In this document: piece after piece, positions 1-64,000 of the stretch
Position numbering within the stretch: the first letter of the stretch is position 1
Layout of the letters: the number at the start of each line of letters is the position of its first letter
DNA from: Pseudoxanthomonas sp. X-1
GTDB lineage: Bacteria > Pseudomonadota > Gammaproteobacteria > Xanthomonadales > Xanthomonadaceae
Direction: 5' to 3'
Length of the DNA stretch: 64,000 bases
Assembly: GCF_020042665.1 (NCBI RefSeq)
Contig: NZ_CP083376.1
Location: 3,446,001 to 3,510,000, forward strand
Made by a program: the position numbers and the translations under genes
Notes under the pieces: generated by a model
What the model saw: only the letters and a program-made list of their open reading frames with translations
What the model was told of the DNA's origin: nothing
Database searches by the model: none

Positions 1-574
1 TGTCGAAATCCGCTTGCGCTTTGCGCAGCTGCGCGACGATCGCCTCACCCTGACGCTTGGCCATCCGCTCGGCAGTCGAGCATGAAGAGGCCTGGATGCG
101 CTCGACCGAGTCCGCCAGCTGGCGCGCATAGCGGCGGGCGATCGCCACATGGTGCTCCTCGTGGACCTGCACCCGATGCTGGAAATCGCGCCAGAACTCC
201 CGGGTTGCCACTGACGCCCTGGGATCAGGCGTCCAGACAGGCAGTGCGACCGAGATGCCGATCCCCACCCGCGCCTGCATGATGCGGCACCCTTCGGACG
301 ACTGACGCAGAACATAATCGAGCCGCATCTTCGCGCGCGTCAGGCCAGCGAGTGTTTCTTCGGCCGGCCCGTCGTCCTTTCCCAGCTGGGCCTTGGCCCG
401 CTTGCTCCACGCCGCCATGGAGGCAAGGATCTCGTGGCCATCGCGCCCGGTCACGGTATAGGTGGAGTCCTTGCGGTTCTCCTGGACCGTGCCGGCGTAT
501 GCGCTGGTGGTCAGGGCGAGCATGACCACGACAGCAAGACGCCATCCGGCGCGTCGCAACATCCCTGAGCACAT
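1..574 (-). CDS. DUF922-like exported putative Zn-dependent protease (partial, 3' end off window)
   Basis: The start lies in the window and the frame stays open to the left edge, giving about 191 visible residues. A signal peptide is evident: paired arginines near residues 7-8, a hydrophobic core to about residue 23 and an AYA cleavage motif ending at residue 27. A perfect HExxH-type motif, HEEHH, occupies residues 138-142. This matches the DUF922 family of putative periplasmic zinc-dependent proteases in length, export signal and motif position. A second possible start is at 562, which would make a slightly shorter signal peptide. Substrate is unknown. Family assignment is by eye from motif and architecture. 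No operon partner is visible; the tRNA-Lys gene lies over 300 bases upstream. Confidence 0.7.
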   Translation of the reverse strand, partial: MCSGMLRRAGWRLAVVVMLALTTSAYAGTVQENRKDSTYTVTGRDGHEILASMAAWSKRAKAQLGKDDGPAEETLAGLTRAKMRLDYVLRQSSEGCRIMQARVGIGISVALPVWTPDPRASVATREFWRDFQHRVQVHEEHHVAIARRYARQLADSVERIQASSCSTAERMAKRQGEAIVAQLRKAQADFD

Positions 575-902
575 CGGCAGTTCCTTGTCTGTCCCCGTCG
601 ATGAGCCTAACCCATCCACCTCCCGACAGATCTTCTAGGACCCTGCCGGGCAGTGGCTGATCTCGCAAAGCGTCGACCGGTCGCGAGGGCAACAGAGTCC
701 ACGTCGCCAGGTGACATCGACTGGCCTCCGCAGAGTGGAAACAGGGACAGGGATCGACGAACCCGACCGTTTCAAGCCGATTGCCGTTCTGGCGAAACGC
801 GTCGCTTCAGGCGCGTCTTTACCGCTGCGTAATCGGGAAGGCGGGCATCACGGCGCGATCGCCGTGCTTCCTGGAAGTTCACCGGACGCCGAGGTCCTGC
901 GA
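575..902. other. Intergenic gap without a recognised gene
   Basis: This 328-base gap lies between the DUF922-like gene and tRNA-Lys. Short open frames here have no start signal or recognisable domain. The only one that reads like a known peptide is an antisense copy of the tRNA. I see no terminator or repeat. Confidence 0.5.
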
Positions 903-978
903 TGGTGGGCCGTGAAGGATTCGAACCTTCGACCAAAAGATTAAAAGTCTTCTGCTCTACCGACTGAGCTAACGGCCC
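903..978 (-). tRNA. tRNA-Lys (anticodon TTT)
   Basis: On the minus strand the sequence folds as a complete 76-nt cloverleaf. The acceptor stem GGGCCGT pairs with ACGGCCC, the D-arm contains AGCTCAGTCGGTAGAGC, the anticodon loop is CTTTTAA (anticodon TTT), the T-arm contains GGTTCGAATCC, and CCA is genomically encoded at 905-903. It reads AAA/AAG as lysine. It follows queC in the same direction after a 70-base gap. Confidence 0.97.
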
Positions 979-1048
979 GGACACGCGGCCCGGCGTTGCG
1001 CCGGGGCCGGCCATTCTACCGGAATGGGCTGGCGATGCGACCCGCGCC

Positions 1049-1714
1049 TCAGGCGTAGCGCGTGGGATCGGGCACGCCGGCATCGGCGAAGCCCGCCGCG
1101 CGCAGGCGGCAGGCGTCGCAGTGCCCGCAGGCGGCTCCGCTGGCATCGGCGTTGTAGCAGGACACGGTGGCACCGAAGTCCACGCCCAGGCGCACGCCCT
1201 CGCGCACGATGTCGGCCTTGCTCATGAACTGCAGCGGCGCATGCACGCGCAGGCCGGCCCCTTCCACGCCCGCCTTGGTCGCCAGGTTGGCCAGCGTCTG
1301 GAAGGCGGAGATGAACTCGGGCCGGCAGTCCGGATAGCCGGAGTAGTCCACCGCGTTGACGCCGCAGAAGATATCGGCCGCGCCGAGCACTTCGGCCCAG
1401 CCCAGGGCCACGGACAGCATGATGGTGTTGCGCGCCGGCACATAGGTGACCGGGATGCCTTCGCCACCGGCCTGCGGCACCTCGATGTCGTCGGTCAGCG
1501 CCGAGCCGCCGATGCTGCGCAGGTCGACGTGGACGACCTTGTGCGCGGCGGCGCCGAGCTGCTGCGCCACGCGCGCGGCGGCGTCGAGTTCGGAGGTGTG
1601 GCGCTGTCCGTACTGCACGCTCAGCGCGTGCGTGCGGAGACCCTGTTCGCGGGCGATGGCCAGGACGACGGCCGAATCCATGCCCCCGGAGAGGAGGACG
1701 ACTGCATTTTTCAT
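1049..1714 (-). CDS. queC: 7-cyano-7-deazaguanine synthase QueC
   Basis: QueC converts 7-carboxy-7-deazaguanine, ATP and ammonia into preQ0, a step in making queuosine for tRNA wobble position 34. The 221-residue product has the PP-loop ATP pyrophosphatase motif SGGMDS at residues 9-14 and a C-terminal zinc-binding cysteine set at residues 186, 196, 199 and 202. Length fits the family. The start at 1714 puts [11 protein letters not shown] at the N-terminus as in homologues; the frame is open upstream but that extension is not conserved-looking. It follows queE, which supplies its substrate, by 85 bases in the same direction. Confidence 0.95.
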
Positions 1715-1799
1715 GTGGGGTGTTCTTCTTGCCGGCGAGACAGGCCGGGGAGCGCATAGCCTACCGCCCGGCCGCCGGGCCGGCACCCGCGGCGACGGC

Positions 1800-2483
1800 T
1801 CAGCGGCCGGGCTCGTCGTTCCACAGCAGCTTGTGCAGCTGCATCTGGAAGCGCACCGGCAGGCGATCCTCGACGATCCAGTCGGCCAACGCGCGCGGGC
1901 TCACCTGGTCCTTGGACGGGGAGAACAGCACGGCGCAACGCTGGTCCAGCGCGTGCTCGCGCACCACCTGGCGCGCCCATTCGTAGTCGGCGCGGCTGCA
2001 CAGCACGAACTTGACCTGGTCGCGCGCGGTCAGCAGCGGCAGGTTGTCCCAGCGGTTGCGGTGTTCCTCGGCCGACCCCGGCGTCTTGATGTCCACCACG
2101 CGCGATACGCGCGGATCGACCTGCGACACGTCCAGCGCGCCGGAGGTCTCCAGCGAAACGTCGTAGCCGGCATCGCACAGCCGCGCGAGCAGGCCGATGC
2201 AGCGCTTCTGCGCCAGCGGCTCGCCGCCGGTCACGCAGACATGGCGCACGCCGGCGCGCGCGACCTCGGCCAGGATGTCCTCGATCTCCCACCAGGTGCC
2301 GCCGTGGAAGGCGTAGGCGGTGTCGCAGTACTGGCAGCGCAGCGGGCAGCCGGTCAGGCGCACGAACACCGTCGGCCAGCCGGCTGCGTCGGCCTCGCCC
2401 TGCAGCGAGACGAAGATCTCGGTGATCTTCAGCCGGTCCTGCGGCGATTGTTCGATATGGCTGGGGACGGCGGCGGCGTTCAT
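1800..2483 (-). CDS. queE: 7-carboxy-7-deazaguanine synthase QueE
   Basis: QueE is a radical SAM enzyme that contracts 6-carboxytetrahydropterin to 7-carboxy-7-deazaguanine, feeding QueC next door. The 227-residue protein carries the CX3CX2C cluster motif at C46, C50 and C53 ([11 protein letters not shown]) and a TGGEPL segment at residues 85-90. The substrate-loop segment FVSLQGE near residue 24 is also typical. The start at 2483 has an AGAGAG purine run just upstream on the minus strand; a longer start at 2513 is possible but adds a sequence that looks non-coding. It lies 97 bases after cpoB. Confidence 0.94.
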
Positions 2484-2580
2484 TGCGGGACTCTCTTGAA
2501 ACGGCTGCGCCACCGCAGACCTCGCGGTGGCGTTCTGGCGTGTCGCGTGCCGCGCGGGGCTTGCGGCCCTGCGCGGGGGT

Positions 2581-3411
2581 TCAGCGGATCTGACCGACCT
2601 GGATCGAGTGCAGGCGATCGTCGGCGGTGCGGGCCACGTCGCTGCCCGGGTACTGCTGGATCACCTGCTGCAGCGTGGTCTGGGCCTCGTTGACCTTGCC
2701 CAGCCCGTACTGCGCCAGGCCCAGCTTGAGCAGCGCGCCCGGCGCCTTGTCGTGGGTGGGATAGCGCGAGAGCAGCGCACGGAACTGGTCGGCGGCCATC
2801 TGGTAGTTCTGGGTGACGTAGTAGCTCTCGCCCAGCCAGTACAGCGCGTTGGGCGCATAGACACCGCTGGGATACAGCTGCAGGAAGCTGGTGAACAGGT
2901 TGGCCGCGTCGGCGTAGTCGCCCTTCTTCAGCGCGTCGAAGGCCACGCCGTAAGCGGTGCGCTCGTCGCCGGCCTGGGCCATCGCGCCGGCGTCGCCATG
3001 GACGGCGGGCGGGGCCTCGGTGGTCGCGGCCGCTGCGGCCGCTGCGGCCGGCGCAGCGTTGGCGGCACCCGCCGCGGGTGCCGGCGGCGGCGTTCCGGCG
3101 GCCGCGCCGCCGCCCCCGTTCTCCAAGCGACCGATACGGCCGTCCAGGTCGAGGTACTGGTCGCGCGCGCGCTGCTTGAGCTGCTCGTTCTCGTTCTGCA
3201 GCTGCTCGACGGTGCCGCGCAGGCTGGCCAGATCCTGGCGCAGCTGGGTGATCTGGTTGAGCAGGTCGGTATTGGCCTGCGTGTTGTTGGCACGGACCTC
3301 CAGCGCGGCGACGCGGTCGGCCAGGCTGGCCTTCTGCGCGAAGGCGGCAGGCGCGGTGCCCAGCGACAGCAGCAGGGCCGGCAGGAGAAGACGGAATCGG
3401 ATGGGACGCAT
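2581..3411 (-). CDS. cpoB: Cell division coordinator CpoB (YbgF)
   Basis: CpoB is a periplasmic protein that links Tol-Pal to peptidoglycan synthesis during septation. The 276-residue product has a signal peptide (about residues 1-25, ending AAFA), then a coiled coil of leucine/glutamine heptads (about 30-95) that trimerises in homologues. A glycine/alanine/proline-rich linker (about 97-145) follows, then a C-terminal TPR domain with repeats such as ALYWLGESYY. The start at 3411 gives a clean signal peptide; an upstream ATG at 3462 would spoil it. It is the last gene of the tol-pal cluster but is separated from pal by a hairpin with a T-run at 3475-3539, so its expression may be partly uncoupled. 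Confidence 0.93.
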   Translation of the reverse strand: MRPIRFRLLLPALLLSLGTAPAAFAQKASLADRVAALEVRANNTQANTDLLNQITQLRQDLASLRGTVEQLQNENEQLKQRARDQYLDLDGRIGRLENGGGGAAAGTPPPAPAAGAANAAPAAAAAAAATTEAPPAVHGDAGAMAQAGDERTAYGVAFDALKKGDYADAANLFTSFLQLYPSGVYAPNALYWLGESYYVTQNYQMAADQFRALLSRYPTHDKAPGALLKLGLAQYGLGKVNEAQTTLQQVIQQYPGSDVARTADDRLHSIQVGQIR

Positions 3412-3474
3412 GGCGCTCACGTGACGAGGGTTGCGGTTCGGACGGCCGGAGCATTGAACCATGGCCGTCCAACG

Positions 3475-3539
3475 AAAAGGGCCGGTGCCGGCCGGGGCAG
3501 ACAGGTTGTGTCCTGTTGCCCCGCCCCGGTCACCGGCCC
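3475..3539 (-). terminator. Hairpin plus T-run between pal and cpoB
   Basis: Read on the minus strand, GGGCCGGTG (from 3539) pairs with CACCGGCCC (to 3479), enclosing a second stem with an ACAACCT-type loop, and is followed at once by TTTT (3478-3475). It has the form of an intrinsic terminator or attenuator placed after pal and before cpoB, suggesting lower expression of cpoB-queE-queC than of tol-pal. Confidence 0.65.
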
Positions 3540-3579
3540 CGATGGACCACCGCGAACGGTGGCCCGGGTCGAACGTCGC

Positions 3580-4095
3580 TTACTTCGCGGTGTACACGAT
3601 CTCGACGCGACGGTTCTTGGCCCAGCACTCCTCGGTCGACTCGGTGCAGACCGGACGCTCTTCGCCGTAGCTCACGACCGACAGCTGGCTGCCCGAACCA
3701 CCGGCGGCCTGCAGGGCGGAGGAGACCGCGTTGCCGCGACGCTCGCCCAGGCCCATGTTGTACTCACGCGAACCGCGCTCGTCGGTGTTGCCTTCCAGGT
3801 TGATGCGGGCCGACGGACGATCGTTGAGGTACTTGGCGTGGCACGCCATGATCGCCTGGAACTCCGGCTTGACGGCGTCCTGGTCCAGATCGAAGTACAC
3901 CACGCGCTGGCGCAGGCAGGCGTCGGTATCCAGATCGCTCGGGCCGTAGGCGCCGGCGTTGGTGGTCGGCTGGGTCATAGCCGGCGGCGGCTCGACGGCC
4001 GGCGCCGGCGGCTGGGTCTTGGTGTTCTTCTTACAACCGGCCAGAACGGCCACGGACATCAGGGACAAAGCAACGACGCGGAGAGTGGTGTTCAT
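3580..4095 (-). CDS. pal: Peptidoglycan-associated lipoprotein Pal
   Basis: Pal is an outer-membrane lipoprotein that binds meso-diaminopimelate in peptidoglycan and partners TolB. The 171-residue precursor has a lipobox LAGC at residues 18-21, with C21 the lipidated residue. A short Pro/Ala linker follows, then an OmpA-type domain with the signature GNTDERGSREYN followed by LGERR. Length matches Pal. It lies 90 bases after tolB in the tol-pal operon and is followed by a hairpin terminator or attenuator. Confidence 0.97.
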   Translation of the reverse strand: MNTTLRVVALSLMSVAVLAGCKKNTKTQPPAPAVEPPPAMTQPTTNAGAYGPSDLDTDACLRQRVVYFDLDQDAVKPEFQAIMACHAKYLNDRPSARINLEGNTDERGSREYNMGLGERRGNAVSSALQAAGGSGSQLSVVSYGEERPVCTESTEECWAKNRRVEIVYTAK

Positions 4096-4185
4096 TTGGG
4101 TTCCTTAACGCGGATCCGGGGTGGTGGATGCAAAAACGCGGGTTAGTTTAACGCAATGTTAAACCGGCGGAACGACCCTTTCGCA

Positions 4186-5514
4186 TTATTTTTGCGGGGT
4201 CTGGTTCCGGTACGGCGACCATGCCGGCTCACGCACATCGCCCTGGGCCAGCACCAGGCGCTGGCGGACACGGCCATCGGCGGACACGGCGTACAGCACC
4301 CCCCGACCGCCCTCGCGTGCGGCATACAGGATCATCGAGGCGTTGGGGGCAAAGCTCGGCGACTCATCGAGCGAACCGGGCGAAAGCGTGGTCCAGCGCG
4401 GCGAGCCGGTGCTGGAATCCATCATGGCGATCCGGTAGGTGCTGCCCGAGCCCTGGGCCACGGCGATCTTCTTGTCGTCGTAGGACACGGTCGGGGTCGC
4501 GTTGTAGTTGCCCTCGAAGGTCACGCGCGTGGCGCCGCCGCCGCTGGCCGAGGCCTTGTAGATCTGCGGGCGGCCGCCGCGGTCGGAGGTGAAGTAGATC
4601 GAGCTGCCGTCGGCGCTCCAGGTCGGCTCGGTGTCGATGCCGTACTGGTTGGTGATCTGGGTCAGCGCCTTGCTGCCCAGGTCCATCACGTAGATCTCCG
4701 GGTTGCCGCTGCGCGAGAGCGTCAGCGCCAGCCGGCGGCCGTCGGGCGAGAACGCCGGCGCGCCGTTGATGCCGCGGAAGCTGGCGACCAGCTCGCGCGC
4801 GCCGGTGGTGATGTCCTGGATGTAGATCGAGGAGTTGCCGCGCTCGAAGCTGACGTAGGCCAGCTTGCGGCCGTCCGGGCTCCAGGCCGGCGACAGCAGC
4901 GGCTCGGCCGAGCGCACGATGGTCTGCGGGTTGAAGCCGTCCGAGTCGGCGACCATCAGCGCGTAGCGCGCGTTGGCGCCCAGGCCGGTCTGGGTGACAT
5001 AGGCGATGCGGGTCCAGAAGGCGCCGCGGATGCCGGTGATCTTCTCGTAGATCGCGTCGGCCATCTGGTGGGCGACATCGCGCATGGCGTTGGCGCGGCC
5101 GGTCATGGCCAGGCCGAGCAGGCGCTCCTGCTTGGCCACGTCGAACAGCTCGTACTCGACGCGGTAGGCGCCGTTGCCGCCGTCCAGCACGCGGCCGACG
5201 ACGATGTAGTCCTGCTTGAGCGCGCGCCAGGTCGGGTACTGGATCTCCGAGCCGCGGGTGGGCTTCTCGACGATGCTGGCCGCCGGCAGCGTGCGGAAGG
5301 CGCCCGAGCGGTCCAGGTCGGCGCTGACGACCTGGGAGACGTCGGTGGTCGGCGCCGCGCCCGAGCCCTGGTAGGGCATGGGCACGATGGTGATCGGCAG
5401 GGCGGACGGATTGCCGCCGACGATGTTGATCTCCAGGCCCTGGCTCTGCGCGAAGGCGGCTGCAGGCAGGAACAGGGCCACGACAAGGGCGAAGTACCGC
5501 GCGAGTTTCTTCAT
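4186..5514 (-). CDS. tolB: Tol-Pal system periplasmic protein TolB
   Basis: TolB is the periplasmic beta-propeller that connects TolA to Pal. The 442-residue precursor starts [12 protein letters not shown] and has a signal peptide ending AAAFA at about residue 22. The N-terminal TolB_N alpha/beta domain follows. The C-terminal half has repeated PD40 propeller blades, visible as [41 protein letters not shown] and [13 protein letters not shown]. The start at 5514 is chosen because it begins the signal peptide; the open frame extends 31 codons further without sense. It sits between tolA (113 bases upstream) and pal. Confidence 0.97.
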
Positions 5515-5626
5515 GAAGGCTGGGCTTGTGCGAAAAAGGCCGGCTAGGGATAGCAGCCGACGGGTGAACATTTTCGCAATCATGAACGCCAAGGCGATGT
5601 GAACCACCGCCCGGCGCCGCCCGCGA

Positions 5627-6658
5627 TCAGCGGTCCTGCGCCTCGAAGTTGAAGATCAGGCGGCGGTTGAACACCGGCTCGAAGCCGCGGTACGGCAGCG
5701 GCTGGGCCTTGAGCACGGCCGCCTCGATCGAACGCTGGCCGGCCGGGTCCATCGGGCAACCCGGCTGCACCTCCGCTGAGATCACCTCGCCGCCGGGCAG
5801 CTGGGTCACCAGGACCTTGCACCGGGTGCCCACCGCGACCGAGTCCGGCCGGGTCCACTGGTTCATGACCGCGCTCTGGATCGCCGCCTGGTACTTGGCC
5901 AGCAGGCCCGGATCGGTGCCGTTCTGGCCCGGCGAGGAGTTGGAGGCGGCGGCCTGCGACGAGGAGGCCTGCGTGGCCTGCTGCTGCGAGGCCTGGCGCG
6001 CGCGCGCGTCGGCCAGCTGGCGCAGCTTCTGCTCGGCCAGCTGGGCCTGCTTGTCGGCCTGGGCGCGCTGGGCGCGGATGGCGGCCAGCTTCTTCTGCCG
6101 ATCGTCCTCTTCCTGCTGCGCGGCCAGGCGCTGGAGGCGCTCTGCTTCTTCCTGCTTCTTGCGCTCGGTCAGGTCGATCTGCTCCTGGCGGCGCTTGGCT
6201 TCCTGCTCCTTCTCGGCCTTCTCCTGGGCGATGGCCAGGCGACTGGCCTCCTCCTGGTTGACCTGCTGCGGGTCGGGCACGCGCTCCTGGGCCTGCTGCT
6301 GACGCGGCACCGGCGAATCCTGCGGCTTGGGCTCGGGCACCGGCTGCGGCGGCGGCACAGTGTCCTCGTCGGCCACCGGCTGCGGCATGGGCGTGGGCGG
6401 CGTCGGCTTGGGCTCGACCTTGGCCGACTCGCGCACGGCCTGCTGCGCGGCGCGCATGTCGGCGGCGGACAGGTCCAGCGAAGCCTCGATCGCGGGCGAG
6501 CCGGCGGCGGCCTCGGCCTGGTCCTGGTTCCAGTGGAAATAGGAGGAAACGATGATCAGCGCCAGCAGCAGCAGGTGCACGCCCACGGCCAGCGCGACCG
6601 CCGTGCCGGGGCGGTCGCGCGGGTCGTGGCGATCCAGATGCGTGGCCTCAGCGTGCAT
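5627..6658 (-). CDS. tolA: Cell envelope protein TolA
   Basis: TolA is the inner-membrane protein that spans the periplasm and pulls on TolB-Pal using TolQR energy. The 343-residue protein has one transmembrane segment at about residues 18-40 ([20 protein letters not shown]). A Pro/Gln-rich stretch follows, then a long charged helical region rich in Ala, Lys, Glu and Gln (about 115-225), then a C-terminal domain (about 255-343) typical of TolA domain III. Its start overlaps the tolR stop by 11 bases, showing tight coupling. Confidence 0.95.
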
Positions 6659-7106
6659 TGCCGCCCGTGCCGCCGGGTTGCGAGACCAGTCCCACCTTCT
6701 TAACGCCGGACTCGGACAGCAGCGCGGTGGCGGTGATCACCTTCTGGTAGTCGGCGTCGCCAGGCGCGGCGAGCATCACGCTGATCTTGTCCTCACCCTG
6801 CTCGGCCACCATCGCCTTCAGGCGCGCGGAGATCTCCTCGGGCGAATAGGCCTGCAGCTTGTCGTCCTTGGTGACCTTGAGGAAGTAGTTGCCGTCCTTG
6901 TCCACGGTCATGATGATCGGATCGCTCTTGCTCTCCACCGACCGGGCGTGGGACTTGGGCAGTTCCACGTTGACCGCCAGGGTCAGCATCGGCGCGGTCA
7001 CCATGAAGATGATCAGCAGCACCAGCATCACGTCGATGTAGGGCACGACGTTGATCTCGGATTTCAGCTTGCGCCGCTTGCGGCTGCGCGAAATGGCCGA
7101 CTGCAT
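6648..7106 (-). CDS. tolR: Tol-Pal proton-motive protein TolR
   Basis: TolR forms the proton channel with TolQ. The 152-residue protein has a basic cytoplasmic N-terminus, one transmembrane helix at about residues 21-41 that carries the key aspartate D25 (VPYIDVMLVLL), and a periplasmic ExbD/TolR domain. The aspartate is the conserved protonatable residue of the family. Its 3' end overlaps tolA by 11 bases and it starts 11 bases after the tolQ stop. Confidence 0.96.
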   Translation of the reverse strand: MQSAISRSRKRRKLKSEINVVPYIDVMLVLLIIFMVTAPMLTLAVNVELPKSHARSVESKSDPIIMTVDKDGNYFLKVTKDDKLQAYSPEEISARLKAMVAEQGEDKISVMLAAPGDADYQKVITATALLSESGVKKVGLVSQPGGTGGNAR

Positions 7107-7117
7107 GGACGCCTCCC

Positions 7118-7891
7118 TCAGGCTTCGCCGGTCTGGCGCTGCAGGATCGAGCTGAACTCGTCGGCGAAGGTCTCATAGCGCACCGAGATGCGCTCGACGC
7201 GGGTGGTGAAGCGGTTGTAGGCCCACACCGCCGGGATGGCCACGAACAGGCCGATCGCGGTGGCGAACAGCGCCTCGGAAATGCCCGGCGCGACGGCGGC
7301 GATGCCGGCCTGCTCACCGCTGTTGAGCATGTCGTGCATGGTCACCATGATGCCGAACACGGTGCCCACCAGGCCCACGTACGGCGCGGTCGAACCGATG
7401 TTGGCCAGCAGCTCCAGGTTGCGCTCCAGCGCATCGATCTCGCGCGCGTAGGCGGTGCGCATGGCGCGCTGGGCGCCCTCCAACTGCACGCGTCCGTCGG
7501 TGTGGCGCTTGTCGCGCAGGCGGGCGAACTCGCGGAAGCCCGCCTCGAAGATCGCCTCCAGGCCGGTGACCACGCGGCCGCGGTCTGTGGCCGCCGCGTA
7601 CAGCTTGCCCAGATCGGCGCCGGACCAGAACCGGCCCTCGAACTCGTCGGCATCGCGGTTGGCGCGCTTGAACACGCCGGCCTTGCGGAAAATGATGATC
7701 CAGCTCACCAGCGAGCCGGTCAGCAGCAGCAGCACGATCACCTTGACCGGCAGGCTGGCCTTGAGCAGCAGCTCGAAGTAGTTGATGGAGCTGTGGGCGG
7801 CCTGCGCGGTGGCCTGGGCAGCCGCGGTGGCGGCCTCCGGCGGCAGGGTCTCGGTCACGGCGTCCTGCAGCGCCAGGAGCAATCCAATCAT
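7118..7891 (-). CDS. tolQ: Tol-Pal proton-motive protein TolQ
   Basis: TolQ is the multi-spanning motor protein of the Tol-Pal machine. The 257-residue sequence has a first transmembrane helix at about residues 43-66 (VKVIVLLLLTGSLVSWIIIF), a large cytoplasmic loop, and two further helices in the last 110 residues (YVGLVGTVFGIM and ALFATAIGLFVAIPAVWAYN), the normal MotA/TolQ/ExbB layout. It lies 52 bases after ybgC and just ahead of tolR. Confidence 0.96.
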   Translation of the reverse strand: MIGLLLALQDAVTETLPPEAATAAAQATAQAAHSSINYFELLLKASLPVKVIVLLLLTGSLVSWIIIFRKAGVFKRANRDADEFEGRFWSGADLGKLYAAATDRGRVVTGLEAIFEAGFREFARLRDKRHTDGRVQLEGAQRAMRTAYAREIDALERNLELLANIGSTAPYVGLVGTVFGIMVTMHDMLNSGEQAGIAAVAPGISEALFATAIGLFVAIPAVWAYNRFTTRVERISVRYETFADEFSSILQRQTGEA

Positions 7892-7943
7892 CCGTTGTTT
7901 CCTCGGGGGTTCTACGCTTTAAAGAAGGGGGAGCGGCAAAGGG

Positions 7944-8393
7944 TCAGGCGGGCACTTCCAACAGCTTGAATTCCTGGTACAGCGCCTCGTCCAGGCCGAC
8001 CGGGCGGAAGGCCGAGGCGGAGACCGCGGCGATCTTCACCTGCGCAGCCAGCAGCCGTTCCTCGCCGCGCCAGATCGCCTGGTCGAACACGATGCTGGCG
8101 CGCCGCGCCTGGCGCACCTGCACGGTCACGGTGAGCAGGTCGTCCAGCCGCGCGGGCCTGAGGAAGTCCAGCTGCATGCCACGCACCACGAACACCAGGT
8201 CGTGCTCGCGGCGCAGCTGCTCCTGCATCTGGCCCCGCGCGCGCATCCATTCACTGCGCGCGCGCTCGAGGAAGGCCACGTACTGCGCGTGGTAGACCAC
8301 CCCACCCGCGTCGGTATCTTCCCAGTAGACCCTTGTCGGAATACTGAACGGTTGCCCATCGGGGACAGCCTGGGCGGGGGATTCAACAGTCAT
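7944..8393 (-). CDS. ybgC: Acyl-CoA thioesterase YbgC
   Basis: This is a hotdog-fold thioesterase of the YbgC family, which hydrolyses short-chain acyl-CoA or acyl-ACP and is normally the first gene of tol-pal operons. The 149-residue product carries the family motif RVYWEDTDAGGVVYHAQY at about residues 21-38; D28 aligns with the catalytic aspartate (D18) of the E. coli protein. It is directly upstream of tolQ, as in most gammaproteobacteria. Confidence 0.95.
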   Translation of the reverse strand: MTVESPAQAVPDGQPFSIPTRVYWEDTDAGGVVYHAQYVAFLERARSEWMRARGQMQEQLRREHDLVFVVRGMQLDFLRPARLDDLLTVTVQVRQARRASIVFDQAIWRGEERLLAAQVKIAAVSASAFRPVGLDEALYQEFKLLEVPA

Positions 8394-8445
8394 CGGGTGC
8401 TCCGGAGCGCTGCGGGGCGCGGGACTCGGCGGGCCTTGCGGGGCA

Positions 8446-9486
<1,041 letters not shown>

Positions 9487-9573
9487 GCGGCTATGGTACG
9501 GGCAGGAGTGCGGCGTGAGGGGATGCGAGCCCGCTTTGGCGCGTGCTCACTGCGCCTGGCCCACGCCTCGCCC

Positions 9574-11496
9574 TCAGATCTCCACCTGCGCCCCCAGCTC
9601 CACCAGCCGGTTGCCGGGGATGCGGAAGAAGTTGGTGGCCGGGGCGGCGTTGCGGTGCATAGCGGCGAACAGCTTGTCGCGCCAGACCGGCATGCCGCGG
9701 TGGGCGCTGGCCACGATGTTCTCGCGGCTGGCGAAGAAGGTGGTGTCCATCGGGTCGAAGTACGGCCCGCCCTGGTCGCAGCTGCGCATCAGCGCCAGCG
9801 GCACGTCCGGGGTCTCCATGAAGCCGAACTTGACGATGACGCGGTAGAACTCGTCGCCGATCTCCTCGACCTTCATGCGCTTGTCGGCCGGCGCATAAGG
9901 CAACGGCAGGGTGTACACGGTCAGGAAGACGTTGCGCTCGTGCAGGACCTTGTTGTGCTTGAGGTTGTGCAGCAGCGCGTGCGGCACCATGCCGGTCTGG
10001 GCGGTCAGGAACACCGCCGTGCCCGGCACGCGCGCCGGCGGGGCCAGCATCAGCCCGGGCAGGAAGCTGTCCAGCGCGATGCCGTCCTTGCGGATCTCCG
10101 CGCCCAGCAGCTCGCGCCCGCGCCGCCAGGTGCGCAGCAGGGTGAACACCACCAGGCCCAGCGCCAGCGGGAACCACGCGCCGTCGAAGAACTTGGCGCC
10201 GTTGGCGATGACGAAGCCGACATCGACGATGAAGAACACCACGCACAGCGGCAGCACCCAGGTGCGCCACTTCGGCCACAGCGCGCGCGCCACCAGCGCC
10301 AGCAGCATGGTGTCGATCATCATCGTGGCCGACACCGAGATGCCGTAGGCGGTGGCCAGCGCGGTGGAACTGCCGAAGGCCAGCACCACGGCCAGCACCG
10401 CCAGCATCATCATCCAGTTCACGCCCGGCACGTAGATCTGGCCGATGGTGTCGTGCGAGGTGTGCTTGACCGTCATGCGCGGGATGTAGCCCAGCTGCAT
10501 CGCCTGGCGCGCCACCGAGAAGGCGCCGCTGATGACCGCCTGCGAGGCGATGATGGCGGCCATGGTGGCCAGCACGATCATGGGGTACAGCGCCCAGTCC
10601 GGCACCGCCTCGTAGAACGGGTTGTTGACCGCGGCCGGGTCCTGCAGCACCAGCGCGCCCTGGCCCAAATAGTTGAGCATCAGGCACGGCAGCACCAGGA
10701 TGTACCAGGCGTAGCGGATCGGCTGGGCGCCGAAGTGGCCCATGTCCGCGTACAGCGCCTCGCCACCGGTCACCGCCAGCACCACCGCGCCCAGGATCAG
10801 CACCGAGTGCCAGCCGTGGGTCAGGAAGAAGTTCACCGCCCAGAACGGGTTGAACGCCTTGAGCACCTCGGGCGCATCGACGATGTTGTAGATGCCGATC
10901 GCCGCCAGGGACAGGAACCACACCGTGGTGATCGGCCCGAAGATCTTGCCGACCTTCTCGGTGCCGAAGCGCTGGGCCATGAACACCAGGATCAGGATGA
11001 CCACCGTGATCGGCACGATCCAGTGGTCCAGCGCCGGCGCCGCCACCTCCAGGCCCTCGACCGCGCCCAGCACCGAGATGGCGGGGGTGATCACGCCGTC
11101 GCCGAAGAACAGCGAGGCGCCGAAGATGCCGAGGATGCCGACCACGTAGGCCGACCGCGAGCCCTTGGGCAGGGTGCGCTGGGCCAGGGTCATCAGCGCC
11201 ATGATCCCGCCCTCGCCGTCGTTGTCGGCGCGCATGATGATGGTGACGTACTTGACCGTCACGGTGATCACCAGCGCCCAGAACACCAGCGACAGGATCC
11301 CTAGGATGGTGTCGTGGTTGCCGACTAGGCCGAAATGCGGCGAGAAGGCTTCCTTGAGCGTGTACAGCGGGCTGGTGCCGATGTCGCCGAACACCACGCC
11401 GATGGCGCCCAGCACCAGGCCGGGCATGCCCTGGTTGCCGTGGCCGTGGTGGGCGGGCGCGTTGCTGGTCGAGGTCGTGGCGGGGGGCGAGGACAT
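9574..11496 (-). CDS. kup: Low-affinity potassium transporter Kup
   Basis: Kup is a proton-coupled potassium uptake permease of the inner membrane (KUP/HAK/KT family). The 640-residue protein has the family's N-terminal signature [15 protein letters not shown] near residues 37-51, roughly twelve predicted membrane segments to about residue 440, and a C-terminal soluble tail of about 170 residues. It lies between ruvA (44 bases) and ruvB (87 bases) on the same strand and may be co-transcribed with them, although it has no known role in recombination. Confidence 0.95.
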
Positions 11497-11540
11497 GCGG
11501 CGCTAGCCTACTGCTGAAAAAGTGAGGATGTCCTGCACGC

Positions 11541-12131
11541 TCAGCGCAGGGCCGAACGCAGCGCCTTGCGGATGATCTGCGCCGCGTCGTCGCCGGCGGC
11601 GGCCGCGTCGCGGGCCATGCGCTGGGCCTCTGCCGGCTTGTAGCCGAGCTGCTGCAGGGCGATGACTGCCTCGGACTGCGGATCGGCCGGCGCGCTCATC
11701 GGCGTGATGACATCGCCGCCGGTCAGCGCCGCGGCGCGGTCGCGCAGTTCCACCACCATGCGCTCGGCGGTCTTCTTGCCGATGCCGGGGATGCGGGTGA
11801 GCGCGGTGACGTCGCCGGCCTGCACCAGCCGGGCGAACTCGTCCACGCTGACGCCGGAGAGGATGGCCAGGGCGATCTTGGCGCCGATGCCGGTGACCTT
11901 CTGCACGTCGCGGAACAACCGGCGCTCGCCCTCGCGCAGGAAGCCGTACAGCGAGACGCTGTCCTCCTTCTGCGCGTAATGGGTGAACAGCGTGACCTCG
12001 CGACCCAGCTCGGGCAGGTCGTAGATGGTGCTCATCGGCGCCTCCAGCTCGTAGCCGACGCCGCCGCCGACCTCGATCACCAGCCAGGGCGGGGACTTGG
12101 CGATGAGGATGCCGCGCAGGCGCCCGATCAT
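11541..12131 (-). CDS. ruvA: Holliday junction branch migration protein RuvA
   Basis: RuvA binds the four-way junction as a tetramer and recruits RuvB. The 196-residue product starts [10 protein letters not shown] as in homologues, with an OB-fold first domain and two helix-hairpin-helix motifs ([15 protein letters not shown] and [16 protein letters not shown] at about residues 75-130). A C-terminal domain for RuvB contact follows a Pro/Ala linker. Its ATG overlaps the ruvC TGA in an ATGA arrangement at 12128-12131. Confidence 0.97.
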
Positions 12132-12694
12132 TTCCGGCTCCAGGCCACGCGCGCGTCCACGCCCATGCGCGCGGCGGTGGCGCGCACGTGGGCATGGGTG
12201 ATGGCCACCGCCAGCGCGTCGGCGGCGTCGGCCTGCAGCTTGCCTTTCAGGTTGAGCATGATCGCGACCATGTGCTGGATCTGTTCCTTCTCGGCGCTGC
12301 CCCGACCGACCAGCGCCAGCTTGATTTCCTTCGGCGCGTACTCGTGCACCGGCAGGTCGCGCAGGACCACGGCGCTGATCGCCGCGCCGCGCGCCTGGCC
12401 CAGCTTGAGCGCCGAGTCGGCACTCTTGCCGACGAACACCTGCTCGATCGCCACCTCGTGCGGCTGCCAGGCGTCCACCAGCTCGGCCAGTCCCAGCAGC
12501 AGGCGCTTGAGCCGCAGCGGGAATCCGCCCTCGCCCAGCAGCACCAGCGGCCCGTTGTAGACATGGACCGCCCGCCCGGCGGCATCCACATCGATGATGC
12601 CGATGCCGGTGCGCTGCGAGCCCGGGTCGATGCCGAGGATGCGCACGCAGCCCGGGCTTGGGCTGCGCAGCTGCGGCACCGGCGCCTCGTCCAT
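12128..12694 (-). CDS. ruvC: Crossover junction endodeoxyribonuclease RuvC
   Basis: RuvC resolves Holliday junctions by symmetric nicking. The 188-residue protein has the RNase H-like fold motif [10 protein letters not shown] with catalytic D23, then IEQVFVG with a second acidic residue near position 82, and a C-terminal acidic cluster in [12 protein letters not shown]. The start at 12694 gives a tail about 15 residues longer than E. coli RuvC; no later ATG precedes the conserved core. It is translationally coupled to ruvA. Confidence 0.95.
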
Positions 12695-12809
12695 CACGGC
12701 CTGCGCCTGCCCTGCAGGCGTCCGGTCGGACCGCGCCGATGCGCCGTGGCGAACTCCCCGTCCCGATCCCCGAGTCCCGCTGCCTGTGCGCGTCCCCGGC
12801 GGCACAGGC

Positions 12810-13547
12810 TCAGCTTCCCTCGCCCAGCGCGGCCTGATCGGCGTTGGAATAGACGTTCTGCACGTCGTCCAGATCCTCGAGCATGGCCAGCAGCTTGGAC
12901 ACCTGCTGGGCGGTCTCGCCGTCCACCGCCACGTCGTTGTCGGCGCGGAAGGTGACCTCGGCATAGCCCGGGGTGAAGCCGGCGGCGGCGAGCGCCTGCC
13001 GGACCTCCTCGAACCCTTCCGGCGTGGTCAGCACGTCGATCGCGCCGTCCTCCGGGTAGACCACCACGTCCTCGGCGCCGGCCTCGATGGCCGCCTCGGT
13101 CAGCGCGTCCTCGTCCAGGCCGCCGTCGAAGCTCAGCACGCCGAGCTTCTTGAACATGAAGGCCACCGAGCCCTCGGTGCCCATGTTGCCGCCGCACTTG
13201 GCGAAGGCATGGCGCACGTCGGCCACGGTGCGCACGCGGTTGTCGGTCAGGCAGTCCACGATCACGGCCACGCCGCCGGGCGCGTAACCCTCGTAGCGGA
13301 TGGTCTCGTACTCGACGCCTTCCAGCTCGCCGGTGGCCTTCTTGATCGCGCGCTCCATGACGTCCTTGGTCATGTTGGCCGCCAGGCCCTTGTCCATGGC
13401 CGTGCGCAGCGCGGGATTGTTGGCCGGATCGCCGCCGCCGGGGCCGCGCGCGGCCACGCTGATCTCGCGGATGATCTTGGTGAACACCTTGCCGCGCTTG
13501 GCGTCCATGGCGTTCTTGCGGGCTTCGATCGAAGGGCCTCGACCCAT
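12810..13547 (-). CDS. yebC: YebC/PmpR family protein (TACO1-like)
   Basis: Members of this family bind DNA or help ribosomes through polyproline stretches. The 245-residue protein begins [19 protein letters not shown], the xanthomonad variant of the usual MAGHSKWANIKHRK start. It contains the conserved segments [18 protein letters not shown] and [19 protein letters not shown]. Length is normal. It lies just upstream of ruvC, a widely conserved neighbourhood. The start at 13547 is set by that conserved N-terminus; the frame is open further upstream. Confidence 0.96.
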
Positions 13548-13623
13548 GACACACTTCCGTTGGCTGAACTTGAGACGAAGCGGCAATTTTACTCCAAGCC
13601 GCGCGCCCTGCCGCCCCGCGCCC

Positions 13624-14271
13624 TCAGCGGCGGAACCGCCCGTGGCGCAGGAAGGCCACCACCTGGCGCGCGGCCTGCGGCGAGAACGGCAGGCCGGTGT
13701 GGCTGGCACGCACGCAGCAGTGGTCGACCAGGCCGGACAGGCGGGTCTCGGCCAGGGCCACGGTGCCGTCGGAGGTCTCGTCCATGCCCGCCAGCAGGCG
13801 GCCGACGCCGCGCGGCACGTCGCCGGCGATCATCCCGACCTCGGTGGGGCCGCTCCAGGGCGGGCAGCCCCGGTCCAGCAGCAGCGCGCTGCGGCCGAGC
13901 ACCCCGCCCCAGCCGCGTTGCGCCAGGGCCTGCGCGGTCTGGCTGCCGGACAGCGGCGAGCCCAGGCAGACCAGGCGCGGCACCGGCAGGCCTGGATGCC
14001 GGCGCAGGGTCTCCAGCGCGATCAGGCCGCCCAGGCTATGCCCGACCAGATGGGTCGGGCGCCCCTGGCGCAGGCGCTCGGCCAGGCGCGCGATGGCCAC
14101 CTGCGGGCCGCCGGTGACGCTGGGATAGCCGAAGGGTTCGGCGGCGAAGCCCGCCTGCCGCAGCCGCCAGGCCAGCGGCCGCATCCACAGCGGCGCATGC
14201 CAGATGCCATGCAGCAGCAGTACCGGGGGCAGCGGCGCCGACAGCGCGGCGCGGGCGTCGGCGTGACTCAG
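13624..14271 (-). CDS. Alpha/beta hydrolase (lipase-like); start uncertain
   Basis: The protein has an alpha/beta hydrolase fold: [12 protein letters not shown] near its N-terminus supplies the oxyanion-hole HG motif, and GHSLGG in the middle is the nucleophile elbow with its serine. A histidine in [16 protein letters not shown] near the C-terminus could complete the triad. No ATG, GTG or TTG in frame lies near the start of the fold. The coordinate given uses a CTG at 14271; CTG at 14244 is also possible, and either would be unusual. It sits between the I78-like lipoprotein and yebC on the same strand. Substrate is unknown; it resembles small lipases and PGAP1-like esterases. Confidence 0.75.
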
Positions 14272-14543
14272 TCGCAGGTCACCGCGGTGATCCGGTCCTG
14301 GGCATCGACGTGCACGGTGACGCGGTCCATGCCGATGTCCGCGGAGGTCTCGCCCGCGCCGAGGGTGCGGATGCGCGTGGCGCGGCTCTCGGCCTGGATG
14401 CGGTCCAGCACGCCCTGCTCGGCCACCCGGCCGATGGCCCAGCTGCCCGACGCGGAGGTGCACCGCATCATCTTCTCCCCACCGCAGCCGGCCAGCAGCG
14501 CGCAGCCCAGGGACAGTCCCAACAGGGCACGATTTCCTCGCAT
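14268..14543 (-). CDS. Peptidase inhibitor I78 family lipoprotein
   Basis: This small lipoprotein precursor has 91 residues, a lipobox LLAGC near residue 20 and, after it, a domain whose second half reads IRTLGAGETSADIGMDRVTV then an aspartate-rich turn and ITAVTC. This matches the I78 family, potato-inhibitor-like inhibitors of serine proteases. The start at 14543 has a good ribosome site (AGGAAGC). Its 3' end touches the likely start of the hydrolase gene, suggesting co-translation. A possible role is guarding the envelope against proteases; the target is not known. Confidence 0.78.
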   Translation of the reverse strand: MRGNRALLGLSLGCALLAGCGGEKMMRCTSASGSWAIGRVAEQGVLDRIQAESRATRIRTLGAGETSADIGMDRVTVHVDAQDRITAVTCD

Positions 14544-14606
14544 CGAAGCTTCCTCCATGACGTAAGCCCAGAGCATGACCCAAGCGCGGGCCGCGCTCAA
14601 CCGCGC

Positions 14607-15116
14607 TCAGGCGGGGCGACGCAGGATGAATTCGTCGTCCAGGACGTTGCCCACGGCGAACTGGTACTCGCCCACCTTGGCGAACCCGTGCCGCGCGTAG
14701 AAGCGCTGCGCACCGAAGTTCTGCGACCACACGCCGACCCATAGCGGGCGCGGCCCGTCGCGCAGCAGCCAGTCCACCGTCGCCTGGAACAGCCGGGTGC
14801 CGATGCCGGCGTTCTGCTGCCCCTGCAGCAGATAGAGGCGCTTGAGCTCGCCATCGCCGGGCTGCACGCCCGGATGCGGCAGGCCGCACGGACCGGCGGC
14901 CGAATGCCCGATCGCCTGGCCGTCGTGCTCGGCCAGGAAGATCGCGTAGTCCGGATGCGCCAGCACGATCCGCATGCGCTCCAGCGCGTAGGCCTCGTCG
15001 AGGAAATCGCGCAGGTCGCGCGCCGGGTACAGATGCCCGAAGGTCTGCACGAAGGTGCGCTCGGCCAGCGCCGAGAGCGCCGGGGCATCGTCGAGGGTGG
15101 CGCGGCGGATCAGCAT
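14607..15116 (-). CDS. GNAT family N-acetyltransferase
   Basis: The 169-residue protein is a single GNAT acetyl-CoA-dependent transferase domain. ELKRLYLLQGQQNAGIGTRLF (about residues 88-108) forms the acyl-CoA pyrophosphate-binding loop (Q-x-x-G-x-G/A), and WSQNFGAQRFYARHGFAKVG near the C-terminus is the typical last beta-alpha unit. The acceptor substrate cannot be told from sequence. It lies between aspS (95 bases upstream) and the I78 lipoprotein. Confidence 0.9.
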   Translation of the reverse strand: MLIRRATLDDAPALSALAERTFVQTFGHLYPARDLRDFLDEAYALERMRIVLAHPDYAIFLAEHDGQAIGHSAAGPCGLPHPGVQPGDGELKRLYLLQGQQNAGIGTRLFQATVDWLLRDGPRPLWVGVWSQNFGAQRFYARHGFAKVGEYQFAVGNVLDDEFILRRPA

Positions 15117-15211
15117 GAGGCTAGGCCCGAGCCGGAAGGAACGAGGACCGCGTGGAGAAGCAGGGGCGAAGGCCGGTCACGGCAGCGCCCTGTACCCGCG
15201 CCTCGTCCTCA

Positions 15212-16966
15212 TCACGCGTTGCTCTTCTCGCGCACCTGCACGTGCACCTCGGCCAGCTGCGCGTCCGGGATCGGCGAGGGCGCGTCGGTCATCAGGTCCT
15301 GCGCGCCGGTGGTCTTGGGGAAGGGAATGACGTCACGGATCGATTCGGTGCCGGCCATCAGCGCGGCGATGCGGTCGATGCCGAAGGCGATGCCGCCGTG
15401 CGGCGGGGCGCCGTAGTTGAGCGCGTCGAGCAGGAAGCCGAACTTGGCGCGCGCTTCTTCCGCGCCGATGCCGAGCAGTTCGAACACCGCGCTCTGCATC
15501 TCCGGGCGGTGGATACGGATCGAACCGCCGCCGATCTCGTTGCCGTTGAGCACCATGTCGTAGCCGCGCGAGACCGCGGTCCTGGCGTGGGCACGCAGGT
15601 CCTCGATCGAATCCACCGCCGGCGCGGTGAACGGATGGTGCAGGGCCACGTAGCGCTGCGCCTCCTCGTCCCACTCGAACATCGGGAAGTCGGTGACCCA
15701 CAGCGGGCGCCAGCCGTCCTGGATCAGGCCGAAGTCCTTGCCGGCCTTCAGGCGCACCGCGCCCATGAAGTCCGAGACCTTGCCGTAGGCACCGGCGCCG
15801 AAGAACACCAGGTCGCCCTTGCCCGCGCCGACATGCGCGATGAGCGCGGCGAACTTGTCCTCGGCGAAAAACTTGGCGATCGGCGAGGTGATCTCGCCGC
15901 TCTCGCCGATCTTGACGTAGGCCAGGCCCTTGCTGCCGTACTTGGCCGCATGCGCGGCGTACTCGTCGATCTGCTTGCGCGACAGCGTCGCGCCGCCGGG
16001 GATGCGCAGCGCGGCGACGCGGCCGTCGGCGTCGTTGGCCGGCCCGGTGAACACCGCGAACTCGCTGTCCTTGACCAGCTCGGCCACATCGACCAGCTCC
16101 AGGTCGATGCGCAGGTCCGGCTTGTCCGAGCCGTAGCGGCGCATCGCCTCGGCCCAGGTCATGCGCGGGAACTGCGCGTCCAGCTCGACGTCCACGACCT
16201 CCTTGAAGATCGCGCGGATCATCTCCTCGACGAAGTCCTGCACATCGCGCTCGCGCACGAAGGCGAACTCCATGTCCAGCTGGGTGAACTCCAGCTGGCG
16301 GTCGGCGCGCAGCGCCTCGTCGCGGAAGCAGCGCGCGATCTGGTAGTAGCGGTCGAAGCCGGCCACCATCAGGATCTGCTTGAACAGCTGCGGGCTCTGC
16401 GGCAGCGCGTAGAACTCGCCCGGGTGCATGCGCGCCGGCACCAGGAAGTCGCGCGCGCCTTCCGGCGTGGCCTTGGTCAGGATCGGGGTCTCGATGTCCT
16501 GGAAGCCGCGCGCGTCCAGGTGGCGGCGCAGGGCCTGCACCAGCCTGATGCGGGTGCGCTGCATGCGCTGCATCTCCGGACGGCGCAGGTCGAGATAGCG
16601 GTACTTCAGGCGGGTGTCCTCGCCCGGGTTCTCGTGCGCGTGGAACGGCAGCGGCGCGGCCTTGTTGAGCACGGTGATCTTCGAGGCGATCACTTCGACC
16701 TTGCCGGTCCTGAGCTTGTCGTTGACCGCATGGCGCGCGCGGACCACGCCCTCGACCTGCAGCACGTCCTCGTAGCCCAGCGAGGCGGCCACGGCGAACA
16801 CCTCGGCGTTGTCCAGTTCGACCGTGACCTGGACGATGCCCTCGTGGTCGCGCAGGTCGATGAAGCACACCCCGCCCTGGTTGCGGGCCACGTCGGTCCA
16901 GCCGGCCAGGGTGACGGTTTGGCCGATCAGGGTCTCGTCGACCAGGCCGCAGAAGTGGGTACGCAT
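15212..16966 (-). CDS. aspS: Aspartyl-tRNA synthetase
   Basis: AspRS charges tRNA-Asp. The 584-residue protein has an N-terminal OB-fold anticodon-binding domain ([28 protein letters not shown]). Class II motif 2 is present as [20 protein letters not shown], the bacterial GAD insertion domain lies in the middle, and motif 3 ([13 protein letters not shown]) is near the C-terminus. Length is that of bacterial-type AspRS. The start at 16966 (MRTHFCG) is the conserved one. It is the most upstream gene of the minus-strand block that runs towards yebC-ruvC. Confidence 0.97.
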
Positions 16967-17131
16967 GTGAGGAAACTCCGGGCAGGCCGCACGCCGCGGC
17001 CGGGAAAGCCGGCTATTTTGCGGCCCGCGCCGGGGCGCGGCAAATGCGGGCCCAACGGCCCGCGCCAGCTGACGGGACGGCGCCCGGGCCGCGTGTATAG
17101 TCCGGCCCACTCGACCACCCGGAGCCGTGCC

Positions 17132-17842
17132 ATGTTGCGACTGTTTGCGGTGCTGCTGTTTGCCTCAGGCGTGTATGCGGCCGCGCCGGCCCATGCCCAG
17201 GATTCAGTCACCTGCGAGAGCCAGAACAACCGCTACCGCGAATGCCGGGGCCTGGACGGCCGCGTCCGGCTGGACCGCGCCCTGTCAGACGCGCCCTGCA
17301 TCGAGGGCCGAACCTGGGGCTCGCGTGGCGGGATGATCTGGGTCGACCGCGGCTGCCGCGGCCGCTTCGTGTCCGTCCGCGGCGGCGGCTGGGGCGACCG
17401 CCCGGGCTCGGGCCGGACCGTGCGCTGCGAAAGCACCGACAACCGCACCCGCGAATGCGCCGCCGGCTTCCGCGGCCGCGCCGTGCTGGTGCGCCAGCTG
17501 TCCGACAGCCGTTGCGTGGAGGGCCGCAGCTGGGGCCAGCGCGGCGGCAACCTCTGGGTCAGCCAGGGCTGCCGCGGCGAGTTCGCAGAAGGCCGCGGCG
17601 GCGGCTGGGGCGGCGGCCCGCCGGACGGCCCGGGCTGGGGCAACGCCAATCCCAACTACACCGTGACCTGCTCCAGCAGCGACAACCGCCGCAGCAGCTG
17701 CGGCTGGGACCGCCGCAACGGCCGTCCGGTGATCGTCAAGCAGCTCTCCAGCAGCCCCTGCATCGAAGGCAGGACCTGGGCCTGGCGCGGCGACCAGATC
17801 TGGGTCGACGAAGGCTGCCGCGCCCGCTTCGGCGCGCGCTGA
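17132..17842 (+). CDS. Exported DUF3011 protein with three Cys/Trp-rich repeats
   Basis: The 236-residue precursor has a signal peptide (about residues 1-22, ending AHA). Three tandem DUF3011 units of about 54 residues follow. Each begins V-x-C-x-S/T-x-D/N-N-R, has four cysteines and contains a C-I/V-E-G-R-T/S-W core followed by IWVDxGCRxxF. Gly-rich linkers join them ([20 protein letters not shown]). The paired cysteines suggest disulfides and a periplasmic or secreted location. The function of the domain is not known; similar proteins are common in xanthomonads. A ribosome site GGAG precedes the start and a TATAGT box lies at 17096-17101. Confidence 0.9.
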
Positions 17843-17893
17843 TCGCCTTCAGGGTCGATCCGGCCGCGCCCGCAAGCGTGGCAGGCATCGCAG

Positions 17894-17924
17894 AGAGGCC
17901 GGGCTGACGCCCGGCCTCTTTTTT
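17894..17924 (+). terminator. Intrinsic terminator after the DUF3011 gene
   Basis: An 11-bp perfect stem, AGAGGCCGGGC with GCCCGGCCTCT, closes a TGAC loop and is followed by a run of six T. It ends transcription of the DUF3011 gene. Confidence 0.92.
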
Positions 17925-18369
17925 GCTCTGCGCCATTCGCCCGAAGGCCTGACCAGCGAAACGGACTTCGCCAAGCAGCCGCGACCGGCCAGACACGGTC
18001 TCTCGGCTCGGCGGTGCCTAGAAAGCCGACGCTTGAATGAGAAAGGCCTGACTGCGCCATCGCCGCTGCGGACCGTCCAGGATCGCTCTCTACCCAACCG
18101 GCCAGATCGAGGCCAGCTGAGGGAATCAGGACTCCTTCCGATCTTCGACCCGAAGTCCTACGACATCACGCGCGCGGCAGCGGGCCGGCGGGCGGTGGCC
18201 GCGCCCAGCGAGGCAGCACGCCGAGCGCCCGAATCAGGGCAGGACGCCCTGATCGAGGGGTAAGCGGCCGCCGCCCGCCGGCCTGCTGCCCACACGAAGC
18301 CAGAGCGCGCTCGCCGGGCTCCGACGATCAAGGGAAGAAGCTCTTGCGGCAAAGCAGGCAGGCGATCGA
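17925..18369. other. Intergenic stretch with the first copy of a large palindromic repeat
   Basis: This 445-base stretch has no gene that I can support. From about 18145 it carries repeat copy A (listed separately). The remainder shows no domain-like reading frame. Confidence 0.6.
18145..18296 (+). repeat. Large intergenic stem-loop repeat, copy A
   Basis: One of three related copies in the window. Arms of 26 bases at 18177-18202 and 18264-18289 pair with two mismatches. Inside, ATCAGGGC (18233-18240) and GCCCTGAT (18246-18253) form a nested hairpin. The left flank CGACCCGAAGTCCTA and the loop block CCGAGCGCCCGAATCAGGGC are shared with the other copies. Confidence 0.9.
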
Positions 18370-18666
18370 TCAATCGCCGCTGGAAGGCGTAGCAGGCTTG
18401 GCTTCGCTGGCCGCCGGCTTGGACTCGCTGCTGCTGGACGTGCTGCTGCCCGCCCCCTCGACCAGATTGCGCTTCTTGTCGCCGTCCTTCTTGAAATCGG
18501 TCTCGTACCAGCCGCCGCCGGCCAGGCGGAACGCCGGCGCCGTCACCTGGCGCCTGACGGTCTGCGCGCCGCATTGCGGGCAGGTGTCCGGGTCGGGGTC
18601 GGAGAGCTTCTGCAGCTTGTCGAAGCTGTGGCCACAGGTGGTGCACTGGTAGGCGTAGATCGGCAT
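18370..18666 (-). CDS. FmdB-type zinc ribbon protein
   Basis: The 98-residue protein starts MPIYAYQCTTCGHSFDKLQK and has a four-cysteine zinc ribbon (C8, C11, C29, C32), which defines the FmdB/CxxC_CxxC_SSSS regulatory-protein family. A low-complexity Ser/Ala/Lys tail follows from about residue 70. The family is named after a formamidase regulator but its biochemical role is unclear. The start at 18666 matches the conserved N-terminus; the open frame upstream is not coding-like. It lies 64 bases after the antiporter gene on the same strand. Confidence 0.92.
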   Translation of the reverse strand: MPIYAYQCTTCGHSFDKLQKLSDPDPDTCPQCGAQTVRRQVTAPAFRLAGGGWYETDFKKDGDKKRNLVEGAGSSTSSSSESKPAASEAKPATPSSGD

Positions 18667-18730
18667 GGCGATGACAGGGTTGGCGTTGGCGGATTGCGGG
18701 CGCCAACGGTGGGGGCTGGAGGGCGCCGAA

Positions 18731-20032
18731 TCAAGCGGTCCGGTCGGTGCGATCGGCATCCTCGGGCAGCGGACCCGAATCCTGCGCCGGTGGCACGGCC
18801 GCGCGCACCCGCTCCTGGTGGAACTCCGAGGCGCCCGGCGCCAGCAGCGTGGCCGCCGCCCCGCCGGCCGCCGGCGCATAGCGCTCCGGCGCGGTTTCCA
18901 CCGGATCCACGTCGAACGGCGTGCGGAACACCAGCGAGGGCAGCAGCGTGGTCAGCGTCGCATACAGCAACAGCCCGCCGAACAGCGCGTCGGGGATGGC
19001 GAAGCGCTCGCGCAGCACCCCGGCCAACACCAGCGTGAAGATCAGCGTCGGCGCCAGCGCCGTGCCGATGCGCAGGCCGGTGCGCAGCGACTCGCCGAAG
19101 GTCAGCCTGCGCTGCAGCGCCAGCAGCCCGACCCGCAGCGGCAGCACCACCGCCGTCAGCGCCAGGCCCACGCCCAGCGCGCCCAGGCTCAGCGCGCCGG
19201 CGGGCACCTTGGTGCCTGAGTAGAAGAAATAGAACGGCACAAAGAAGCTGGCGAACAGGCGCACCGCGTGCAGGTTGTCGTGCGAGGCCAGCGTCGGCAT
19301 GCGCTGGCGCAGCAGCCGCGCCACCAGGCCGGTGACGAAGGCGCCGACCAGATCGTGCACGCCGATCAGGTGGGTCACGTAGGCGGCGATCACGCCGACC
19401 ATCACCAGTAGCGAGAACTCCGCGCCGGGCGAATGCGGCAGCACCCAGCGTCCCAGCGCGATGAACAGCAGCGGCAGGCCGACCAGCATGGCTAACAGGG
19501 CCAGCGTGGACCCCAGCATCTCCAGCGGCGGGCTGGCCGACTGCAGCACCACGAACAGCACCGCCAGCGCCAGCAGTTCGCCGGCGATGGCCTTGTTGGT
19601 CACCCAGAACTGCTCCTTGGTGTCCAGCCCCAGCCGCCCCAGCGTGTCGATGATGAAGCCGGTGGAAGGCGTCAGCAGGGCCAGCGCCAGCAGCGCGGCC
19701 GCCTGCCAGGACAGCCCCGCATAGCGCCAGGCCAGCCACGCCACCGCGGCCAGGCTGGCCGAGCGCGCCAGCAGATGGATCACCAGCTGCTTCCAGCCCT
19801 TGCGCAGCGCCTTGGGGTCCACCTCCAGGCCGGCGAACAGGAACAGCGAGGAGATGCCCAGCGAGGCCATCAGCGCCACCACCCCGTCCTCGACCGGCTT
19901 GCCGATGACCAGCGCGGCGACCACGCCGAAGGCCAGGCAGGTCAGCGGCGCGGGCAGCTTGAACTGCTGCAGGAACCGCGGAATGACCAGCAGCCCGAAG
20001 ATCAGCAGCAGATAGATCAGTTCTCGGCTCAC
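18731..20032 (-). CDS. CPA2-family cation:proton antiporter
   Basis: The 433-residue membrane protein has 11-13 hydrophobic segments from the first residues (LIYLLLIFGLLVIPRFLQQF) to about residue 375, with the Na+/H+ exchanger motif LFLFAGLEVD near residue 63. A short hydrophilic tail ends it; no RCK/TrkA-N nucleotide-binding domain is attached, unlike KefB/KefC. It probably exchanges sodium or potassium for protons across the inner membrane. Ion specificity cannot be told. It is divergent from the compatible-solute operon, across an interval holding a short palindrome. Confidence 0.88.
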   Translation of the reverse strand: MSRELIYLLLIFGLLVIPRFLQQFKLPAPLTCLAFGVVAALVIGKPVEDGVVALMASLGISSLFLFAGLEVDPKALRKGWKQLVIHLLARSASLAAVAWLAWRYAGLSWQAAALLALALLTPSTGFIIDTLGRLGLDTKEQFWVTNKAIAGELLALAVLFVVLQSASPPLEMLGSTLALLAMLVGLPLLFIALGRWVLPHSPGAEFSLLVMVGVIAAYVTHLIGVHDLVGAFVTGLVARLLRQRMPTLASHDNLHAVRLFASFFVPFYFFYSGTKVPAGALSLGALGVGLALTAVVLPLRVGLLALQRRLTFGESLRTGLRIGTALAPTLIFTLVLAGVLRERFAIPDALFGGLLLYATLTTLLPSLVFRTPFDVDPVETAPERYAPAAGGAAATLLAPGASEFHQERVRAAVPPAQDSGPLPEDADRTDRTA

Positions 20033-20068
20033 GACGGTCCTTTCATGGGGGTTGGACGAACATGCGCA

Positions 20069-20089
20069 GCATGCTGCAATGCAGCATGC
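20069..20089. repeat. 9-bp perfect inverted repeat in the antiporter/MFS intergenic region
   Basis: GCATGCTGC, spacer AAT, GCAGCATGC. It lies 37 bases upstream of the antiporter start and well upstream of the divergent MFS gene. It could be an operator or a short hairpin; nothing else identifies it. Confidence 0.5.
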
Positions 20090-20207
20090 CTGTCCGGGGA
20101 GATCCGGCCAAGACAGGACCGGGGCGCCCCCGGCCTGCGGCCAAGCGGCACAGGGCGGATGGGCGGTCGCGCACCTTACGCAACTTTCCCCAAAATAATC
20201 AATATGT

Positions 20208-20213
20208 TATGAT
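20208..20213 (+). promoter_or_regulatory. Probable -10 box for the MFS-ggpPS operon
   Basis: TATGAT sits in a marked AT-rich island (about 20190-20215) inside very GC-rich DNA, 42 bases before the MFS start. A convincing -35 is not seen, which would suit a stress-sigma promoter for an osmoprotectant operon, but that is inference. Confidence 0.45.
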
Positions 20214-20255
20214 GATGAAGGTGACCCGCTTCCCCTTCCCCAGAAGGTCGCGCTG

Positions 20256-21497
20256 ATGCTGCGGCTGTTCACCCTGCTGCTGGGCGTGGCCCTGCTGCTG
20301 ACCGGCGCCGGGCTGCTCGGCACCCTGCTGGCGGTGCGCGGCGCGCAGGCCGGCTTCGACGACCGCACGCTGGGTCTGGTGATGTCGTGCTACTTCGCCG
20401 GGTACTTCTTCGGCACCTTCGTCGGCCCGCCGCTGATCGGCCGCATCGGCCATATCCGCGCCTTCGCCTTCTTCACCGCGCTGGCGGCCATCGCCGTGCT
20501 GCTGCACCCGATCTGGGTCGATCCATGGGCCTGGGGCCTGCTGCGCCTGGTCACCGGCGTGGCGCTGGTCGGGCTGTACACCACCATCGAGAGCTGGCTC
20601 AACGCCGAGCCCAACCCGGGCACCCGGGCGCGGGTGTTCTCGGTCTACATGATGGTCAACCTGTCGGCGCTGGCCCTGGGGCAGGTGCTGCTGGGCTGGG
20701 GCGGCATGGCGATGGCCACGCTGTTCTCGCTGACCGCGATCCTGCTGTGCGCCTCGGTGATGCCGGTGGCGGCCACGCGCCTGCAGCAGCCCGAGGTGCC
20801 GCCGATCCAGCGCTTCAGCCTGCGCCGGCTGTACGCGCTGGCGCCGGCGGCCACGGTCGGCGCGGCGCTGTCGGGCCTGGCAATGGGCGGCTTCTGGGGC
20901 CTGTCGCCGGTGTACGCCGGCCGCATCGGTCTGGACACGCGCGGCGTGGCGCTGTTCATGCTGGCCGCGATCGCCGGCGGCGCGCTGCTGCAGGTGCCGA
21001 TCGGCCGCATCAGCGACGGCCGCGACCGCCGCCTGGCGCTGGCGCTGGCTTCGCTGGCCGCCGCCGGCGTGGCCCTGGCGATGCTGCTGCCGGCGGTGCA
21101 GGCCGACCGGCGCCTGCTGTTCGGGCTGTTCTTCCTGTTCGGCGGGCTGAGCTTCTCGCTGTACCCCTTCGCGGTGGCGCACATGCTGGACTACCTGCCG
21201 CGCGAGCACCTGCTGTCGGGCTGTTCGAGCCTGCTGCTGGTCAACGGCGTCGGCTCGGCCATCGGCCCGGCGTTGGCCGGCGGGGCGATGCAGCGTCTTG
21301 GCCCGTCCGCACTGCCGATCTACTTCGCGGTGATGCTGATCGCGCTGGCGGCCTACCTGTTCGCCCGCCTGCGCTTCCACCGCGACCGCACCTTTGCCGC
21401 GCCGTTCCGCCCGATGCTGCGCACCACGCCCGCCGCGCTGGAACTGATGCCGGAAACCGAACCCCCTACCCAACCCCAAGAGGACCGTTTTGACTGA
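20256..21497 (+). CDS. YcaD-like MFS transporter of the glucosylglycerol operon
   Basis: The 413-residue protein has about twelve transmembrane helices arranged as two groups of six, with the MFS loop segment GPPLIGRIGHIRAFAF near residue 60. It resembles the YcaD branch of MFS permeases. Its last eight bases overlap the start of ggpPS, so the two genes are translationally coupled. In Stenotrophomonas a ycaD-like gene accompanies ggpPS, and it may move glucosylglycerol or a precursor; substrate is inferred from context only. A good AGAAGG ribosome site precedes the start. Confidence 0.85.
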   Translation: MLRLFTLLLGVALLLTGAGLLGTLLAVRGAQAGFDDRTLGLVMSCYFAGYFFGTFVGPPLIGRIGHIRAFAFFTALAAIAVLLHPIWVDPWAWGLLRLVTGVALVGLYTTIESWLNAEPNPGTRARVFSVYMMVNLSALALGQVLLGWGGMAMATLFSLTAILLCASVMPVAATRLQQPEVPPIQRFSLRRLYALAPAATVGAALSGLAMGGFWGLSPVYAGRIGLDTRGVALFMLAAIAGGALLQVPIGRISDGRDRRLALALASLAAAGVALAMLLPAVQADRRLLFGLFFLFGGLSFSLYPFAVAHMLDYLPREHLLSGCSSLLLVNGVGSAIGPALAGGAMQRLGPSALPIYFAVMLIALAAYLFARLRFHRDRTFAAPFRPMLRTTPAALELMPETEPPTQPQEDRFD

Positions 21498-23850
21498 TCC
21501 GACCCAGCCCATCCGCAACACCTCACCCCGCTCCACCCAGGCCCGGCCCGATCCGCGCCTGATCCTGGCCACCGACCTGGACGGCACCTTCCTGGCCGGC
21601 AGCGCCGAGCAGCGCCACCGCCTGTACCGCCTGGTCGACCAGCATCCCGAGATCTGCCTGATCTTCATCACCGGGCGCGGCCTGGAAGCGGTGATGCCGC
21701 TGCTCACCGACCCCGCGATTCCCCGCCCCGACTATGTGGTGTGCGACGTGGGCGCCACCGTGGTCGACGGCCACACCCTGCAACCCCTGCAGCCGCTGCA
21801 GTCGAAGATCGACGGCCGCTGGCCCGGCGAATACACCGTGGCCGACGCGATGCGCGCCTTCCCCGACCTGGTCCGCCAGGACGTGCCACAGGAACGCCGC
21901 TGCTCCTATTACTGCGATCCGGCCACGCTGGCGCCGATCCGCGCCGAGCTGGAGGCCGCCGCGCACGCGCTGGGCTGCTCGGTGCTGTACTCGGCCGACC
22001 GCTACCTGGACATCCTGCCGCCGGATACCGACAAGGGCCGCACGCTCAAGGCGCTGGCCCGGCAGCTCAAGCTGCCCAGCGAGCGCGTGCTGGTGGCCGG
22101 CGACACGCTCAATGATCTGTCGATGTACATGGCCGGCTTCCGCGGCGTGTGCGTGGGCGATTCGGAGGCGGCGCTGATCGAGGCCACCGGCGCGCTGTCC
22201 GACGTGCTGCACGCCAAGGCGCCCGGCTGCGGCGGCATCCTGGAGGCCATCGCCCACTTCCGGCTGCTCGACAAGGACGACCCGTGGCTGCCGGTGGCGC
22301 GCACCGCGCCGACCGGCAAGGCGCAGCTGCTGATGGTCTACCACCGCCTGCCCTACGAGGAGGTGGTGGAAGACGGCGAGCTGGTGCGCCGCCAGCCCAG
22401 ATCGCCCAACGGCATCATTCCCTCGCTGCTGGGATTCTTCCAGGGCGGGCAGACCGGCTCGTGGGTGGCCTGGAGCATCGACGATCCCAAGCAGGGCCCG
22501 TTCCAGACCCACACCTCGGTCGATGCGCGCTATCCCAACCTCACCGCCGCGCGCGTGCCGCTGAGCAAGACCGAGGTGGACATCTTCTACAAACGCTTCA
22601 GCAAGGAAGCCTTCTGGCCGATGCTGCACGTGTTCTGGGAGCGCGCGCGCTTCCGCGAGGACGACTGGAAGGTGTTCCTCAAGGTCAACCGCAAGTTCGC
22701 CGAGGCCACCGCGACCGAGGCCGCCGAAGGGGCGACGGTGTGGATCCACGACTACAACCTGTGGATGGTGCCGGCCTACCTGCGCGAGATGCGTTCGGAT
22801 CTGAAGATCGCCTTCTTCCACCACACCTACTTCCCCTCGGCCGATGTGTTCAACGTGGTGCCGTGGCGGCGCGAGATCATCGGCAGCCTGCTGTCCTGCG
22901 ATTACGTGGGCTTCCACATCCCGCGCCAGGTGGAGAACTTCGTCGACGTGGTGCGCGGGGTGGCGCCGGTCGAGCGCGTGCGCACCGAGAGCTGCGCGCC
23001 GCGCTTCCTCACCTACGGCTGCGCGGTGGGCCTGGACACGATGACCACGCGCCTGCGCGTGGCCGGCCGCGAGGTGGCGCTGGGCGCGCACCCGGTCGGC
23101 ACCGACCTGCGCCGCATCAACCAGGTGCTGGCCAACCCGGAGGTGCGCAACAACATCTTCAAGCTGCGCCGCGAGATCGGCGCGCGCAAGCTGGTGCTCT
23201 CGGTCGAACGCCTGGACTACACCAAGGGCACGCTGGCCAAGCTGGAGGCGTTCGAGCGCCTGCTCGAATCGCATCCGCAGCTGCACAACAAGGTCACGCT
23301 GCTGATGATCTGCGTGCCGGCGGCCAAGGAGATGACGGTCTACCGCCAGCTGCAGAACGCGATCGAGCAGGCGGTCGGCCGCATCAATGGCCGCTTCGCG
23401 CGGATGGACTGGACGCCGGTGCGCTTCTTCGCCCAGGCCTTCCCGTTCGAGGAGGTGGTGGCGCACTACGCCGCCGCGCAGGTGATGTGGATCACGCCAC
23501 TGCGCGACGGGCTGAACCTGGTGGCCAAGGAGTTCGTCGCCGCCCAGGGCATCGAGGGCGGCAACGGCGTGCTGGTGCTGAGCGAGTTCGCCGGCGCGGC
23601 GGCCGAGTTGAAGGGTGCGGTGCTGACCAATCCGCACGACCAGGCCGACCTGACCGCGGCCCTGTCGCAGGCCCTGCGCATGCCCGAGGACGAGGCCGCC
23701 GGCCGCCTGCGCCAGCTCAACGACATCGTCGAGTACTACGACGTGGACCGCTGGGGCCGCGACTTCCTGGCGGCGGTGCGCGACTTCACCCCGGCATCGG
23801 CCGAGGTGCACGCGCTGGCGGCGGCGCCGAAGCGGGCCGCCCGCGCCTGA
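21490..23850 (+). CDS. ggpPS: Bifunctional glucosylglycerol-phosphate phosphatase/synthase (GgpPS)
   Basis: The 786-residue protein is a fusion. Residues about 24-265 are a HAD phosphatase with the DxD nucleophile motif DLDGT (D29, D31) and the late motif GDTLNDLSM near residue 202. Residues about 275-770 are a GT20-type glycosyltransferase with HDYNLWMVPAYLRE, FFHHTYFP, VERLDYTKG and TPLRDGLNLVAKEF. Phosphatase-first order matches GgpPS of Stenotrophomonas and Azotobacter, which makes the osmolyte glucosylglycerol from ADP-glucose and glycerol-3-phosphate. A trehalose-6-phosphate synthase/phosphatase is the alternative; OtsBA fusions usually have the synthase first. Translation starts at a TTG with AAGAGGA upstream, overlapping the MFS stop codon. 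Confidence 0.87.
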   Translation: MTDPTQPIRNTSPRSTQARPDPRLILATDLDGTFLAGSAEQRHRLYRLVDQHPEICLIFITGRGLEAVMPLLTDPAIPRPDYVVCDVGATVVDGHTLQPLQPLQSKIDGRWPGEYTVADAMRAFPDLVRQDVPQERRCSYYCDPATLAPIRAELEAAAHALGCSVLYSADRYLDILPPDTDKGRTLKALARQLKLPSERVLVAGDTLNDLSMYMAGFRGVCVGDSEAALIEATGALSDVLHAKAPGCGGILEAIAHFRLLDKDDPWLPVARTAPTGKAQLLMVYHRLPYEEVVEDGELVRRQPRSPNGIIPSLLGFFQGGQTGSWVAWSIDDPKQGPFQTHTSVDARYPNLTAARVPLSKTEVDIFYKRFSKEAFWPMLHVFWERARFREDDWKVFLKVNRKFAEATATEAAEGATVWIHDYNLWMVPAYLREMRSDLKIAFFHHTYFPSADVFNVVPWRREIIGSLLSCDYVGFHIPRQVENFVDVVRGVAPVERVRTESCAPRFLTYGCAVGLDTMTTRLRVAGREVALGAHPVGTDLRRINQVLANPEVRNNIFKLRREIGARKLVLSVERLDYTKGTLAKLEAFERLLESHPQLHNKVTLLMICVPAAKEMTVYRQLQNAIEQAVGRINGRFARMDWTPVRFFAQAFPFEEVVAHYAAAQVMWITPLRDGLNLVAKEFVAAQGIEGGNGVLVLSEFAGAAAELKGAVLTNPHDQADLTAALSQALRMPEDEAAGRLRQLNDIVEYYDVDRWGRDFLAAVRDFTPASAEVHALAAAPKRAARA

Positions 23851-23856
23851 CCCGCC

Positions 23857-23894
23857 ACGGCCGGCGCCCTGCCCGGGCGCCGGCCGTTTCCTTA
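23857..23894 (+). terminator. Strong hairpin after ggpPS
   Basis: A 13-bp perfect stem (ACGGCCGGCGCCC with GGGCGCCGGCCGT, loop TGCCC) is followed by TTTCCTT. It sits 6 bases after the ggpPS stop and very likely ends that operon. Confidence 0.8.
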
Positions 23895-24047
23895 GGGGGC
23901 CGGCGCTGTCGGCGCCTGGGCGCAAAGGACCAGGCCACGATGATCGAGGGCGCCGGCGGCGAGCTGAACCGGCTGGACTCGATACCGTTCGCCGTGCCGG
24001 CGTTCCTCCCCCGCGGCGTTACGCGTTCAACGCGGGCTGATAGGCGC

Positions 24048-25376
24048 TCAGACGAACGCGGCCATCGTCACGCGCCAGCTGGCCAGCAGCACCACCAGCA
24101 CCAGCAGGCCGCCGCGCACGCGCGGGCCGTAGTCCAGCCCGATGCGGTCGAGCTGGCGCAGGCCGACCACCACCAGCGCCAGCAGGCACAGGAAGGCGAT
24201 GCGCTGGCCGGACAGATAGGCCGTGGGCGAGAAGCCCATCATCCCCAGCGACGCCAGGCCCAGCAGCAGCAGGCCGAGCATGCGCACGGCCTCGCGCCCC
24301 TCGCGCCAGAAGCCGCAGGCCGTGGCGATGACCACGCAGCCAACGGTGAACGCCGACCATGCGCTCAGCGCGTACAGCCGCGCATTCCACACCGCCTCGC
24401 CATCCAGGCGCAGCGGCAGGGCGTGCTGCAGCGGCTCGCCCGGCACGTGCGGAAGAAACAGCAGCATCTGCAGCAGCGAGATCGCCAGCACGCCCGCCAG
24501 CACGGCCTTGAGCCAGCGCGCCAGCGGCGCGCGCCACAGCAGCACCAGGGCCAGCACGGTGACGGTGCCGAACAGATAATTGCGCGGGTCGGTCATGGCA
24601 CGCTCGATCAACCCTAAGCCGATGCGCAGCTTCTCCAGCACGTCCAGGTCGGCGAAGTTGGGAAAGCGCATGCCGGTCTCCTCGCGGAACCGTTCGACAT
24701 TGCCCGGCGCGCTGAGCGCGAAGGCCGCGTTGGCGCACAGCAGCACCAGCTGCGCCCAGTCCCAGCCCCGCGCACGGCGCTGCCGCGCGCGCCACGCGCA
24801 CAGCCCGAGCGTCAGCGGCACCAGGACCAGCGCCAGCTGATCGCAGTACGCCGCCAGTGCCGCGGCCAGACACGCGGCAAGCCGCGCCGGCCAGCGATGC
24901 GGGCCCTCCTCGACCAACGGCACCAGACTCCACACGCCCAGCGCCACCGGCCACAGATAGTTGAGCGAGCCGGTCAGCCACCAGCACGCCTCGTAGATCG
25001 CCTGCGGCGTCATCAGCATCACCAGCGCGAACACTACCCCCGTCGCGCCCGGCCACGACCAGCGCGTGCCGGGCCGCGCCAGCCGCGCCAGGCCCACGCA
25101 GAGCAGCGCCATCACCACCGCGTTGCAGGCGCGCCACAGCCCGGGCGCATGGACGATGGTCACCAGCAGCGCCTCGATCGGCAGCCGCCCGGTCCAGGTG
25201 TGGTAGCGGTGCACCAGGTAGTCGCGCAGCGTGTAGGTGTCCAGCATGCCGGCGAAGTAGCTGTCGTCGGCCACCCGTGCCGAGCTGATGCCGAAGGCGT
25301 GGATCGAGACGATGGACGCCAGCATCCAGGCCACGCCCAGCCATGCCCAGCGCAAGTGCAGACGGGGCGTGCTCAC
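24048..25376 (-). CDS. Polytopic membrane protein, DUF6056-like
   Basis: The 442-residue protein has about ten to twelve hydrophobic segments. The segment WWLTGSLNYLWPVALGVW around residue 120 and a periplasmic-looking loop with DDSYFAGMLDTYTLRDYLVHR around residues 37-57 resemble DUF6056 proteins, a group of GT-C-like membrane proteins often linked to glycan glucosylation or O-antigen modification. No catalytic motif can be named. Its ATG overlaps the stop of the upstream small gene (ATGA at 25373-25376), so the two are translationally coupled and probably work together. Specific function is unknown. Confidence 0.72.
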   Translation of the reverse strand: MSTPRLHLRWAWLGVAWMLASIVSIHAFGISSARVADDSYFAGMLDTYTLRDYLVHRYHTWTGRLPIEALLVTIVHAPGLWRACNAVVMALLCVGLARLARPGTRWSWPGATGVVFALVMLMTPQAIYEACWWLTGSLNYLWPVALGVWSLVPLVEEGPHRWPARLAACLAAALAAYCDQLALVLVPLTLGLCAWRARQRRARGWDWAQLVLLCANAAFALSAPGNVERFREETGMRFPNFADLDVLEKLRIGLGLIERAMTDPRNYLFGTVTVLALVLLWRAPLARWLKAVLAGVLAISLLQMLLFLPHVPGEPLQHALPLRLDGEAVWNARLYALSAWSAFTVGCVVIATACGFWREGREAVRMLGLLLLGLASLGMMGFSPTAYLSGQRIAFLCLLALVVVGLRQLDRIGLDYGPRVRGGLLVLVVLLASWRVTMAAFV

Positions 25377-25885
25377 GGCGACAGCCCCGCGCAGTCCAGC
25401 GGCAGCAGCGCGTGGCGATCGCCGGCGCGCCAGTCCAGCAACAGCCGCGCGCCCTGCAGCGGAACCCCGGCCACGCGCAGGTTCAGCGAGGCACCGAAGC
25501 CGGGGGCGTAGTACGTCCGCTTCTCGCCGGTGCGCGCCTTCAGCAACGGGGCCAGCTGTGGCCGTGCCTGCCAGGCGGTGTCCAGCGCGCGCAGGCGGCC
25601 ATCGGCCAGGCGCAGCACCACGCGGTTGCCGCCGATCGGCCAGCCATGGCCCTTGCGGATGGCCCAGCCCTGCACCCGCAGATGCTCGTCATCGACCACG
25701 CAGCGCTCGGTCGCGTACAGGAACGCTCCCGGGGCCGGCGTCGCCACCGCGGCCCCGGCCACCACGGGCGCGGCGTTGTCGCGCCGGAACAGCAGCGCAT
25801 AGAACGCGGCGAATCCCAGCGCACAGGCCACCAGCCCGATCCCCGCCCAGCGCGACAGCGCGCGCCCCTGCTCCACCGCCGCCAT
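25373..25885 (-). CDS. Hypothetical membrane-anchored protein
   Basis: I do not recognise this 170-residue protein. It has one N-terminal transmembrane helix (about residues 13-32, AGIGLVACALGFAAFYALLF) and then a soluble domain, probably periplasmic, with two cysteines (CVVDDEHLRVQGWAIRKG and LPLDCAGL) that may form a disulfide. The central VQGWAIRKGHGWPIGGN stretch is the most distinctive part. It is coupled to the following DUF6056-like gene through an ATGA overlap, which suggests a shared function in the envelope. Confidence 0.75.
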   Translation of the reverse strand: MAAVEQGRALSRWAGIGLVACALGFAAFYALLFRRDNAAPVVAGAAVATPAPGAFLYATERCVVDDEHLRVQGWAIRKGHGWPIGGNRVVLRLADGRLRALDTAWQARPQLAPLLKARTGEKRTYYAPGFGASLNLRVAGVPLQGARLLLDWRAGDRHALLPLDCAGLSP

Positions 25886-25920
25886 GCCGTCGTGCCCGCT
25901 GCCCGTGCCAGATGCCCGGC

Positions 25921-25926
25921 TACAAT
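25921..25926 (+). promoter_or_regulatory. -10 box immediately before uup (possible leaderless mRNA)
   Basis: TACAAT ends only 6 bases before the ATG of uup at 25933. A start point about 7 bases after the box would coincide with the A of the ATG, and no ribosome-binding site is visible, so a leaderless transcript is likely. Confidence 0.5.
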
Positions 25927-25932
25927 GGTCGC

Positions 25933-27834
25933 ATGTCCCTCCTGCAACTTTCCCGCGTCGACTACAGCGTCGGCGGCCCGCTGCTGCTCGAACAGGTCGA
26001 GCTGTCCATCGAACCCCACGAGCGCGTGTGCATCGTCGGCCGCAACGGCGCCGGCAAGTCCACGCTGATGAAGCTGATCGCCGGCGAGCTGCAGGCCGAC
26101 GACGGCGAGGTGCGCCTGCAGTCGGGCACCGTGGTCGCGCGCATGGCCCAGGAAGTGCCGCCGGACACCGCCGGCAGCATCTTCGATGTGGTCGCCCAGG
26201 GCCTGGGCGCGCTTGGCCGGATGCTGGCCGACTACCACCACGCCGTGCACGAGGGCGACATGGACGCGATGGGCCGCGCCCAGGCGCAGATCGAGGCCCA
26301 CAACGCCTGGGACCTGGACCGCCGCGTGCAGGCCACGCTGGACCGGCTGGAGCTGGACGGCGAAGCGGACTTCGCCGGCCTGTCCGGCGGCATGAAGCGG
26401 CGCGTGCTGCTGGCCCAGGCGCTGGTGCGCCAGCCGGACATCCTGCTGCTGGACGAGCCGACCAACCACCTGGACATCGAGGCCATCGACTGGCTGGAAG
26501 GCTTCCTCAAGTCGTTCGAGGGCAGCCTGATCTTCATCACCCACGATCGCAGCTTCCTGCGCAACCTGGCCACGCGCATCGTCGAGATCGACCGCGGCCA
26601 GGTCACCAGCTGGCCGGGCGACTACGACAACTACCTGCGCCGCCGCGAGGAGCGCCTGCGCGCGCAGGCGCAGGAGAACGCCCGCTTCGACAAGCTGCTG
26701 GCCCAGGAGGAAGTCTGGATCCGCCAGGGCATCAAGGCCCGCCGCACCCGCAACGAGGGTCGCGTGACCGCGCTCAAGGCCATGCGCCGCGAACGCGCCG
26801 CGCGCCGCGAGCTGCAGGGCAACGTGCGCATGGAGACCTCCAACGCGCAGGCCTCGGGCAAGAAGGTCATCAGCGCCGAACACATCACCCAGGCCTACGC
26901 CGGGCGCACGCTGCTGGACGATGTCGCGGTGACGATTATGCGCGGCGACCGGGTCGGCATCATCGGCCCCAACGGCTCGGGCAAGTCGACGCTGCTGAAG
27001 ATCCTGCTGGGCGAACTGGCGCCGCAGCAGGGCTCGGTCGAGCTGGGCACCAACCTGCAGATCGCCTACTTCGACCAGCACCGCAGCCAGCTGGACGAAT
27101 CGCGCAACGCGCTGGAGAACGTCGCCCAGGGCACCGACTTCGTCGAGATCAACGGCAGCCGCAAGCACATCATCGGCTACCTGCAGGACTTCCTGTTCTC
27201 GCCCGAACGCGCGCGCGCGCCGATCACGCGCCTGTCCGGCGGCGAGCGCAACCGCCTGCTGCTGGCCAAGCTGTTCGCCCAGCCCTCCAACCTGCTGGTG
27301 ATGGACGAACCGACCAACGACCTGGACGTGGAGACGCTGGAGCTGCTGGAAGAACTGCTGGCCGAGTACAAGGGCACGCTGCTGCTGGTCAGCCACGACC
27401 GCGACTTCATCGACAACGTGGTCACCAGCACGCTGGTGCTGGAAGGCGAGGGCCGCGTCGGTGACTACGTCGGCGGCTACAACGACTGGCTGCGCCAGCG
27501 CCCACGCGGCCGTGCCGGCTTCGACAGCCAGGCCCGGCAGACCGACCGCACCGTCACCGAGCAGGTGGTCGCGGCCAACGCCGCGGCCGCGTCGGCCACG
27601 CCCGCCGCGGCACCGAAGAAGAAACTCGGTTTCAAGGAGCAGCGCGAACTGGAACAGCTGCCGGCCCGCATCGAGCAGCTGGAAGCCGACATCGAGGCGC
27701 GCACCGCGGCGATGTCCGGCCCGGCCTTCTTCCAGCAGGACAGCGCGACCATCGTGGCCGAGAACGAGGCCCTGGCCAGCCTGCAGGCCGAGCTGGAGCG
27801 CGCCTACGCCCGCTGGAGCGAACTGGACGGCTGA
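25933..27834 (+). CDS. uup: ABC-F family ATPase Uup
   Basis: Uup is a soluble ABC-F protein that acts on ribosomes or branched DNA intermediates. The 633-residue protein has two ABC cassettes: Walker A GRNGAGKST at residues 36-44 with signature LSGGMKRR, and Walker A GPNGSGKST near 350 with signature LSGGERNR. Both have the LLDEPTNHLD or VMDEPTNDLD Walker B. A charged interdomain linker and a C-terminal coiled coil (about 565-630, GFKEQRELEQLPARIEQLE) identify it as Uup rather than EttA or YheS. It has no membrane segments. Confidence 0.94.
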   Translation: MSLLQLSRVDYSVGGPLLLEQVELSIEPHERVCIVGRNGAGKSTLMKLIAGELQADDGEVRLQSGTVVARMAQEVPPDTAGSIFDVVAQGLGALGRMLADYHHAVHEGDMDAMGRAQAQIEAHNAWDLDRRVQATLDRLELDGEADFAGLSGGMKRRVLLAQALVRQPDILLLDEPTNHLDIEAIDWLEGFLKSFEGSLIFITHDRSFLRNLATRIVEIDRGQVTSWPGDYDNYLRRREERLRAQAQENARFDKLLAQEEVWIRQGIKARRTRNEGRVTALKAMRRERAARRELQGNVRMETSNAQASGKKVISAEHITQAYAGRTLLDDVAVTIMRGDRVGIIGPNGSGKSTLLKILLGELAPQQGSVELGTNLQIAYFDQHRSQLDESRNALENVAQGTDFVEINGSRKHIIGYLQDFLFSPERARAPITRLSGGERNRLLLAKLFAQPSNLLVMDEPTNDLDVETLELLEELLAEYKGTLLLVSHDRDFIDNVVTSTLVLEGEGRVGDYVGGYNDWLRQRPRGRAGFDSQARQTDRTVTEQVVAANAAAASATPAAAPKKKLGFKEQRELEQLPARIEQLEADIEARTAAMSGPAFFQQDSATIVAENEALASLQAELERAYARWSELDG

Positions 27835-27877
27835 GCGGCGGCGCCGCCACGGCCAGGGATCCCGGAGTCGCGGCGCC

Positions 27878-29815
27878 TCACTTCGGGGCGTCCGCCTCCA
27901 GCGCCATCTGCGCATGCAGGATCCGGCGGATCTCGAGGATGGCCTGCGCGGTCTCCTGCACGCTATGCCCGGAGGTGATCACCTGCTCGGATTCGGCCCC
28001 GGCCAGGTGGGCGCTGCGATAGGGCACCAGCCCATCGTCCGAATCGGCCAGCGCGAGCGCCGGGTCGCGGCGGGCGATGATGGTGTTGTAGCGCACCTGC
28101 GGCGAGATCGGCAGATCGGCCGCGGCGCGCACGAAGGGGTCCGTATCGCGCAGGTTGTCGATGCTGTTGGGCAGTACGGCCTTGTGCGGCTTGCCCTGCG
28201 CATCCTGATCGGCCAGGTCCTGCATCACCTCACCGAACCGGTTCAACAGCGTCGCGGGCAGCCGCACCAGGCGACCGACCAGCCGCGCCAGGCGACCATC
28301 CGCCATCGGCGTTCCGCGCTGCGGGGCGGCGATGAAGATCGCGCGGTCGACCTCGGGCAGCGGCTGGAACTGCAGCATCGGCTGCAGCCGTTCGCGCACG
28401 CGCCGGCCGCGGTCGCCCTCGAGCTTGCGGTCGGCCAACAGCGCGTTCCACAGCGTGTCGCCGGACGAGGAGACCAGCAGGCGCGCCAGCACTCCGCCCA
28501 TGCTGTGGCCGATCACCACCATCTGCGAGGAGACCGGCGCCTGTCTGGCCGGATCGAAATGGTCCAGGGTCTGCTCGACCAGGGCCTGGATCTGCTGCCG
28601 GTTCCAGGCGATCGGCATGTTGGTCGGGTAATAGACCTGCCAGATCTGGTAATGCTGGCGCAGCGCCTCGTCGCCCATGATTTCATTGGCCAGGTTGACC
28701 CAGGCCTCCGGGCTGGAGGCCAGCCCGTGCAACATCAGGATGATGCGCCGCTGCGGGTCGAACGGCTGCATCAGGTACAGATGCGGCCGGTCGAGGCCAT
28801 CGCCGCGACCGAGCATCGAGCGCAGCGATTGCCGCGCGAATCCGGAGTGCGCCAGCCACAGGCCATAGGCCGCGGTGAAGTTGCCGGCCAGCGGCACGCG
28901 CTGGCCGTGCAGCTCGATCGCGTTCTGCCGATACGGGTCGTACGGCACGATCGCCACCTGATGCCCCTGCAGCACCTGCGCCAGGGTCTGGCCCTCGAAG
29001 CGCATCAGCACGGTGGCCGGCGCATACGGCATCTCACTGAAGTCGTGGGACGGGCCCTGCCCCTGGCCGCTCGCCGCGCCAGCGCCCGCCGTCAGATCGC
29101 CGACGTCGGTCCGTGACACCTCGGCCACCAGTTCGGCGCCGAATCCGTCGCGGCGATAGGTGCTGCGCACGCCATCGAAGTGCAGGGTCGCGGCCTGGGT
29201 CAGGCTCGCCGGCCGGGTCGCGTCGCCCGGCAGGCGGAATCCTTCCATCTCCGTGCGCAACCGCCAGTCGCCGATCGCCAGCACGTCGGTGCCCAGTCCG
29301 GTCGTGGGATCGGTCTGCGCGGTCCAGCGCGCGTACATCGCCTCGCTGACCCGCGCCACCGCATAGTTGTAGTAGTCACGGACCTGGGTCTGGCGGTTCT
29401 CGAAAGCGCGCTCGCCGGGCGTGCGACCGGTGAAGAACAGATAGGCGTAGGCGCGCCGGGCCGCCTCCAGCCATGCGCCGATCGCCGCATCCTCCAGCGG
29501 CTGGCGCTTGCTGGCCGCGATGGCCTTCGCGCTCCAGAGCTCGGCCTGGGTCGCCAGGCGACGTTCGTCGCCCAGCCCGTCGATGCCGTCGAGCTGCGTC
29601 GAGCAGGCGGTCACGTCCGCCAGGCAGGCCTTGGGCGCGATGCCGGCGACCTGCAGCGACTCTTGGCTCGCCTCGCTGAGGCGATCGGTGCTGAGGATGT
29701 CGCCGCGCGTCTGCGCCAGATAGTCCTCGGGACCGCGCGTCTGCACCTTGACCATCGCGCAGCCGGACAACAGTGCCAGCAGCAGCGGAAGCAGGAGCCG
29801 CCAGCGGGCATTCAT
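27878..29815 (-). CDS. Lipoprotein with C-terminal alpha/beta hydrolase domain
   Basis: The 645-residue precursor has a lipobox LLSGC with C19 as the lipidated residue. An N-terminal region of about 340 residues has no motif I recognise. The C-terminal half is an alpha/beta hydrolase: LMLHGLASSPEAW at about 357-369 gives the oxyanion segment and GHSMGG at about 434-439 holds the nucleophile serine. DDGLVPYRSAHL supplies a likely acid residue, and HSVQET near residue 615 a likely histidine. It would sit at the inner or outer membrane facing the periplasm. Its start overlaps the stop of the DUF4105 gene (ATGA), and TetR is coupled upstream, so the three form one operon. Substrate may be a lipid; unproven. 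Confidence 0.85.
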   Translation of the reverse strand: MNARWRLLLPLLLALLSGCAMVKVQTRGPEDYLAQTRGDILSTDRLSEASQESLQVAGIAPKACLADVTACSTQLDGIDGLGDERRLATQAELWSAKAIAASKRQPLEDAAIGAWLEAARRAYAYLFFTGRTPGERAFENRQTQVRDYYNYAVARVSEAMYARWTAQTDPTTGLGTDVLAIGDWRLRTEMEGFRLPGDATRPASLTQAATLHFDGVRSTYRRDGFGAELVAEVSRTDVGDLTAGAGAASGQGQGPSHDFSEMPYAPATVLMRFEGQTLAQVLQGHQVAIVPYDPYRQNAIELHGQRVPLAGNFTAAYGLWLAHSGFARQSLRSMLGRGDGLDRPHLYLMQPFDPQRRIILMLHGLASSPEAWVNLANEIMGDEALRQHYQIWQVYYPTNMPIAWNRQQIQALVEQTLDHFDPARQAPVSSQMVVIGHSMGGVLARLLVSSSGDTLWNALLADRKLEGDRGRRVRERLQPMLQFQPLPEVDRAIFIAAPQRGTPMADGRLARLVGRLVRLPATLLNRFGEVMQDLADQDAQGKPHKAVLPNSIDNLRDTDPFVRAAADLPISPQVRYNTIIARRDPALALADSDDGLVPYRSAHLAGAESEQVITSGHSVQETAQAILEIRRILHAQMALEADAPK

Positions 29816-30825
29816 GGCGCTGTTCCTTTGCCCGGCATGCCGGCCCGGATGCGGCCGGAGAAATCCGCGGCGTCGCCCGCCGCGCGCGCACGCGTGGTGA
29901 TGTGGCCCAGCCGCTTCAGCGTGGCGAAGTCGTAGCCAGGCAGCAGGCCATGCTGGTCGTAGACGTACTCCGCCAGATAGCCGGACAGCAGCAGGCGCCA
30001 GTCCAGCGGCAGCCCGGCATCGATCGACCGCGCCAGATGGAACACGATGGTGGTGCAGTTGCTGGTGAGCGTGTTGTAGAAGCGCGGCGCACGATCCAGT
30101 TCCTGCGCGGTGCGCACATAGCCCAGGAACAGGCGCCGCAGTGCGTCCGGAGGAACCGCCAGCCGATACAGATACATGTCCTCGCCGCGCACGTTGGTGC
30201 GCACGCGCAGGATGTCGCGCTCGTCGGCGGCGACCAGGGTCTGCTCGAACTTGCGGAAGAAGCCGCCCAGCGCCGAGAACGATTCGCCGCGCTGCTTGCG
30301 GATCTCCAGCGAGAAGACCACCCGCGACCCATCGTCGAAGCCGAAGGACACCAGCGTGTGCGCGATGGCCGGGCCCATCCAGTACGACAGCGCCAGATCG
30401 GCGCTGACCAGATGGTCCAGGTCGTACTCACGCGTCTCCCACCGCGGGGTGTAGTCGTCGTCGCTGCGCCAGTCGAAGTCGCGCACGTTGCGCAGGATCA
30501 CCCGATGGCCATGCACCTGCGCCTGCAGGCGCCGGGCGACATCGTCGGCCCAGTCCCGATCCTGACGCGGCTGCAGCGCGCACCACCAGGCAAGCAGCGC
30601 GACGAAGGCGAGCGCGAACGCGCCGAACGCACGCCATCGCCGCGGGCGCCGCCACAGGCTCCACAGCGCCAGCGCCGCCGCGCCGAGCCAGACCGCGATA
30701 ACCGTCCAGCGCAGTGGCGGCGCGAGATCGAACAGGAAATGGATCGCCAGCGCGCCCCACGCGGCCGCGACGACAACAAGCACCCGCAACGCCCAACGCC
30801 CGGCCCATCGCAGCAGCCGCGCCAT
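29812..30825 (-). CDS. DUF4105 membrane protein (Lnb N-terminal domain-like)
   Basis: The 337-residue protein has three hydrophobic segments in its first 95 residues (LRVLVVVAAAWGALAIHFLF, WTVIAVWLGAAALALWSL and AFALAFVALLAWWCAL). A periplasmic DUF4105 domain follows. The cluster YNTLTSNCTTIVFHLAR around residue 255 is the best marker, since DUF4105 proteins carry a conserved N-C-T that may be catalytic. The start at 30825 overlaps the TetR stop by one base, and its stop overlaps the next ATG, so all three genes are translationally coupled. The family is poorly characterised. Confidence 0.85.
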   Translation of the reverse strand: MARLLRWAGRWALRVLVVVAAAWGALAIHFLFDLAPPLRWTVIAVWLGAAALALWSLWRRPRRWRAFGAFALAFVALLAWWCALQPRQDRDWADDVARRLQAQVHGHRVILRNVRDFDWRSDDDYTPRWETREYDLDHLVSADLALSYWMGPAIAHTLVSFGFDDGSRVVFSLEIRKQRGESFSALGGFFRKFEQTLVAADERDILRVRTNVRGEDMYLYRLAVPPDALRRLFLGYVRTAQELDRAPRFYNTLTSNCTTIVFHLARSIDAGLPLDWRLLLSGYLAEYVYDQHGLLPGYDFATLKRLGHITTRARAAGDAADFSGRIRAGMPGKGTAP

Positions 30826-31400
30826 CAGCGCCGTCCTCCGCCCGCGGCGACCGGCGCACGCAAGGCCTGCAGCAGCAGGTCGGCCGAGCGGCGCGCCAGC
30901 CGCTTGCGTTCGGCCTCGTCGCGGCCGCGCAGGCAACTCCCGAGCATGTCCACCACCAGCATCAGTTGCTCCTCGTCCACGTCGGGCCGGTAGCGTGCGG
31001 CCGCGATCCCCCGCTGCAGCAGCGGCATGAAGATCTCCGGCACCCGGCGCTCCCCGCGCGACATGGCCGCGTCGCTGCGCGCCATCGCCCGCCAGAAGTC
31101 CACCAACGGTGCGCACACCGCGACGTGTTCGGCGGCATCGTGCAGCAGCACCCCGAAGGCGTCGTCGCGGTCCGCCAGATCGTGGGCGCGGCGTTCCAGC
31201 GCGTCGAAGGCACGGTCCAGCAGCGCCATTAGCAGCGCCACTCGATCGGGGAAGTTGCGGTAGAGCGTGGCGCGACCGAGACCGGCGCGCTCCACCACCA
31301 GTTCAAGCGGGGCGTTGACGCCGTGCTCGCAGAACACTTCGTCGGCGGCATCGAGGATCTGCCTGCGGCGCAGCGCGGCATCGGAGCTTCTGGGGGCCAT
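30825..31400 (-). CDS. TetR/AcrR family transcriptional regulator
   Basis: The 191-residue protein has a TetR DNA-binding domain at about residues 10-55. ILDAADEVFCEHGVNAPLEL then VVERAGLGRATLYRNFPDRVALL is the classic helix-turn-helix. A ligand-binding helical domain follows. The start at 31400 (MAPRSS) is preferred because the alternative ATG at 31418 lies inside a perfect palindrome (31410-31429), which is better read as its operator. It heads the DUF4105/lipoprotein-hydrolase operon and is divergent from an aldo-keto reductase; it may control both. Confidence 0.9.
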   Translation of the reverse strand: MAPRSSDAALRRRQILDAADEVFCEHGVNAPLELVVERAGLGRATLYRNFPDRVALLMALLDRAFDALERRAHDLADRDDAFGVLLHDAAEHVAVCAPLVDFWRAMARSDAAMSRGERRVPEIFMPLLQRGIAAARYRPDVDEEQLMLVVDMLGSCLRGRDEAERKRLARRSADLLLQALRAPVAAGGGRR

Positions 31401-31409
31401 AAGCGCATT

Positions 31410-31429
31410 ATCGGACATTTTTGTCCGAT
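31410..31429. promoter_or_regulatory. Perfect palindromic operator upstream of tetR
   Basis: ATCGGACA, spacer TTTT, TGTCCGAT: an 8-bp perfect inverted repeat 9 bases upstream of the preferred TetR start and 142 bases from the divergent aldo-keto reductase. Size and position fit a TetR dimer site. Confidence 0.75.
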
Positions 31430-31571
31430 TTCATCTGCCCCGCGCTGGACGCTCACGTCAGGGCTGCGCGCATCCCGCCGCGACGACACCTCGGCCCCTC
31501 CCTTGCCGGAACCTCAACACCGCTGCCACTAGACTCCGGGATCCATTTCCACCGCAATCGGATGCACGCCC

Positions 31572-32399
31572 ATGTCCAACGTCCCCTCCCTTGAAATGCT
31601 CGATGGCCGCACGATTCCGCAGTTCGGCCTGGGCGTGTGGCAGACGCCGGCCGACGAGACCGCGAACGTGGTCAGCGAGGCCTTCCGGCTGGGCTACCGG
31701 CATATCGACACCGCTGCGATCTACAAGAACGAAGAAGGCGTCGGCCAGGCCATCGCCACCTCGGGCCTGCCGCGCGACGAACTGTTCATCACCACCAAGC
31801 TGTGGAACGAGGACCAGGGCTACGACAGTGCGCTCAAGGCGCTGGACACCAGCCTGGAGAAGCTGCAGCTGGACTATGTCGACCTGTACCTGATCCATTG
31901 GCCCTGCCCGGCCAAGGGCAAGTTCATCGACAGCTGGAAGGCGCTGATCGCCGCGCGCGACGCCGGCAAGGTCAAGTCCATCGGCGTATCCAACTTCCGC
32001 GTCGAGGACATCGAGCACATCGCCGCCGCGACCGGCGTGCTGCCGGTGGTCAACCAGATCGAGCTGCATCCGCTGCTGCAGCAGAAGTCGCTGCGCGACT
32101 ACGGCCAGACCCATGGCATCCTGACCGAGGCCTGGAGCCCGCTGGCCCAGGGCGGCGAGCTGCTCGACAACCCCATCCTCAAGGACATCGCCGCGCGCCA
32201 TGGCAAGACCGCTGCGCAGGTGATCCTGCGCTGGCACATCCAGCGGGGCAACATCGTGTTCCCCAAGTCGGCCACCCCGGCGCGGATCAAGGAGAACATC
32301 GACGTGTTCGACTTCAAGCTCGGCCTGGACGACATGGCCGCCATCGCCAGCCTGGATGCCGGCAAGCGGCGCGGGCCGGATCCGGCGGAGCTCAACTGA
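31572..32399 (+). CDS. Aldo/keto reductase (DkgA-like)
   Basis: The 275-residue protein is a NADPH-dependent aldo-keto reductase barrel. The catalytic tetrad is visible: D46 and Y51 (GYRHIDTAAIYKNEEGVG), K76 (ITTKLWNE) and H109 (YLIHWP). The NADPH-binding end has PKSATPARIKEN. It is closest in style to 2,5-diketo-D-gluconate/methylglyoxal reductases (DkgA/YqhE). It is divergent from the TetR operon and is followed by a clear terminator. The physiological substrate is not evident. Confidence 0.92.
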   Translation: MSNVPSLEMLDGRTIPQFGLGVWQTPADETANVVSEAFRLGYRHIDTAAIYKNEEGVGQAIATSGLPRDELFITTKLWNEDQGYDSALKALDTSLEKLQLDYVDLYLIHWPCPAKGKFIDSWKALIAARDAGKVKSIGVSNFRVEDIEHIAAATGVLPVVNQIELHPLLQQKSLRDYGQTHGILTEAWSPLAQGGELLDNPILKDIAARHGKTAAQVILRWHIQRGNIVFPKSATPARIKENIDVFDFKLGLDDMAAIASLDAGKRRGPDPAELN

Positions 32400-32407
32400 G
32401 GCGAAGG

Positions 32408-32436
32408 ATCGGCGGGATGACTCCCGCCGATTCTTT
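32408..32436 (+). terminator. Intrinsic terminator after the aldo/keto reductase
   Basis: A 10-bp perfect stem, ATCGGCGGGA with TCCCGCCGAT, closes a TGAC loop and is followed by TCTTT, 9 bases after the stop codon. Confidence 0.85.
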
Positions 32437-32479
32437 AACTGCCTCGGATCTTCATGCTCATTGAATGACAGACAGCCCT

Positions 32480-32565
32480 TTGGGAGCCGCCCTTGTGGCC
32501 TTTTCGGCCAATGGCGGCGATGGGCCCTGCCGGTAACGCCTCATCGCCGCCATGGCGGCTCCCAA
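32480..32565. repeat. REPIN-like nested inverted repeat
   Basis: The outer 12-bp arms TTGGGAGCCGCC (32480-32491) and GGCGGCTCCCAA (32554-32565) are perfect. Inside them ATGGCGGCGAT (32511-32521) pairs with ATCGCCGCCAT (32543-32553). This is the layout of two REP units in inverted orientation. The core GGAGCCGCC also forms the palindrome at 45265-45284. Confidence 0.75.
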
Positions 32566-32645
32566 GAGGCCGTCCCGCGGCCTGGACGGACGTCCATGAA
32601 TCGCCGCGTTCGCGGGGATGACGAACCGCGCGCGGCCTGCGCGGC

Positions 32646-35375
32646 TCAGCCGGTGTTCTGCAAGCCCTGCGAAACACCGTTGACGCTGGCCACCAGGGCG
32701 CGCAGCAGGGCGTCGTCCTCGCGCCCGGCGGCGCGCCAGCGCTTGAGCAGGTCCACCTGCAGCAGGCTCATCGGATCGACGTAGGGGTTGCGCAGGCGGA
32801 TGGACAGGTCCAGGCGCTGGTCGTGCTGGAGCAGGCTGGTATTGCCGGTCAGCCGCAGCAGCCAGTGGCGCGTGCGTTCGTGCTCGGCCTGAATGCGCGG
32901 GAAGAACTGCGCGTGCAGGTCGCCGGAGAGCTGCGAGAACAGCGCCGCGATATCCAGGTCGCCCTTGGCCAGCACCATGGCGATGTCGTCCAGGAAGGTG
33001 CGCACGAACGGCCAGTCGCGTCCCATCTCGCGCACCGCCTCCTCGCCGAACTGCTCCACCGCCGCGGCCAGGCCGCTGCCCACGCCGTACCAGCCGGGGA
33101 TGGTGGCGCGCGCCTGGCTCCAGGCGAACACCCAGGGGATCGCGCGCAGATTGCTCAGCGCCGCGTCCTGGCCCAGCCGGCGCGAGGGACGCGAGCCCAG
33201 GGTCATGCGCTCGATCACGTCGATCGGCGTGGCGGTGCGGAAATAATCCATGAAGCCCTGGGCGCCGACGAAGTCGCGGTAAGCCTCGGTGCTGGCGCGC
33301 GCGACGGTGTCCATGAGCGTGCGCCAGTGCGCCTCGCGCGGCTCGGGCGGACGCGGGCGGATGCTCGACACCAGCACCGCGCCCAGCGACTGCTCCAGCG
33401 AGCGCAGCGCCAGCGCGCGGATGCCGTACTTGCGGTGGATCACCTCGCCCTGCTCGGTCACGCGCAGGCGGCCATCGACGCTGCCGCGCGGCGAGGCATC
33501 GACCGCGCGTGTGGTTTTGCCGCCGCCGCGGCTGATCGAACCGCCGCGACCGTGGAAGAAGGTCAGCTTGATGCCCAGCTCGTGCGCGGCTTCGAGCAGT
33601 TCGACCTGGCCGCGCTGCAGCCCCCAGCGCGAGGCCGCGGTACCGCCGTCCTTGCCGCTGTCCGAATAGCCCAGCATCACCATCTGCGTATCGCCGCGTG
33701 CCGCCAGGTGCTGGCGGTAGACCGGGTCGGCGACCAGGTCGCGCAGCACCTCCGGCCCATGGCGCAGATCGTCCACGGTCTCGAACAGCGGCGCGATGTC
33801 CAGCGGCACCTGGCCGCTCTCGTCCACCAGCCCGCCGCGGCGGGCCAGGGCCAGCACGGTCAGCACGTCGGCGCGGCTGTGCGCCATCGAGATGATGTAG
33901 GCGCCCAGCGCATCGGCGCCGTGCAGCCGGCGCGCCTCGCCCAGCGCGGCGAAGACGGCGTCCAGGCGTGGGTTGCCCTCCTCCTCGCTGGCCGGCAGGG
34001 CCTCGGTGCCGGCGGCATACGGCCCCAGCAGCGCGGCGCGGGCGGCCGCGTCCAACGCGTCCCAGTCGCCCTGGCCCAGCGCGGCGGCGACCGCGCGGCC
34101 GTGCACGCTGGATTCCTGGCGCACGTCCAGTCGCGCCAGATGGAAGCCGAAGGTGCGCACGCGCCACTGCAGGCGGCGCACCGCGAACCAGCCCGCGTGC
34201 AGGCCCCGGTGCGCCGCCAGGCTGTCCAGGATCAGCTGGATGTCGGCGGCGAACTCCTCCGGCGCGGCATACGCGCCGGGCGCATCGTCCAGCGTCGCCC
34301 GCAGCCGCGCGCGCATCAGGTCGTTGAGCAGGCGATAGGGCATGTCGCCATGGCGCGGACGCGAGCGCGCCGCGGCCTGCGGCAGCTGCGCCTGGTACTG
34401 CGCCAGCCGCGCGAGCAGGGCCTCGCTCACCGGCACCAGCGTGGTCGACTGGCTCAGCAGGCTGGCCAGCTGCCACAGCTCCTTCAGATAGCGCTCCAGC
34501 ACCACTGCGCGCTGGGCGCGCAGGGTGTCGGCGATGGTGGTGGCATCGACGTTGGGATTGCCGTCCATGTCCCCGCCGACCCAGGTACCGAAACGCAGCA
34601 CGCGCGGCAGGTCCGGCGCGCTGCCGTAGACCTCGGTGAAGGCATGCTCAAGCGATTCGTAGAACACCGGCACCACGCGGTACAGCACCTGGGTCAGGTA
34701 GAAGCCCACGTGCTCGCGCTCGTCGGCCACCGTCGGCCGCACCGGCGAGGAATCGGCGGTCTGCCAGGCCGCGGTCAGCGCCATGCGGAAACGCGCCGCC
34801 TCGCTGGCCGCCTCGCCCGGCGTCTGCGCGCCGTCCAGGCCGGCCACCAGCGCGGCCACCATCAGCTGTTCCTTCTCCAGCAACGCGCGGCGCACCGCTT
34901 CGGTCGGATGGGCGGTGAACACCGGCTCCAGGTCCAGCCGCGCCAGCCAGGCGGTGGCCTCTTCCAGGCTCACGCCCTGCGCCTTGAGCCTGAGCAGGCT
35001 GGCGTGCAGCCCTTCCGGCTGCGGCGCGTCGCCCTGGCGCTGGTAGTCGCGGCGGCGGCGGATGCGGTGCACCCGCTCGGCGATGTTGACCACCTGGAAG
35101 TAGGCGCTGAAGGCACGGATCAGTGCCTCGGCCTCCTCGGCGGACATGCCGGCCAGGGCCGCGGCCAGGCCTTCGGTGTCCTCGCCCTTCTGGCGGCGGG
35201 CGATGGCGAAGGTCCGGATGCGCTCGACCTGGGCGAGGAATTCGTCGGACACCTGCTCGGCCAGCATGTCGCCGACCAGCGCGCCGAGCCGTCGCACATC
35301 GTCGCGCAGCGGCAGGTCCGGCGCGGCGAACTCGGAGATCGCAGACGATGCCGACAAGGTTGCAGATGAATTCAT
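32646..35375 (-). CDS. ppc: Phosphoenolpyruvate carboxylase
   Basis: PEPC adds bicarbonate to phosphoenolpyruvate to refill oxaloacetate. The 909-residue protein has the catalytic histidine motif [12 protein letters not shown] at about residue 155, the segment [10 protein letters not shown] at about 570, and the glycine-rich arginine loop [13 protein letters not shown] at about 610. It ends with the typical ...QNTG C-terminus. Length fits. The start at 35375 (MNSSATLS) is chosen because the frame further upstream runs antisense through ahcY. It is divergent from ahcY over 228 bases. Confidence 0.97.
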
Positions 35376-35462
35376 CGCGGTCGCGCCAGATGCCAAGCGT
35401 GGAGGGGACGCCAAGCCTACTGCAAAGGCGGGCGCGTTCATCGCCGTCCGCGCGCGCGGCGA

Positions 35463-35468
35463 TATACT
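35463..35468 (+). promoter_or_regulatory. -10 box of the ahcY promoter
   Basis: TATACT lies 6 bases before the start of the riboswitch aptamer, placing the transcript start almost exactly at the aptamer's 5' end. A TTCATC at 35437-35442 could serve as -35, though its spacing of 20 is long. Confidence 0.6.
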
Positions 35469-35473
35469 GCGCA

Positions 35474-35560
35474 CTTCGCCGAGGGGCGCTGCGACCCAGG
35501 CCGTGCAAGAGCACGCGCCACGGGCCAGGCTCGGTGATCCACCTGTGCAACGGCGCCCGG
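35474..35560 (+). ncRNA. S-adenosylhomocysteine (SAH) riboswitch
   Basis: The leader of ahcY contains the conserved blocks of the SAH aptamer in order: CCGAGGGGCGCTGCGACCC, a variable hairpin, GCCAGGCTCGG and AACGGCGCCCGG. The CCGAG...CTCGG segments form stem P1, and the GGGCGC...GCGCCC pairing gives the pseudoknot-forming element. Known SAH riboswitches in proteobacteria turn on ahcY when toxic SAH builds up. It lies 43 bases upstream of the ahcY start, where it can control access to the GGAG ribosome site. Confidence 0.93.
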
Positions 35561-35603
35561 CAACCGCGAGCTTTCCACGCCCGCCCTTGACCGGAGCAAC
35601 ACC

Positions 35604-37046
<1,443 letters not shown>

Positions 37047-37072
37047 TCGACGCAGCGGTCGTCGCGTGATCA

Positions 37073-37100
37073 CGAACGGGCGCCGCGAGGCGCCCGTTCG
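37073..37100 (+). terminator. Hairpin after ahcY
   Basis: A 12-bp perfect stem (CGAACGGGCGCC with GGCGCCCGTTCG, loop GCGA) lies 27 bases after the ahcY stop. Only a weak T-stretch (CATTT) follows, so termination may be inefficient. Confidence 0.65.
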
Positions 37101-37142
37101 CATTTGGCGGCTGGGCAGCGCGCTCGCCCGACCCGGGTCGCC

Positions 37143-37162
37143 TGTAGCACGCCTGTGCTACA
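37143..37162. promoter_or_regulatory. Perfect palindrome upstream of the toxin-antitoxin genes
   Basis: TGTAGCAC, spacer GCCT, GTGCTACA: an 8-bp perfect inverted repeat 31 bases before the antitoxin ATG. This is the expected place for antitoxin self-repression. Confidence 0.78.
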
Positions 37163-37193
37163 TTGCCGCAAGGTCACCGCCGGAAGCCCTCCC

Positions 37194-37478
37194 ATGAGCA
37201 CCACGACCATCCGCCTGCCGGACGCGCTCAAGGCCCGCATCGCGAAAGCCGCCGAAGCCGCGGGCACCACGTCGCACAACTTCATCCTGGAAGCCATCGC
37301 CGAGAAGACCGAGCAGGCCGAGCGGCGCGCCGACTTCCTGGCGGAGGCAGATCAGCGCTGGGCCGAGTTCCTGGAAACGGGTGAAAGCATTCCCTGGGAG
37401 GAGATGCGCCGCTATCTGATGGGCCGAATCCAAGGCAAGGACATGCCGCGTCCGGTCGCCCGCAAACTCGCGAAATGA
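37194..37478 (+). CDS. Ribbon-helix-helix antitoxin
   Basis: The 94-residue protein begins STTTIRLPDALKARIAKAAEAAGTTSHNFILEAIAEK. This is a ribbon-helix-helix DNA-binding domain of the CopG/Arc/MetJ type (beta strand TTIRLP, then two helices). Its acidic C-terminal half likely folds on the toxin. It is directly upstream of a RelE/ParE-like toxin, with one base between stop and start. The 20-base palindrome upstream is the probable operator. An upstream ATG at 37104 is rejected because it would place the palindrome inside the gene. Confidence 0.88.
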   Translation: MSTTTIRLPDALKARIAKAAEAAGTTSHNFILEAIAEKTEQAERRADFLAEADQRWAEFLETGESIPWEEMRRYLMGRIQGKDMPRPVARKLAK

Positions 37479-37479
37479 C

Positions 37480-37779
37480 ATGGCGCACGTGGAGTTCCTG
37501 CCCCGCGTGTACCAGGACCTGCAGCGCATCGTCAGCCATCTGGAACAGCACGAGGTCGAGCACGTCCCGGACCGCCTGGGCGAGCTTGTCAGTGCGTTCG
37601 ACGTGCTCACGGACAACCCCTTGATCGGCCGCCCCATCCACGGGGATTTGAGGGAGCTGGTGATCGGGCGCAGCGCCCGTGGCTACGTCGCGCTGTACCA
37701 GTACGCAGCCGCCTTGGAGACCGTGTTCGTCCTCGGAGTTCGCGCACAGCGCGAATCGGGTTACCCAAGCGATGCGTGA
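37480..37779 (+). CDS. RelE/ParE superfamily toxin
   Basis: The 99-residue protein has the RelE/ParE fold pattern: an N-terminal strand (HVEFLPRVYQDLQRIVSHL), two helices, and a beta-sheet with DNPLIGRPIHGDLRELVIGRSARGYVALYQY. Basic and aromatic residues (R, Y) lie where ParE-type toxins have them. The C-terminal VFVLGVRAQRESGY is typical of ParE. It follows the antitoxin by a single base, so the two are co-translated. Whether it targets gyrase (ParE) or mRNA (RelE) cannot be told; the sequence leans to ParE. Confidence 0.88.
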   Translation: MAHVEFLPRVYQDLQRIVSHLEQHEVEHVPDRLGELVSAFDVLTDNPLIGRPIHGDLRELVIGRSARGYVALYQYAAALETVFVLGVRAQRESGYPSDA

Positions 37780-38145
37780 AACCGGGTCTGACGAACGCCG
37801 CTTTCATCGCGTCGCGCAACCTAGGCCTCGACATGGCGGAGTGCACACAGGTCCACGACTGGATTCTCTGCCCTGGCCGGCGAACGAACCAGAACTCTCT
37901 TCGACCCGAAGCCATAGGACTTAACGCGCGAAGCAGCGGTCCGGCGGGCGGTGGCCGCGACGAGCGAGGCAGGATGCCGAGCGCCCGAATCAGGGCAGGA
38001 TGCCCTGATTGAGGGAAAAGCGGCCACCGCCCGCCGGACCGCTGCCCTTCCGAAGTGAACCGCAACACGCACACACCGCGTTCCCTCGATCAAGCGAGAA
38101 GAGCCGCTTCGAAAAAACCGGCCCGCCATCATCGACAATGCGCCC
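37780..38145. other. Intergenic stretch with the second copy of the large repeat
   Basis: This 366-base interval has no gene I can support. It holds repeat copy B at about 37900-38056. Short frames over it encode only the repeat-derived peptide. Confidence 0.6.
37900..38056 (+). repeat. Large intergenic stem-loop repeat, copy B (perfect arms)
   Basis: The 26-base arms at 37933-37958 and 38020-38045 are perfect reverse complements. The nested hairpin AATCAGGGCA (37988-37997) with TGCCCTGATT (38001-38010) is also perfect, with loop GGA. The flanks TCGACCCGAAG and TTCCGAAG match copies A and C. It lies between the toxin gene and ybaK. Confidence 0.93.
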
Positions 38146-38619
38146 ATGACGCCCGCCATCGCCCTGCTCAAGCGCGAGAAGATCACCCACACCGTGCACA
38201 GCTACGCGCACGACCCCAAGGCCGATTCCTACGGGGGCGAGGCGGTGGAGAAGCTGGGCCTGGACCCCGCTCAGGTGTTCAAGACCCTACTGGCGAGCAG
38301 CGAGACCCATGAACTGCTGGTGGCGATCGTGCCCGTGGCGGGGCAGCTCGACCTCAAGGCCCTGGCGGAAGCCGCCGGCTGCAAGCGCTGCGAGATGGCC
38401 GGCGTCGACGAAGCGCAGCGCGCCACCGGCTACCTGGTCGGCGGCATCAGCCCCCTCGCACAGAAGAAGCGCCTGCGCAGCTTCCTCGACGCCAGCGCAC
38501 AGGCGCTGCCCCGCCTGCACGTCAGCGCCGGACGGCGCGGCCTGGAAGTCGAACTGGCCCCCGCCGACCTGCTGCGCCTGACCGGCGGCCGCTACGCCCC
38601 GATCGGCAGGCCGCGTTGA
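38146..38619 (+). CDS. ybaK: Cys-tRNA(Pro) deacylase YbaK/EbsC
   Basis: YbaK removes cysteine misloaded onto tRNA-Pro. The 157-residue protein has the YbaK/ProX fold with AHDPKADSYGGEAVEKLGLDPAQVFKTLLA and the core segment AGCKRCEMAGVDEAQRATGYLVGGISPLAQKKRL, in which GGISPL is the family signature. Length matches. It starts 367 bases after the toxin gene and converges on the porin gene. Confidence 0.95.
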   Translation: MTPAIALLKREKITHTVHSYAHDPKADSYGGEAVEKLGLDPAQVFKTLLASSETHELLVAIVPVAGQLDLKALAEAAGCKRCEMAGVDEAQRATGYLVGGISPLAQKKRLRSFLDASAQALPRLHVSAGRRGLEVELAPADLLRLTGGRYAPIGRPR

Positions 38620-38653
38620 GCGAGCCGCGCCGCCGAAGCGAGCGCACGCCGCC

Positions 38654-40078
38654 TCAGAACGCCACCTGGAAGCGCGTGTTGAACGTATAACCTTCGTCCT
38701 GCCCCCGATAGGCGCCGCTGCGGTTGTCGGTCTGCCAGAAGACCGCATCGAGCATGACGCGCGCATAGTCGTTGAGGTACCAGTTGGTGCCCACCGTCCA
38801 GGCATGCCCGGTCCCGCCCGTGGGCAGCTCGTCGTAGTCCACATCCTCGTAGCGCGCGCGCAGCTCCCAGGCCCCGCGCCCGCCCGACGTGACCGGATCC
38901 TGCACCTTGACCTTGCCCCAGGTGCCGCTCTTGGCCGTATAGGCCGGGCTGGCCCCGGACAGGAACACACCGCCGGACACCGTCCAGGCCGAATGATCCA
39001 CGTCGTAGCGGCCCGCACTGCCCACCCCGCCGATGCGGCGCGTGCCCCACTCGCCGCTCACCCAGCCCGGCCCGAAGAAACCCGCCGCTTCCACGCCATA
39101 GGCCGTGCCACGCTCGGCACCGGCCAGCGCGCCCGGCGCGATCTTGACCAGATCGTTGAAGTGGCCCGAGATCGCCGAGCTGCGCAGCACACCGGTGGCC
39201 CCGGCAGGAATGTCCTCGTGGAACGCCCACGCCCCCAGATGCACCGTGGCGGCCTCGCTCAGCAGCGGGTTCCAGTGCGCGCGCGCGGCTACGGTCAGGC
39301 TGTCGTTGTCCTCGCCGGCGTTGTTGAGATCGTTGCCCGCCACCGACAGGCTGGCGTGCCAGCCCTGCCCGAACACCCGCTCGGTCAGCCCCACGCCGAA
39401 CAGGCCGCGCTGGGGCAGGATCAGCGTGCCGACCACGTTGCGATCGGCGAACGGCGTGTTGGTCGTGCTGCTGGAACCATCCAGGCCGCGGTCGTTGAGC
39501 CGGTTGCCGATGCTCAGCTCGGCCTGGGTGCCGAACAGGCGGTGATCGACGCTGGCGTAGACCGACTTCCAGGCCACCTCGTTGTCGGCGAAGTCGCCCT
39601 CCACCACATAGCCCAGCCGGCCATAGCTGCCCTCGGCGCCCAGGCGCACCGAGCGGATCTCGGTGCCGGAGATGTTGCGGTCGGCGAAGTCCGAGCCGCC
39701 CGTGCTGGAGGCGTCCACGAACAACCGACCGCGCGGCCGGAAGGTGAAGCTGCCATCGGCGTTGGAGAACTGCGGCGCGCCCTTGGACCAGCTGACCTTG
39801 GGCGCCTTGGACTGGGCGGCCTCGACCTTGGCCACGCGCGCCTCCAGCGCCGGGTCCGCGGCGGCCGGCGCCGGTGCGACCGCCGCGGTGCTCGTGCTGC
39901 CGCCGCCTTCGACCGCCTTCAGGCGCGCCTCCAGTTGCTCGATCTTCAGGGCCTGCGCCTGCACCAGGCGGGTGAGTTCTGCCTGGCTCAGCGCCTGCGC
40001 GCCGGCCTGGCCGGTGGTCAGCAACAGGCCGATCGCCACCGTCAGCGCTGCCTTGGGCAGCACGTGGATTCGCATCAT
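38654..40078 (-). CDS. OprO/OprP-type porin
   Basis: The 474-residue precursor has a signal peptide (about 1-26, ending AGA) and a short coiled-coil trimerisation segment (SQAELTRLVQAQALKIEQLEARLKAVE). A long beta-barrel region with alternating aromatic strands, ending in F (FNTRFQVAF), completes it as in the Porin_O_P family of anion-selective outer membrane porins. GAGAGAG precedes the start, where ATGATG allows 40078 or 40075. It is the last gene of the ABC-transporter/GalD operon, 116 bases after the permease, so it probably admits the same anionic substrate. Confidence 0.9.
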   Translation of the reverse strand: MMRIHVLPKAALTVAIGLLLTTGQAGAQALSQAELTRLVQAQALKIEQLEARLKAVEGGGSTSTAAVAPAPAAADPALEARVAKVEAAQSKAPKVSWSKGAPQFSNADGSFTFRPRGRLFVDASSTGGSDFADRNISGTEIRSVRLGAEGSYGRLGYVVEGDFADNEVAWKSVYASVDHRLFGTQAELSIGNRLNDRGLDGSSSTTNTPFADRNVVGTLILPQRGLFGVGLTERVFGQGWHASLSVAGNDLNNAGEDNDSLTVAARAHWNPLLSEAATVHLGAWAFHEDIPAGATGVLRSSAISGHFNDLVKIAPGALAGAERGTAYGVEAAGFFGPGWVSGEWGTRRIGGVGSAGRYDVDHSAWTVSGGVFLSGASPAYTAKSGTWGKVKVQDPVTSGGRGAWELRARYEDVDYDELPTGGTGHAWTVGTNWYLNDYARVMLDAVFWQTDNRSGAYRGQDEGYTFNTRFQVAF

Positions 40079-40194
40079 GGGAAAGCTCTCTCTCGGGCAC
40101 GGCGACGCAGGCGCGTCGGCGGCCACACGGGGATGGTGCGGGGGATGGGTCCAGCGCGGTGCCGGCTAGAGCGCCGGCACCGTGACGCGTGCGA

Positions 40195-40971
40195 TCAGCT
40201 GGTCGCGCCCTGCTGGGCGTTGGGACGCCAGGTGATCACGCGGTTCTCGACGATGTCGAGCAAGGCATCGATGATCAGCACGAAGGCGGCCAGGATGATG
40301 ATGCCGGCGAACACGCCGACCGCATTGAAATTGCCTTCGGCCTGCGCGATCAGATAGCCCAGGCCCGCCGAGGCGCCCAGATACTCGCCGATGATCGCGC
40401 CGACCACCGCGAAGCCCACCGAGGTGCGCAGCGAGGACAGGATCCAGCTGGCCGCCGCCGGGAAGTACACATGCCGCAGCAGATCCCCGCGCCCGGCGCC
40501 GAGGATGCGCGCATTGGCCAGCACGGTGGGATTGACCTCGCGCACGCCCTGCATCGCGTTGAAGAAGGTGGTGAAGAACACCAGCGTCACCGCCAGCGCC
40601 ACCTTCGACCACAGCCCCAGGCCCAGCCACAGCACGAAGATCGGCGCCAGCACCACGCGCGGGATCGCGTTGAAGCCCTTGATGAACGGGTCCAGGATCC
40701 GCGCCGACCGCCGGCTCAGCCCCAGCCACACACCACCGGCCACGCCCAGCGCGGTGCCGATCAGATAGCCCAGCGCGGTCTCGGTCAGGGTGATGTAGAC
40801 GTGCTGGTAGAACGAGGTGTCCGACAGCCAGGTCCACATCTGCCGCGCGATGCCCGACGGCGCCGGGAAGAAGAATGGATCGATCAGCCCGCTGGCCACG
40901 CCGGCTTCCCAGCCGCCGAACAGCACGACGATCAGGACGATCTGGATCAGTTTGTCAGTCTTGGCGTGCAT
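40195..40971 (-). CDS. ABC transporter permease, NitT/TauT (SsuC-like) family
   Basis: The 258-residue inner-membrane protein has about six transmembrane helices. The permease loop EAA motif is visible as AAASWILSSLRTSVGFAVVGAIIGEYLGA at about residues 175-205. It belongs to the BPD_transp_1 group of nitrate, sulfonate and taurine systems. It overlaps the ATPase gene by 17 bases, a sign of coupled translation. The start at 40971 gives the usual N-terminal helix (LIQIVLIVVLFGGWEAGVA). Confidence 0.93.
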   Translation of the reverse strand: MHAKTDKLIQIVLIVVLFGGWEAGVASGLIDPFFFPAPSGIARQMWTWLSDTSFYQHVYITLTETALGYLIGTALGVAGGVWLGLSRRSARILDPFIKGFNAIPRVVLAPIFVLWLGLGLWSKVALAVTLVFFTTFFNAMQGVREVNPTVLANARILGAGRGDLLRHVYFPAAASWILSSLRTSVGFAVVGAIIGEYLGASAGLGYLIAQAEGNFNAVGVFAGIIILAAFVLIIDALLDIVENRVITWRPNAQQGATS

Positions 40972-41788
40972 AGCTCTTCTCCACTTCGCCGCGCAGGCAG
41001 GCCCAGATGTCGCGGTACAGGTCGGTGAATCGTTGATCCAGCTTGATCTCGGCCACGTTGCGCGGGCGCTCCAGGTCGACATCGAAGCTGCGCACCACGC
41101 GGCTGGCCGGCCCCGCTGAGAGCACCACGACGCGGTCGCCCAGCGCGATGGCCTCTTCCAGGTCGTGGGTGATCAGCACGACCGAGCGGCGGTCTTCCTG
41201 CCACAGCCGCAGCAGCTCGTTCTGCATCAGGTGGCGGGTGTGGATGTCGAGCGCGGAGAACGGCTCGTCCATCAGGATCACCTTGGGCTCGACGATCAGC
41301 GCCTGCGCCATCTGCACGCGCTTGCGCTGGCCGCCGGAGAGCTGGTGCGGATACCGATGCTCGAAGCCGGACAGGCCCACCTTGGCCAGCCAGGCGCGCG
41401 CGCGTTCCTCGCGCTCCTTGGCCGCCATGCCGCGGAAGCGCAGGCCGAGCTCGACGTTCTGCAGCGCGGTCTTCCACGGCAGCAGCGCGTCCTGCTGGAA
41501 CAGGTAGCCCACCGACTTCTGCACGCCCTTGACCGGCACGCCGTCGATCGTGATGCCGCCGCTGGCCGGCGTCAGCAGGCCGGCCACCGCGTTGAGCACG
41601 GTGCTCTTGCCGCAGCCGGTCGGCCCGACGATGGCGACGAACTCGCCGTTGCCCACCTGCAGGTCGACCTCGCGCACCGCGGTGAAGTCGCCGAAGGACA
41701 TGGTCACCTTGTCGATGGCGACCATGGTCTCGGCGGGATGGAACTGGGGTGCGCCATTGAGGCTGCGCACACTGGCGTTGAGCGCCAT
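40955..41788 (-). CDS. ABC transporter ATP-binding protein, NitT/TauT family
   Basis: The 277-residue ATPase has Walker A GPTGCGKST at residues 55-63, Q-loop QQDALLPWKT, signature LSGGQRKR, Walker B VILMDEPFSALD and the H-loop ITHD. It resembles SsuB/TauB. It lies 15 bases after the substrate-binding lipoprotein gene and overlaps the permease gene, so the three form a complete importer. The substrate is not fixed by sequence; context points to an organic acid. Confidence 0.94.
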   Translation of the reverse strand: MALNASVRSLNGAPQFHPAETMVAIDKVTMSFGDFTAVREVDLQVGNGEFVAIVGPTGCGKSTVLNAVAGLLTPASGGITIDGVPVKGVQKSVGYLFQQDALLPWKTALQNVELGLRFRGMAAKEREERARAWLAKVGLSGFEHRYPHQLSGGQRKRVQMAQALIVEPKVILMDEPFSALDIHTRHLMQNELLRLWQEDRRSVVLITHDLEEAIALGDRVVVLSAGPASRVVRSFDVDLERPRNVAEIKLDQRFTDLYRDIWACLRGEVEKSYARQD

Positions 41789-41803
41789 CAGGGAATCCTC
41801 CGG

Positions 41804-42880
41804 TTATTGCCTGGCCGCGACGGTGGCCGATGCGCCACCTCCGGCGGCCAGGGCACGATCGACGAACGCGTTGGTATAGGTCTTGGACAGGTCCACCTTG
41901 GCCTGGGCCACGCCGTCGTTGAACTCGCTCAGGACGGTCAGCGGCGTGGTCAGGTCCTCGGGCACGAAGCGCCCGTCGCGGGTGAAGATGGCGCGCGCGT
42001 TCTCCACCGCCTTGGCGTAGGTGGCGCGGTCGCCGGAGACGTAGCTGTCCGGCAGCGCGGCCACGATCTGCTCGCCGCTGTGATCGGCGATGAAGGCCAG
42101 CGCACGCTGCTCGGCCCGCACGATCTTCTCCACCGCCTGCGGCCGCTGCTGCAGGAACGCCGACTGCGCGTACAGCACCGAGGTCGGGTACAGCCCGCCG
42201 TAGACCTGGCGCGCGCCGGCGTCGCTGCGCGCATCGATCAGGATCTTGCCGACCTTGCGTTCGGCGATCAGCGTGGCGGCCGGATCGTAGTTGACCAGCA
42301 GGTCGACCTTGCCCTGTTCCAGCGCGGCCACCGCGGCGGCGCCGGAGCCCACGCCGATCAGCGACACGGCCGTCTCGGGAATCTTGTTGCGCGCCAGGTA
42401 GTGGCGGACGAAGAAGTCCGACGAGGAACCCGGCGCGGTGATGCCGACCTTCATGCCCTGGATCGTCTGCGGCCTGGCCGGATCGAAGGTGCCGTCGTTG
42501 CGCCCGGCCAGCACCAGACCCGAATTTCGCGAGAGCAGGATGAAGGCGGTGACGTCCTTGCGCTTGGCCTGCATCTGGATGGTGTGGTCGTAGAAGCCCA
42601 CCGCCACATCGGTCGAACCGGCGACCAGCGCCTGCAGCACCTTCGAGCCGCCTTGGGCGAAGTTCTCGGTCTTGACCTGGAGGCCTTCGTCCTTGAAGTA
42701 GCCCTGGGCATCGGCCACGAAGAACGGCAGGTTGTTGAGATTGTAGGAGCCGACGCTGATGCGCACCGGCGCATCGTCGGCGCCCGGCGCGGCGCCGGAG
42801 GCGTGGCTGGCGTCCTTGCCGCAGGCGGACAGGACGAGGGCGGCGGCGACCAGGGTGGCCGCCATGAGTGGCTTGTACAT
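41804..42880 (-). CDS. ABC transporter substrate-binding lipoprotein, NMT1/SsuA-like
   Basis: The 358-residue precursor has a lipobox LSAC at residues 17-20. A periplasmic binding-protein domain of the NMT1/TauA/SsuA type follows, with VRISVGSYNLNNLPFFVADAQGYFKDEGLQV at its start and GSTDVAVGFYDHTIQMQAKRKDV further on. GGGAGGGA precedes the start. It is 61 bases after the GalD-like gene and 15 bases before the ATPase gene. The ligand is not known. Confidence 0.93.
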   Translation of the reverse strand: MYKPLMAATLVAAALVLSACGKDASHASGAAPGADDAPVRISVGSYNLNNLPFFVADAQGYFKDEGLQVKTENFAQGGSKVLQALVAGSTDVAVGFYDHTIQMQAKRKDVTAFILLSRNSGLVLAGRNDGTFDPARPQTIQGMKVGITAPGSSSDFFVRHYLARNKIPETAVSLIGVGSGAAAVAALEQGKVDLLVNYDPAATLIAERKVGKILIDARSDAGARQVYGGLYPTSVLYAQSAFLQQRPQAVEKIVRAEQRALAFIADHSGEQIVAALPDSYVSGDRATYAKAVENARAIFTRDGRFVPEDLTTPLTVLSEFNDGVAQAKVDLSKTYTNAFVDRALAAGGGASATVAARQ

Positions 42881-42941
42881 CGATCCCTCCCAGGATGTAT
42901 GCGATGCGAAACGTGGACCGGGTCGGACCCGGCGAATCAGG

Positions 42942-44048
42942 TCATGCCGCTGAGGTCCATTCGGCAGCGACGGAAGTGCGTGGCGAGGGGGCGAACACCC
43001 GGCCTTCGAACAGACGCCGCGCGGTCCGCACGACGCTGGCGACGACCGCGTCGCTGCCCGCGGCGCGGCTGAGCCCGACGGCCAGGCTGCCACTGGGATG
43101 CTCAAGGGTAATCGTGGTCGGCAGCGGCAGATATCCCACCATGGTGTGGGCCAGCGTGCCCTCGGTGACCACCGCCGTGGCCAGCCCCACCGCACCGGTG
43201 ATGGCCAGCGCGGTGTGGCACTGATGCGGCATGAAGTAGCGGACCTGCAGGTGGCCGCCGTGCTGCGGCGCAGCAAGCAGCACCGGTTTGGGAATCACGC
43301 GGTCGGCGGCGTCGGCGATGCCCATGCGTCGCCCTGCCTCGACGCGGATGGACTCGATCCGGGTCAGCAGCGCGGCATCGGCGTTGAGGCGGGCCGGCGT
43401 CTCGTCGCCGCGCAGGCCCAGCGCCTCGGCGCGGATCAGCACCAGCGGCATGGCGCAGTCGACCAGGCTCACCTCGACCTCGTCGATCCACTCGCTGGCG
43501 CGCCCGCTCGGCAGCAGCTTGCCGGTGCGCGCGCCAGCGGCATCCAGGAAAGCCAGCGAGATCGGCGCGGCGGTGCCGGGCGCGCCGGCGATGCGGGTAT
43601 CGCCCAGATAGGCCACCTGGCCGTTGGGCGTCTCCACCGTGGCCACGATCACCTTGCCGGTGTTGACGTTGTGGATGCGCACCTGGGTGCGCGGATGCCG
43701 CGCCGGCACCAGGCCGCGCTCGATCGCATACGGCCCCACCGCCGCCAGCATGTTGCCGCAGTTGGGCGCGGTATCGACCACGCGCTGGTCCACGCGCACC
43801 TGGGCGAACAGGTAATCGACATCGGCGTCGGCGCGGCTGGCGCGATCGATGATCGCGACCTTGCTGGTCAGCGCGTTGCCGCCGCCGATGCCGTCGATCT
43901 GCAGCGGATGGCCCGAGCCCATCACCTCCAGCAGCAGGCGGTCGCGCTCGGCCGCATCGGCAGGCAGGTCCGAGGCGAGGAAGAACGGCCCCTTGGAGGT
44001 GCCGCCGCGCATCAGGACACAGGGAACGCTGAGCAGGTCGTTGGACAT
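42942..44048 (-). CDS. galD: PrpF/GalD-family isomerase, probable 4-oxalomesaconate tautomerase
   Basis: The 368-residue protein belongs to the PrpF family, which shifts double bonds in unsaturated tricarboxylates. Motifs include VPCVLMRGGTSKGPFFLASDLP at the N-terminus, GIGGGNALTSKVAII, TAPNCGNMLAAVGPYAIERGLV (conserved cysteine) and PHQCHTALAITGAVGLA with a second cysteine. It is closest to GalD of gallate catabolism. The gene starts a five-gene operon with an ABC importer and a porin and faces a divergent LysR gene. Other PrpF members use 2-methylaconitate or trans-aconitate, so the exact substrate is open; no ring-cleavage genes are in this window. Confidence 0.85.
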   Translation of the reverse strand: MSNDLLSVPCVLMRGGTSKGPFFLASDLPADAAERDRLLLEVMGSGHPLQIDGIGGGNALTSKVAIIDRASRADADVDYLFAQVRVDQRVVDTAPNCGNMLAAVGPYAIERGLVPARHPRTQVRIHNVNTGKVIVATVETPNGQVAYLGDTRIAGAPGTAAPISLAFLDAAGARTGKLLPSGRASEWIDEVEVSLVDCAMPLVLIRAEALGLRGDETPARLNADAALLTRIESIRVEAGRRMGIADAADRVIPKPVLLAAPQHGGHLQVRYFMPHQCHTALAITGAVGLATAVVTEGTLAHTMVGYLPLPTTITLEHPSGSLAVGLSRAAGSDAVVASVVRTARRLFEGRVFAPSPRTSVAAEWTSAA

Positions 44049-44156
44049 GGGCGTGGTAGATTCATACCAGTTCCGGATTAATGATCCGGTGTGATGCGAT
44101 CCTGGCATGGCCACGATTGATCTGTGAATTGCTATTTTTCGGTAGATTGATCCGAT

Positions 44157-45077
44157 ATGAGCATGAATTGCGAAATCCTGGACCTGCGCGCCTTCCTGCT
44201 GGTGGCCGAGTCGCGCAGCTTCCACCGCGCGGCCGAGACCCTGCACGTCTCCCAGCCCGCCCTGAGCCGGCGCATCCAGAAACTCGAGCAGGCGATCGGC
44301 TCGCCGCTGCTCGAGCGCACCACGCGCAGCGTGTCCACCACGGCCGTGGGCGAGAACCTGCTGCCGCTGGTGCGACGCATGCTGGAGGAGTTCGACGGCT
44401 CGCTGTTCGCCCAACGCGGCGATCACGTCGGCCGCCAGATCACCATCGCCTGCCTGCCCACCGCGGCGTTCTACTTCCTGCCCAGCGTGATGGCGCGCTT
44501 CCATGCCGAGCACCCCAACGTGCGCTTCCGCATCCTCGACGTGCCGGCCACCGAGGGATTGCAGGCGGTGGAGCGCGGCGAGGTCGAGTTCGGTATCAAC
44601 TTCATGGGCGCCTCCGATCCCAACCTGAGCTTCGAGGTGCTGGTGGAGGATCCCTTCGTGCTCGCCTGCCGGCGCGATCACCCGCTGGCCAAGAAGCGCA
44701 AGATCGCCTGGAGCGACCTGGAGAAGCACCAGCTGATCACCGTGCATCGCACCAGCGGCAACCGCACCCTGCTCGACGGCGCGCTCGCACGCGAGAACCT
44801 GAAGCTGCGCTGGTTCTACGAGGTCACCCACCTGTCGACCTCGCTGGGCATGGTCGAGGCCGGCATCGGCGTGTCGGTGCTGCCGCGCATGGCCACGCCG
44901 CAGGGCGAACACCCCACCCTGGTCACGCGCCCGATCGACAGCCCGGTGGTCTCGCGCACCATCGGCATCGTGCGCCGGAACAACGCGGCGCTCTCGCCGA
45001 TGGCCGAGCGCTTCCTGCAGATGCTGCAGAAGCAGTGGAAGCCCGGCGCGCGCACGACCGAGCGCACGCGCGGCTAG
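44157..45077 (+). CDS. LysR-family transcriptional regulator
   Basis: The 306-residue protein has an N-terminal winged helix-turn-helix (LRAFLLVAESRSFHRAAETL then QPALSRRIQKLEQAIGSPLLER) and a C-terminal effector-binding domain. It is divergent from the GalD/ABC/porin operon with a 108-base AT-rich gap that holds three TGATC elements (TGATCCG at 44087 and 44148, TGATCTG at 44118). LysR proteins commonly activate the facing operon when a substrate binds; that role is inferred. An ATG at 44163 is an alternative start. Confidence 0.92.
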   Translation: MSMNCEILDLRAFLLVAESRSFHRAAETLHVSQPALSRRIQKLEQAIGSPLLERTTRSVSTTAVGENLLPLVRRMLEEFDGSLFAQRGDHVGRQITIACLPTAAFYFLPSVMARFHAEHPNVRFRILDVPATEGLQAVERGEVEFGINFMGASDPNLSFEVLVEDPFVLACRRDHPLAKKRKIAWSDLEKHQLITVHRTSGNRTLLDGALARENLKLRWFYEVTHLSTSLGMVEAGIGVSVLPRMATPQGEHPTLVTRPIDSPVVSRTIGIVRRNNAALSPMAERFLQMLQKQWKPGARTTERTRG

Positions 45078-45264
45078 CGCAGCACGCGCAACGCAAACAG
45101 CAAGGTTCTTCGCCGAAGTGGGAGGGCGTGGCCCGATCGATGCGATGCGATGCAGACGGGCAAAAGCACACTTTGCCGACCAGCCTCGCCCCTGCCAGGC
45201 GCGGCTCCTCGGCTCGGTCCACCCATGACCGACTTTCGGGTTGACCGTGCCTCGTATTTCCGGT

Positions 45265-45284
45265 GGAGCCGCCATGGCGGCTCC
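45265..45284. repeat. REP palindrome
   Basis: GGAGCCGCCATGGCGGCTCC is a perfect 20-base palindrome. The same half-sites form the nested repeat at 32480-32565. This is a common xanthomonad REP core. Confidence 0.8.
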
Positions 45285-45348
45285 CACAGGATTGGGCTGG
45301 CACGCTTCGCAAGGACGAATCACAGCCTCGCGCCGTCGTCGGTGCTCT

Positions 45349-45385
45349 GCCCCCACCCTTTCGCCGCAGGCGAAGGGGTGGGGGC
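45349..45385. repeat. 17-bp inverted repeat (C/G-rich hairpin)
   Basis: The arms GCCCCCACCCTTTCGCC (45349-45365) and GGCGAAGGGGTGGGGGC (45369-45385) pair with one mismatch around loop GCA. It looks like a second, unrelated dispersed hairpin repeat. Confidence 0.7.
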
Positions 45386-45457
45386 CTCAAGTCGATGCCC
45401 TTCCGACACTGATCGCGCTGTGCGCATGGGCAAGGGTCTAGAACGCCCCCCCCCCCG

Positions 45458-45609
45458 CAAACCGAAGTCCTGTGACCTGACGCGCGAGGCAGCGGTCCGG
45501 CGGGCGGTGGTCACGCCTAGCGAGGCATGATGCCGAGCGCCCGAATCAGGGCACGGTGCCCTGATTGAGGGATAAGCGGCCACCGCCCGCTGGACCGCTG
45601 CCCCTCCGA
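45458..45609 (+). repeat. Large intergenic stem-loop repeat, copy C
   Basis: The arms at 45489-45514 and 45576-45601 pair with three mismatches near their inner ends. The nested element AATCAGGGCAC (45544-45554) with GTGCCCTGATT (45556-45566) is perfect, one base pair longer than in copy B. Flanks ACCGAAGTCCT and CCTCCGAAG are as in the other copies. Confidence 0.92.
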
Positions 45610-45676
45610 AGCCAGGACGTTGTCTCTCCGAAGCCGCAACGCACCAAGCGCTCTCAATCCAGAGCAGCACCAACAG

Positions 45677-45700
45677 AAAAGGCCTCTTGCGAGGCCTTTT
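45677..45700 (-). terminator. Bidirectional terminator after the TonB-dependent receptor gene
   Basis: AAAAGGCCTC, loop TTGC, GAGGCCTTTT: a 10-bp stem with U-rich ends in either direction. It lies 23 bases past the receptor stop codon. Confidence 0.85.
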
Positions 45701-45723
45701 CCGTGAGCCAGAGCGCGCGGCGA

Positions 45724-48603
45724 TCAGAACCGCATCGTCAGGCCCAGGGTCAGGCTGCGGCCGTAGCGGTAGTAGCTGTTGAGCAGCAGCGGATTGCCGT
45801 TGATGCTGGTGGTCTGCTCTTCGTCGAGCAGGTTGTTGCCCTCGAGCGAGACGGTGAACATGTCGTTGATGTTGTAGGTGATGTGCGCCGTCATCCAGGT
45901 GATCGGATCGGCCTTCTCGTTGTAGCCGGCGCCCAGCACGTTGACCGCGCTGACGAAGCCGTCGGTGTGGTCGGCGGTCACACCCAGGTCCCACGGGCCC
46001 CTCTCGTACATCAGGCTGACCGAGTAGACCGACGGCGCGATGCCCTCCAGCGGACGCTTCTCGCCATCGACCCAGCTCTCGGACCAGTTGCGCGTGTACT
46101 GCGCGCGGAAGCCCAGGCCGCTGTCCCAGAAGTGCTGCAGGCCCGCCTCGATGCCGTGCACCTTGGCGTAGTCGCCGTTGATCGGGCGCATGACGTTGAA
46201 CAGCGTCGGGCCCGGCGATACCACGTTGCCGTTGGCATCGGTGATGCCGCCCACCCCGATGTCCTGCCCAGTCTCCCAGCTGGTGGTGATCTGGTTGTCG
46301 ATGCGCTTGTAGAACACCGCCAGGTTGGCGATGGAGTGCTCGGAGAAGTACCACTCCAGCGAGGCATCGCCCTGCTTGGCGCTGTATGGCTTCAGGTCGA
46401 CGTTGCCGCCGTAGACCTGGGTGAACTCGCCCCAGGACACGCTCTGCGTGGTGCTGGTCGGCGCCAGCTGCTCCACCGACGGTCGCGCCATGGTCTTGGC
46501 CGCGCCCAGGCGCAGCTGCAGGTCGTCGCTGAAGTGCCAGACGAAGTTGGCGGCCGGCAGCACGTAGGTGTAGCTGCCCTTCTGGCTGATGCCGGTCGGA
46601 TCGGCGTAGGTCGCGGTGTAGTTGAACGCCCCGTTCTCGGTGATGCTGGTGATCTTGGCGTCCCAGGCCTGCGAGGTGGTATTGGTCGAGACCACGCGCA
46701 CGCCGACATTGCCGCTCCAGCGTTCGCCGGACAGGTCGGCCTGCACGTAGAACGAAGCGGTCTTCTCGCTGACGCGGTAGCTTTCCAGCGGATTCCACTG
46801 CGGCGCGGCGTTGGCGTAATCGTAGGCGCTGCCGTCCGGACGCACTCCCTTGTAGGCGGCCAGGGCGGCCTCGTAGGCCGGCACGTCGAAGGCGATGAAG
46901 CTGCGCGGGAAGCGCGACTTCACGCCGCTCATGAAGTTCGGCAGCGAGTACACCGAGAGCAGGTCGCCCCCCAGGGCCCCCACGTCGATCGCGTTGTCGC
47001 CGGAGTAGTAGTCGGCGCCGCCGGTGAGCGTGTTGGTGATCAGGTCGCGCGACTTGCGGCGGTCGGTCAGGCTCACGCCGAACTTCAGATGATCCACATG
47101 CCCGGCGCCGACGAACAGGTCGCCGCCGACCGTGCCGCCGGTGATGCGGTCCTCGATGTTGTCGCCGGCCAGCTCGTTGTAGTGGGTGACGAAGTCGTTG
47201 GCGCCGAACTCGCCCCTGGCCAGCCCGCTGGCCCAGTCGCGGCCGTCGGTCAGCGACGTGGTGACGTTGGGAATGCCCGATGGATTGAGCGAGATGGTGG
47301 TGGTGTTGGGCTGGTTGAGGCGCAGCACCACATAGCTGTCCTGGCCGCCGGAGTGACGCCGCGAGGTGGAGCGGTAGACATCGCCGGTCACGGTGAAGTC
47401 GTCGCTGACCTTCCACTGCGCGTTGGCGCCGTAGAGCGCGGTGTCGACCACGCGGTACTCGGTCTTGTTGAGCAGCTCGGGGTTGAGACGCAGCTCGGGA
47501 TCGGGGTTGTCCAGGGTCAGGCCGGTGACGATGCCGTTCTGCACGGTCACGTTCGACCAGCGGCCCGGCGAGAACAGCGGGTAATAGGACTGCTGGTAGC
47601 CGACCTGCGGCGAGTCGAGCTTGGTCTTGAGGCCATCGAGGGTCAGCCGGAAGCTGTCGCTGGGCCGCCACTCGAACTTGCCGGAGAACGCCGTGCGCTT
47701 CTTGTCCTCCAGGATCGAGCCGACGCGGAACTGGCCCGGCGCGATCAGGCCGTACTCGTCCGGATCCAGCTCGCCGTTGTTGTTGAGATCGATGTTGCCG
47801 CCCCACGCGTTGCCGCCCCAGGACGGATCGTTCGGATCGGGATTGCGGGTCCAGCCGCCGTCGTTGCCGGCGGTGTCGGTGCGGTCCTTGCGGCGCGCCG
47901 AGACCACGCCCAGGATCACGCCCATCGTGTCGTCGGCGAAGGTGTTGCTGTAGACGCCGGAGAACTTGCGGCCGTTGAGATCGGACATCTGGTTGCGATC
48001 GCCCTCGATGCGCACCACGCCGTGCTGGCCGGGCTGATCGAACGGGCTGGCCGAGCGCAGATTGACCAGGCCGCCGATCGCGCCCTCGGTGTTGGCCGCC
48101 TCGGCGCCCTTGATGACATCCGCGCCGCTGATCACGTCGGCCGGCAGGACGTCGTAGGCGAAGTCGCGCCCTTCGCCGTCGGTGGCCAGGATGCGACCGT
48201 TGAACGTGGTCAGGGTGTACTCCGGGCCCAGGCCGCGCACGCTGACCTTCTGGCCCTCGCCGCCGGCGGTGCGGCTGATCGACACGCCGGTGATGTGGCT
48301 GAGCGAATCGGCGACGTTGTTGTCCGGGAACTTGCCCAGCTCCAGCGCGGTGATCGAGTCCTGCACCGTGGTCGCGTCGCGCTTGAGGTCGTTGGAGCGC
48401 GTCAGCGCGGCGCGCACGCCCTTGACCTGGACGGCCTGCAGATCGGTGGCGTCCTGCGCGTCGGCCGGGGCCGCTTCCTGCACCTGCGGCCCGCCCGCCG
48501 CCGGCGCCGGGGCGGCCTCCTGCGACCAGGCCGTGGCCGGCATCAGCAGGGCGAGGGCGATTCCATGACACAGACGGCGGCGCTGCAGAGGGACGGCTTT
48601 CAC
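45724..48603 (-). CDS. TonB-dependent outer membrane receptor of the aga locus
   Basis: The 959-residue precursor has a signal peptide (about 1-28, ending AWS), a TonB-box-like stretch (DLQAVQVKGVR) and a plug domain with VADSLSHITGVSISRTAGGEGQKVSVRGLGPEYTL. A large beta-barrel ends in F (LTLGLTMRF). Length is typical for carbohydrate receptors of the family that uses extended barrels. Translation starts at GTG with AGGAG upstream. The gene is divergent from the AgaR-like regulator and shares an intergenic region with AACGAAA/TTTCGTT elements. It probably takes up GalNAc-containing oligosaccharides; that is inferred from neighbours. Confidence 0.92.
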   Translation of the reverse strand: MKAVPLQRRRLCHGIALALLMPATAWSQEAAPAPAAGGPQVQEAAPADAQDATDLQAVQVKGVRAALTRSNDLKRDATTVQDSITALELGKFPDNNVADSLSHITGVSISRTAGGEGQKVSVRGLGPEYTLTTFNGRILATDGEGRDFAYDVLPADVISGADVIKGAEAANTEGAIGGLVNLRSASPFDQPGQHGVVRIEGDRNQMSDLNGRKFSGVYSNTFADDTMGVILGVVSARRKDRTDTAGNDGGWTRNPDPNDPSWGGNAWGGNIDLNNNGELDPDEYGLIAPGQFRVGSILEDKKRTAFSGKFEWRPSDSFRLTLDGLKTKLDSPQVGYQQSYYPLFSPGRWSNVTVQNGIVTGLTLDNPDPELRLNPELLNKTEYRVVDTALYGANAQWKVSDDFTVTGDVYRSTSRRHSGGQDSYVVLRLNQPNTTTISLNPSGIPNVTTSLTDGRDWASGLARGEFGANDFVTHYNELAGDNIEDRITGGTVGGDLFVGAGHVDHLKFGVSLTDRRKSRDLITNTLTGGADYYSGDNAIDVGALGGDLLSVYSLPNFMSGVKSRFPRSFIAFDVPAYEAALAAYKGVRPDGSAYDYANAAPQWNPLESYRVSEKTASFYVQADLSGERWSGNVGVRVVSTNTTSQAWDAKITSITENGAFNYTATYADPTGISQKGSYTYVLPAANFVWHFSDDLQLRLGAAKTMARPSVEQLAPTSTTQSVSWGEFTQVYGGNVDLKPYSAKQGDASLEWYFSEHSIANLAVFYKRIDNQITTSWETGQDIGVGGITDANGNVVSPGPTLFNVMRPINGDYAKVHGIEAGLQHFWDSGLGFRAQYTRNWSESWVDGEKRPLEGIAPSVYSVSLMYERGPWDLGVTADHTDGFVSAVNVLGAGYNEKADPITWMTAHITYNINDMFTVSLEGNNLLDEEQTTSINGNPLLLNSYYRYGRSLTLGLTMRF

Positions 48604-48671
48604 GGCGATCTCCTGGAAGGAAGGCGGGCGGGGCCTGGCTGGTGAAGCAACGAAACCGAGCCTAAATCATG

Positions 48672-48705
48672 TTTCGTTTTGTATCAATAGCGAAATTTAA
48701 CGAAA
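48672..48705. promoter_or_regulatory. Putative AgaR operator between receptor and agaR
   Basis: TTTCGTT (48672-48678) and AACGAAA (48699-48705) are 7-bp inverted half-sites in an AT-rich block with a further CGAAA between them. A TATACT box follows at 48712-48717, ahead of the regulator gene. AACGAAA recurs at 49654-49660 before the glycosidase gene. The repeated TTTCGTTT pattern resembles the T-rich sites described for E. coli AgaR. Confidence 0.6.
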
Positions 48706-48744
48706 TGCCCGTATACTCTGAACCGTTTGCCCCAGGAGTCCCCC

Positions 48745-49527
48745 GTGCCACCCGTCACCCGCGATACCAGCCAGCGCCGCCTGCAGATCAGCGAACTCGT
48801 GCGCCAGCACGGCAGCGTGCAGGTCACCGCGCTGGCGCGGCGGTTCGGCGTCAGCATGCAGACCGTGCGCAAGGACCTGCGCTACCTGGAGGAGCGCGGC
48901 GTCATGGCGCGCGCCTACGGCGGCGCGATCGACAGCAGCGTGGTCGGCAACACCGTCGTCGAGCCGCACTACGAAACGAAACGCACCGCGCACCTGGACG
49001 AGAAGCGCCGCATCGGCGCGCGCGCGGCCGCCCTGGTGAAGCCCGGCGACACGATCGCCATCGATTCGGGCACGACCGCGATCCAGCTGGCCGAGGCGCT
49101 GCCGGACATCGAGATCACCGTGGTCACCAACGACTTCGGCGTGCTGTCCTCGCTGGCGCCCAAGCCCAGCATCAACATCGTGATGCTGGGCGGCGAGCTG
49201 CGCCGCAGGAACATGGCCTTCTATGGCGGGCTGACCGTCGAGGCGCTGGACGCCCTGCACGTGGACAAGCTGTTCCTGGGCGTCGACGGCTTCGACCTGG
49301 AGCGGGGCATCACCACCCATTACGAGCCCGAGGCCATGCTCAACCGCAAGATGGTCGAAACCGCGCGCATGGTGGTGGCGATCACCGACAGCTCCAAGTT
49401 CGGCAAGGTCTGCCTGCACCGGATCATCCCGGTGTCCGGACTCAACGCGCTGATCACCGAGGCCGGCGCGCCGGAGGACATTACCGCCGCCTGCCAAGCG
49501 CTGGGCGTGGACGTGCTGCGCGCCTGA
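48745..49527 (+). CDS. agaR: DeoR-family repressor, AgaR-like
   Basis: The 260-residue protein has a DeoR winged helix-turn-helix (RRLQISELVRQHGSVQVTALARRFGVSMQTVRKDLRYLEERG). A C-terminal DeoRC sugar-phosphate sensor domain follows, with the IDSGTTAIQLAEAL and LGVDGFDLERGITTHYEPEAMLNRKM motifs. Start is taken as GTG at 48745 because AGGAG stands 7 bases upstream; the TTG at 48727 has no such site. It precedes GH36, permease and aga catabolic genes, and it probably represses them until a hexosamine phosphate binds. Confidence 0.88.
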   Translation: MPPVTRDTSQRRLQISELVRQHGSVQVTALARRFGVSMQTVRKDLRYLEERGVMARAYGGAIDSSVVGNTVVEPHYETKRTAHLDEKRRIGARAAALVKPGDTIAIDSGTTAIQLAEALPDIEITVVTNDFGVLSSLAPKPSINIVMLGGELRRRNMAFYGGLTVEALDALHVDKLFLGVDGFDLERGITTHYEPEAMLNRKMVETARMVVAITDSSKFGKVCLHRIIPVSGLNALITEAGAPEDITAACQALGVDVLRA

Positions 49528-49540
49528 CCGCGGACCGGGC

Positions 49541-49560
49541 CTTGCCGCTGCAGCGGCAAG
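49541..49560. repeat. 20-bp perfect palindrome after agaR
   Basis: CTTGCCGCTGCAGCGGCAAG lies 13 bases past the agaR stop. It forms a strong hairpin but lacks a T-run, so it may be a weak terminator or an RNA-stabilising end. Confidence 0.6.
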
Positions 49561-49747
49561 ACCTCCCTTCCCCAACGAGATCCCATTGCGCTCCCGCTGC
49601 GGCGCCCCTGAGTCGCGCGCCCACCGGTAGTCATGCCGCCCTACTGGCATCGAAACGAAACTTTTTGGCGAGACATCGCAACAAAACGCTTGCATCGAGG
49701 CGCGTCACGCACGCAGAATGGCTGGCATCGTCACCGGACCAGCCCGC

Positions 49748-51838
49748 ATGTCGCCGATCGGACGCCGCACCGCCCTGAAGTTCATCGCCGGCAGCGTGGC
49801 TGGCGGCATGACCTGGAGCGCGATGCCGTGGGCGCGGGCGGCGACCGTCGCGCCGAGCACGGACCAGGAGATCGGCGACGCGGCGCTGGGCATCGCCTTC
49901 GACCGCCGCATGCGCACCCGCCTGTCGGCATGGGGCCAGCCGCTGACCGGCTGGGCGTCCAGCGAGGCGCTGCTGCTGGAGGGCGGCGAGCTCGCCGATT
50001 TCCGCCTCAGTGGCCAGCAGGCCCATGACCTGGACGATCCGCGCCACGGGCGTGGCCGCCAGGTGGTGTTCACCGGTCGCGCCGCGCAGGGCGTGGAGAA
50101 GCAGGTCGCGGTGAGCCGCTTCGATGCCCTGCCCGGTCTGGCGGTGGTGCAGGTGCGCTATCGCAACCTCGGCGATGCGCCGTTGAACGTGACCGGCTGG
50201 CGCAGCAGTGCGTATGCGCTGGGCGATGCGCCCGGCGGCTTCTGGAGCTTCTCCGGGTCCACCCACACCGATCGCCGCGACTGGGTGCAGCCGCTCGGCG
50301 AGGACTTCGATCAGCGCAACAGTCTGGCGATGGATTCCTCCGACTACGGTGGCGGCACGCCGGTAGCCAACCTGTGGCGCCGCGATGTCGGCCTGGCGGT
50401 CGGTCATGTCGAGCCGGTGCCACGGCCACTGGCCATGCCGGTCAGGCGCACCGCGACCGGCGCATCGATCGCCATCGAGGGCCAGCAGCCGATCACCCTG
50501 GCGCCCGGCGCCGAGCTGGTCACCGAGCGCACCTTCCTGGCCGTGCATCGCGGCGACTTCTACGCCCCGCTGCAGCAGTACCGCCAGTTCATGGCGGCCG
50601 AGGGCATCGAGGGCCCGCGCCCGCCGGACTCGGCCTTCGCGCCGATCTGGTGCGCCTGGGGCTATGAGCGCGACTTCACCGTCAAACAGGTCCTGGACAC
50701 GCTGCCCAAGGCGCAGGCGCTGGGCTTCGAATGGGCGGTGCTGGACGATGGCTGGCAGACCAACGAGGGCGACTGGAAGATCGACCTGAAGAAGTTCCCG
50801 CGCGGCGACGCGGACATGCGCGCCTTCACCGCGCAGGTGCGCCAGCACGGCATGCGTCCGCGCCTGTGGCTGGCGCCGCTGGCCGCCGATCCTGGCAGCG
50901 ACGTGCTGCACGACCACGTCGACATGCTGCTGCTGGACAAGACCGGCGCCTTCCAGACCGTGACCTGGTGGAACGCGCTGACCCAGTGCCCGGCCTATCA
51001 GCCGGTGATCGACTTCTACGTGGCGCTGGTGAAGAAGATCATCGGCGACTGGGGCTTCGAGGGCATCAAGCTGGACGGCCAGCACCTCAATGCGGTGGCG
51101 CCCTGCTACAACCCGGCGCACCGCCACGCCCGGCCGGAGGACTCGGTCGAAGGCCTGGCCAGGTTCTGGCAGGCGATCTACCAGGCCGCGCACGAGGCCA
51201 ATCCCGAGGCGGTGGTGGAACTGTGCCCGTGCGGGACCGCGTTCGCCTTCCACAACCTGCCGGCCACCGACCAGTACCCGGCCTCCGATCCGCTGTCCTC
51301 CTGGCAGGTACGCAGCAAGGGCAAGTCGATCAAGGCGCTGATGGGTCATCGCGGCAGCTATGCCGGCGACCATGTGGAGCTGTCGGACCAGCACGACGAC
51401 TTCGCCTCCACCGTCGGCATCGGCGCGGTGATCTCGACCAAGTTCACCTGGCCCAGGGACACCGAGCATCCGGCCGAGCCGCTGCCGCCGGGCGGCTTCG
51501 TGCTGACGCCCGAGCGCGAGGCGCTGTGGCGCAAGTGGGTCGACCTGTACAAGGCGCACATGCTGCCCAAGGGCGAGTACCTGGGCACGCTCTACGACAT
51601 CGGCTTCGACCGGCCCGAGACCCACGTCATCGCCAAGGACGGAGCGCAGTACTACACCTTCTACGCGCCGCGCTTCGATGGGCAGGTGGAACTGCGCGGC
51701 CTGGCCGCGGGCCGCTGGAAGGTGCGCGACCTGTTCAACGCGCGCGAGCTGGGCGTGGTCCAGGGGCCGACGGCGACGCTGCCGGCGTCGTTCGAACGCT
51801 TCCTGTTCCTGCAAGCCACGCCGGAGGCTTCCGCATGA
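49748..51838 (+). CDS. GH36-type alpha-galactosidase or alpha-N-acetylgalactosaminidase, Tat-exported
   Basis: The 696-residue enzyme starts with a twin-arginine signal (GRRTALKFIAGSVAGG) and then a beta-sandwich. Its (beta/alpha)8 barrel has FEWAVLDDGWQTNEGDWKID and the likely nucleophile aspartate in GFEGIKLDGQHLNAVAP, where GH36/GH27 enzymes have K-x-D. The acid/base lies further on, probably in LSDQHDDF. The neighbours are GalNAc genes, so removal of terminal alpha-GalNAc or alpha-galactose is likely. An ATG at 49718 is an alternative start. An AACGAAA element (49654) lies upstream. Confidence 0.85.
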   Translation: MSPIGRRTALKFIAGSVAGGMTWSAMPWARAATVAPSTDQEIGDAALGIAFDRRMRTRLSAWGQPLTGWASSEALLLEGGELADFRLSGQQAHDLDDPRHGRGRQVVFTGRAAQGVEKQVAVSRFDALPGLAVVQVRYRNLGDAPLNVTGWRSSAYALGDAPGGFWSFSGSTHTDRRDWVQPLGEDFDQRNSLAMDSSDYGGGTPVANLWRRDVGLAVGHVEPVPRPLAMPVRRTATGASIAIEGQQPITLAPGAELVTERTFLAVHRGDFYAPLQQYRQFMAAEGIEGPRPPDSAFAPIWCAWGYERDFTVKQVLDTLPKAQALGFEWAVLDDGWQTNEGDWKIDLKKFPRGDADMRAFTAQVRQHGMRPRLWLAPLAADPGSDVLHDHVDMLLLDKTGAFQTVTWWNALTQCPAYQPVIDFYVALVKKIIGDWGFEGIKLDGQHLNAVAPCYNPAHRHARPEDSVEGLARFWQAIYQAAHEANPEAVVELCPCGTAFAFHNLPATDQYPASDPLSSWQVRSKGKSIKALMGHRGSYAGDHVELSDQHDDFASTVGIGAVISTKFTWPRDTEHPAEPLPPGGFVLTPEREALWRKWVDLYKAHMLPKGEYLGTLYDIGFDRPETHVIAKDGAQYYTFYAPRFDGQVELRGLAAGRWKVRDLFNARELGVVQGPTATLPASFERFLFLQATPEASA

Positions 51839-52755
51839 GCGCCGTGCTCGCCGCGAGTGCGCCGCGCCGGCGCCCCTGGCTGGCCTATGCGCTGGTCACC
51901 GTCGTGCTGTGGGGCGTGTGGGGCGCGCTGTCGCCGCTGTCGGCCGCGCACGGATTCCCCGACACGCTGGTCTACGTGGTGTGGGCGCTGACCATGGTCC
52001 CGCCGGCGCTTTACATCCTGTGGCGCGGCGGCTGGCGGCTGGAACGCTCGCCCAGGGCCATCGCCTACGGCCTGACCATCGGCCTGCTCGGCGCGGGCGG
52101 GCAGATGCTGCTGTTCCACACGCTGACCATCGGGCCGGCGTACTTCGTGTTCCCGATCATCTCGCTCTCGCCGGTGGTGACCATCGCGCTGTCCTTCGTG
52201 CTGCTGCGCGAGCGCACCGGCTGGCAGGGCACGCTGGGCATCGTGCTGGCGCTGGTCGCGCTGCCGATGCTGGACCTGTCCTTCGGCCGCGGCGCGGGCG
52301 CGGGGCTGGGCTGGTTCGTGCAGTCGCTGCTGATCATGCTGGCCTGGGGCGTGCAGGCGTTCTTCATGAAGCTGGCCAACGACAGCGTGCGCGCCGACAG
52401 CATCTTCGCCTACATGACCCTCGGCGCGCTGCTGCTGGCGCCGGTCGCGCTGTGGATGACCGACTTCAGCCAGCCCATCAACACCGGCCCAAGCGGTCCC
52501 TGGCTGGCCGCCGGCATCCAGGTGCTCAACGCCATCGGCGCGCTGACGCTGGTGTTCGCGTTCCGCTACGGCAAGGCGATGGTGGTCGCGCCCTTGAGCA
52601 ACGCCGGCGCGCCCCTGGTCACCGCGGCGCTGGCGCTGCTGTTCGCCGGCGTGGTGCCCGGCCCGCTGAAGGCCGCCGGTCTGGTGCTGGCGCTGATCGC
52701 CTCGCTGCTGCTGGTGCTCGAACCCGAGCGCCCCGCCGCCGCTCCCCTTTCCTGA
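51835..52755 (+). CDS. DMT/EamA-superfamily permease, candidate GalNAc transporter
   Basis: The 306-residue protein has about ten transmembrane helices in two repeats, as in drug/metabolite transporters. Examples are WLAYALVTVVLWGVWGALSPL at the N-terminus and GPLKAAGLVLALIASLLLVLE at the C-terminus. Its ATG overlaps the glycosidase stop (ATGA), so it is made in step with that enzyme. Known GalNAc loci use PTS or MFS (AgaP) permeases; neither is present here, so this DMT protein may move the released sugar across the inner membrane. Direction and substrate are not proven. Confidence 0.82.
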   Translation: MSAVLAASAPRRRPWLAYALVTVVLWGVWGALSPLSAAHGFPDTLVYVVWALTMVPPALYILWRGGWRLERSPRAIAYGLTIGLLGAGGQMLLFHTLTIGPAYFVFPIISLSPVVTIALSFVLLRERTGWQGTLGIVLALVALPMLDLSFGRGAGAGLGWFVQSLLIMLAWGVQAFFMKLANDSVRADSIFAYMTLGALLLAPVALWMTDFSQPINTGPSGPWLAAGIQVLNAIGALTLVFAFRYGKAMVVAPLSNAGAPLVTAALALLFAGVVPGPLKAAGLVLALIASLLLVLEPERPAAAPLS

Positions 52756-52771
52756 TCTGGATCATTCCCCC

Positions 52772-54061
52772 GTGCAAGCTCTGCTCGACCTCATCGCGCG
52801 CCACACCTCGGGACACGCCGTCGGCGTGACCTCGATCTGCTCGGCGCACCCCCTCGTCATCGAGGCCTCGCTGCACCATGCCCGGCGCACCGGCCAGGCG
52901 CTGGTGCTGTTCGAAGCCACCTGCAACCAGGTCAACCAGGACGGCGGCTACACCGGCATGACGCCGGCCGATTTCGTCGCCTTCGTGCACGGCATCGCGC
53001 AGCGCGTGGGCTTCGATGCGTCGCGCATCGCGCTGGGCGGCGATCACCTGGGGCCGAACCCGTGGACGATGCTGGCGGCCTCCACGGCGATGGACAAGGC
53101 CGAGGTGATGGTCGCGGCCTACGTGGCGGCGGGTTTCCGCAAGATCCACCTGGACTGCTCGATGGCCTGCGCGGGCGATCCGACGCCGCTGCCGGAAGCG
53201 GAGATCGTGCGTCGTGCCGTGCGCCTGGCGCGCGCGGCCGAAGCCGCCTGGCAGCAGGCCGGCGGCGAGGCGCCGGTCTACGTGATCGGCACCGAAGTCC
53301 CGGTGCCCGGCGGCGCCACCGAAGCCATCGAAGGCCTGGCCGTGACCACGCCGGACGCGGCGCTGGCCACGATCGACGCCCATCGCATCGCCTTCGTCGA
53401 GGCCGGTCTCGAAGACGCCTGGCAGCGTGTGATCGCCTCGGTCGTACAGCCGGGCGTGGAGTTCGACCACCACAGCGTCATCGACTACGCCCCCGACCGG
53501 GCGGTCGCGCTGAGCCGCTCGATCACCGCCGTGTCACACATGGTGTTCGAGGCGCATTCGACCGACTACCAGACCCGCCAGGCGCTGGCCGCGCTGGTAC
53601 GCGACCACTTCGCGATCCTCAAGGTGGGCCCGGGCCTGACCTTCGCCCTGCGCGAGGCGCTGTGGGCGCTGGATGCCATCGAACGCGAATGGATCGCCCC
53701 CGCCCGGCAGGCGCGCCTGCGCGAGGTCGTGCTGCAGCGCCTGCACGCCGAGCCCGGCCACTGGCGCCGCTACTACCACGGCGCCGGCCACGCGCTGGAG
53801 ATCGACCTGCAGTACAGCCTGTCCGACCGCATCCGCTACTACTGGCCCGATGCGCGCATCGAACGGGCGCGCCGGCAGCTGTTCGACAACCTGCGCGAGA
53901 CCCCGCCGCCGATCTCGCTGGTCAGCCAGTTCCTCCCCCTCGCCTTGCACGCCCTCCGCAACGGAACCGCGACGCTCGACCCGCAGTCCCTGGCCATGGC
54001 CCACGTCAGTGCCGTTCTCGATGAGTACCACCATGCATGCCATGACCAAGACCGTTCCTGA
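52772..54061 (+). CDS. agaZ: AgaZ, tagatose-1,6-bisphosphate aldolase accessory subunit
   Basis: The 429-residue protein matches the AgaZ/KbaZ/GatZ family: VGVTSICSAHPLVIEASL, LVLFEATCNQVNQDGGYTGMTPADF, GGDHLGPNPW and MVFEAHSTDYQTRQAL are typical. AgaZ supports the AgaY class II aldolase that splits tagatose-1,6-bisphosphate. It starts at GTG, 16 bases after the permease stop. No agaY gene is in this window, so the catalytic subunit must be encoded elsewhere or the protein acts alone. Confidence 0.92.
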   Translation: MQALLDLIARHTSGHAVGVTSICSAHPLVIEASLHHARRTGQALVLFEATCNQVNQDGGYTGMTPADFVAFVHGIAQRVGFDASRIALGGDHLGPNPWTMLAASTAMDKAEVMVAAYVAAGFRKIHLDCSMACAGDPTPLPEAEIVRRAVRLARAAEAAWQQAGGEAPVYVIGTEVPVPGGATEAIEGLAVTTPDAALATIDAHRIAFVEAGLEDAWQRVIASVVQPGVEFDHHSVIDYAPDRAVALSRSITAVSHMVFEAHSTDYQTRQALAALVRDHFAILKVGPGLTFALREALWALDAIEREWIAPARQARLREVVLQRLHAEPGHWRRYYHGAGHALEIDLQYSLSDRIRYYWPDARIERARRQLFDNLRETPPPISLVSQFLPLALHALRNGTATLDPQSLAMAHVSAVLDEYHHACHDQDRS

Positions 54062-55205
54062 GCTCCTCGGCGTGCCCGAGGCCGAGCTGGAGGCCGCCCA
54101 GGCCATCTGGACGGCGCGCGAGATCGCCCAGCAGCCAAGGATGCTGCGTCGTACCCACGCGCTGATCGCCGGCCTGCATGCGCAACTGCAGGCCTTCATC
54201 GCGCCGATCGCCCACGACCCGGCCGCACGCGTGATCCTCACCGGCGCGGGCACCTCGGCCTACATCGGCCAGTGCCTGGCGCCGCTGCTGGACCGCGCGC
54301 TGGCCGCGCGCGTGGACGCGGTGCCGACCACCGACCTGGTGTGCGCGCCGCGGCTGTACCTGGATCCGGCGCAGCCGCTGCTGCTGATCTCCTTTGGTCG
54401 CTCGGGCAACAGCCCGGAGAGCATCGCCGCGGTCGAACTGGCCGAGTCGCTGGTGCGCGACGTGCGCCACCTGGTGGTGACCTGCAACGCCCAGGGCAGG
54501 CTGGCCAGCGCGCCGGTCGGGCAGGCCATGACCGTGACGCTGCCGGAAGAAACGCACGACACGAGCTTCGCGATGACCTCGTCCTTCAGCTGCATGCTCT
54601 ACGCCGCCCTGGCCACGCTGCTGCCGGCCGGCGCGCTGGACGCGCGCGTCGCGCCGATCGCGCAGGCGACCGAGGCGGTGATCCAGGACGCGCTGCCGCT
54701 GCTGCAGACCCTGGCCAACGCACGCCACGACCGCGTCGTGTATCTGGGCAGCGGGCTGTTCCAGGGCCTGGCGCGCGAGGCCACGCTCAAGCTGGGCGAA
54801 CTGACCAACGGCGCGGTGGCCACCTGCCACGACTCGCCGCTGGGCTTCCGCCACGGCCCCAAGACCTTCGTCACCAGCGGGACGCTGGTGATGGTCTTCG
54901 TCTCGAACGATCCCTACACCCGCCGCTACGACCACGACCTGATCGACGAACTGCGCCGCGACGGCGTGGCCGCGCGCGTGATCGAGATCTCCGCCCGGCC
55001 GCGCGGCGACGATGCCGACACGCTGGCCGTGCCGGGCCTGGCGCTGGCCGCCGACGTGGACCTGCTGTGGCCCTACGTGGCCGCTGCGCAGATCTATGCT
55101 TTCCTGCATGCGCGCGTGCGTGGCGTCACGCCGGACAACCCCAACCCGGCCGGCATCGTCAACCGCGTCGTGCAGGGCGTGCGGCTGTACGCACTGGAAG
55201 CCTGA
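54021..55205 (+). CDS. agaS: AgaS, galactosamine-6-phosphate deaminase/isomerase
   Basis: The product of 394 residues or fewer has two SIS domains (ILTGAGTSAYIGQCLAP near residue 73, then LGSGLFQGLAREATLKLGELTNG) and the active-site segment SPLGFRHGPKTF. AgaS converts galactosamine-6-phosphate to tagatose-6-phosphate and ammonia. In-frame starts at 54021, 54033 and 54042 are all possible; the first is given. It overlaps agaZ by up to 41 bases, and the next gene starts 3 bases after its stop, so the block is one operon. Confidence 0.92.
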   Translation: MSTTMHAMTKTVPELLGVPEAELEAAQAIWTAREIAQQPRMLRRTHALIAGLHAQLQAFIAPIAHDPAARVILTGAGTSAYIGQCLAPLLDRALAARVDAVPTTDLVCAPRLYLDPAQPLLLISFGRSGNSPESIAAVELAESLVRDVRHLVVTCNAQGRLASAPVGQAMTVTLPEETHDTSFAMTSSFSCMLYAALATLLPAGALDARVAPIAQATEAVIQDALPLLQTLANARHDRVVYLGSGLFQGLAREATLKLGELTNGAVATCHDSPLGFRHGPKTFVTSGTLVMVFVSNDPYTRRYDHDLIDELRRDGVAARVIEISARPRGDDADTLAVPGLALAADVDLLWPYVAAAQIYAFLHARVRGVTPDNPNPAGIVNRVVQGVRLYALEA

Positions 55206-55208
55206 GCG

Positions 55209-56156
55209 ATGCCTGCGCAGGCGTTGTATCTGGGCGTCGATGGCGGCGGCACCAAGACGCGCTTCGCGCTGATCGATGCCGCCGGCACGCTGCTGGCGCA
55301 GACCCAGCTGGGCACCGCCTACTACCCGCAGGTCGGGCTGGACGGTGTACGCCGCATGCTGGATGAAGGCATCGCTACGCTGCTGGCGCCGCTGGGGCTT
55401 AGCCGCGAGGACATCGCGCAGGCGTTCTTCGGCCTGCCGGCCTACGGCGAGGACAGCCGCGCCACGGCCGCCCTGCAGCTCATCCCCGGCCAGGTGCTGG
55501 GACACCGCCGCTACGCCTGCGACAACGACATGGTGTGCGGCTGGGCGGGCTCGCTGGCGTGCGCGGACGGCATCAACATCATCGCCGGCACCGGCTCGAT
55601 GGGCTATGGACGACGCGGTGCGGCCGCGGCGCGGTCCGGCGGCTGGGGCGAGGCGTTCGGCGACGAGGGCTCGGCCCACTGGATCGCCACACAGGGGCTC
55701 AACGCCTTCTCGCGCATGAGCGATGGCCGCCTGCCGCGCGGCCCCCTGCACGCGATCCTGCGCGCGCACTTCGGCCTGGAGGAAGACCTGGACCTCTGCG
55801 GGCATGTCTACGGCGAGGGCGTCGGCACGCGCGGCGACATCGCGCGTCTGTCGGTGCAGGTGGCGCAGGCCGCCGGTGAAGGCGATGCGGTGGCGATCGC
55901 GATCTTCCAGCGCGCCGGCGAGGAACTGGCACAGATCGCCCAGGCCCTGCGCGGGCTGCTCGGCTTCGAGCCGGGCGAGCCGGTCCCGCTGTCCTACTCC
56001 GGCGGCGCCTTCAGCGCCGGCGCGCTGCTGATGCAGCCCTTCCAGGCGGCCCTGGCCAGGGTCAGCACGGACTTCGCCCTGCGCACCCCGCTCCATCCAC
56101 CGCACTACGGCGCCGCGCTCTACGCGCGACTGCTGGCGGGGACGGCGCCGCGCTGA
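55209..56156 (+). CDS. agaK: BadF/BadG-type N-acetylhexosamine kinase (AgaK-like)
   Basis: The 315-residue protein has a BadF/BadG/BcrA/BcrD ATPase fold with phosphate motif GVDGGGTKTRFAL at residues 9-21 and the adenosine-side motif INIIAGTGSMGYG. N-acetylglucosamine kinases (NagK type) share this fold. In this locus it most likely phosphorylates GalNAc or galactosamine. It follows agaS by three bases. The stop is followed by a short interval before a convergent DUF3228 gene. Confidence 0.88.
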   Translation: MPAQALYLGVDGGGTKTRFALIDAAGTLLAQTQLGTAYYPQVGLDGVRRMLDEGIATLLAPLGLSREDIAQAFFGLPAYGEDSRATAALQLIPGQVLGHRRYACDNDMVCGWAGSLACADGINIIAGTGSMGYGRRGAAAARSGGWGEAFGDEGSAHWIATQGLNAFSRMSDGRLPRGPLHAILRAHFGLEEDLDLCGHVYGEGVGTRGDIARLSVQVAQAAGEGDAVAIAIFQRAGEELAQIAQALRGLLGFEPGEPVPLSYSGGAFSAGALLMQPFQAALARVSTDFALRTPLHPPHYGAALYARLLAGTAPR

Positions 56157-56237
56157 GCCTGGCCGTCCCCCGCTACGCGCCGCAGGACGGCCTGCGCCGT
56201 CTCGTCTTTCAAGGAAACGCGGCGTCCTCGGAACGCC

Positions 56238-56795
56238 TCACGGCCGCCAGTTCGCGTTGCGCTCCCAGAACGCCACCGCGCGCCGATACGCCTCGCGGTC
56301 CAATGGCACGCCGGAACCGCCCTCCTCCACGCCCAGCGCATTGCGCAGCATGGTGATCGGGGCCATCGGGATCTCCTCCGGCTCGGCGGTGTAGAGGCAG
56401 CCGACCACGCCCCAGTCCGCGTCGATGGCCTCGCCCTCCCTGGCCAGCTGTGCGCGGCTGTAGAGGATCGGCAGCAGGTACTCGGCGCGCGGGGCCTGCA
56501 CGCCCTCGAACCAGCGCACCAGCACCGGCAGCTCGGCCGAGGTGCGCGCCTCGTAGGCCGAACGCAGCAGATGCCGGTTGTCCACGGTGATCGGCACGGT
56601 CAGGCAGCGGGTCGAGGTCCAGTTGCGGTGCACGTGCAGCTTGCAGAACGGCGCATAGCCATCGAGCACGCGCAGCGGCGGGTGTTGGTTGAGATAGGCC
56701 TCGAAGCCCTCGGCGGTGCAGTCCTGGATGGTGTTGCCGCGCGGCGTGCGCGGGAACAGCCGCGCACGCGCGAACGGGGTCAGCACGATCGACAT
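56238..56795 (-). CDS. DUF3228 family protein
   Basis: The 185-residue protein contains the DUF3228 hallmark segments PRTPRGNTIQDCTAEGFEAYLN near the N-terminus and CLTVPITVDNRHLLRSAYEARTSAELPVLVRWF in the middle. Family function is unknown. No signal peptide or membrane helix is seen, so it is probably cytoplasmic. It lies 6 bases after the M14 peptidase gene on the same strand and is likely co-transcribed with it. Confidence 0.85.
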   Translation of the reverse strand: MSIVLTPFARARLFPRTPRGNTIQDCTAEGFEAYLNQHPPLRVLDGYAPFCKLHVHRNWTSTRCLTVPITVDNRHLLRSAYEARTSAELPVLVRWFEGVQAPRAEYLLPILYSRAQLAREGEAIDADWGVVGCLYTAEPEEIPMAPITMLRNALGVEEGGSGVPLDREAYRRAVAFWERNANWRP

Positions 56796-56801
56796 CGCGC
56801 C

Positions 56802-57725
56802 TCAGCCCCGCTGCGCCAGCGCGTAGTCGATCGCCGCGCGGATCGCCGCCACCTGGGCGTCGTTGCACTGCTGCGGCGTGGCGCGCGGGCTGTCGGGATA
56901 GACCTCGGTGGTGGTGCGGTAGGGCGCGTCGGTGATCCCCGCGCACAGGCCCAGCGCCTTGCAGTCGTACTCGATCACGCCCGGGGCGACCACCGGCGAT
57001 CCGATCAGGGTGCCGTCCGGATCGGCCGGCGCGATGTGGGTCACCTTGGCCACGGCGGCGTTGACCGCCTGCTGGAAGGCCGGTGCCGGCGCGGCGCTGT
57101 CGGCGCACAGGTAGAAACCATCGGGAATGGTGCCCGGGACATAGGGCTTGCCGTCGCGCGCGGCCAGCGCGGGGCGGAATTCGCTCTCGTCGCTGTCGGT
57201 GGTCTCGTGCAGGTCGATGTGCATGACGATGCCCTCGCGCAGCGGCGCGACCAGGGCCAGCAGCGCGGCCGCTTCGGCCGCCGGGCTGTGCGCGCGGAAG
57301 TTGCGGTTGGGGTCCAGCGCGTCGGGGTTCCAGCGGTGGATGCGCTCATAGCCCCAGGGGCTCACGCATGGCACCACCAGCAGGTTGGCGCGGCCGGCGT
57401 AGCTAGCCGCATGCTGTTCGAGGAACTGCAGCGCGCCCTGCACGCCGCTGGTCTCGTAGCCGTGCACGCCGCCGGTGACCAGCATCGTCGGCAGCGCCGG
57501 GTCCCAGGCACGGCTGCGCACCGCGAACAGGTCGTACTGGTCCGCGCCGTAGTCCAGATGGCCGTACGACACGACTTCGAAGCGCGTACGCAGCGGTTCG
57601 ATCCGGGCCAGCACTTCGTCGGCATAGCCGCGCCTGCGGGTCTGGGCGGCGCGCCACTGCGCCTTTTCGGCCGCGCCCCAGGGGCGGCCCGGCGTGCCGA
57701 TGGAGACAGACGTGGACACGGTCAT
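56802..57725 (-). CDS. M14-family metallocarboxypeptidase
   Basis: The 307-residue protein has the zinc ligands of the M14 family: HGYE (H88, E91) in VTGGVHGYETSG and H173 in MHIDLHETTDSDE. The likely catalytic glutamate is E274 in TTTEVYP. It has no signal peptide, so it is probably a cytoplasmic peptidase or amidohydrolase similar to succinylglutamate desuccinylase/aspartoacylase relatives; specificity is unclear. The start at 57725 (MTVSTSVS) is the first sensible ATG. It is divergent from metF over 137 bases. Confidence 0.9.
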   Translation of the reverse strand: MTVSTSVSIGTPGRPWGAAEKAQWRAAQTRRRGYADEVLARIEPLRTRFEVVSYGHLDYGADQYDLFAVRSRAWDPALPTMLVTGGVHGYETSGVQGALQFLEQHAASYAGRANLLVVPCVSPWGYERIHRWNPDALDPNRNFRAHSPAAEAAALLALVAPLREGIVMHIDLHETTDSDESEFRPALAARDGKPYVPGTIPDGFYLCADSAAPAPAFQQAVNAAVAKVTHIAPADPDGTLIGSPVVAPGVIEYDCKALGLCAGITDAPYRTTTEVYPDSPRATPQQCNDAQVAAIRAAIDYALAQRG

Positions 57726-57862
57726 GCGATGAACACCTGGCTGGCGAAAGAGGCGCCGGACTGTAGCACCCGGCTGCCGGAGGGATGGACGCCGCGGCAG
57801 GGCTCCATGCATCCATCGCGATGAAGCGATAAGATGCCGCACCCGCCGCCCAACGCCCCGCC

Positions 57863-58693
57863 ATGACGCCGATCAGCTTCGAGTTCTACCCGCCCAAGAC
57901 CGACGAGCAGCGGGCGCAGCTGAATCGCACGGCCGAGCGGCTGGCGCGCTACGCGCCGGAGTACGTGTCGTGCACCTTCGGCGCCGGCGGCTCGACCCTG
58001 AGCTATACCGCCGAGACGGTGCGTCACCTCAAGCAGCACCACGGCTTCGACGCCGCGCCGCACCTGTCCTGCGTGGGCGGCAGCCGCGAGGAGATCCGCG
58101 AACTGCTCAAGCTCTATCGCGCCATCGGCTGCCGGCGCATCGTCGCCCTGCGCGGCGACCTGCCCTCGGGCATGGGCCATGCCGGCGACCTGCGCTATGC
58201 GTCCGAACTGATCGCCTTCATCCGCGCCGAGCACGGCGATGCGTTCCAGCTGGAAGTCGGCGCCTATCCGGAAACCCATCCGCAGGCCAGCGACGCGCTG
58301 TCGGACCTGAAGCACTTCAAGGCCAAGGTCGACGCCGGCGCCGATGCGGCCATCACCCAGTATTTCTACAACGCCGATGCCTACTTCGGCTTCGTCGAGG
58401 CGGTGCGCCGGCTGGGGGTGGAAATCCCGATCATTCCCGGGATCATGCCGATCGCCAACTTCGCCCAGCTGCGGCGCTTCTCCGAGCAGTGCGGGGCGGA
58501 GATCCCGCGCTGGATCGCCAAGCGCATGGCGGCCTTCGGCGACGACGCGGCGGCGGTGAAGGACTTCGGCGCCGACGTGGTCGCCCAGCTGTGCCAGCGC
58601 CTGATCGACGGCGGCGCGCCGTCGCTGCACTTCTACACGCTCAACCTGGCCAAGCCTACGCAGACGGTGCTGCAGCGGTTGGGGATTCGCTGA
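57863..58693 (+). CDS. metF: Methylenetetrahydrofolate reductase
   Basis: MetF makes 5-methyl-THF for methionine synthesis. The 276-residue protein has the conserved start ISFEFYPPKT, FGAGGST, VALRGDLP and the C-terminal HFYTLNLAKPTQTVLQRLG. The folate/FAD-binding TIM-barrel motifs are complete and length fits. No strong ribosome site is seen. A TAAGAT box lies at 57830-57835. It shares the methyl cycle with ahcY in this window. I find no riboswitch in its leader. Confidence 0.96.
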   Translation: MTPISFEFYPPKTDEQRAQLNRTAERLARYAPEYVSCTFGAGGSTLSYTAETVRHLKQHHGFDAAPHLSCVGGSREEIRELLKLYRAIGCRRIVALRGDLPSGMGHAGDLRYASELIAFIRAEHGDAFQLEVGAYPETHPQASDALSDLKHFKAKVDAGADAAITQYFYNADAYFGFVEAVRRLGVEIPIIPGIMPIANFAQLRRFSEQCGAEIPRWIAKRMAAFGDDAAAVKDFGADVVAQLCQRLIDGGAPSLHFYTLNLAKPTQTVLQRLGIR

Positions 58694-58769
58694 GAACGCG
58701 CGAATGCGTATTCCCTAGGAACGCGGTGCTCCTGCAGAAGCCGGGAGCTGGGGTGTTTTTCCTTCGCGC

Positions 58770-58802
58770 TGGGAAGTCGCTGGGTTCCCAGGTTCGCGGG
58801 AA
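58770..58802. repeat. Short intergenic hairpin-like element
   Basis: GTCGCTGGGTTCCCAGGTTC followed by GCGGGAACGACG resembles the dispersed CGCGTTCGCGGGGATGACG element seen at about 32601. GAACCCAGC-type half-sites make a short, imperfect hairpin. It lies in the 266-base gap between metF and the DUF4124 gene. Confidence 0.4.
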
Positions 58803-58959
58803 CGACGGCAAGGGTCGTCCGGCGGCTTCAGGCCGTCTGTCCCGTGGCAGCCTTCTGTCCACGGCGGGATGGGCTGCACAGGTCGGGCCACATCGCCGGC
58901 AGGCCGGTGCCCACCCTCGTCATGGACTTCAGCTTGGCTGGGGTAGGCTGCGCCCCTCC

Positions 58960-59568
58960 ATGCGCGCGCCCGTCCCGCTCCTGCTGCTGACCCTGGCTCT
59001 CGCGCTGGCCGCGCTGGCGTGGTCGCCTGCGACGCGGGCCCAGGCGATCCATCGCTGCACCGACGCCAGCGGGGTAAGCGTGTTCACCGATCGCCGCTGC
59101 GAGGACCTGGGCGCGGCCAGTCGAGTGCCGGTGCCGCTGCCTTCCACCGCGGGCGAGGCCGGCGACGCCCCATCCCGCACCCACCTGGGCTGCCCACGCA
59201 AGCTGTCCGACCTGGTCCAGCGCATCGGCGCGGCCGTCGCCGCCAAGGACGCCAACGACCTGGCCGCGCTCTATCAGTGGAACGGGATCTCCGACGCCTC
59301 GGCCAATCGCCTGCTCGACCGCATGGAAGCCATCGTGCGCAGGCCGCTGCTGGACATCACCCCGGTGCTGCCGGCGCCCGACCCGGTGGTCGAGGCCGAC
59401 GGCACCATCACCGACGCCAACACCGACGGCTTCTATCCGCAGGCCACCTTGCCGCAGCGCCGGCGCCCGGTCGGCCTGCGCCTGCAGCAGACCCTGTCCA
59501 ACGGCACGCCCACCTCGACGGTAATGGGTATCCGCCGCAGCTACGACTGCTTCTGGATCTCGCTCTGA
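58960..59568 (+). CDS. Exported DUF4124-domain protein
   Basis: The 202-residue precursor has a signal peptide (about 1-27, ending ATRA) followed by a DUF4124 motif, QAIHRCTDASGVSVFTDRRC, where C, T-D and F-T-D-x-x-C are typical. The rest (about 65-202) has a helical segment around KDANDLAALYQWNGISDASANRLLDRM and two further cysteines (LGCPRK and YDCFW). The function is unknown. It faces the histidine kinase gene convergently, with a small GCCCGC/GCGGGC hairpin between them. Confidence 0.85.
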   Translation: MRAPVPLLLLTLALALAALAWSPATRAQAIHRCTDASGVSVFTDRRCEDLGAASRVPVPLPSTAGEAGDAPSRTHLGCPRKLSDLVQRIGAAVAAKDANDLAALYQWNGISDASANRLLDRMEAIVRRPLLDITPVLPAPDPVVEADGTITDANTDGFYPQATLPQRRRPVGLRLQQTLSNGTPTSTVMGIRRSYDCFWISL

Positions 59569-59576
59569 CCGGCCAT

Positions 59577-59592
59577 GCCCGCGAATGCGGGC
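59577..59592. terminator. Short hairpin between convergent genes
   Basis: GCCCGC, loop GAAT, GCGGGC. It lies 9 bases past the DUF4124 stop and may act as a weak terminator for either direction; no T-run follows. Confidence 0.4.
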
Positions 59593-59644
59593 CTCCATGG
59601 TCGGAAGTGCCGCGAACGGCTCAGGAAAGCCTTGGTCGCGGCCT

Positions 59645-61012
59645 TCAGGCCGGATGGAACCGCAGCGTGGCCACCACGCCGCGCTCGGCGCCGGGGCGCA
59701 CGCTGACCTGCCAGCCGTAGAGATCGCACAGGCGGCTGACGATGGACAGGCCGATGCCGCCGCCCTGCGAATGCCCGGCGTGGGTGCCGCGATAGCCGCG
59801 GTCGAACAGCCGCGCCGCGTCCTCCTCGCTCAGGCCCGGACCGGAGTCGATCACCTCGACCGCATCGTTGAGCACGCGCACCCGTACCGTGCCCTCCTGG
59901 GTGTACTTGACCGCATTGCCGACCAGATTGCCCAGCGCCACCGACAGCGCCGCCTCCGGCGCGTCGATGACCAGGTCCTGGTTGCCTTCGAGCATCAGCT
60001 CCAGCGGCTTGCCGCCGATCTGCGCGCGGTGCGAATCCAGCAGCTGCTCGGCGACCTTGGCCACGTTGCTGGTGCCCTGCCCGCGCTCGTTGCGCGAGAG
60101 CAGCAGCAGCGAACCGATCAGGTCCGAACACGCCTGCTCGGCGCGCTGGATGCGCAGCAGGCGTGCCTGGATCTTGGGTTCCAGGTCGGGCTTGCCCAGC
60201 AGCAGCTCGGTCGCGCCGCGGATCACCGCCAGCGGCGTGCGCAGCTCATGGCTGACGTCGGCGTTGAACTCGCGGTCGCGCTGCACGACCTCGGTCAGGC
60301 GGTTGGAATAATCGTCCAGCGCGCGCGCCAGTTCGCCCACCTCGTCCTCGGGGAACAGCGGCCCCAGCTGGGTCGGGTTGCTGCTGCCGCGGTAGGCGCG
60401 CAGGCGGTTGGCCAGTTCGGACACCGGGCTCATCACTCGCGAGGCCGCCCACCAGCCGATCAGCAGCGAGACCAGGGTGAACACCAGCACCGTGGCGTAC
60501 AGCGTGCGCTTGAACTGCACCTCGCCCAGCGCGACCTGGCCCATGTCGTAGGCAATGAAGAACCAGGCATTGGGCGTCTTGCGCACGCCGAGTTTGTAGG
60601 CGAACGGCTTGCCATCCGGATCGGTGCCCGACATCGGGTGGATGCCGTCGTCGAGCTTCTCCCAATCGGGGAAATCGCGGCGCAGGCTGTCGAGCTTGTC
60701 GGGGCGATAGACGAAGCCCTTCATCTGCTGGACCGGGATGTCCAGGTTGCGCCCGCCGCTGGCCACGTAGCTGCGCCAGGACGCTTCCATGTTGCGGTTC
60801 ATCACGTCCTCGACCAGCTGGTTCTCCACGCGCTGGCGGGCCAGGATCGAGGCATAGGCGAACAGCACCGTCAGGCACAGGCCCAGCAGGGCGAAGGACC
60901 AGACGATGCGGGTGCGCAGCCGGCGGCGGAACTTGCGCGCCCGCGCCGCGGCCGGCCGCGCGGTCGCGTGGCCCTCAGGCTTCGGGAGCGGCGATGCGGT
61001 AACCGATGCCAT
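59645..61012 (-). CDS. Sensor histidine kinase
   Basis: The 455-residue inner-membrane kinase has a first transmembrane helix near residues 34-54 (IVWSFALLGLCLTVLFAYASIL), a periplasmic sensor of about 110 residues and a second helix near 160-180. A HAMP-like linker follows, then an H-box DVSHELRTPLAVI with the phosphorylated histidine at about residue 255. ATPase N and G boxes (NLVGNAVKY, DSGPGLSEEDAARLF, GGGIGLSIV) complete it. Its start overlaps the regulator stop by 38 bases. The signal sensed is not known. Confidence 0.93.
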   Translation of the reverse strand: MASVTASPLPKPEGHATARPAAARARKFRRRLRTRIVWSFALLGLCLTVLFAYASILARQRVENQLVEDVMNRNMEASWRSYVASGGRNLDIPVQQMKGFVYRPDKLDSLRRDFPDWEKLDDGIHPMSGTDPDGKPFAYKLGVRKTPNAWFFIAYDMGQVALGEVQFKRTLYATVLVFTLVSLLIGWWAASRVMSPVSELANRLRAYRGSSNPTQLGPLFPEDEVGELARALDDYSNRLTEVVQRDREFNADVSHELRTPLAVIRGATELLLGKPDLEPKIQARLLRIQRAEQACSDLIGSLLLLSRNERGQGTSNVAKVAEQLLDSHRAQIGGKPLELMLEGNQDLVIDAPEAALSVALGNLVGNAVKYTQEGTVRVRVLNDAVEVIDSGPGLSEEDAARLFDRGYRGTHAGHSQGGGIGLSIVSRLCDLYGWQVSVRPGAERGVVATLRFHPA

Positions 61013-61652
61013 GGCGGGTCTGGATGAGCGGGACTTCGAACGGCTTGTCGACCACCGCGCGCAGGCCATGGATGTGCACGCGCAGCGAATCCGAGTCGGG
61101 CAGCTCCTCGCCCCACACGCGCGTCTCCAGCTCCTGGCGGGTGACCACGGCCGGCGAGGCCTCCATCAGCGCCTGCAGGATCTTCAGCGCGGTCGGATTG
61201 AGCTGCAGCAGCTTGCCCTGGCGGCGCACTTCCAGCGTGTCCAGGTTGTATTCCAGGTCGCCCACGTCGAGCACGCGGGTCTGCACGCCCTTGCCGCGGC
61301 GCGAGAGCGCGTTGAGGCGCACTTCCACTTCCTGCAGGGCGAAGGGCTTGATCAGGTAGTCGTCGGCGCCCGAGTCGAAGCCGGCCAGCTTGTTGTCCAG
61401 GCTGTCGCGCGCGGTGAGCATCAGCACCGGGGTCTGCTTGCGCGCCTCGTTGCGCAGCTTGCGGCAGACCTCCAGGCCATCCATGCCCGGCAGGTTGAGG
61501 TCGAGCACGATGGCGTCGAAGTCGTGGACCACGGCCAGGTGCAGGCCGGTCACGCCGTCGGCGGCGAAGTCCACGGTGTGGCCGCGATCCTCGAGGTAGT
61601 CCCCCAGGTTGGCGGCGATGTCGCTGTTGTCTTCGATGACGAGGATGCGCAT
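60975..61652 (-). CDS. OmpR/PhoP-family response regulator
   Basis: The 225-residue regulator has a receiver domain with phospho-acceptor D51 (IVLDLNLPGMDG) and K102 (LIKPF). A winged helix DNA-binding domain of the OmpR type follows (LNPTALKILQALMEASPAVVTRQELETRVWG and DSLRVHIHGLRAVVDKPF). The start at 61652 begins MRILVIEDNSDIA. It overlaps the kinase gene, so the two form a coupled two-component system. The target genes cannot be told from this window. Confidence 0.95.
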   Translation of the reverse strand: MRILVIEDNSDIAANLGDYLEDRGHTVDFAADGVTGLHLAVVHDFDAIVLDLNLPGMDGLEVCRKLRNEARKQTPVLMLTARDSLDNKLAGFDSGADDYLIKPFALQEVEVRLNALSRRGKGVQTRVLDVGDLEYNLDTLEVRRQGKLLQLNPTALKILQALMEASPAVVTRQELETRVWGEELPDSDSLRVHIHGLRAVVDKPFEVPLIQTRHGIGYRIAAPEA

Positions 61653-61838
61653 GTCAGCAGGTCTCCTGCGGCCGGGCGGCCGGGACGGCGCCAGCACGGC
61701 GCATCGGGAATGGGAAGGTCATGGGAATCCTTGGGTTGTTGCTGTGCGGGCCAAGCCGCTGCGGGCCGGCCTGTTCAGCCTTCCGCGCGGGACGGGGCGA
61801 TTCTGTCACACCGCCGGTGAGCCTCCCTGCATGGCCGT

Positions 61839-62756
61839 TCACGTTCGGCCGGCGGAGCGGCGCGCGGCCGGTGCGTCCCGTTTGACCGCGCCGGCGGCCA
61901 CCAGTTCCACCACCGCCCCGGCGATGTCCACGCCGGAGACCTGCTCGATGCCCTCCAGCCCCGGGGTGGAGTTGACCTCCAGCACCAGCGGGCCGCGCGC
62001 CGAGCGGATCAGGTCCACCCCGGCCACCCCCAGCCCCAGGACCGCGGCGGCGCGCACGGCCACGGCCGCCTCCTCGTCGCTGGCGACGGCCGGATAGGCC
62101 TCGCCGCCGCGATGCAGGTTGGAGCGGAAGTCGCCCTCCGGCGCCTGCCGGCGCATGGCGGCCACCACCCGGTCGCCGACCACGAAGCAGCGCAGGTCCG
62201 CGCCCTTGGCCTCCTCGACGAACTCCTGCACCACGAAGCTGGCATACAGCCCGCGCAGCGCCTCGACCACCGAGCGCGAGGCCGAGGGCTTCTCGGTCAG
62301 CATCACTCCGGCGCCCTGCGCGCCCTCGTTGAGCTTGATCACATGCGGCGGCGGGCCCAGCAGCGCCAGCAGGTCGGCGGTATCGTCGGGGTTGTCGCCG
62401 AACACCGTGGCCGGCAGGTCGATCCCGTGGGCGGCCAGCAGCTGGTGCGCGCGCAGCTTGTCGCGCGCGCGCAGGATCGCATCGGAGGGATTGGGCGAAT
62501 GGCAGCCCATCAGCTCGAACTGGCGCAGCACCGCGGTGGCGTAGCGGGTGACCGACGCGCCGATGCGCGGAATCACCGCGTCGAACCCCGACAGCGTGGC
62601 GCCCTTGTAGCGCAGGTCGAAACGGCCGCGGTCGATGCGCATGTAGCAGCGCAGCGGATCGAGCACGCGCACGGTATGCCCGCGCTGGCGCCCGGCCTCG
62701 ACCAGGCGCTTGGTCGAGTACAGCCGCGTGTTGCGGGAGAGGATCGCCAGTTTCAT
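61839..62756 (-). CDS. rimK: ATP-grasp glutamate ligase RimK
   Basis: RimK adds glutamate residues to the C-terminus of ribosomal protein S6. The 305-residue protein has the RimK N-terminus [25 protein letters not shown]-grasp motifs include [31 protein letters not shown] and [16 protein letters not shown]. Length matches the family. The start at 62756 is the conserved one; the frame is open further upstream without sense. It lies 186 bases upstream of the two-component genes in the same direction. Confidence 0.94.
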
Positions 62757-63164
62757 GCGGCCGCGCGCAGGGATGAAAACGGCGCACAGCATGACACGGC
62801 CCGATGGCCGGTCATGCCGCGCGTCGCTGCGGCCTCGTTCGACGGCACAGTCGACCTTGAAGATCGACGTCTGCAGTGCCAGGCGGCGTTGGACCGCAGC
62901 GCGCCGGCCAGGGCCGCCATCCCCACCGGTGATCCGGTCGGCTACGGGCCAGGCCGCAAAGCGAAAAAGAGGGGGCCACGGGACGCGCGCCTGATGCCGC
63001 CTGGACCCTGCGACACGCCGCGTCGATGAGGCCTGCGCGGCGGACAAGCGACCGGTCTTCGTCGCGAACATGATGCGCCGCGTCCGCATGCGGCTGAGCC
63101 CGGAGGGGTTGCGAGCCGTCATGGCAGGTCCGAGTATTGGCCTCGCCCTTCGCCGCCCCGCCCC
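62757..63164. other. Intergenic gap without a recognised gene
   Basis: This 408-base interval lies upstream of rimK. I see no domain-like frame, terminator or clear repeat. The frames that cross it look like shadows of high-GC DNA. Confidence 0.5.
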
Positions 63165-63395
63165 ATGCCAAGCAAGCCGCCGACACCGTTGCCGTCCCGC
63201 CAGTCCTCAGCCGAGTATCCGGATCAGGCGCTGATCCGGGCCGCGATCGCCGAGGCACACCGGCGCATCAAACGCATGCTGTCCGCGCACTTCAATGACT
63301 TCACGGACAAGCAGCAGCGTCAGGTTCGGGCCTTGCTGGGCGTGGCGTCCACTCCGGCCCGCAAGGCAACGCCGAGGCGCAAACCGCGGACCTAG
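63165..63395 (+). CDS. Small hypothetical protein, doubtful
   Basis: This is a 76-residue frame with a plausible helical middle ([22 protein letters not shown]) and a basic, Arg/Lys-rich tail. I recognise no family. It has no clear ribosome site, but it stands alone in an otherwise empty interval and does not overlap a known gene. It converges on the effector gene. Confidence 0.4.
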
Positions 63396-63521
63396 GTCGT
63401 CCGGCCCGGCCAGTCCAAGGCCCTCCCATCGGCCCGGGCCCCTCATCCATCCGCGCTGATGCCCAGGTGCGGAAGGCCGAGAATCAACTCCGCAGATGTT
63501 CCTCTGCACGCGTGCACGATC

Positions 63522-64000
63522 CTACTGATGCGCCGTTCTCTGCAGCGCCTGCGCTTGCGACTGATGCGGGGCCGACAGGGCGTCAGCCGCCGCCGTACTG
63601 AATGCCATGGGCGTCAGGGCTCCCTCGGTCACGGACACCTGCGCCCGCCCCAGCACGGCGCCCCGATTCTCGGCGGCACACAGCAGGGTGCCTTCGGGCC
63701 CGCCTTTGTCGACCATATCGATCCTGCTCATGCCTTGCCGTTTGGACTCCACCGCCAACGCCGCTGCCAGATTCTCGCGATATTCCTGGGTCGGAAGCAC
63801 CTGCCGATTCGGATCCAGGAGGTCGATCTGGCGCATGACCTTGTCGAATCGATGATGGTCGGGATGATGCGGGTCGGAAAGCTGCATAACCGGCCCGGTC
63901 GCCGCGCGAGGATCCTGGAAGTCGATCGCGCCGCCGGCCTTGAGTCGCGAATACACCTCCATCTTGTACTGGTCCCTTCCGACGAACTCCTTGATCGCGT
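63522..64000 (-). CDS. Type IV secretion effector C-terminus with XVIPCD domain (partial)
   Basis: The gene runs off the right edge; about 159 C-terminal residues are visible with no stop up to 64000. They match the XVIPCD tail of xanthomonad T4SS antibacterial effectors (X-Tfe): LSDPHHPDHHRFDKVMRQIDLLD, then ENLAAALAVESKRQGMSRIDMVD and a final segment EGTLLCAAENRGAVLGRAQVSV. The tail is recognised by VirD4 and directs export into rival bacteria. An M-E-V-Y-S frame start at 63962 is internal. The N-terminal toxic domain is outside the window, so its activity is unknown. Confidence 0.8.
   Translation of the reverse strand, partial: AIKEFVGRDQYKMEVYSRLKAGGAIDFQDPRAATGPVMQLSDPHHPDHHRFDKVMRQIDLLDPNRQVLPTQEYRENLAAALAVESKRQGMSRIDMVDKGGPEGTLLCAAENRGAVLGRAQVSVTEGALTPMAFSTAAADALSAPHQSQAQALQRTAHQ

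Follow-up and report, generated by a model that had tools for sequence, protein, structure and literature searches.

The window analysed here, a 64,000-nucleotide stretch of the Pseudoxanthomonas sp. X-1 genome, contains three copies of a structured intergenic repeat, which had been noticed in a preliminary description and were re-read as 150-bp cores at positions 18150-18299 (copy A), 37906-38055 (copy B) and 45462-45611 (copy C), all on the + strand. The core of copy A comprises a leader (1-27), an outer stem with its 5' arm at 18177-18202 and its 3' arm at 18264-18289, hairpin H1 (18208-18226, loop AGCAC, GGA lost), hairpin H2 (18228-18259, loop AGGAC, GGA kept) and a CCGAAG-like 3' end, all on the + strand. 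Copy B, which has the top score among the genome's copies, has a fold energy of -103.8 kcal/mol (z -8.7); its outer arms (37933-37958 and 38020-38045, +) form the perfect stem reported previously, 26 bp without mismatch, and enclose H1 (37964-37982, +) and H2 (37984-38015, +), each with an AGGAT loop and tandem G.A. In copy C, the outer arms lie at 45489-45514 and 45576-45601 (+), and GGA was lost from both H1 (45520-45538, +, loop ATGAT) and H2 (45540-45571, +, loop ACGGT), so that copy B carries both GGA loops, copy A one and copy C none. An intrinsic-terminator-like hairpin, AAAA-GGCCTCTTGCGAGGCC-TTTT, is located on the - strand at 45677-45700, between copy C and a convergent TonB-receptor gene.

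The architecture of the unit is a 26-bp stem closing two hairpins, in both of which an AGGA loop is normal, with H1 of the form GC GA GGC-AGGAN-GCC GA GC. Of these hairpins, the preliminary description had recognised H2 and overlooked H1, and the letters it took for a paired change at a stem tip (CA/TG against CAC/GTG) are, in the supported fold, part of the loop of H2 (AGGAT in copy B, ACGGT in copy C). Its shared loop block was recovered as a 20-base block identical in copies A, B and C (chance expectation 0.01), with no further match elsewhere in the window when up to three mismatches were allowed. It had also overlooked three features presented below: the GGA content of the loops, the resemblance to TwoAYGGAY and the presence of an inverted partner.

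Copy number, placement and site history

At least 63 copies were found in the own genome (G000), 53 of them close to full length; this is a minimum count, with partial copies included (nhmmer, E 1e-5, with stretches fetched around the search matches), and it goes beyond chance and beyond local duplication. The common orientation noted in the window does not hold genome-wide, where 26 copies are on the + strand and 37 on the - strand. Mean divergence among 31 own-genome copies was 16%. No copy was detected at E 1e-5 in 33 of the 38 genus genomes, which disfavours an essential role. Relatives were present in 17 of 398 genomes of the order (13 of 98 genera) and in 2 of 369 genomes of a class sample that included few genomes of the order, both from one family; these counts are lower bounds, because 7 (order) or 8 (class) candidates were scored per genome under stricter filters.

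Copies are extragenic and lie in mosaic repeat islands. With genes called by a codon-usage script, convergent intergenic regions made up 36 of 62 regions with copies versus 24 of 264 without (p = 7e-16), and divergent regions 1 of 62 versus 89 of 264, which bears out the placement part of an earlier suggestion that the repeat is an mRNA 3' end: copies adjoin gene 3' ends. Copies in tandem context showed a weak sense excess (15 to 10 in G000). Among copies scoring at least 80, the facing gene end had a T-run at a distance of 36-60 nt from the end of the core in 16 of 41 cases in G000 and 17 of 35 in G004, for which the background consisted of 712 gene ends from all three genomes over a fixed 300 nt, a set that differs from the 41 ends compared. 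Many copies lie beyond the terminators of adjoining genes, and transcription may therefore be low. An opposite-strand partner in divergent order accompanies 13 of the 63 own-genome cores at E 0.01 (10 within 20 nt and 3 at 131-248 nt), versus a same-strand partner for 1 of 63.

Comparison of G000 with G004 yielded 44 copies (score at least 80) for which both flanks were found, and exactly one copy occupied the same site in 31. Same-site copies were nearest relatives in only 7 of these 31, and core divergence was 0.115, near the fourfold-site value of 0.103; gene conversion or replacement is likely, though not proven. Intergenic DNA around copies was often rearranged, and several apparently empty sites were partial deletions. 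In the one clean occupied/empty pair (L224/L188), TTTTTGT flanks the insert on both sides; this copy is degenerate, and deletion is a possible alternative. For these reasons no target duplication is claimed, and of the target-site duplications raised in the preliminary description a single, doubtful case was found. Between two copies in G004 there is a 3-kb stretch with two frames that appear by eye to be polysaccharide flippase-like and glycosyltransferase-like.

The co-occurring RAYT raised in the preliminary description was not found: profile search gave no Y1_Tnp match in G000 (1 in G004, 1 in G016 and 4 in G052), and mobilisation via a resident RAYT/IS200-type enzyme was rejected, or at least weakened, on this basis. 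Descent from a group II (IIC) intron or a retron whose enzyme is still resident was likewise rejected or weakened because RVT_1 (PF00078) had no match in G000 (1 each in G004 and G016), though an enzyme may have been present in the past. Phage or plasmid origin was rejected or weakened because copy B had no match at E 1e-5 in 50,697 phage records or in 72,556 plasmid records.

Covariation, strand asymmetry and conserved GGA loops

Within the own lineage, covariation was scored in alignment A7 (110 of 126 copies, those scoring at least 100), where 16 of 42 pairs showed two-sided change in 121 cells, a level that none of 500 shuffles reached; true two-sided changes are at columns 92/116, 49/133, 47/137 and 44/139. 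Across genera, two-sided change was seen at 38 of 42 pairs in 353 cells, with a pairing score of 0.632 versus 0.156 for shuffled and at most 0.097 for slid alignments (A8 and A9 were fitted to the model, by which the pairs of A9 are favoured, and cells are non-independent events). Mean identity of the outer 5' arms was 52% across 39 rows: in other genera the letters of the outer stem differ and pairing is kept. When single sequences were folded free of the model, most of the 27 loci covered (of 29, with L312 and L329 left out) took up this architecture as well. An alternative inner fold from RNAalifold was rejected, its covariation not being in excess. Dispersed copies with covariation, as anticipated in the preliminary description, were thus present, and neither a small number of copies, nor covariation at chance level, nor a single duplicated locus was found. 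Although the genome's copies are alike, an origin by chance or by duplication of one locus with no selection on the fold is extremely improbable, given covariation both within and across genera and the conservation of unpaired letters.

On the GGA strand of the outer stem, G.T (G·U) outnumbers A.C by 65 to 10 across genera (by rows, 32 to 1). Where 31 divergent rows are counted, in the strand and loop analyses, the 8 main-type rows of own-lineage genomes are left out. The asymmetry is modest in the own lineage (105 to 63; G000 alone, 55 to 36, p = 0.06; by pairs, 18 to 15). Both loops are GGA in 92 of 110 own-lineage copies and in 27 of the 31 divergent rows, in the forms ATGGAT, AGGGAT and AGGAN, and column identity is 97% for AGGA versus 77% for the leader; unpaired and junction letters are conserved. 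Strict AYGGAY occurs in H1 in 17 of the 39 rows of A9, and H2 is mostly AGGAU. Tandem G.A is present as GA/GA in H2 in 33 of 39 rows and in H1 in 13 of 39, the remaining H1 rows having mostly paired letters. The consensus spacing between both GGA loops is 26 nt.

Comparison with known RNAs and repeats, and interpretation

This architecture is of the type of TwoAYGGAY (RF01731), a CsrA binder by the prediction given in PMC4333381, where tandem G.A and low conservation of the outer stem are also described, listed for human gut, gamma-Proteobacteria and Clostridiales in a table of PMC2864571, and placed by Rfam in clan CL00106 together with RsmW and RsmY. Shared features are a multi-stem fold with two GGA-loop hairpins (H1 often AYGGAY), a long outer stem of poorly conserved sequence, and tandem G.A in the stem, likened by presence and not by aligned position; the two GGA-loop hairpins are found in the family, and in the window GGA is missing from one loop of copy A and from both loops of copy C. 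Unlike TwoAYGGAY, the repeat has mostly AGGAU in H2 and is amplified in Xanthomonadales to about sixty interspersed copies, some as divergent pairs. The RF01731 model finds one relative above its curated gathering cut-off (43 bits), a G054 locus from another genus (50.9 bits, 77 bases from an R3 match and on the opposite strand), and several inverted partners below it. L314 was matched over the full model at 37.8 bits (E 8.5e-5 for 251 bases), and G016 had 12 weak matches (E 0.007 to 0.95), 7 of them at 16-54 bases from copies on the opposite strand and 5 away from copies, as was a single weak match in G004. Window copies had no match to the model, a search of G000 down to E 1 was likewise empty, and main-type copies themselves were unmatched in G000, G004 and G016.

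CsrA is present in 37 of 38 genus genomes, the own genome among them. The CsrB repeat motif, CAGGA(N)G, is displayed in loops on stable hairpins. The repeat resembles CsrB/CsrC and RsmX/Y/Z in its CAGGA(N)G loops on stable hairpins and differs in having many loci with two sites each instead of one RNA with many sites; Rfam at cut-off gave no match to these families. RsmU of Xanthomonas campestris, described in PMC7694677 as an RsmA-sequestering RNA from an mRNA 3' UTR, is similar by description in its GGA motifs and 3' UTR source, and differs in being a single locus that the same article describes as confined to Xanthomonas. Changes to the GGA motifs of RsmU left RsmA binding in vitro, according to the results described in PMC7694677, so GGA loops alone are no proof of a binding mode. 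REP sequences are 20-40 bp palindromes with a GTAG or CGTC tag, as characterised in PMC3733652. The repeat is like REP/BIME/REPIN elements in being high-copy, extragenic, palindromic and at 3' ends with inverted pairs, and unlike them in its far larger unit, which spans about 150 bp and contains an inner junction, and in the lack of a RAYT-type protein in its own genome.

We consider a REPIN-like amplified element acting as an RNA predicted to bind RsmA to be the most likely of the readings compared, at slightly less than even confidence. Function would reside on one strand, on which a stem of about 26 bp of free sequence would support a conserved three-way junction whose two hairpins expose GGA loops. 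Transcription that starts at the upstream gene, or reads through, would cross a copy in the sense direction, the RNA would fold, and its two GGA loops could hold an RsmA/CsrA dimer, in which case the roughly sixty copies are proposed to serve together as a scattered store of RsmA sites. Units would spread and persist between the 3' ends of genes in REPIN-like fashion, some of them in inverted pairs of divergent order, through a mobiliser of which none is recognised in the own genome. Of the three possibilities given in the preliminary description (mobile element, structured RNA or mRNA 3' end), dispersal, covariation and 3'-end placement were confirmed, and a resident RAYT was not.

Past mobility is common to this reading and to one in which the repeat is non-autonomous REP/REPIN-type mobile DNA with no RNA role, its single-stranded hairpin being read by a lost or unrecognised transposase that uses the GGA loops and tandem G.A as recognition marks. 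Such an element is a real possibility, if a somewhat doubtful one: it would account for the high, lineage-specific copy number, the divergent inverted pairs, the extragenic islands, the sharp distance of the 3' end from terminator T-tracts and the flanked insert of the occupied/empty pair, and an excess of G.T over A.C is also expected for single-stranded DNA. It fits poorly with the lack of Y1_Tnp and RVT_1 in the own genome, the lack of phage and plasmid matches to copy B, and the retention across genera of stem pairing but not letters, and under it the likeness to an RNA motif family and to the loops of CsrA sites would be coincidental; the active form is inferred to be more probably RNA than single-stranded DNA. 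NEMIS/ERIC and BIME are comparison cases for elements of mRNA 3' ends or back-up terminators. Blocking of exonucleases by a long hairpin, cleavage by RNase III or arrest of convergent transcription would suit the very stable fold and the position between gene 3' ends, seldom between promoters, but such a role is decidedly unlikely, because a simple barrier needs a stem only, which leaves the 97% AGGA loops, junction letters and cross-genus retention unexplained, and because orientation relative to genes is weak.

If the RsmA-binding REPIN-like element is extended further, a selfish repeat could have amplified a CsrA/RsmA-binding RNA module over gene 3' ends, so that roughly a hundred GGA sites spread through the genome would act as an RsmA sponge and might take the place of a CsrB-type RNA in this lineage; we regard this version as rather unlikely. 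The finding joins interspersed bacterial repeats with CsrA-type RNA modules, which have been kept apart so far, and it provides a large, strongly covarying branch with which RF01731 can be compared. Should the copies give rise to transcripts to which RsmA binds, the copy number of a repeat family would tune a global regulator, and the genus would gain a candidate RsmA antagonist.

Copies in the window and across genomes

The three window copies all have the same orientation, as the preliminary description had it; they lie on the plus strand and share an identical 20-base block (chance expectation 0.01). Copy A (18150-18299, +) lies between convergent DUF3011 and zinc-ribbon genes, copy B (37906-38055, +) between tandem ParE-like and tRNA-editing-domain genes, and copy C (45462-45611, +) between convergent genes for a LysR-type regulator and a TonB receptor. 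The ParE-toxin-like frame directly upstream of copy B spans 37480-37779 (+). The window also holds an SAH riboswitch at 35475-35565 (+; RF01057, 52.5 bits) and a tRNA gene at 906-978 (-; RF00005).

Copies were located genome-wide by DNA search, pattern search and covariance model, and were counted after overlapping and reverse-strand matches had been merged, with stretches fetched around matches only. The pattern search of the own genome (G000) gave 45 matches and its reversed control 0. The genome-wide search proposed earlier found many dispersed copies: 63 in the fetched stretches of G000 (26 on plus, 37 on minus), 53 of them scoring at least 100. Two congeners held 52 copies (G004) and 11 (G016, in its fetched part). 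At E 1e-5, matches were obtained in 5 of the 38 genomes of the genus (G000, G004, G016, G052 and G043), the match in G043 being single and weak. The first 2.5 Mb of G000 carries mostly minus-strand copies (25/34) and the remainder leans to plus (17/29), a bias possibly tied to replication direction.

Fold, covariation and conserved loops

The best-supported structure is a 26-pair outer stem around a junction carrying two hairpins, H1 and H2, each ending in an AGGA loop and containing tandem G.A steps; the inner hairpin first described was real, but there are two rather than one. Copy B folds with a z of -8.7. Across 110 own-lineage copies, covariation is present: both sides changed in 16 of 42 pairs (121 cells), all five measures exceeded every one of 500 shuffles, and sliding the partner strand lowered pairing from 95% to 33-44%. 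Columns 92/116 form the clearest covarying pair (A-U in 47 copies, G-C in 40, C-G in 7). RNAalifold's alternative inner fold was rejected, having no comparable covariation support.

Constraint beyond the stem, suspected from the window alone, was confirmed in the same alignment: AGGA of H1 and H2 averages 97% conservation versus 77% for the leader, and unpaired A114 is kept in 110/110, C56 in 107 and A58 in 105 copies. GGA occupies both loops in 92 of the 110 copies, one loop in 16 and neither in 2; in the window, copy C is without any GGA loop and copy A has one.

Across the order, a model with the same fold matched 17 of 398 genomes, belonging to 13 of 98 genera. A sample of 369 genomes of the class gave matches in two to a model built from divergent members, namely in the own genome and in another of the same family. 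In a 39-row cross-genus alignment fitted to the model, the outer arms average 52% identity while 96.5% of cells pair, and both sides changed in 38 of 42 pairs (353 cells). Covariation scored 0.632, compared with 0.156 for shuffled and at most 0.097 for slid versions. Model-free single-sequence folds of 27 of 29 such loci mostly reproduced the long stem with its hairpins; exceptions include H2 of locus L311 and partial loci. GGA, as ATGGAT, AGGGAT or AGGAN, is retained in H1 of 28 and H2 of 29 of the 31 divergent rows. Tandem G.A occurs in H2 of 33/39 rows and in H1 of 13/39, most others having paired letters instead.

G.T and A.C would be expected alike if the fold mattered equally on both strands. 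On the GGA-loop strand, the cross-genus outer stem has 65 G.T versus 10 A.C, with G.T in excess in 32 rows and A.C in 1, so that one strand of the element is selected across genera, which is compatible with RNA and single-stranded DNA alike. The excess is smaller among own-lineage copies (105 versus 63; G000 alone, 55 versus 36; by pairs, 18 versus 15).

Placement, neighbouring repeats and shared sites

The 63 copies of G000 lie in convergent (37), two tandem (15 and 10) and divergent (1) contexts. Convergent regions make up 36 of 62 intergenic regions with copies versus 24 of 264 without (p 7e-16), and divergent ones 1 of 62 versus 89 of 264 (p 7e-9). 3' of the core, a loosely conserved tail ends near GAGAAGAACC, and beyond it there is often the terminator of the facing gene, with its A-tract and hairpin. 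The distance from the core end to a T-run is 36-60 nt at 16/41 facing gene ends in G000 and 17/35 in G004; terminators were found at 27/41 facing ends versus 121/712 other gene ends (p 3e-11), the two sets being counted somewhat differently.

5' of the core, spacing is loose and occupied by repeat modules, one of them an inverted relative of the element itself, as detected with a search model for relatives (R3). In G000 that model placed an opposite-strand partner, 5' ends facing, at 13 of 63 cores (no more than 20 nt away at 10 of them, 131-248 nt away at the other 3) and a same-strand partner at 1 of 63. The divergent order recurs at loci of other genomes (L087, L090, L093, L307, L308), with L309 as an exception (convergent, two copies 775 nt apart); L086 holds three copies. 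A partner-type unit at L277 12275-12424 (+) in G000 (R3, 55.8 bits) adjoins no main-type core. The element has its repeat islands in common with a second palindromic repeat of the GTGGGAGCCGCCATGGCGGC...CCCAC type (window 45263-45288 and many G000 tiles) and, in G000 tiles, with a further repeat, CCCTGGGTTCCCGCGTTCGCGGGAACGACG.

At 31 sites common to G000 and G004, each genome has one copy. Core divergence there averages 0.115 (fourfold sites of nearby genes, 0.103) and leader divergence ranges from 0 to 0.81. The nearest G004 copy is the same-site copy at just 7 of 31 sites, which suggests replacement or gene conversion. At L215 8289-11524 in G004, two same-orientation copies surround ~3 kb whose two frames are missing from G000 at that site. 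A co-occurring RAYT or transposase, raised earlier as a check, did not emerge: the own genome gave no match to Y1_Tnp. It gave none to the reverse transcriptase domain RVT_1 either.

Candidate roles of the element

We tentatively favour a role as RNA acting through the RNA-binding regulator RsmA, in which the two GGA loops would hold the dimeric RsmA/CsrA protein. A spacing of ~26 nt between GGA loops, as here, would suit the dimer, and CsrA is present in the own genome (a weak second CsrA-like match lies at G000:C1:617906-618022; 28.5 bits, cut-off 27). Terminators close to the copies, and copies whose GGA loops are lost, argue against this role. Somewhat less likely is that the family is mobile DNA only, which accounts for its spread and placement but leaves its agreement with an RNA motif of the CsrA type unexplained. 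That the copies are plain 3'-end elements seems unlikely. Action as RNA through RsmA and propagation as mobile DNA may be true together.
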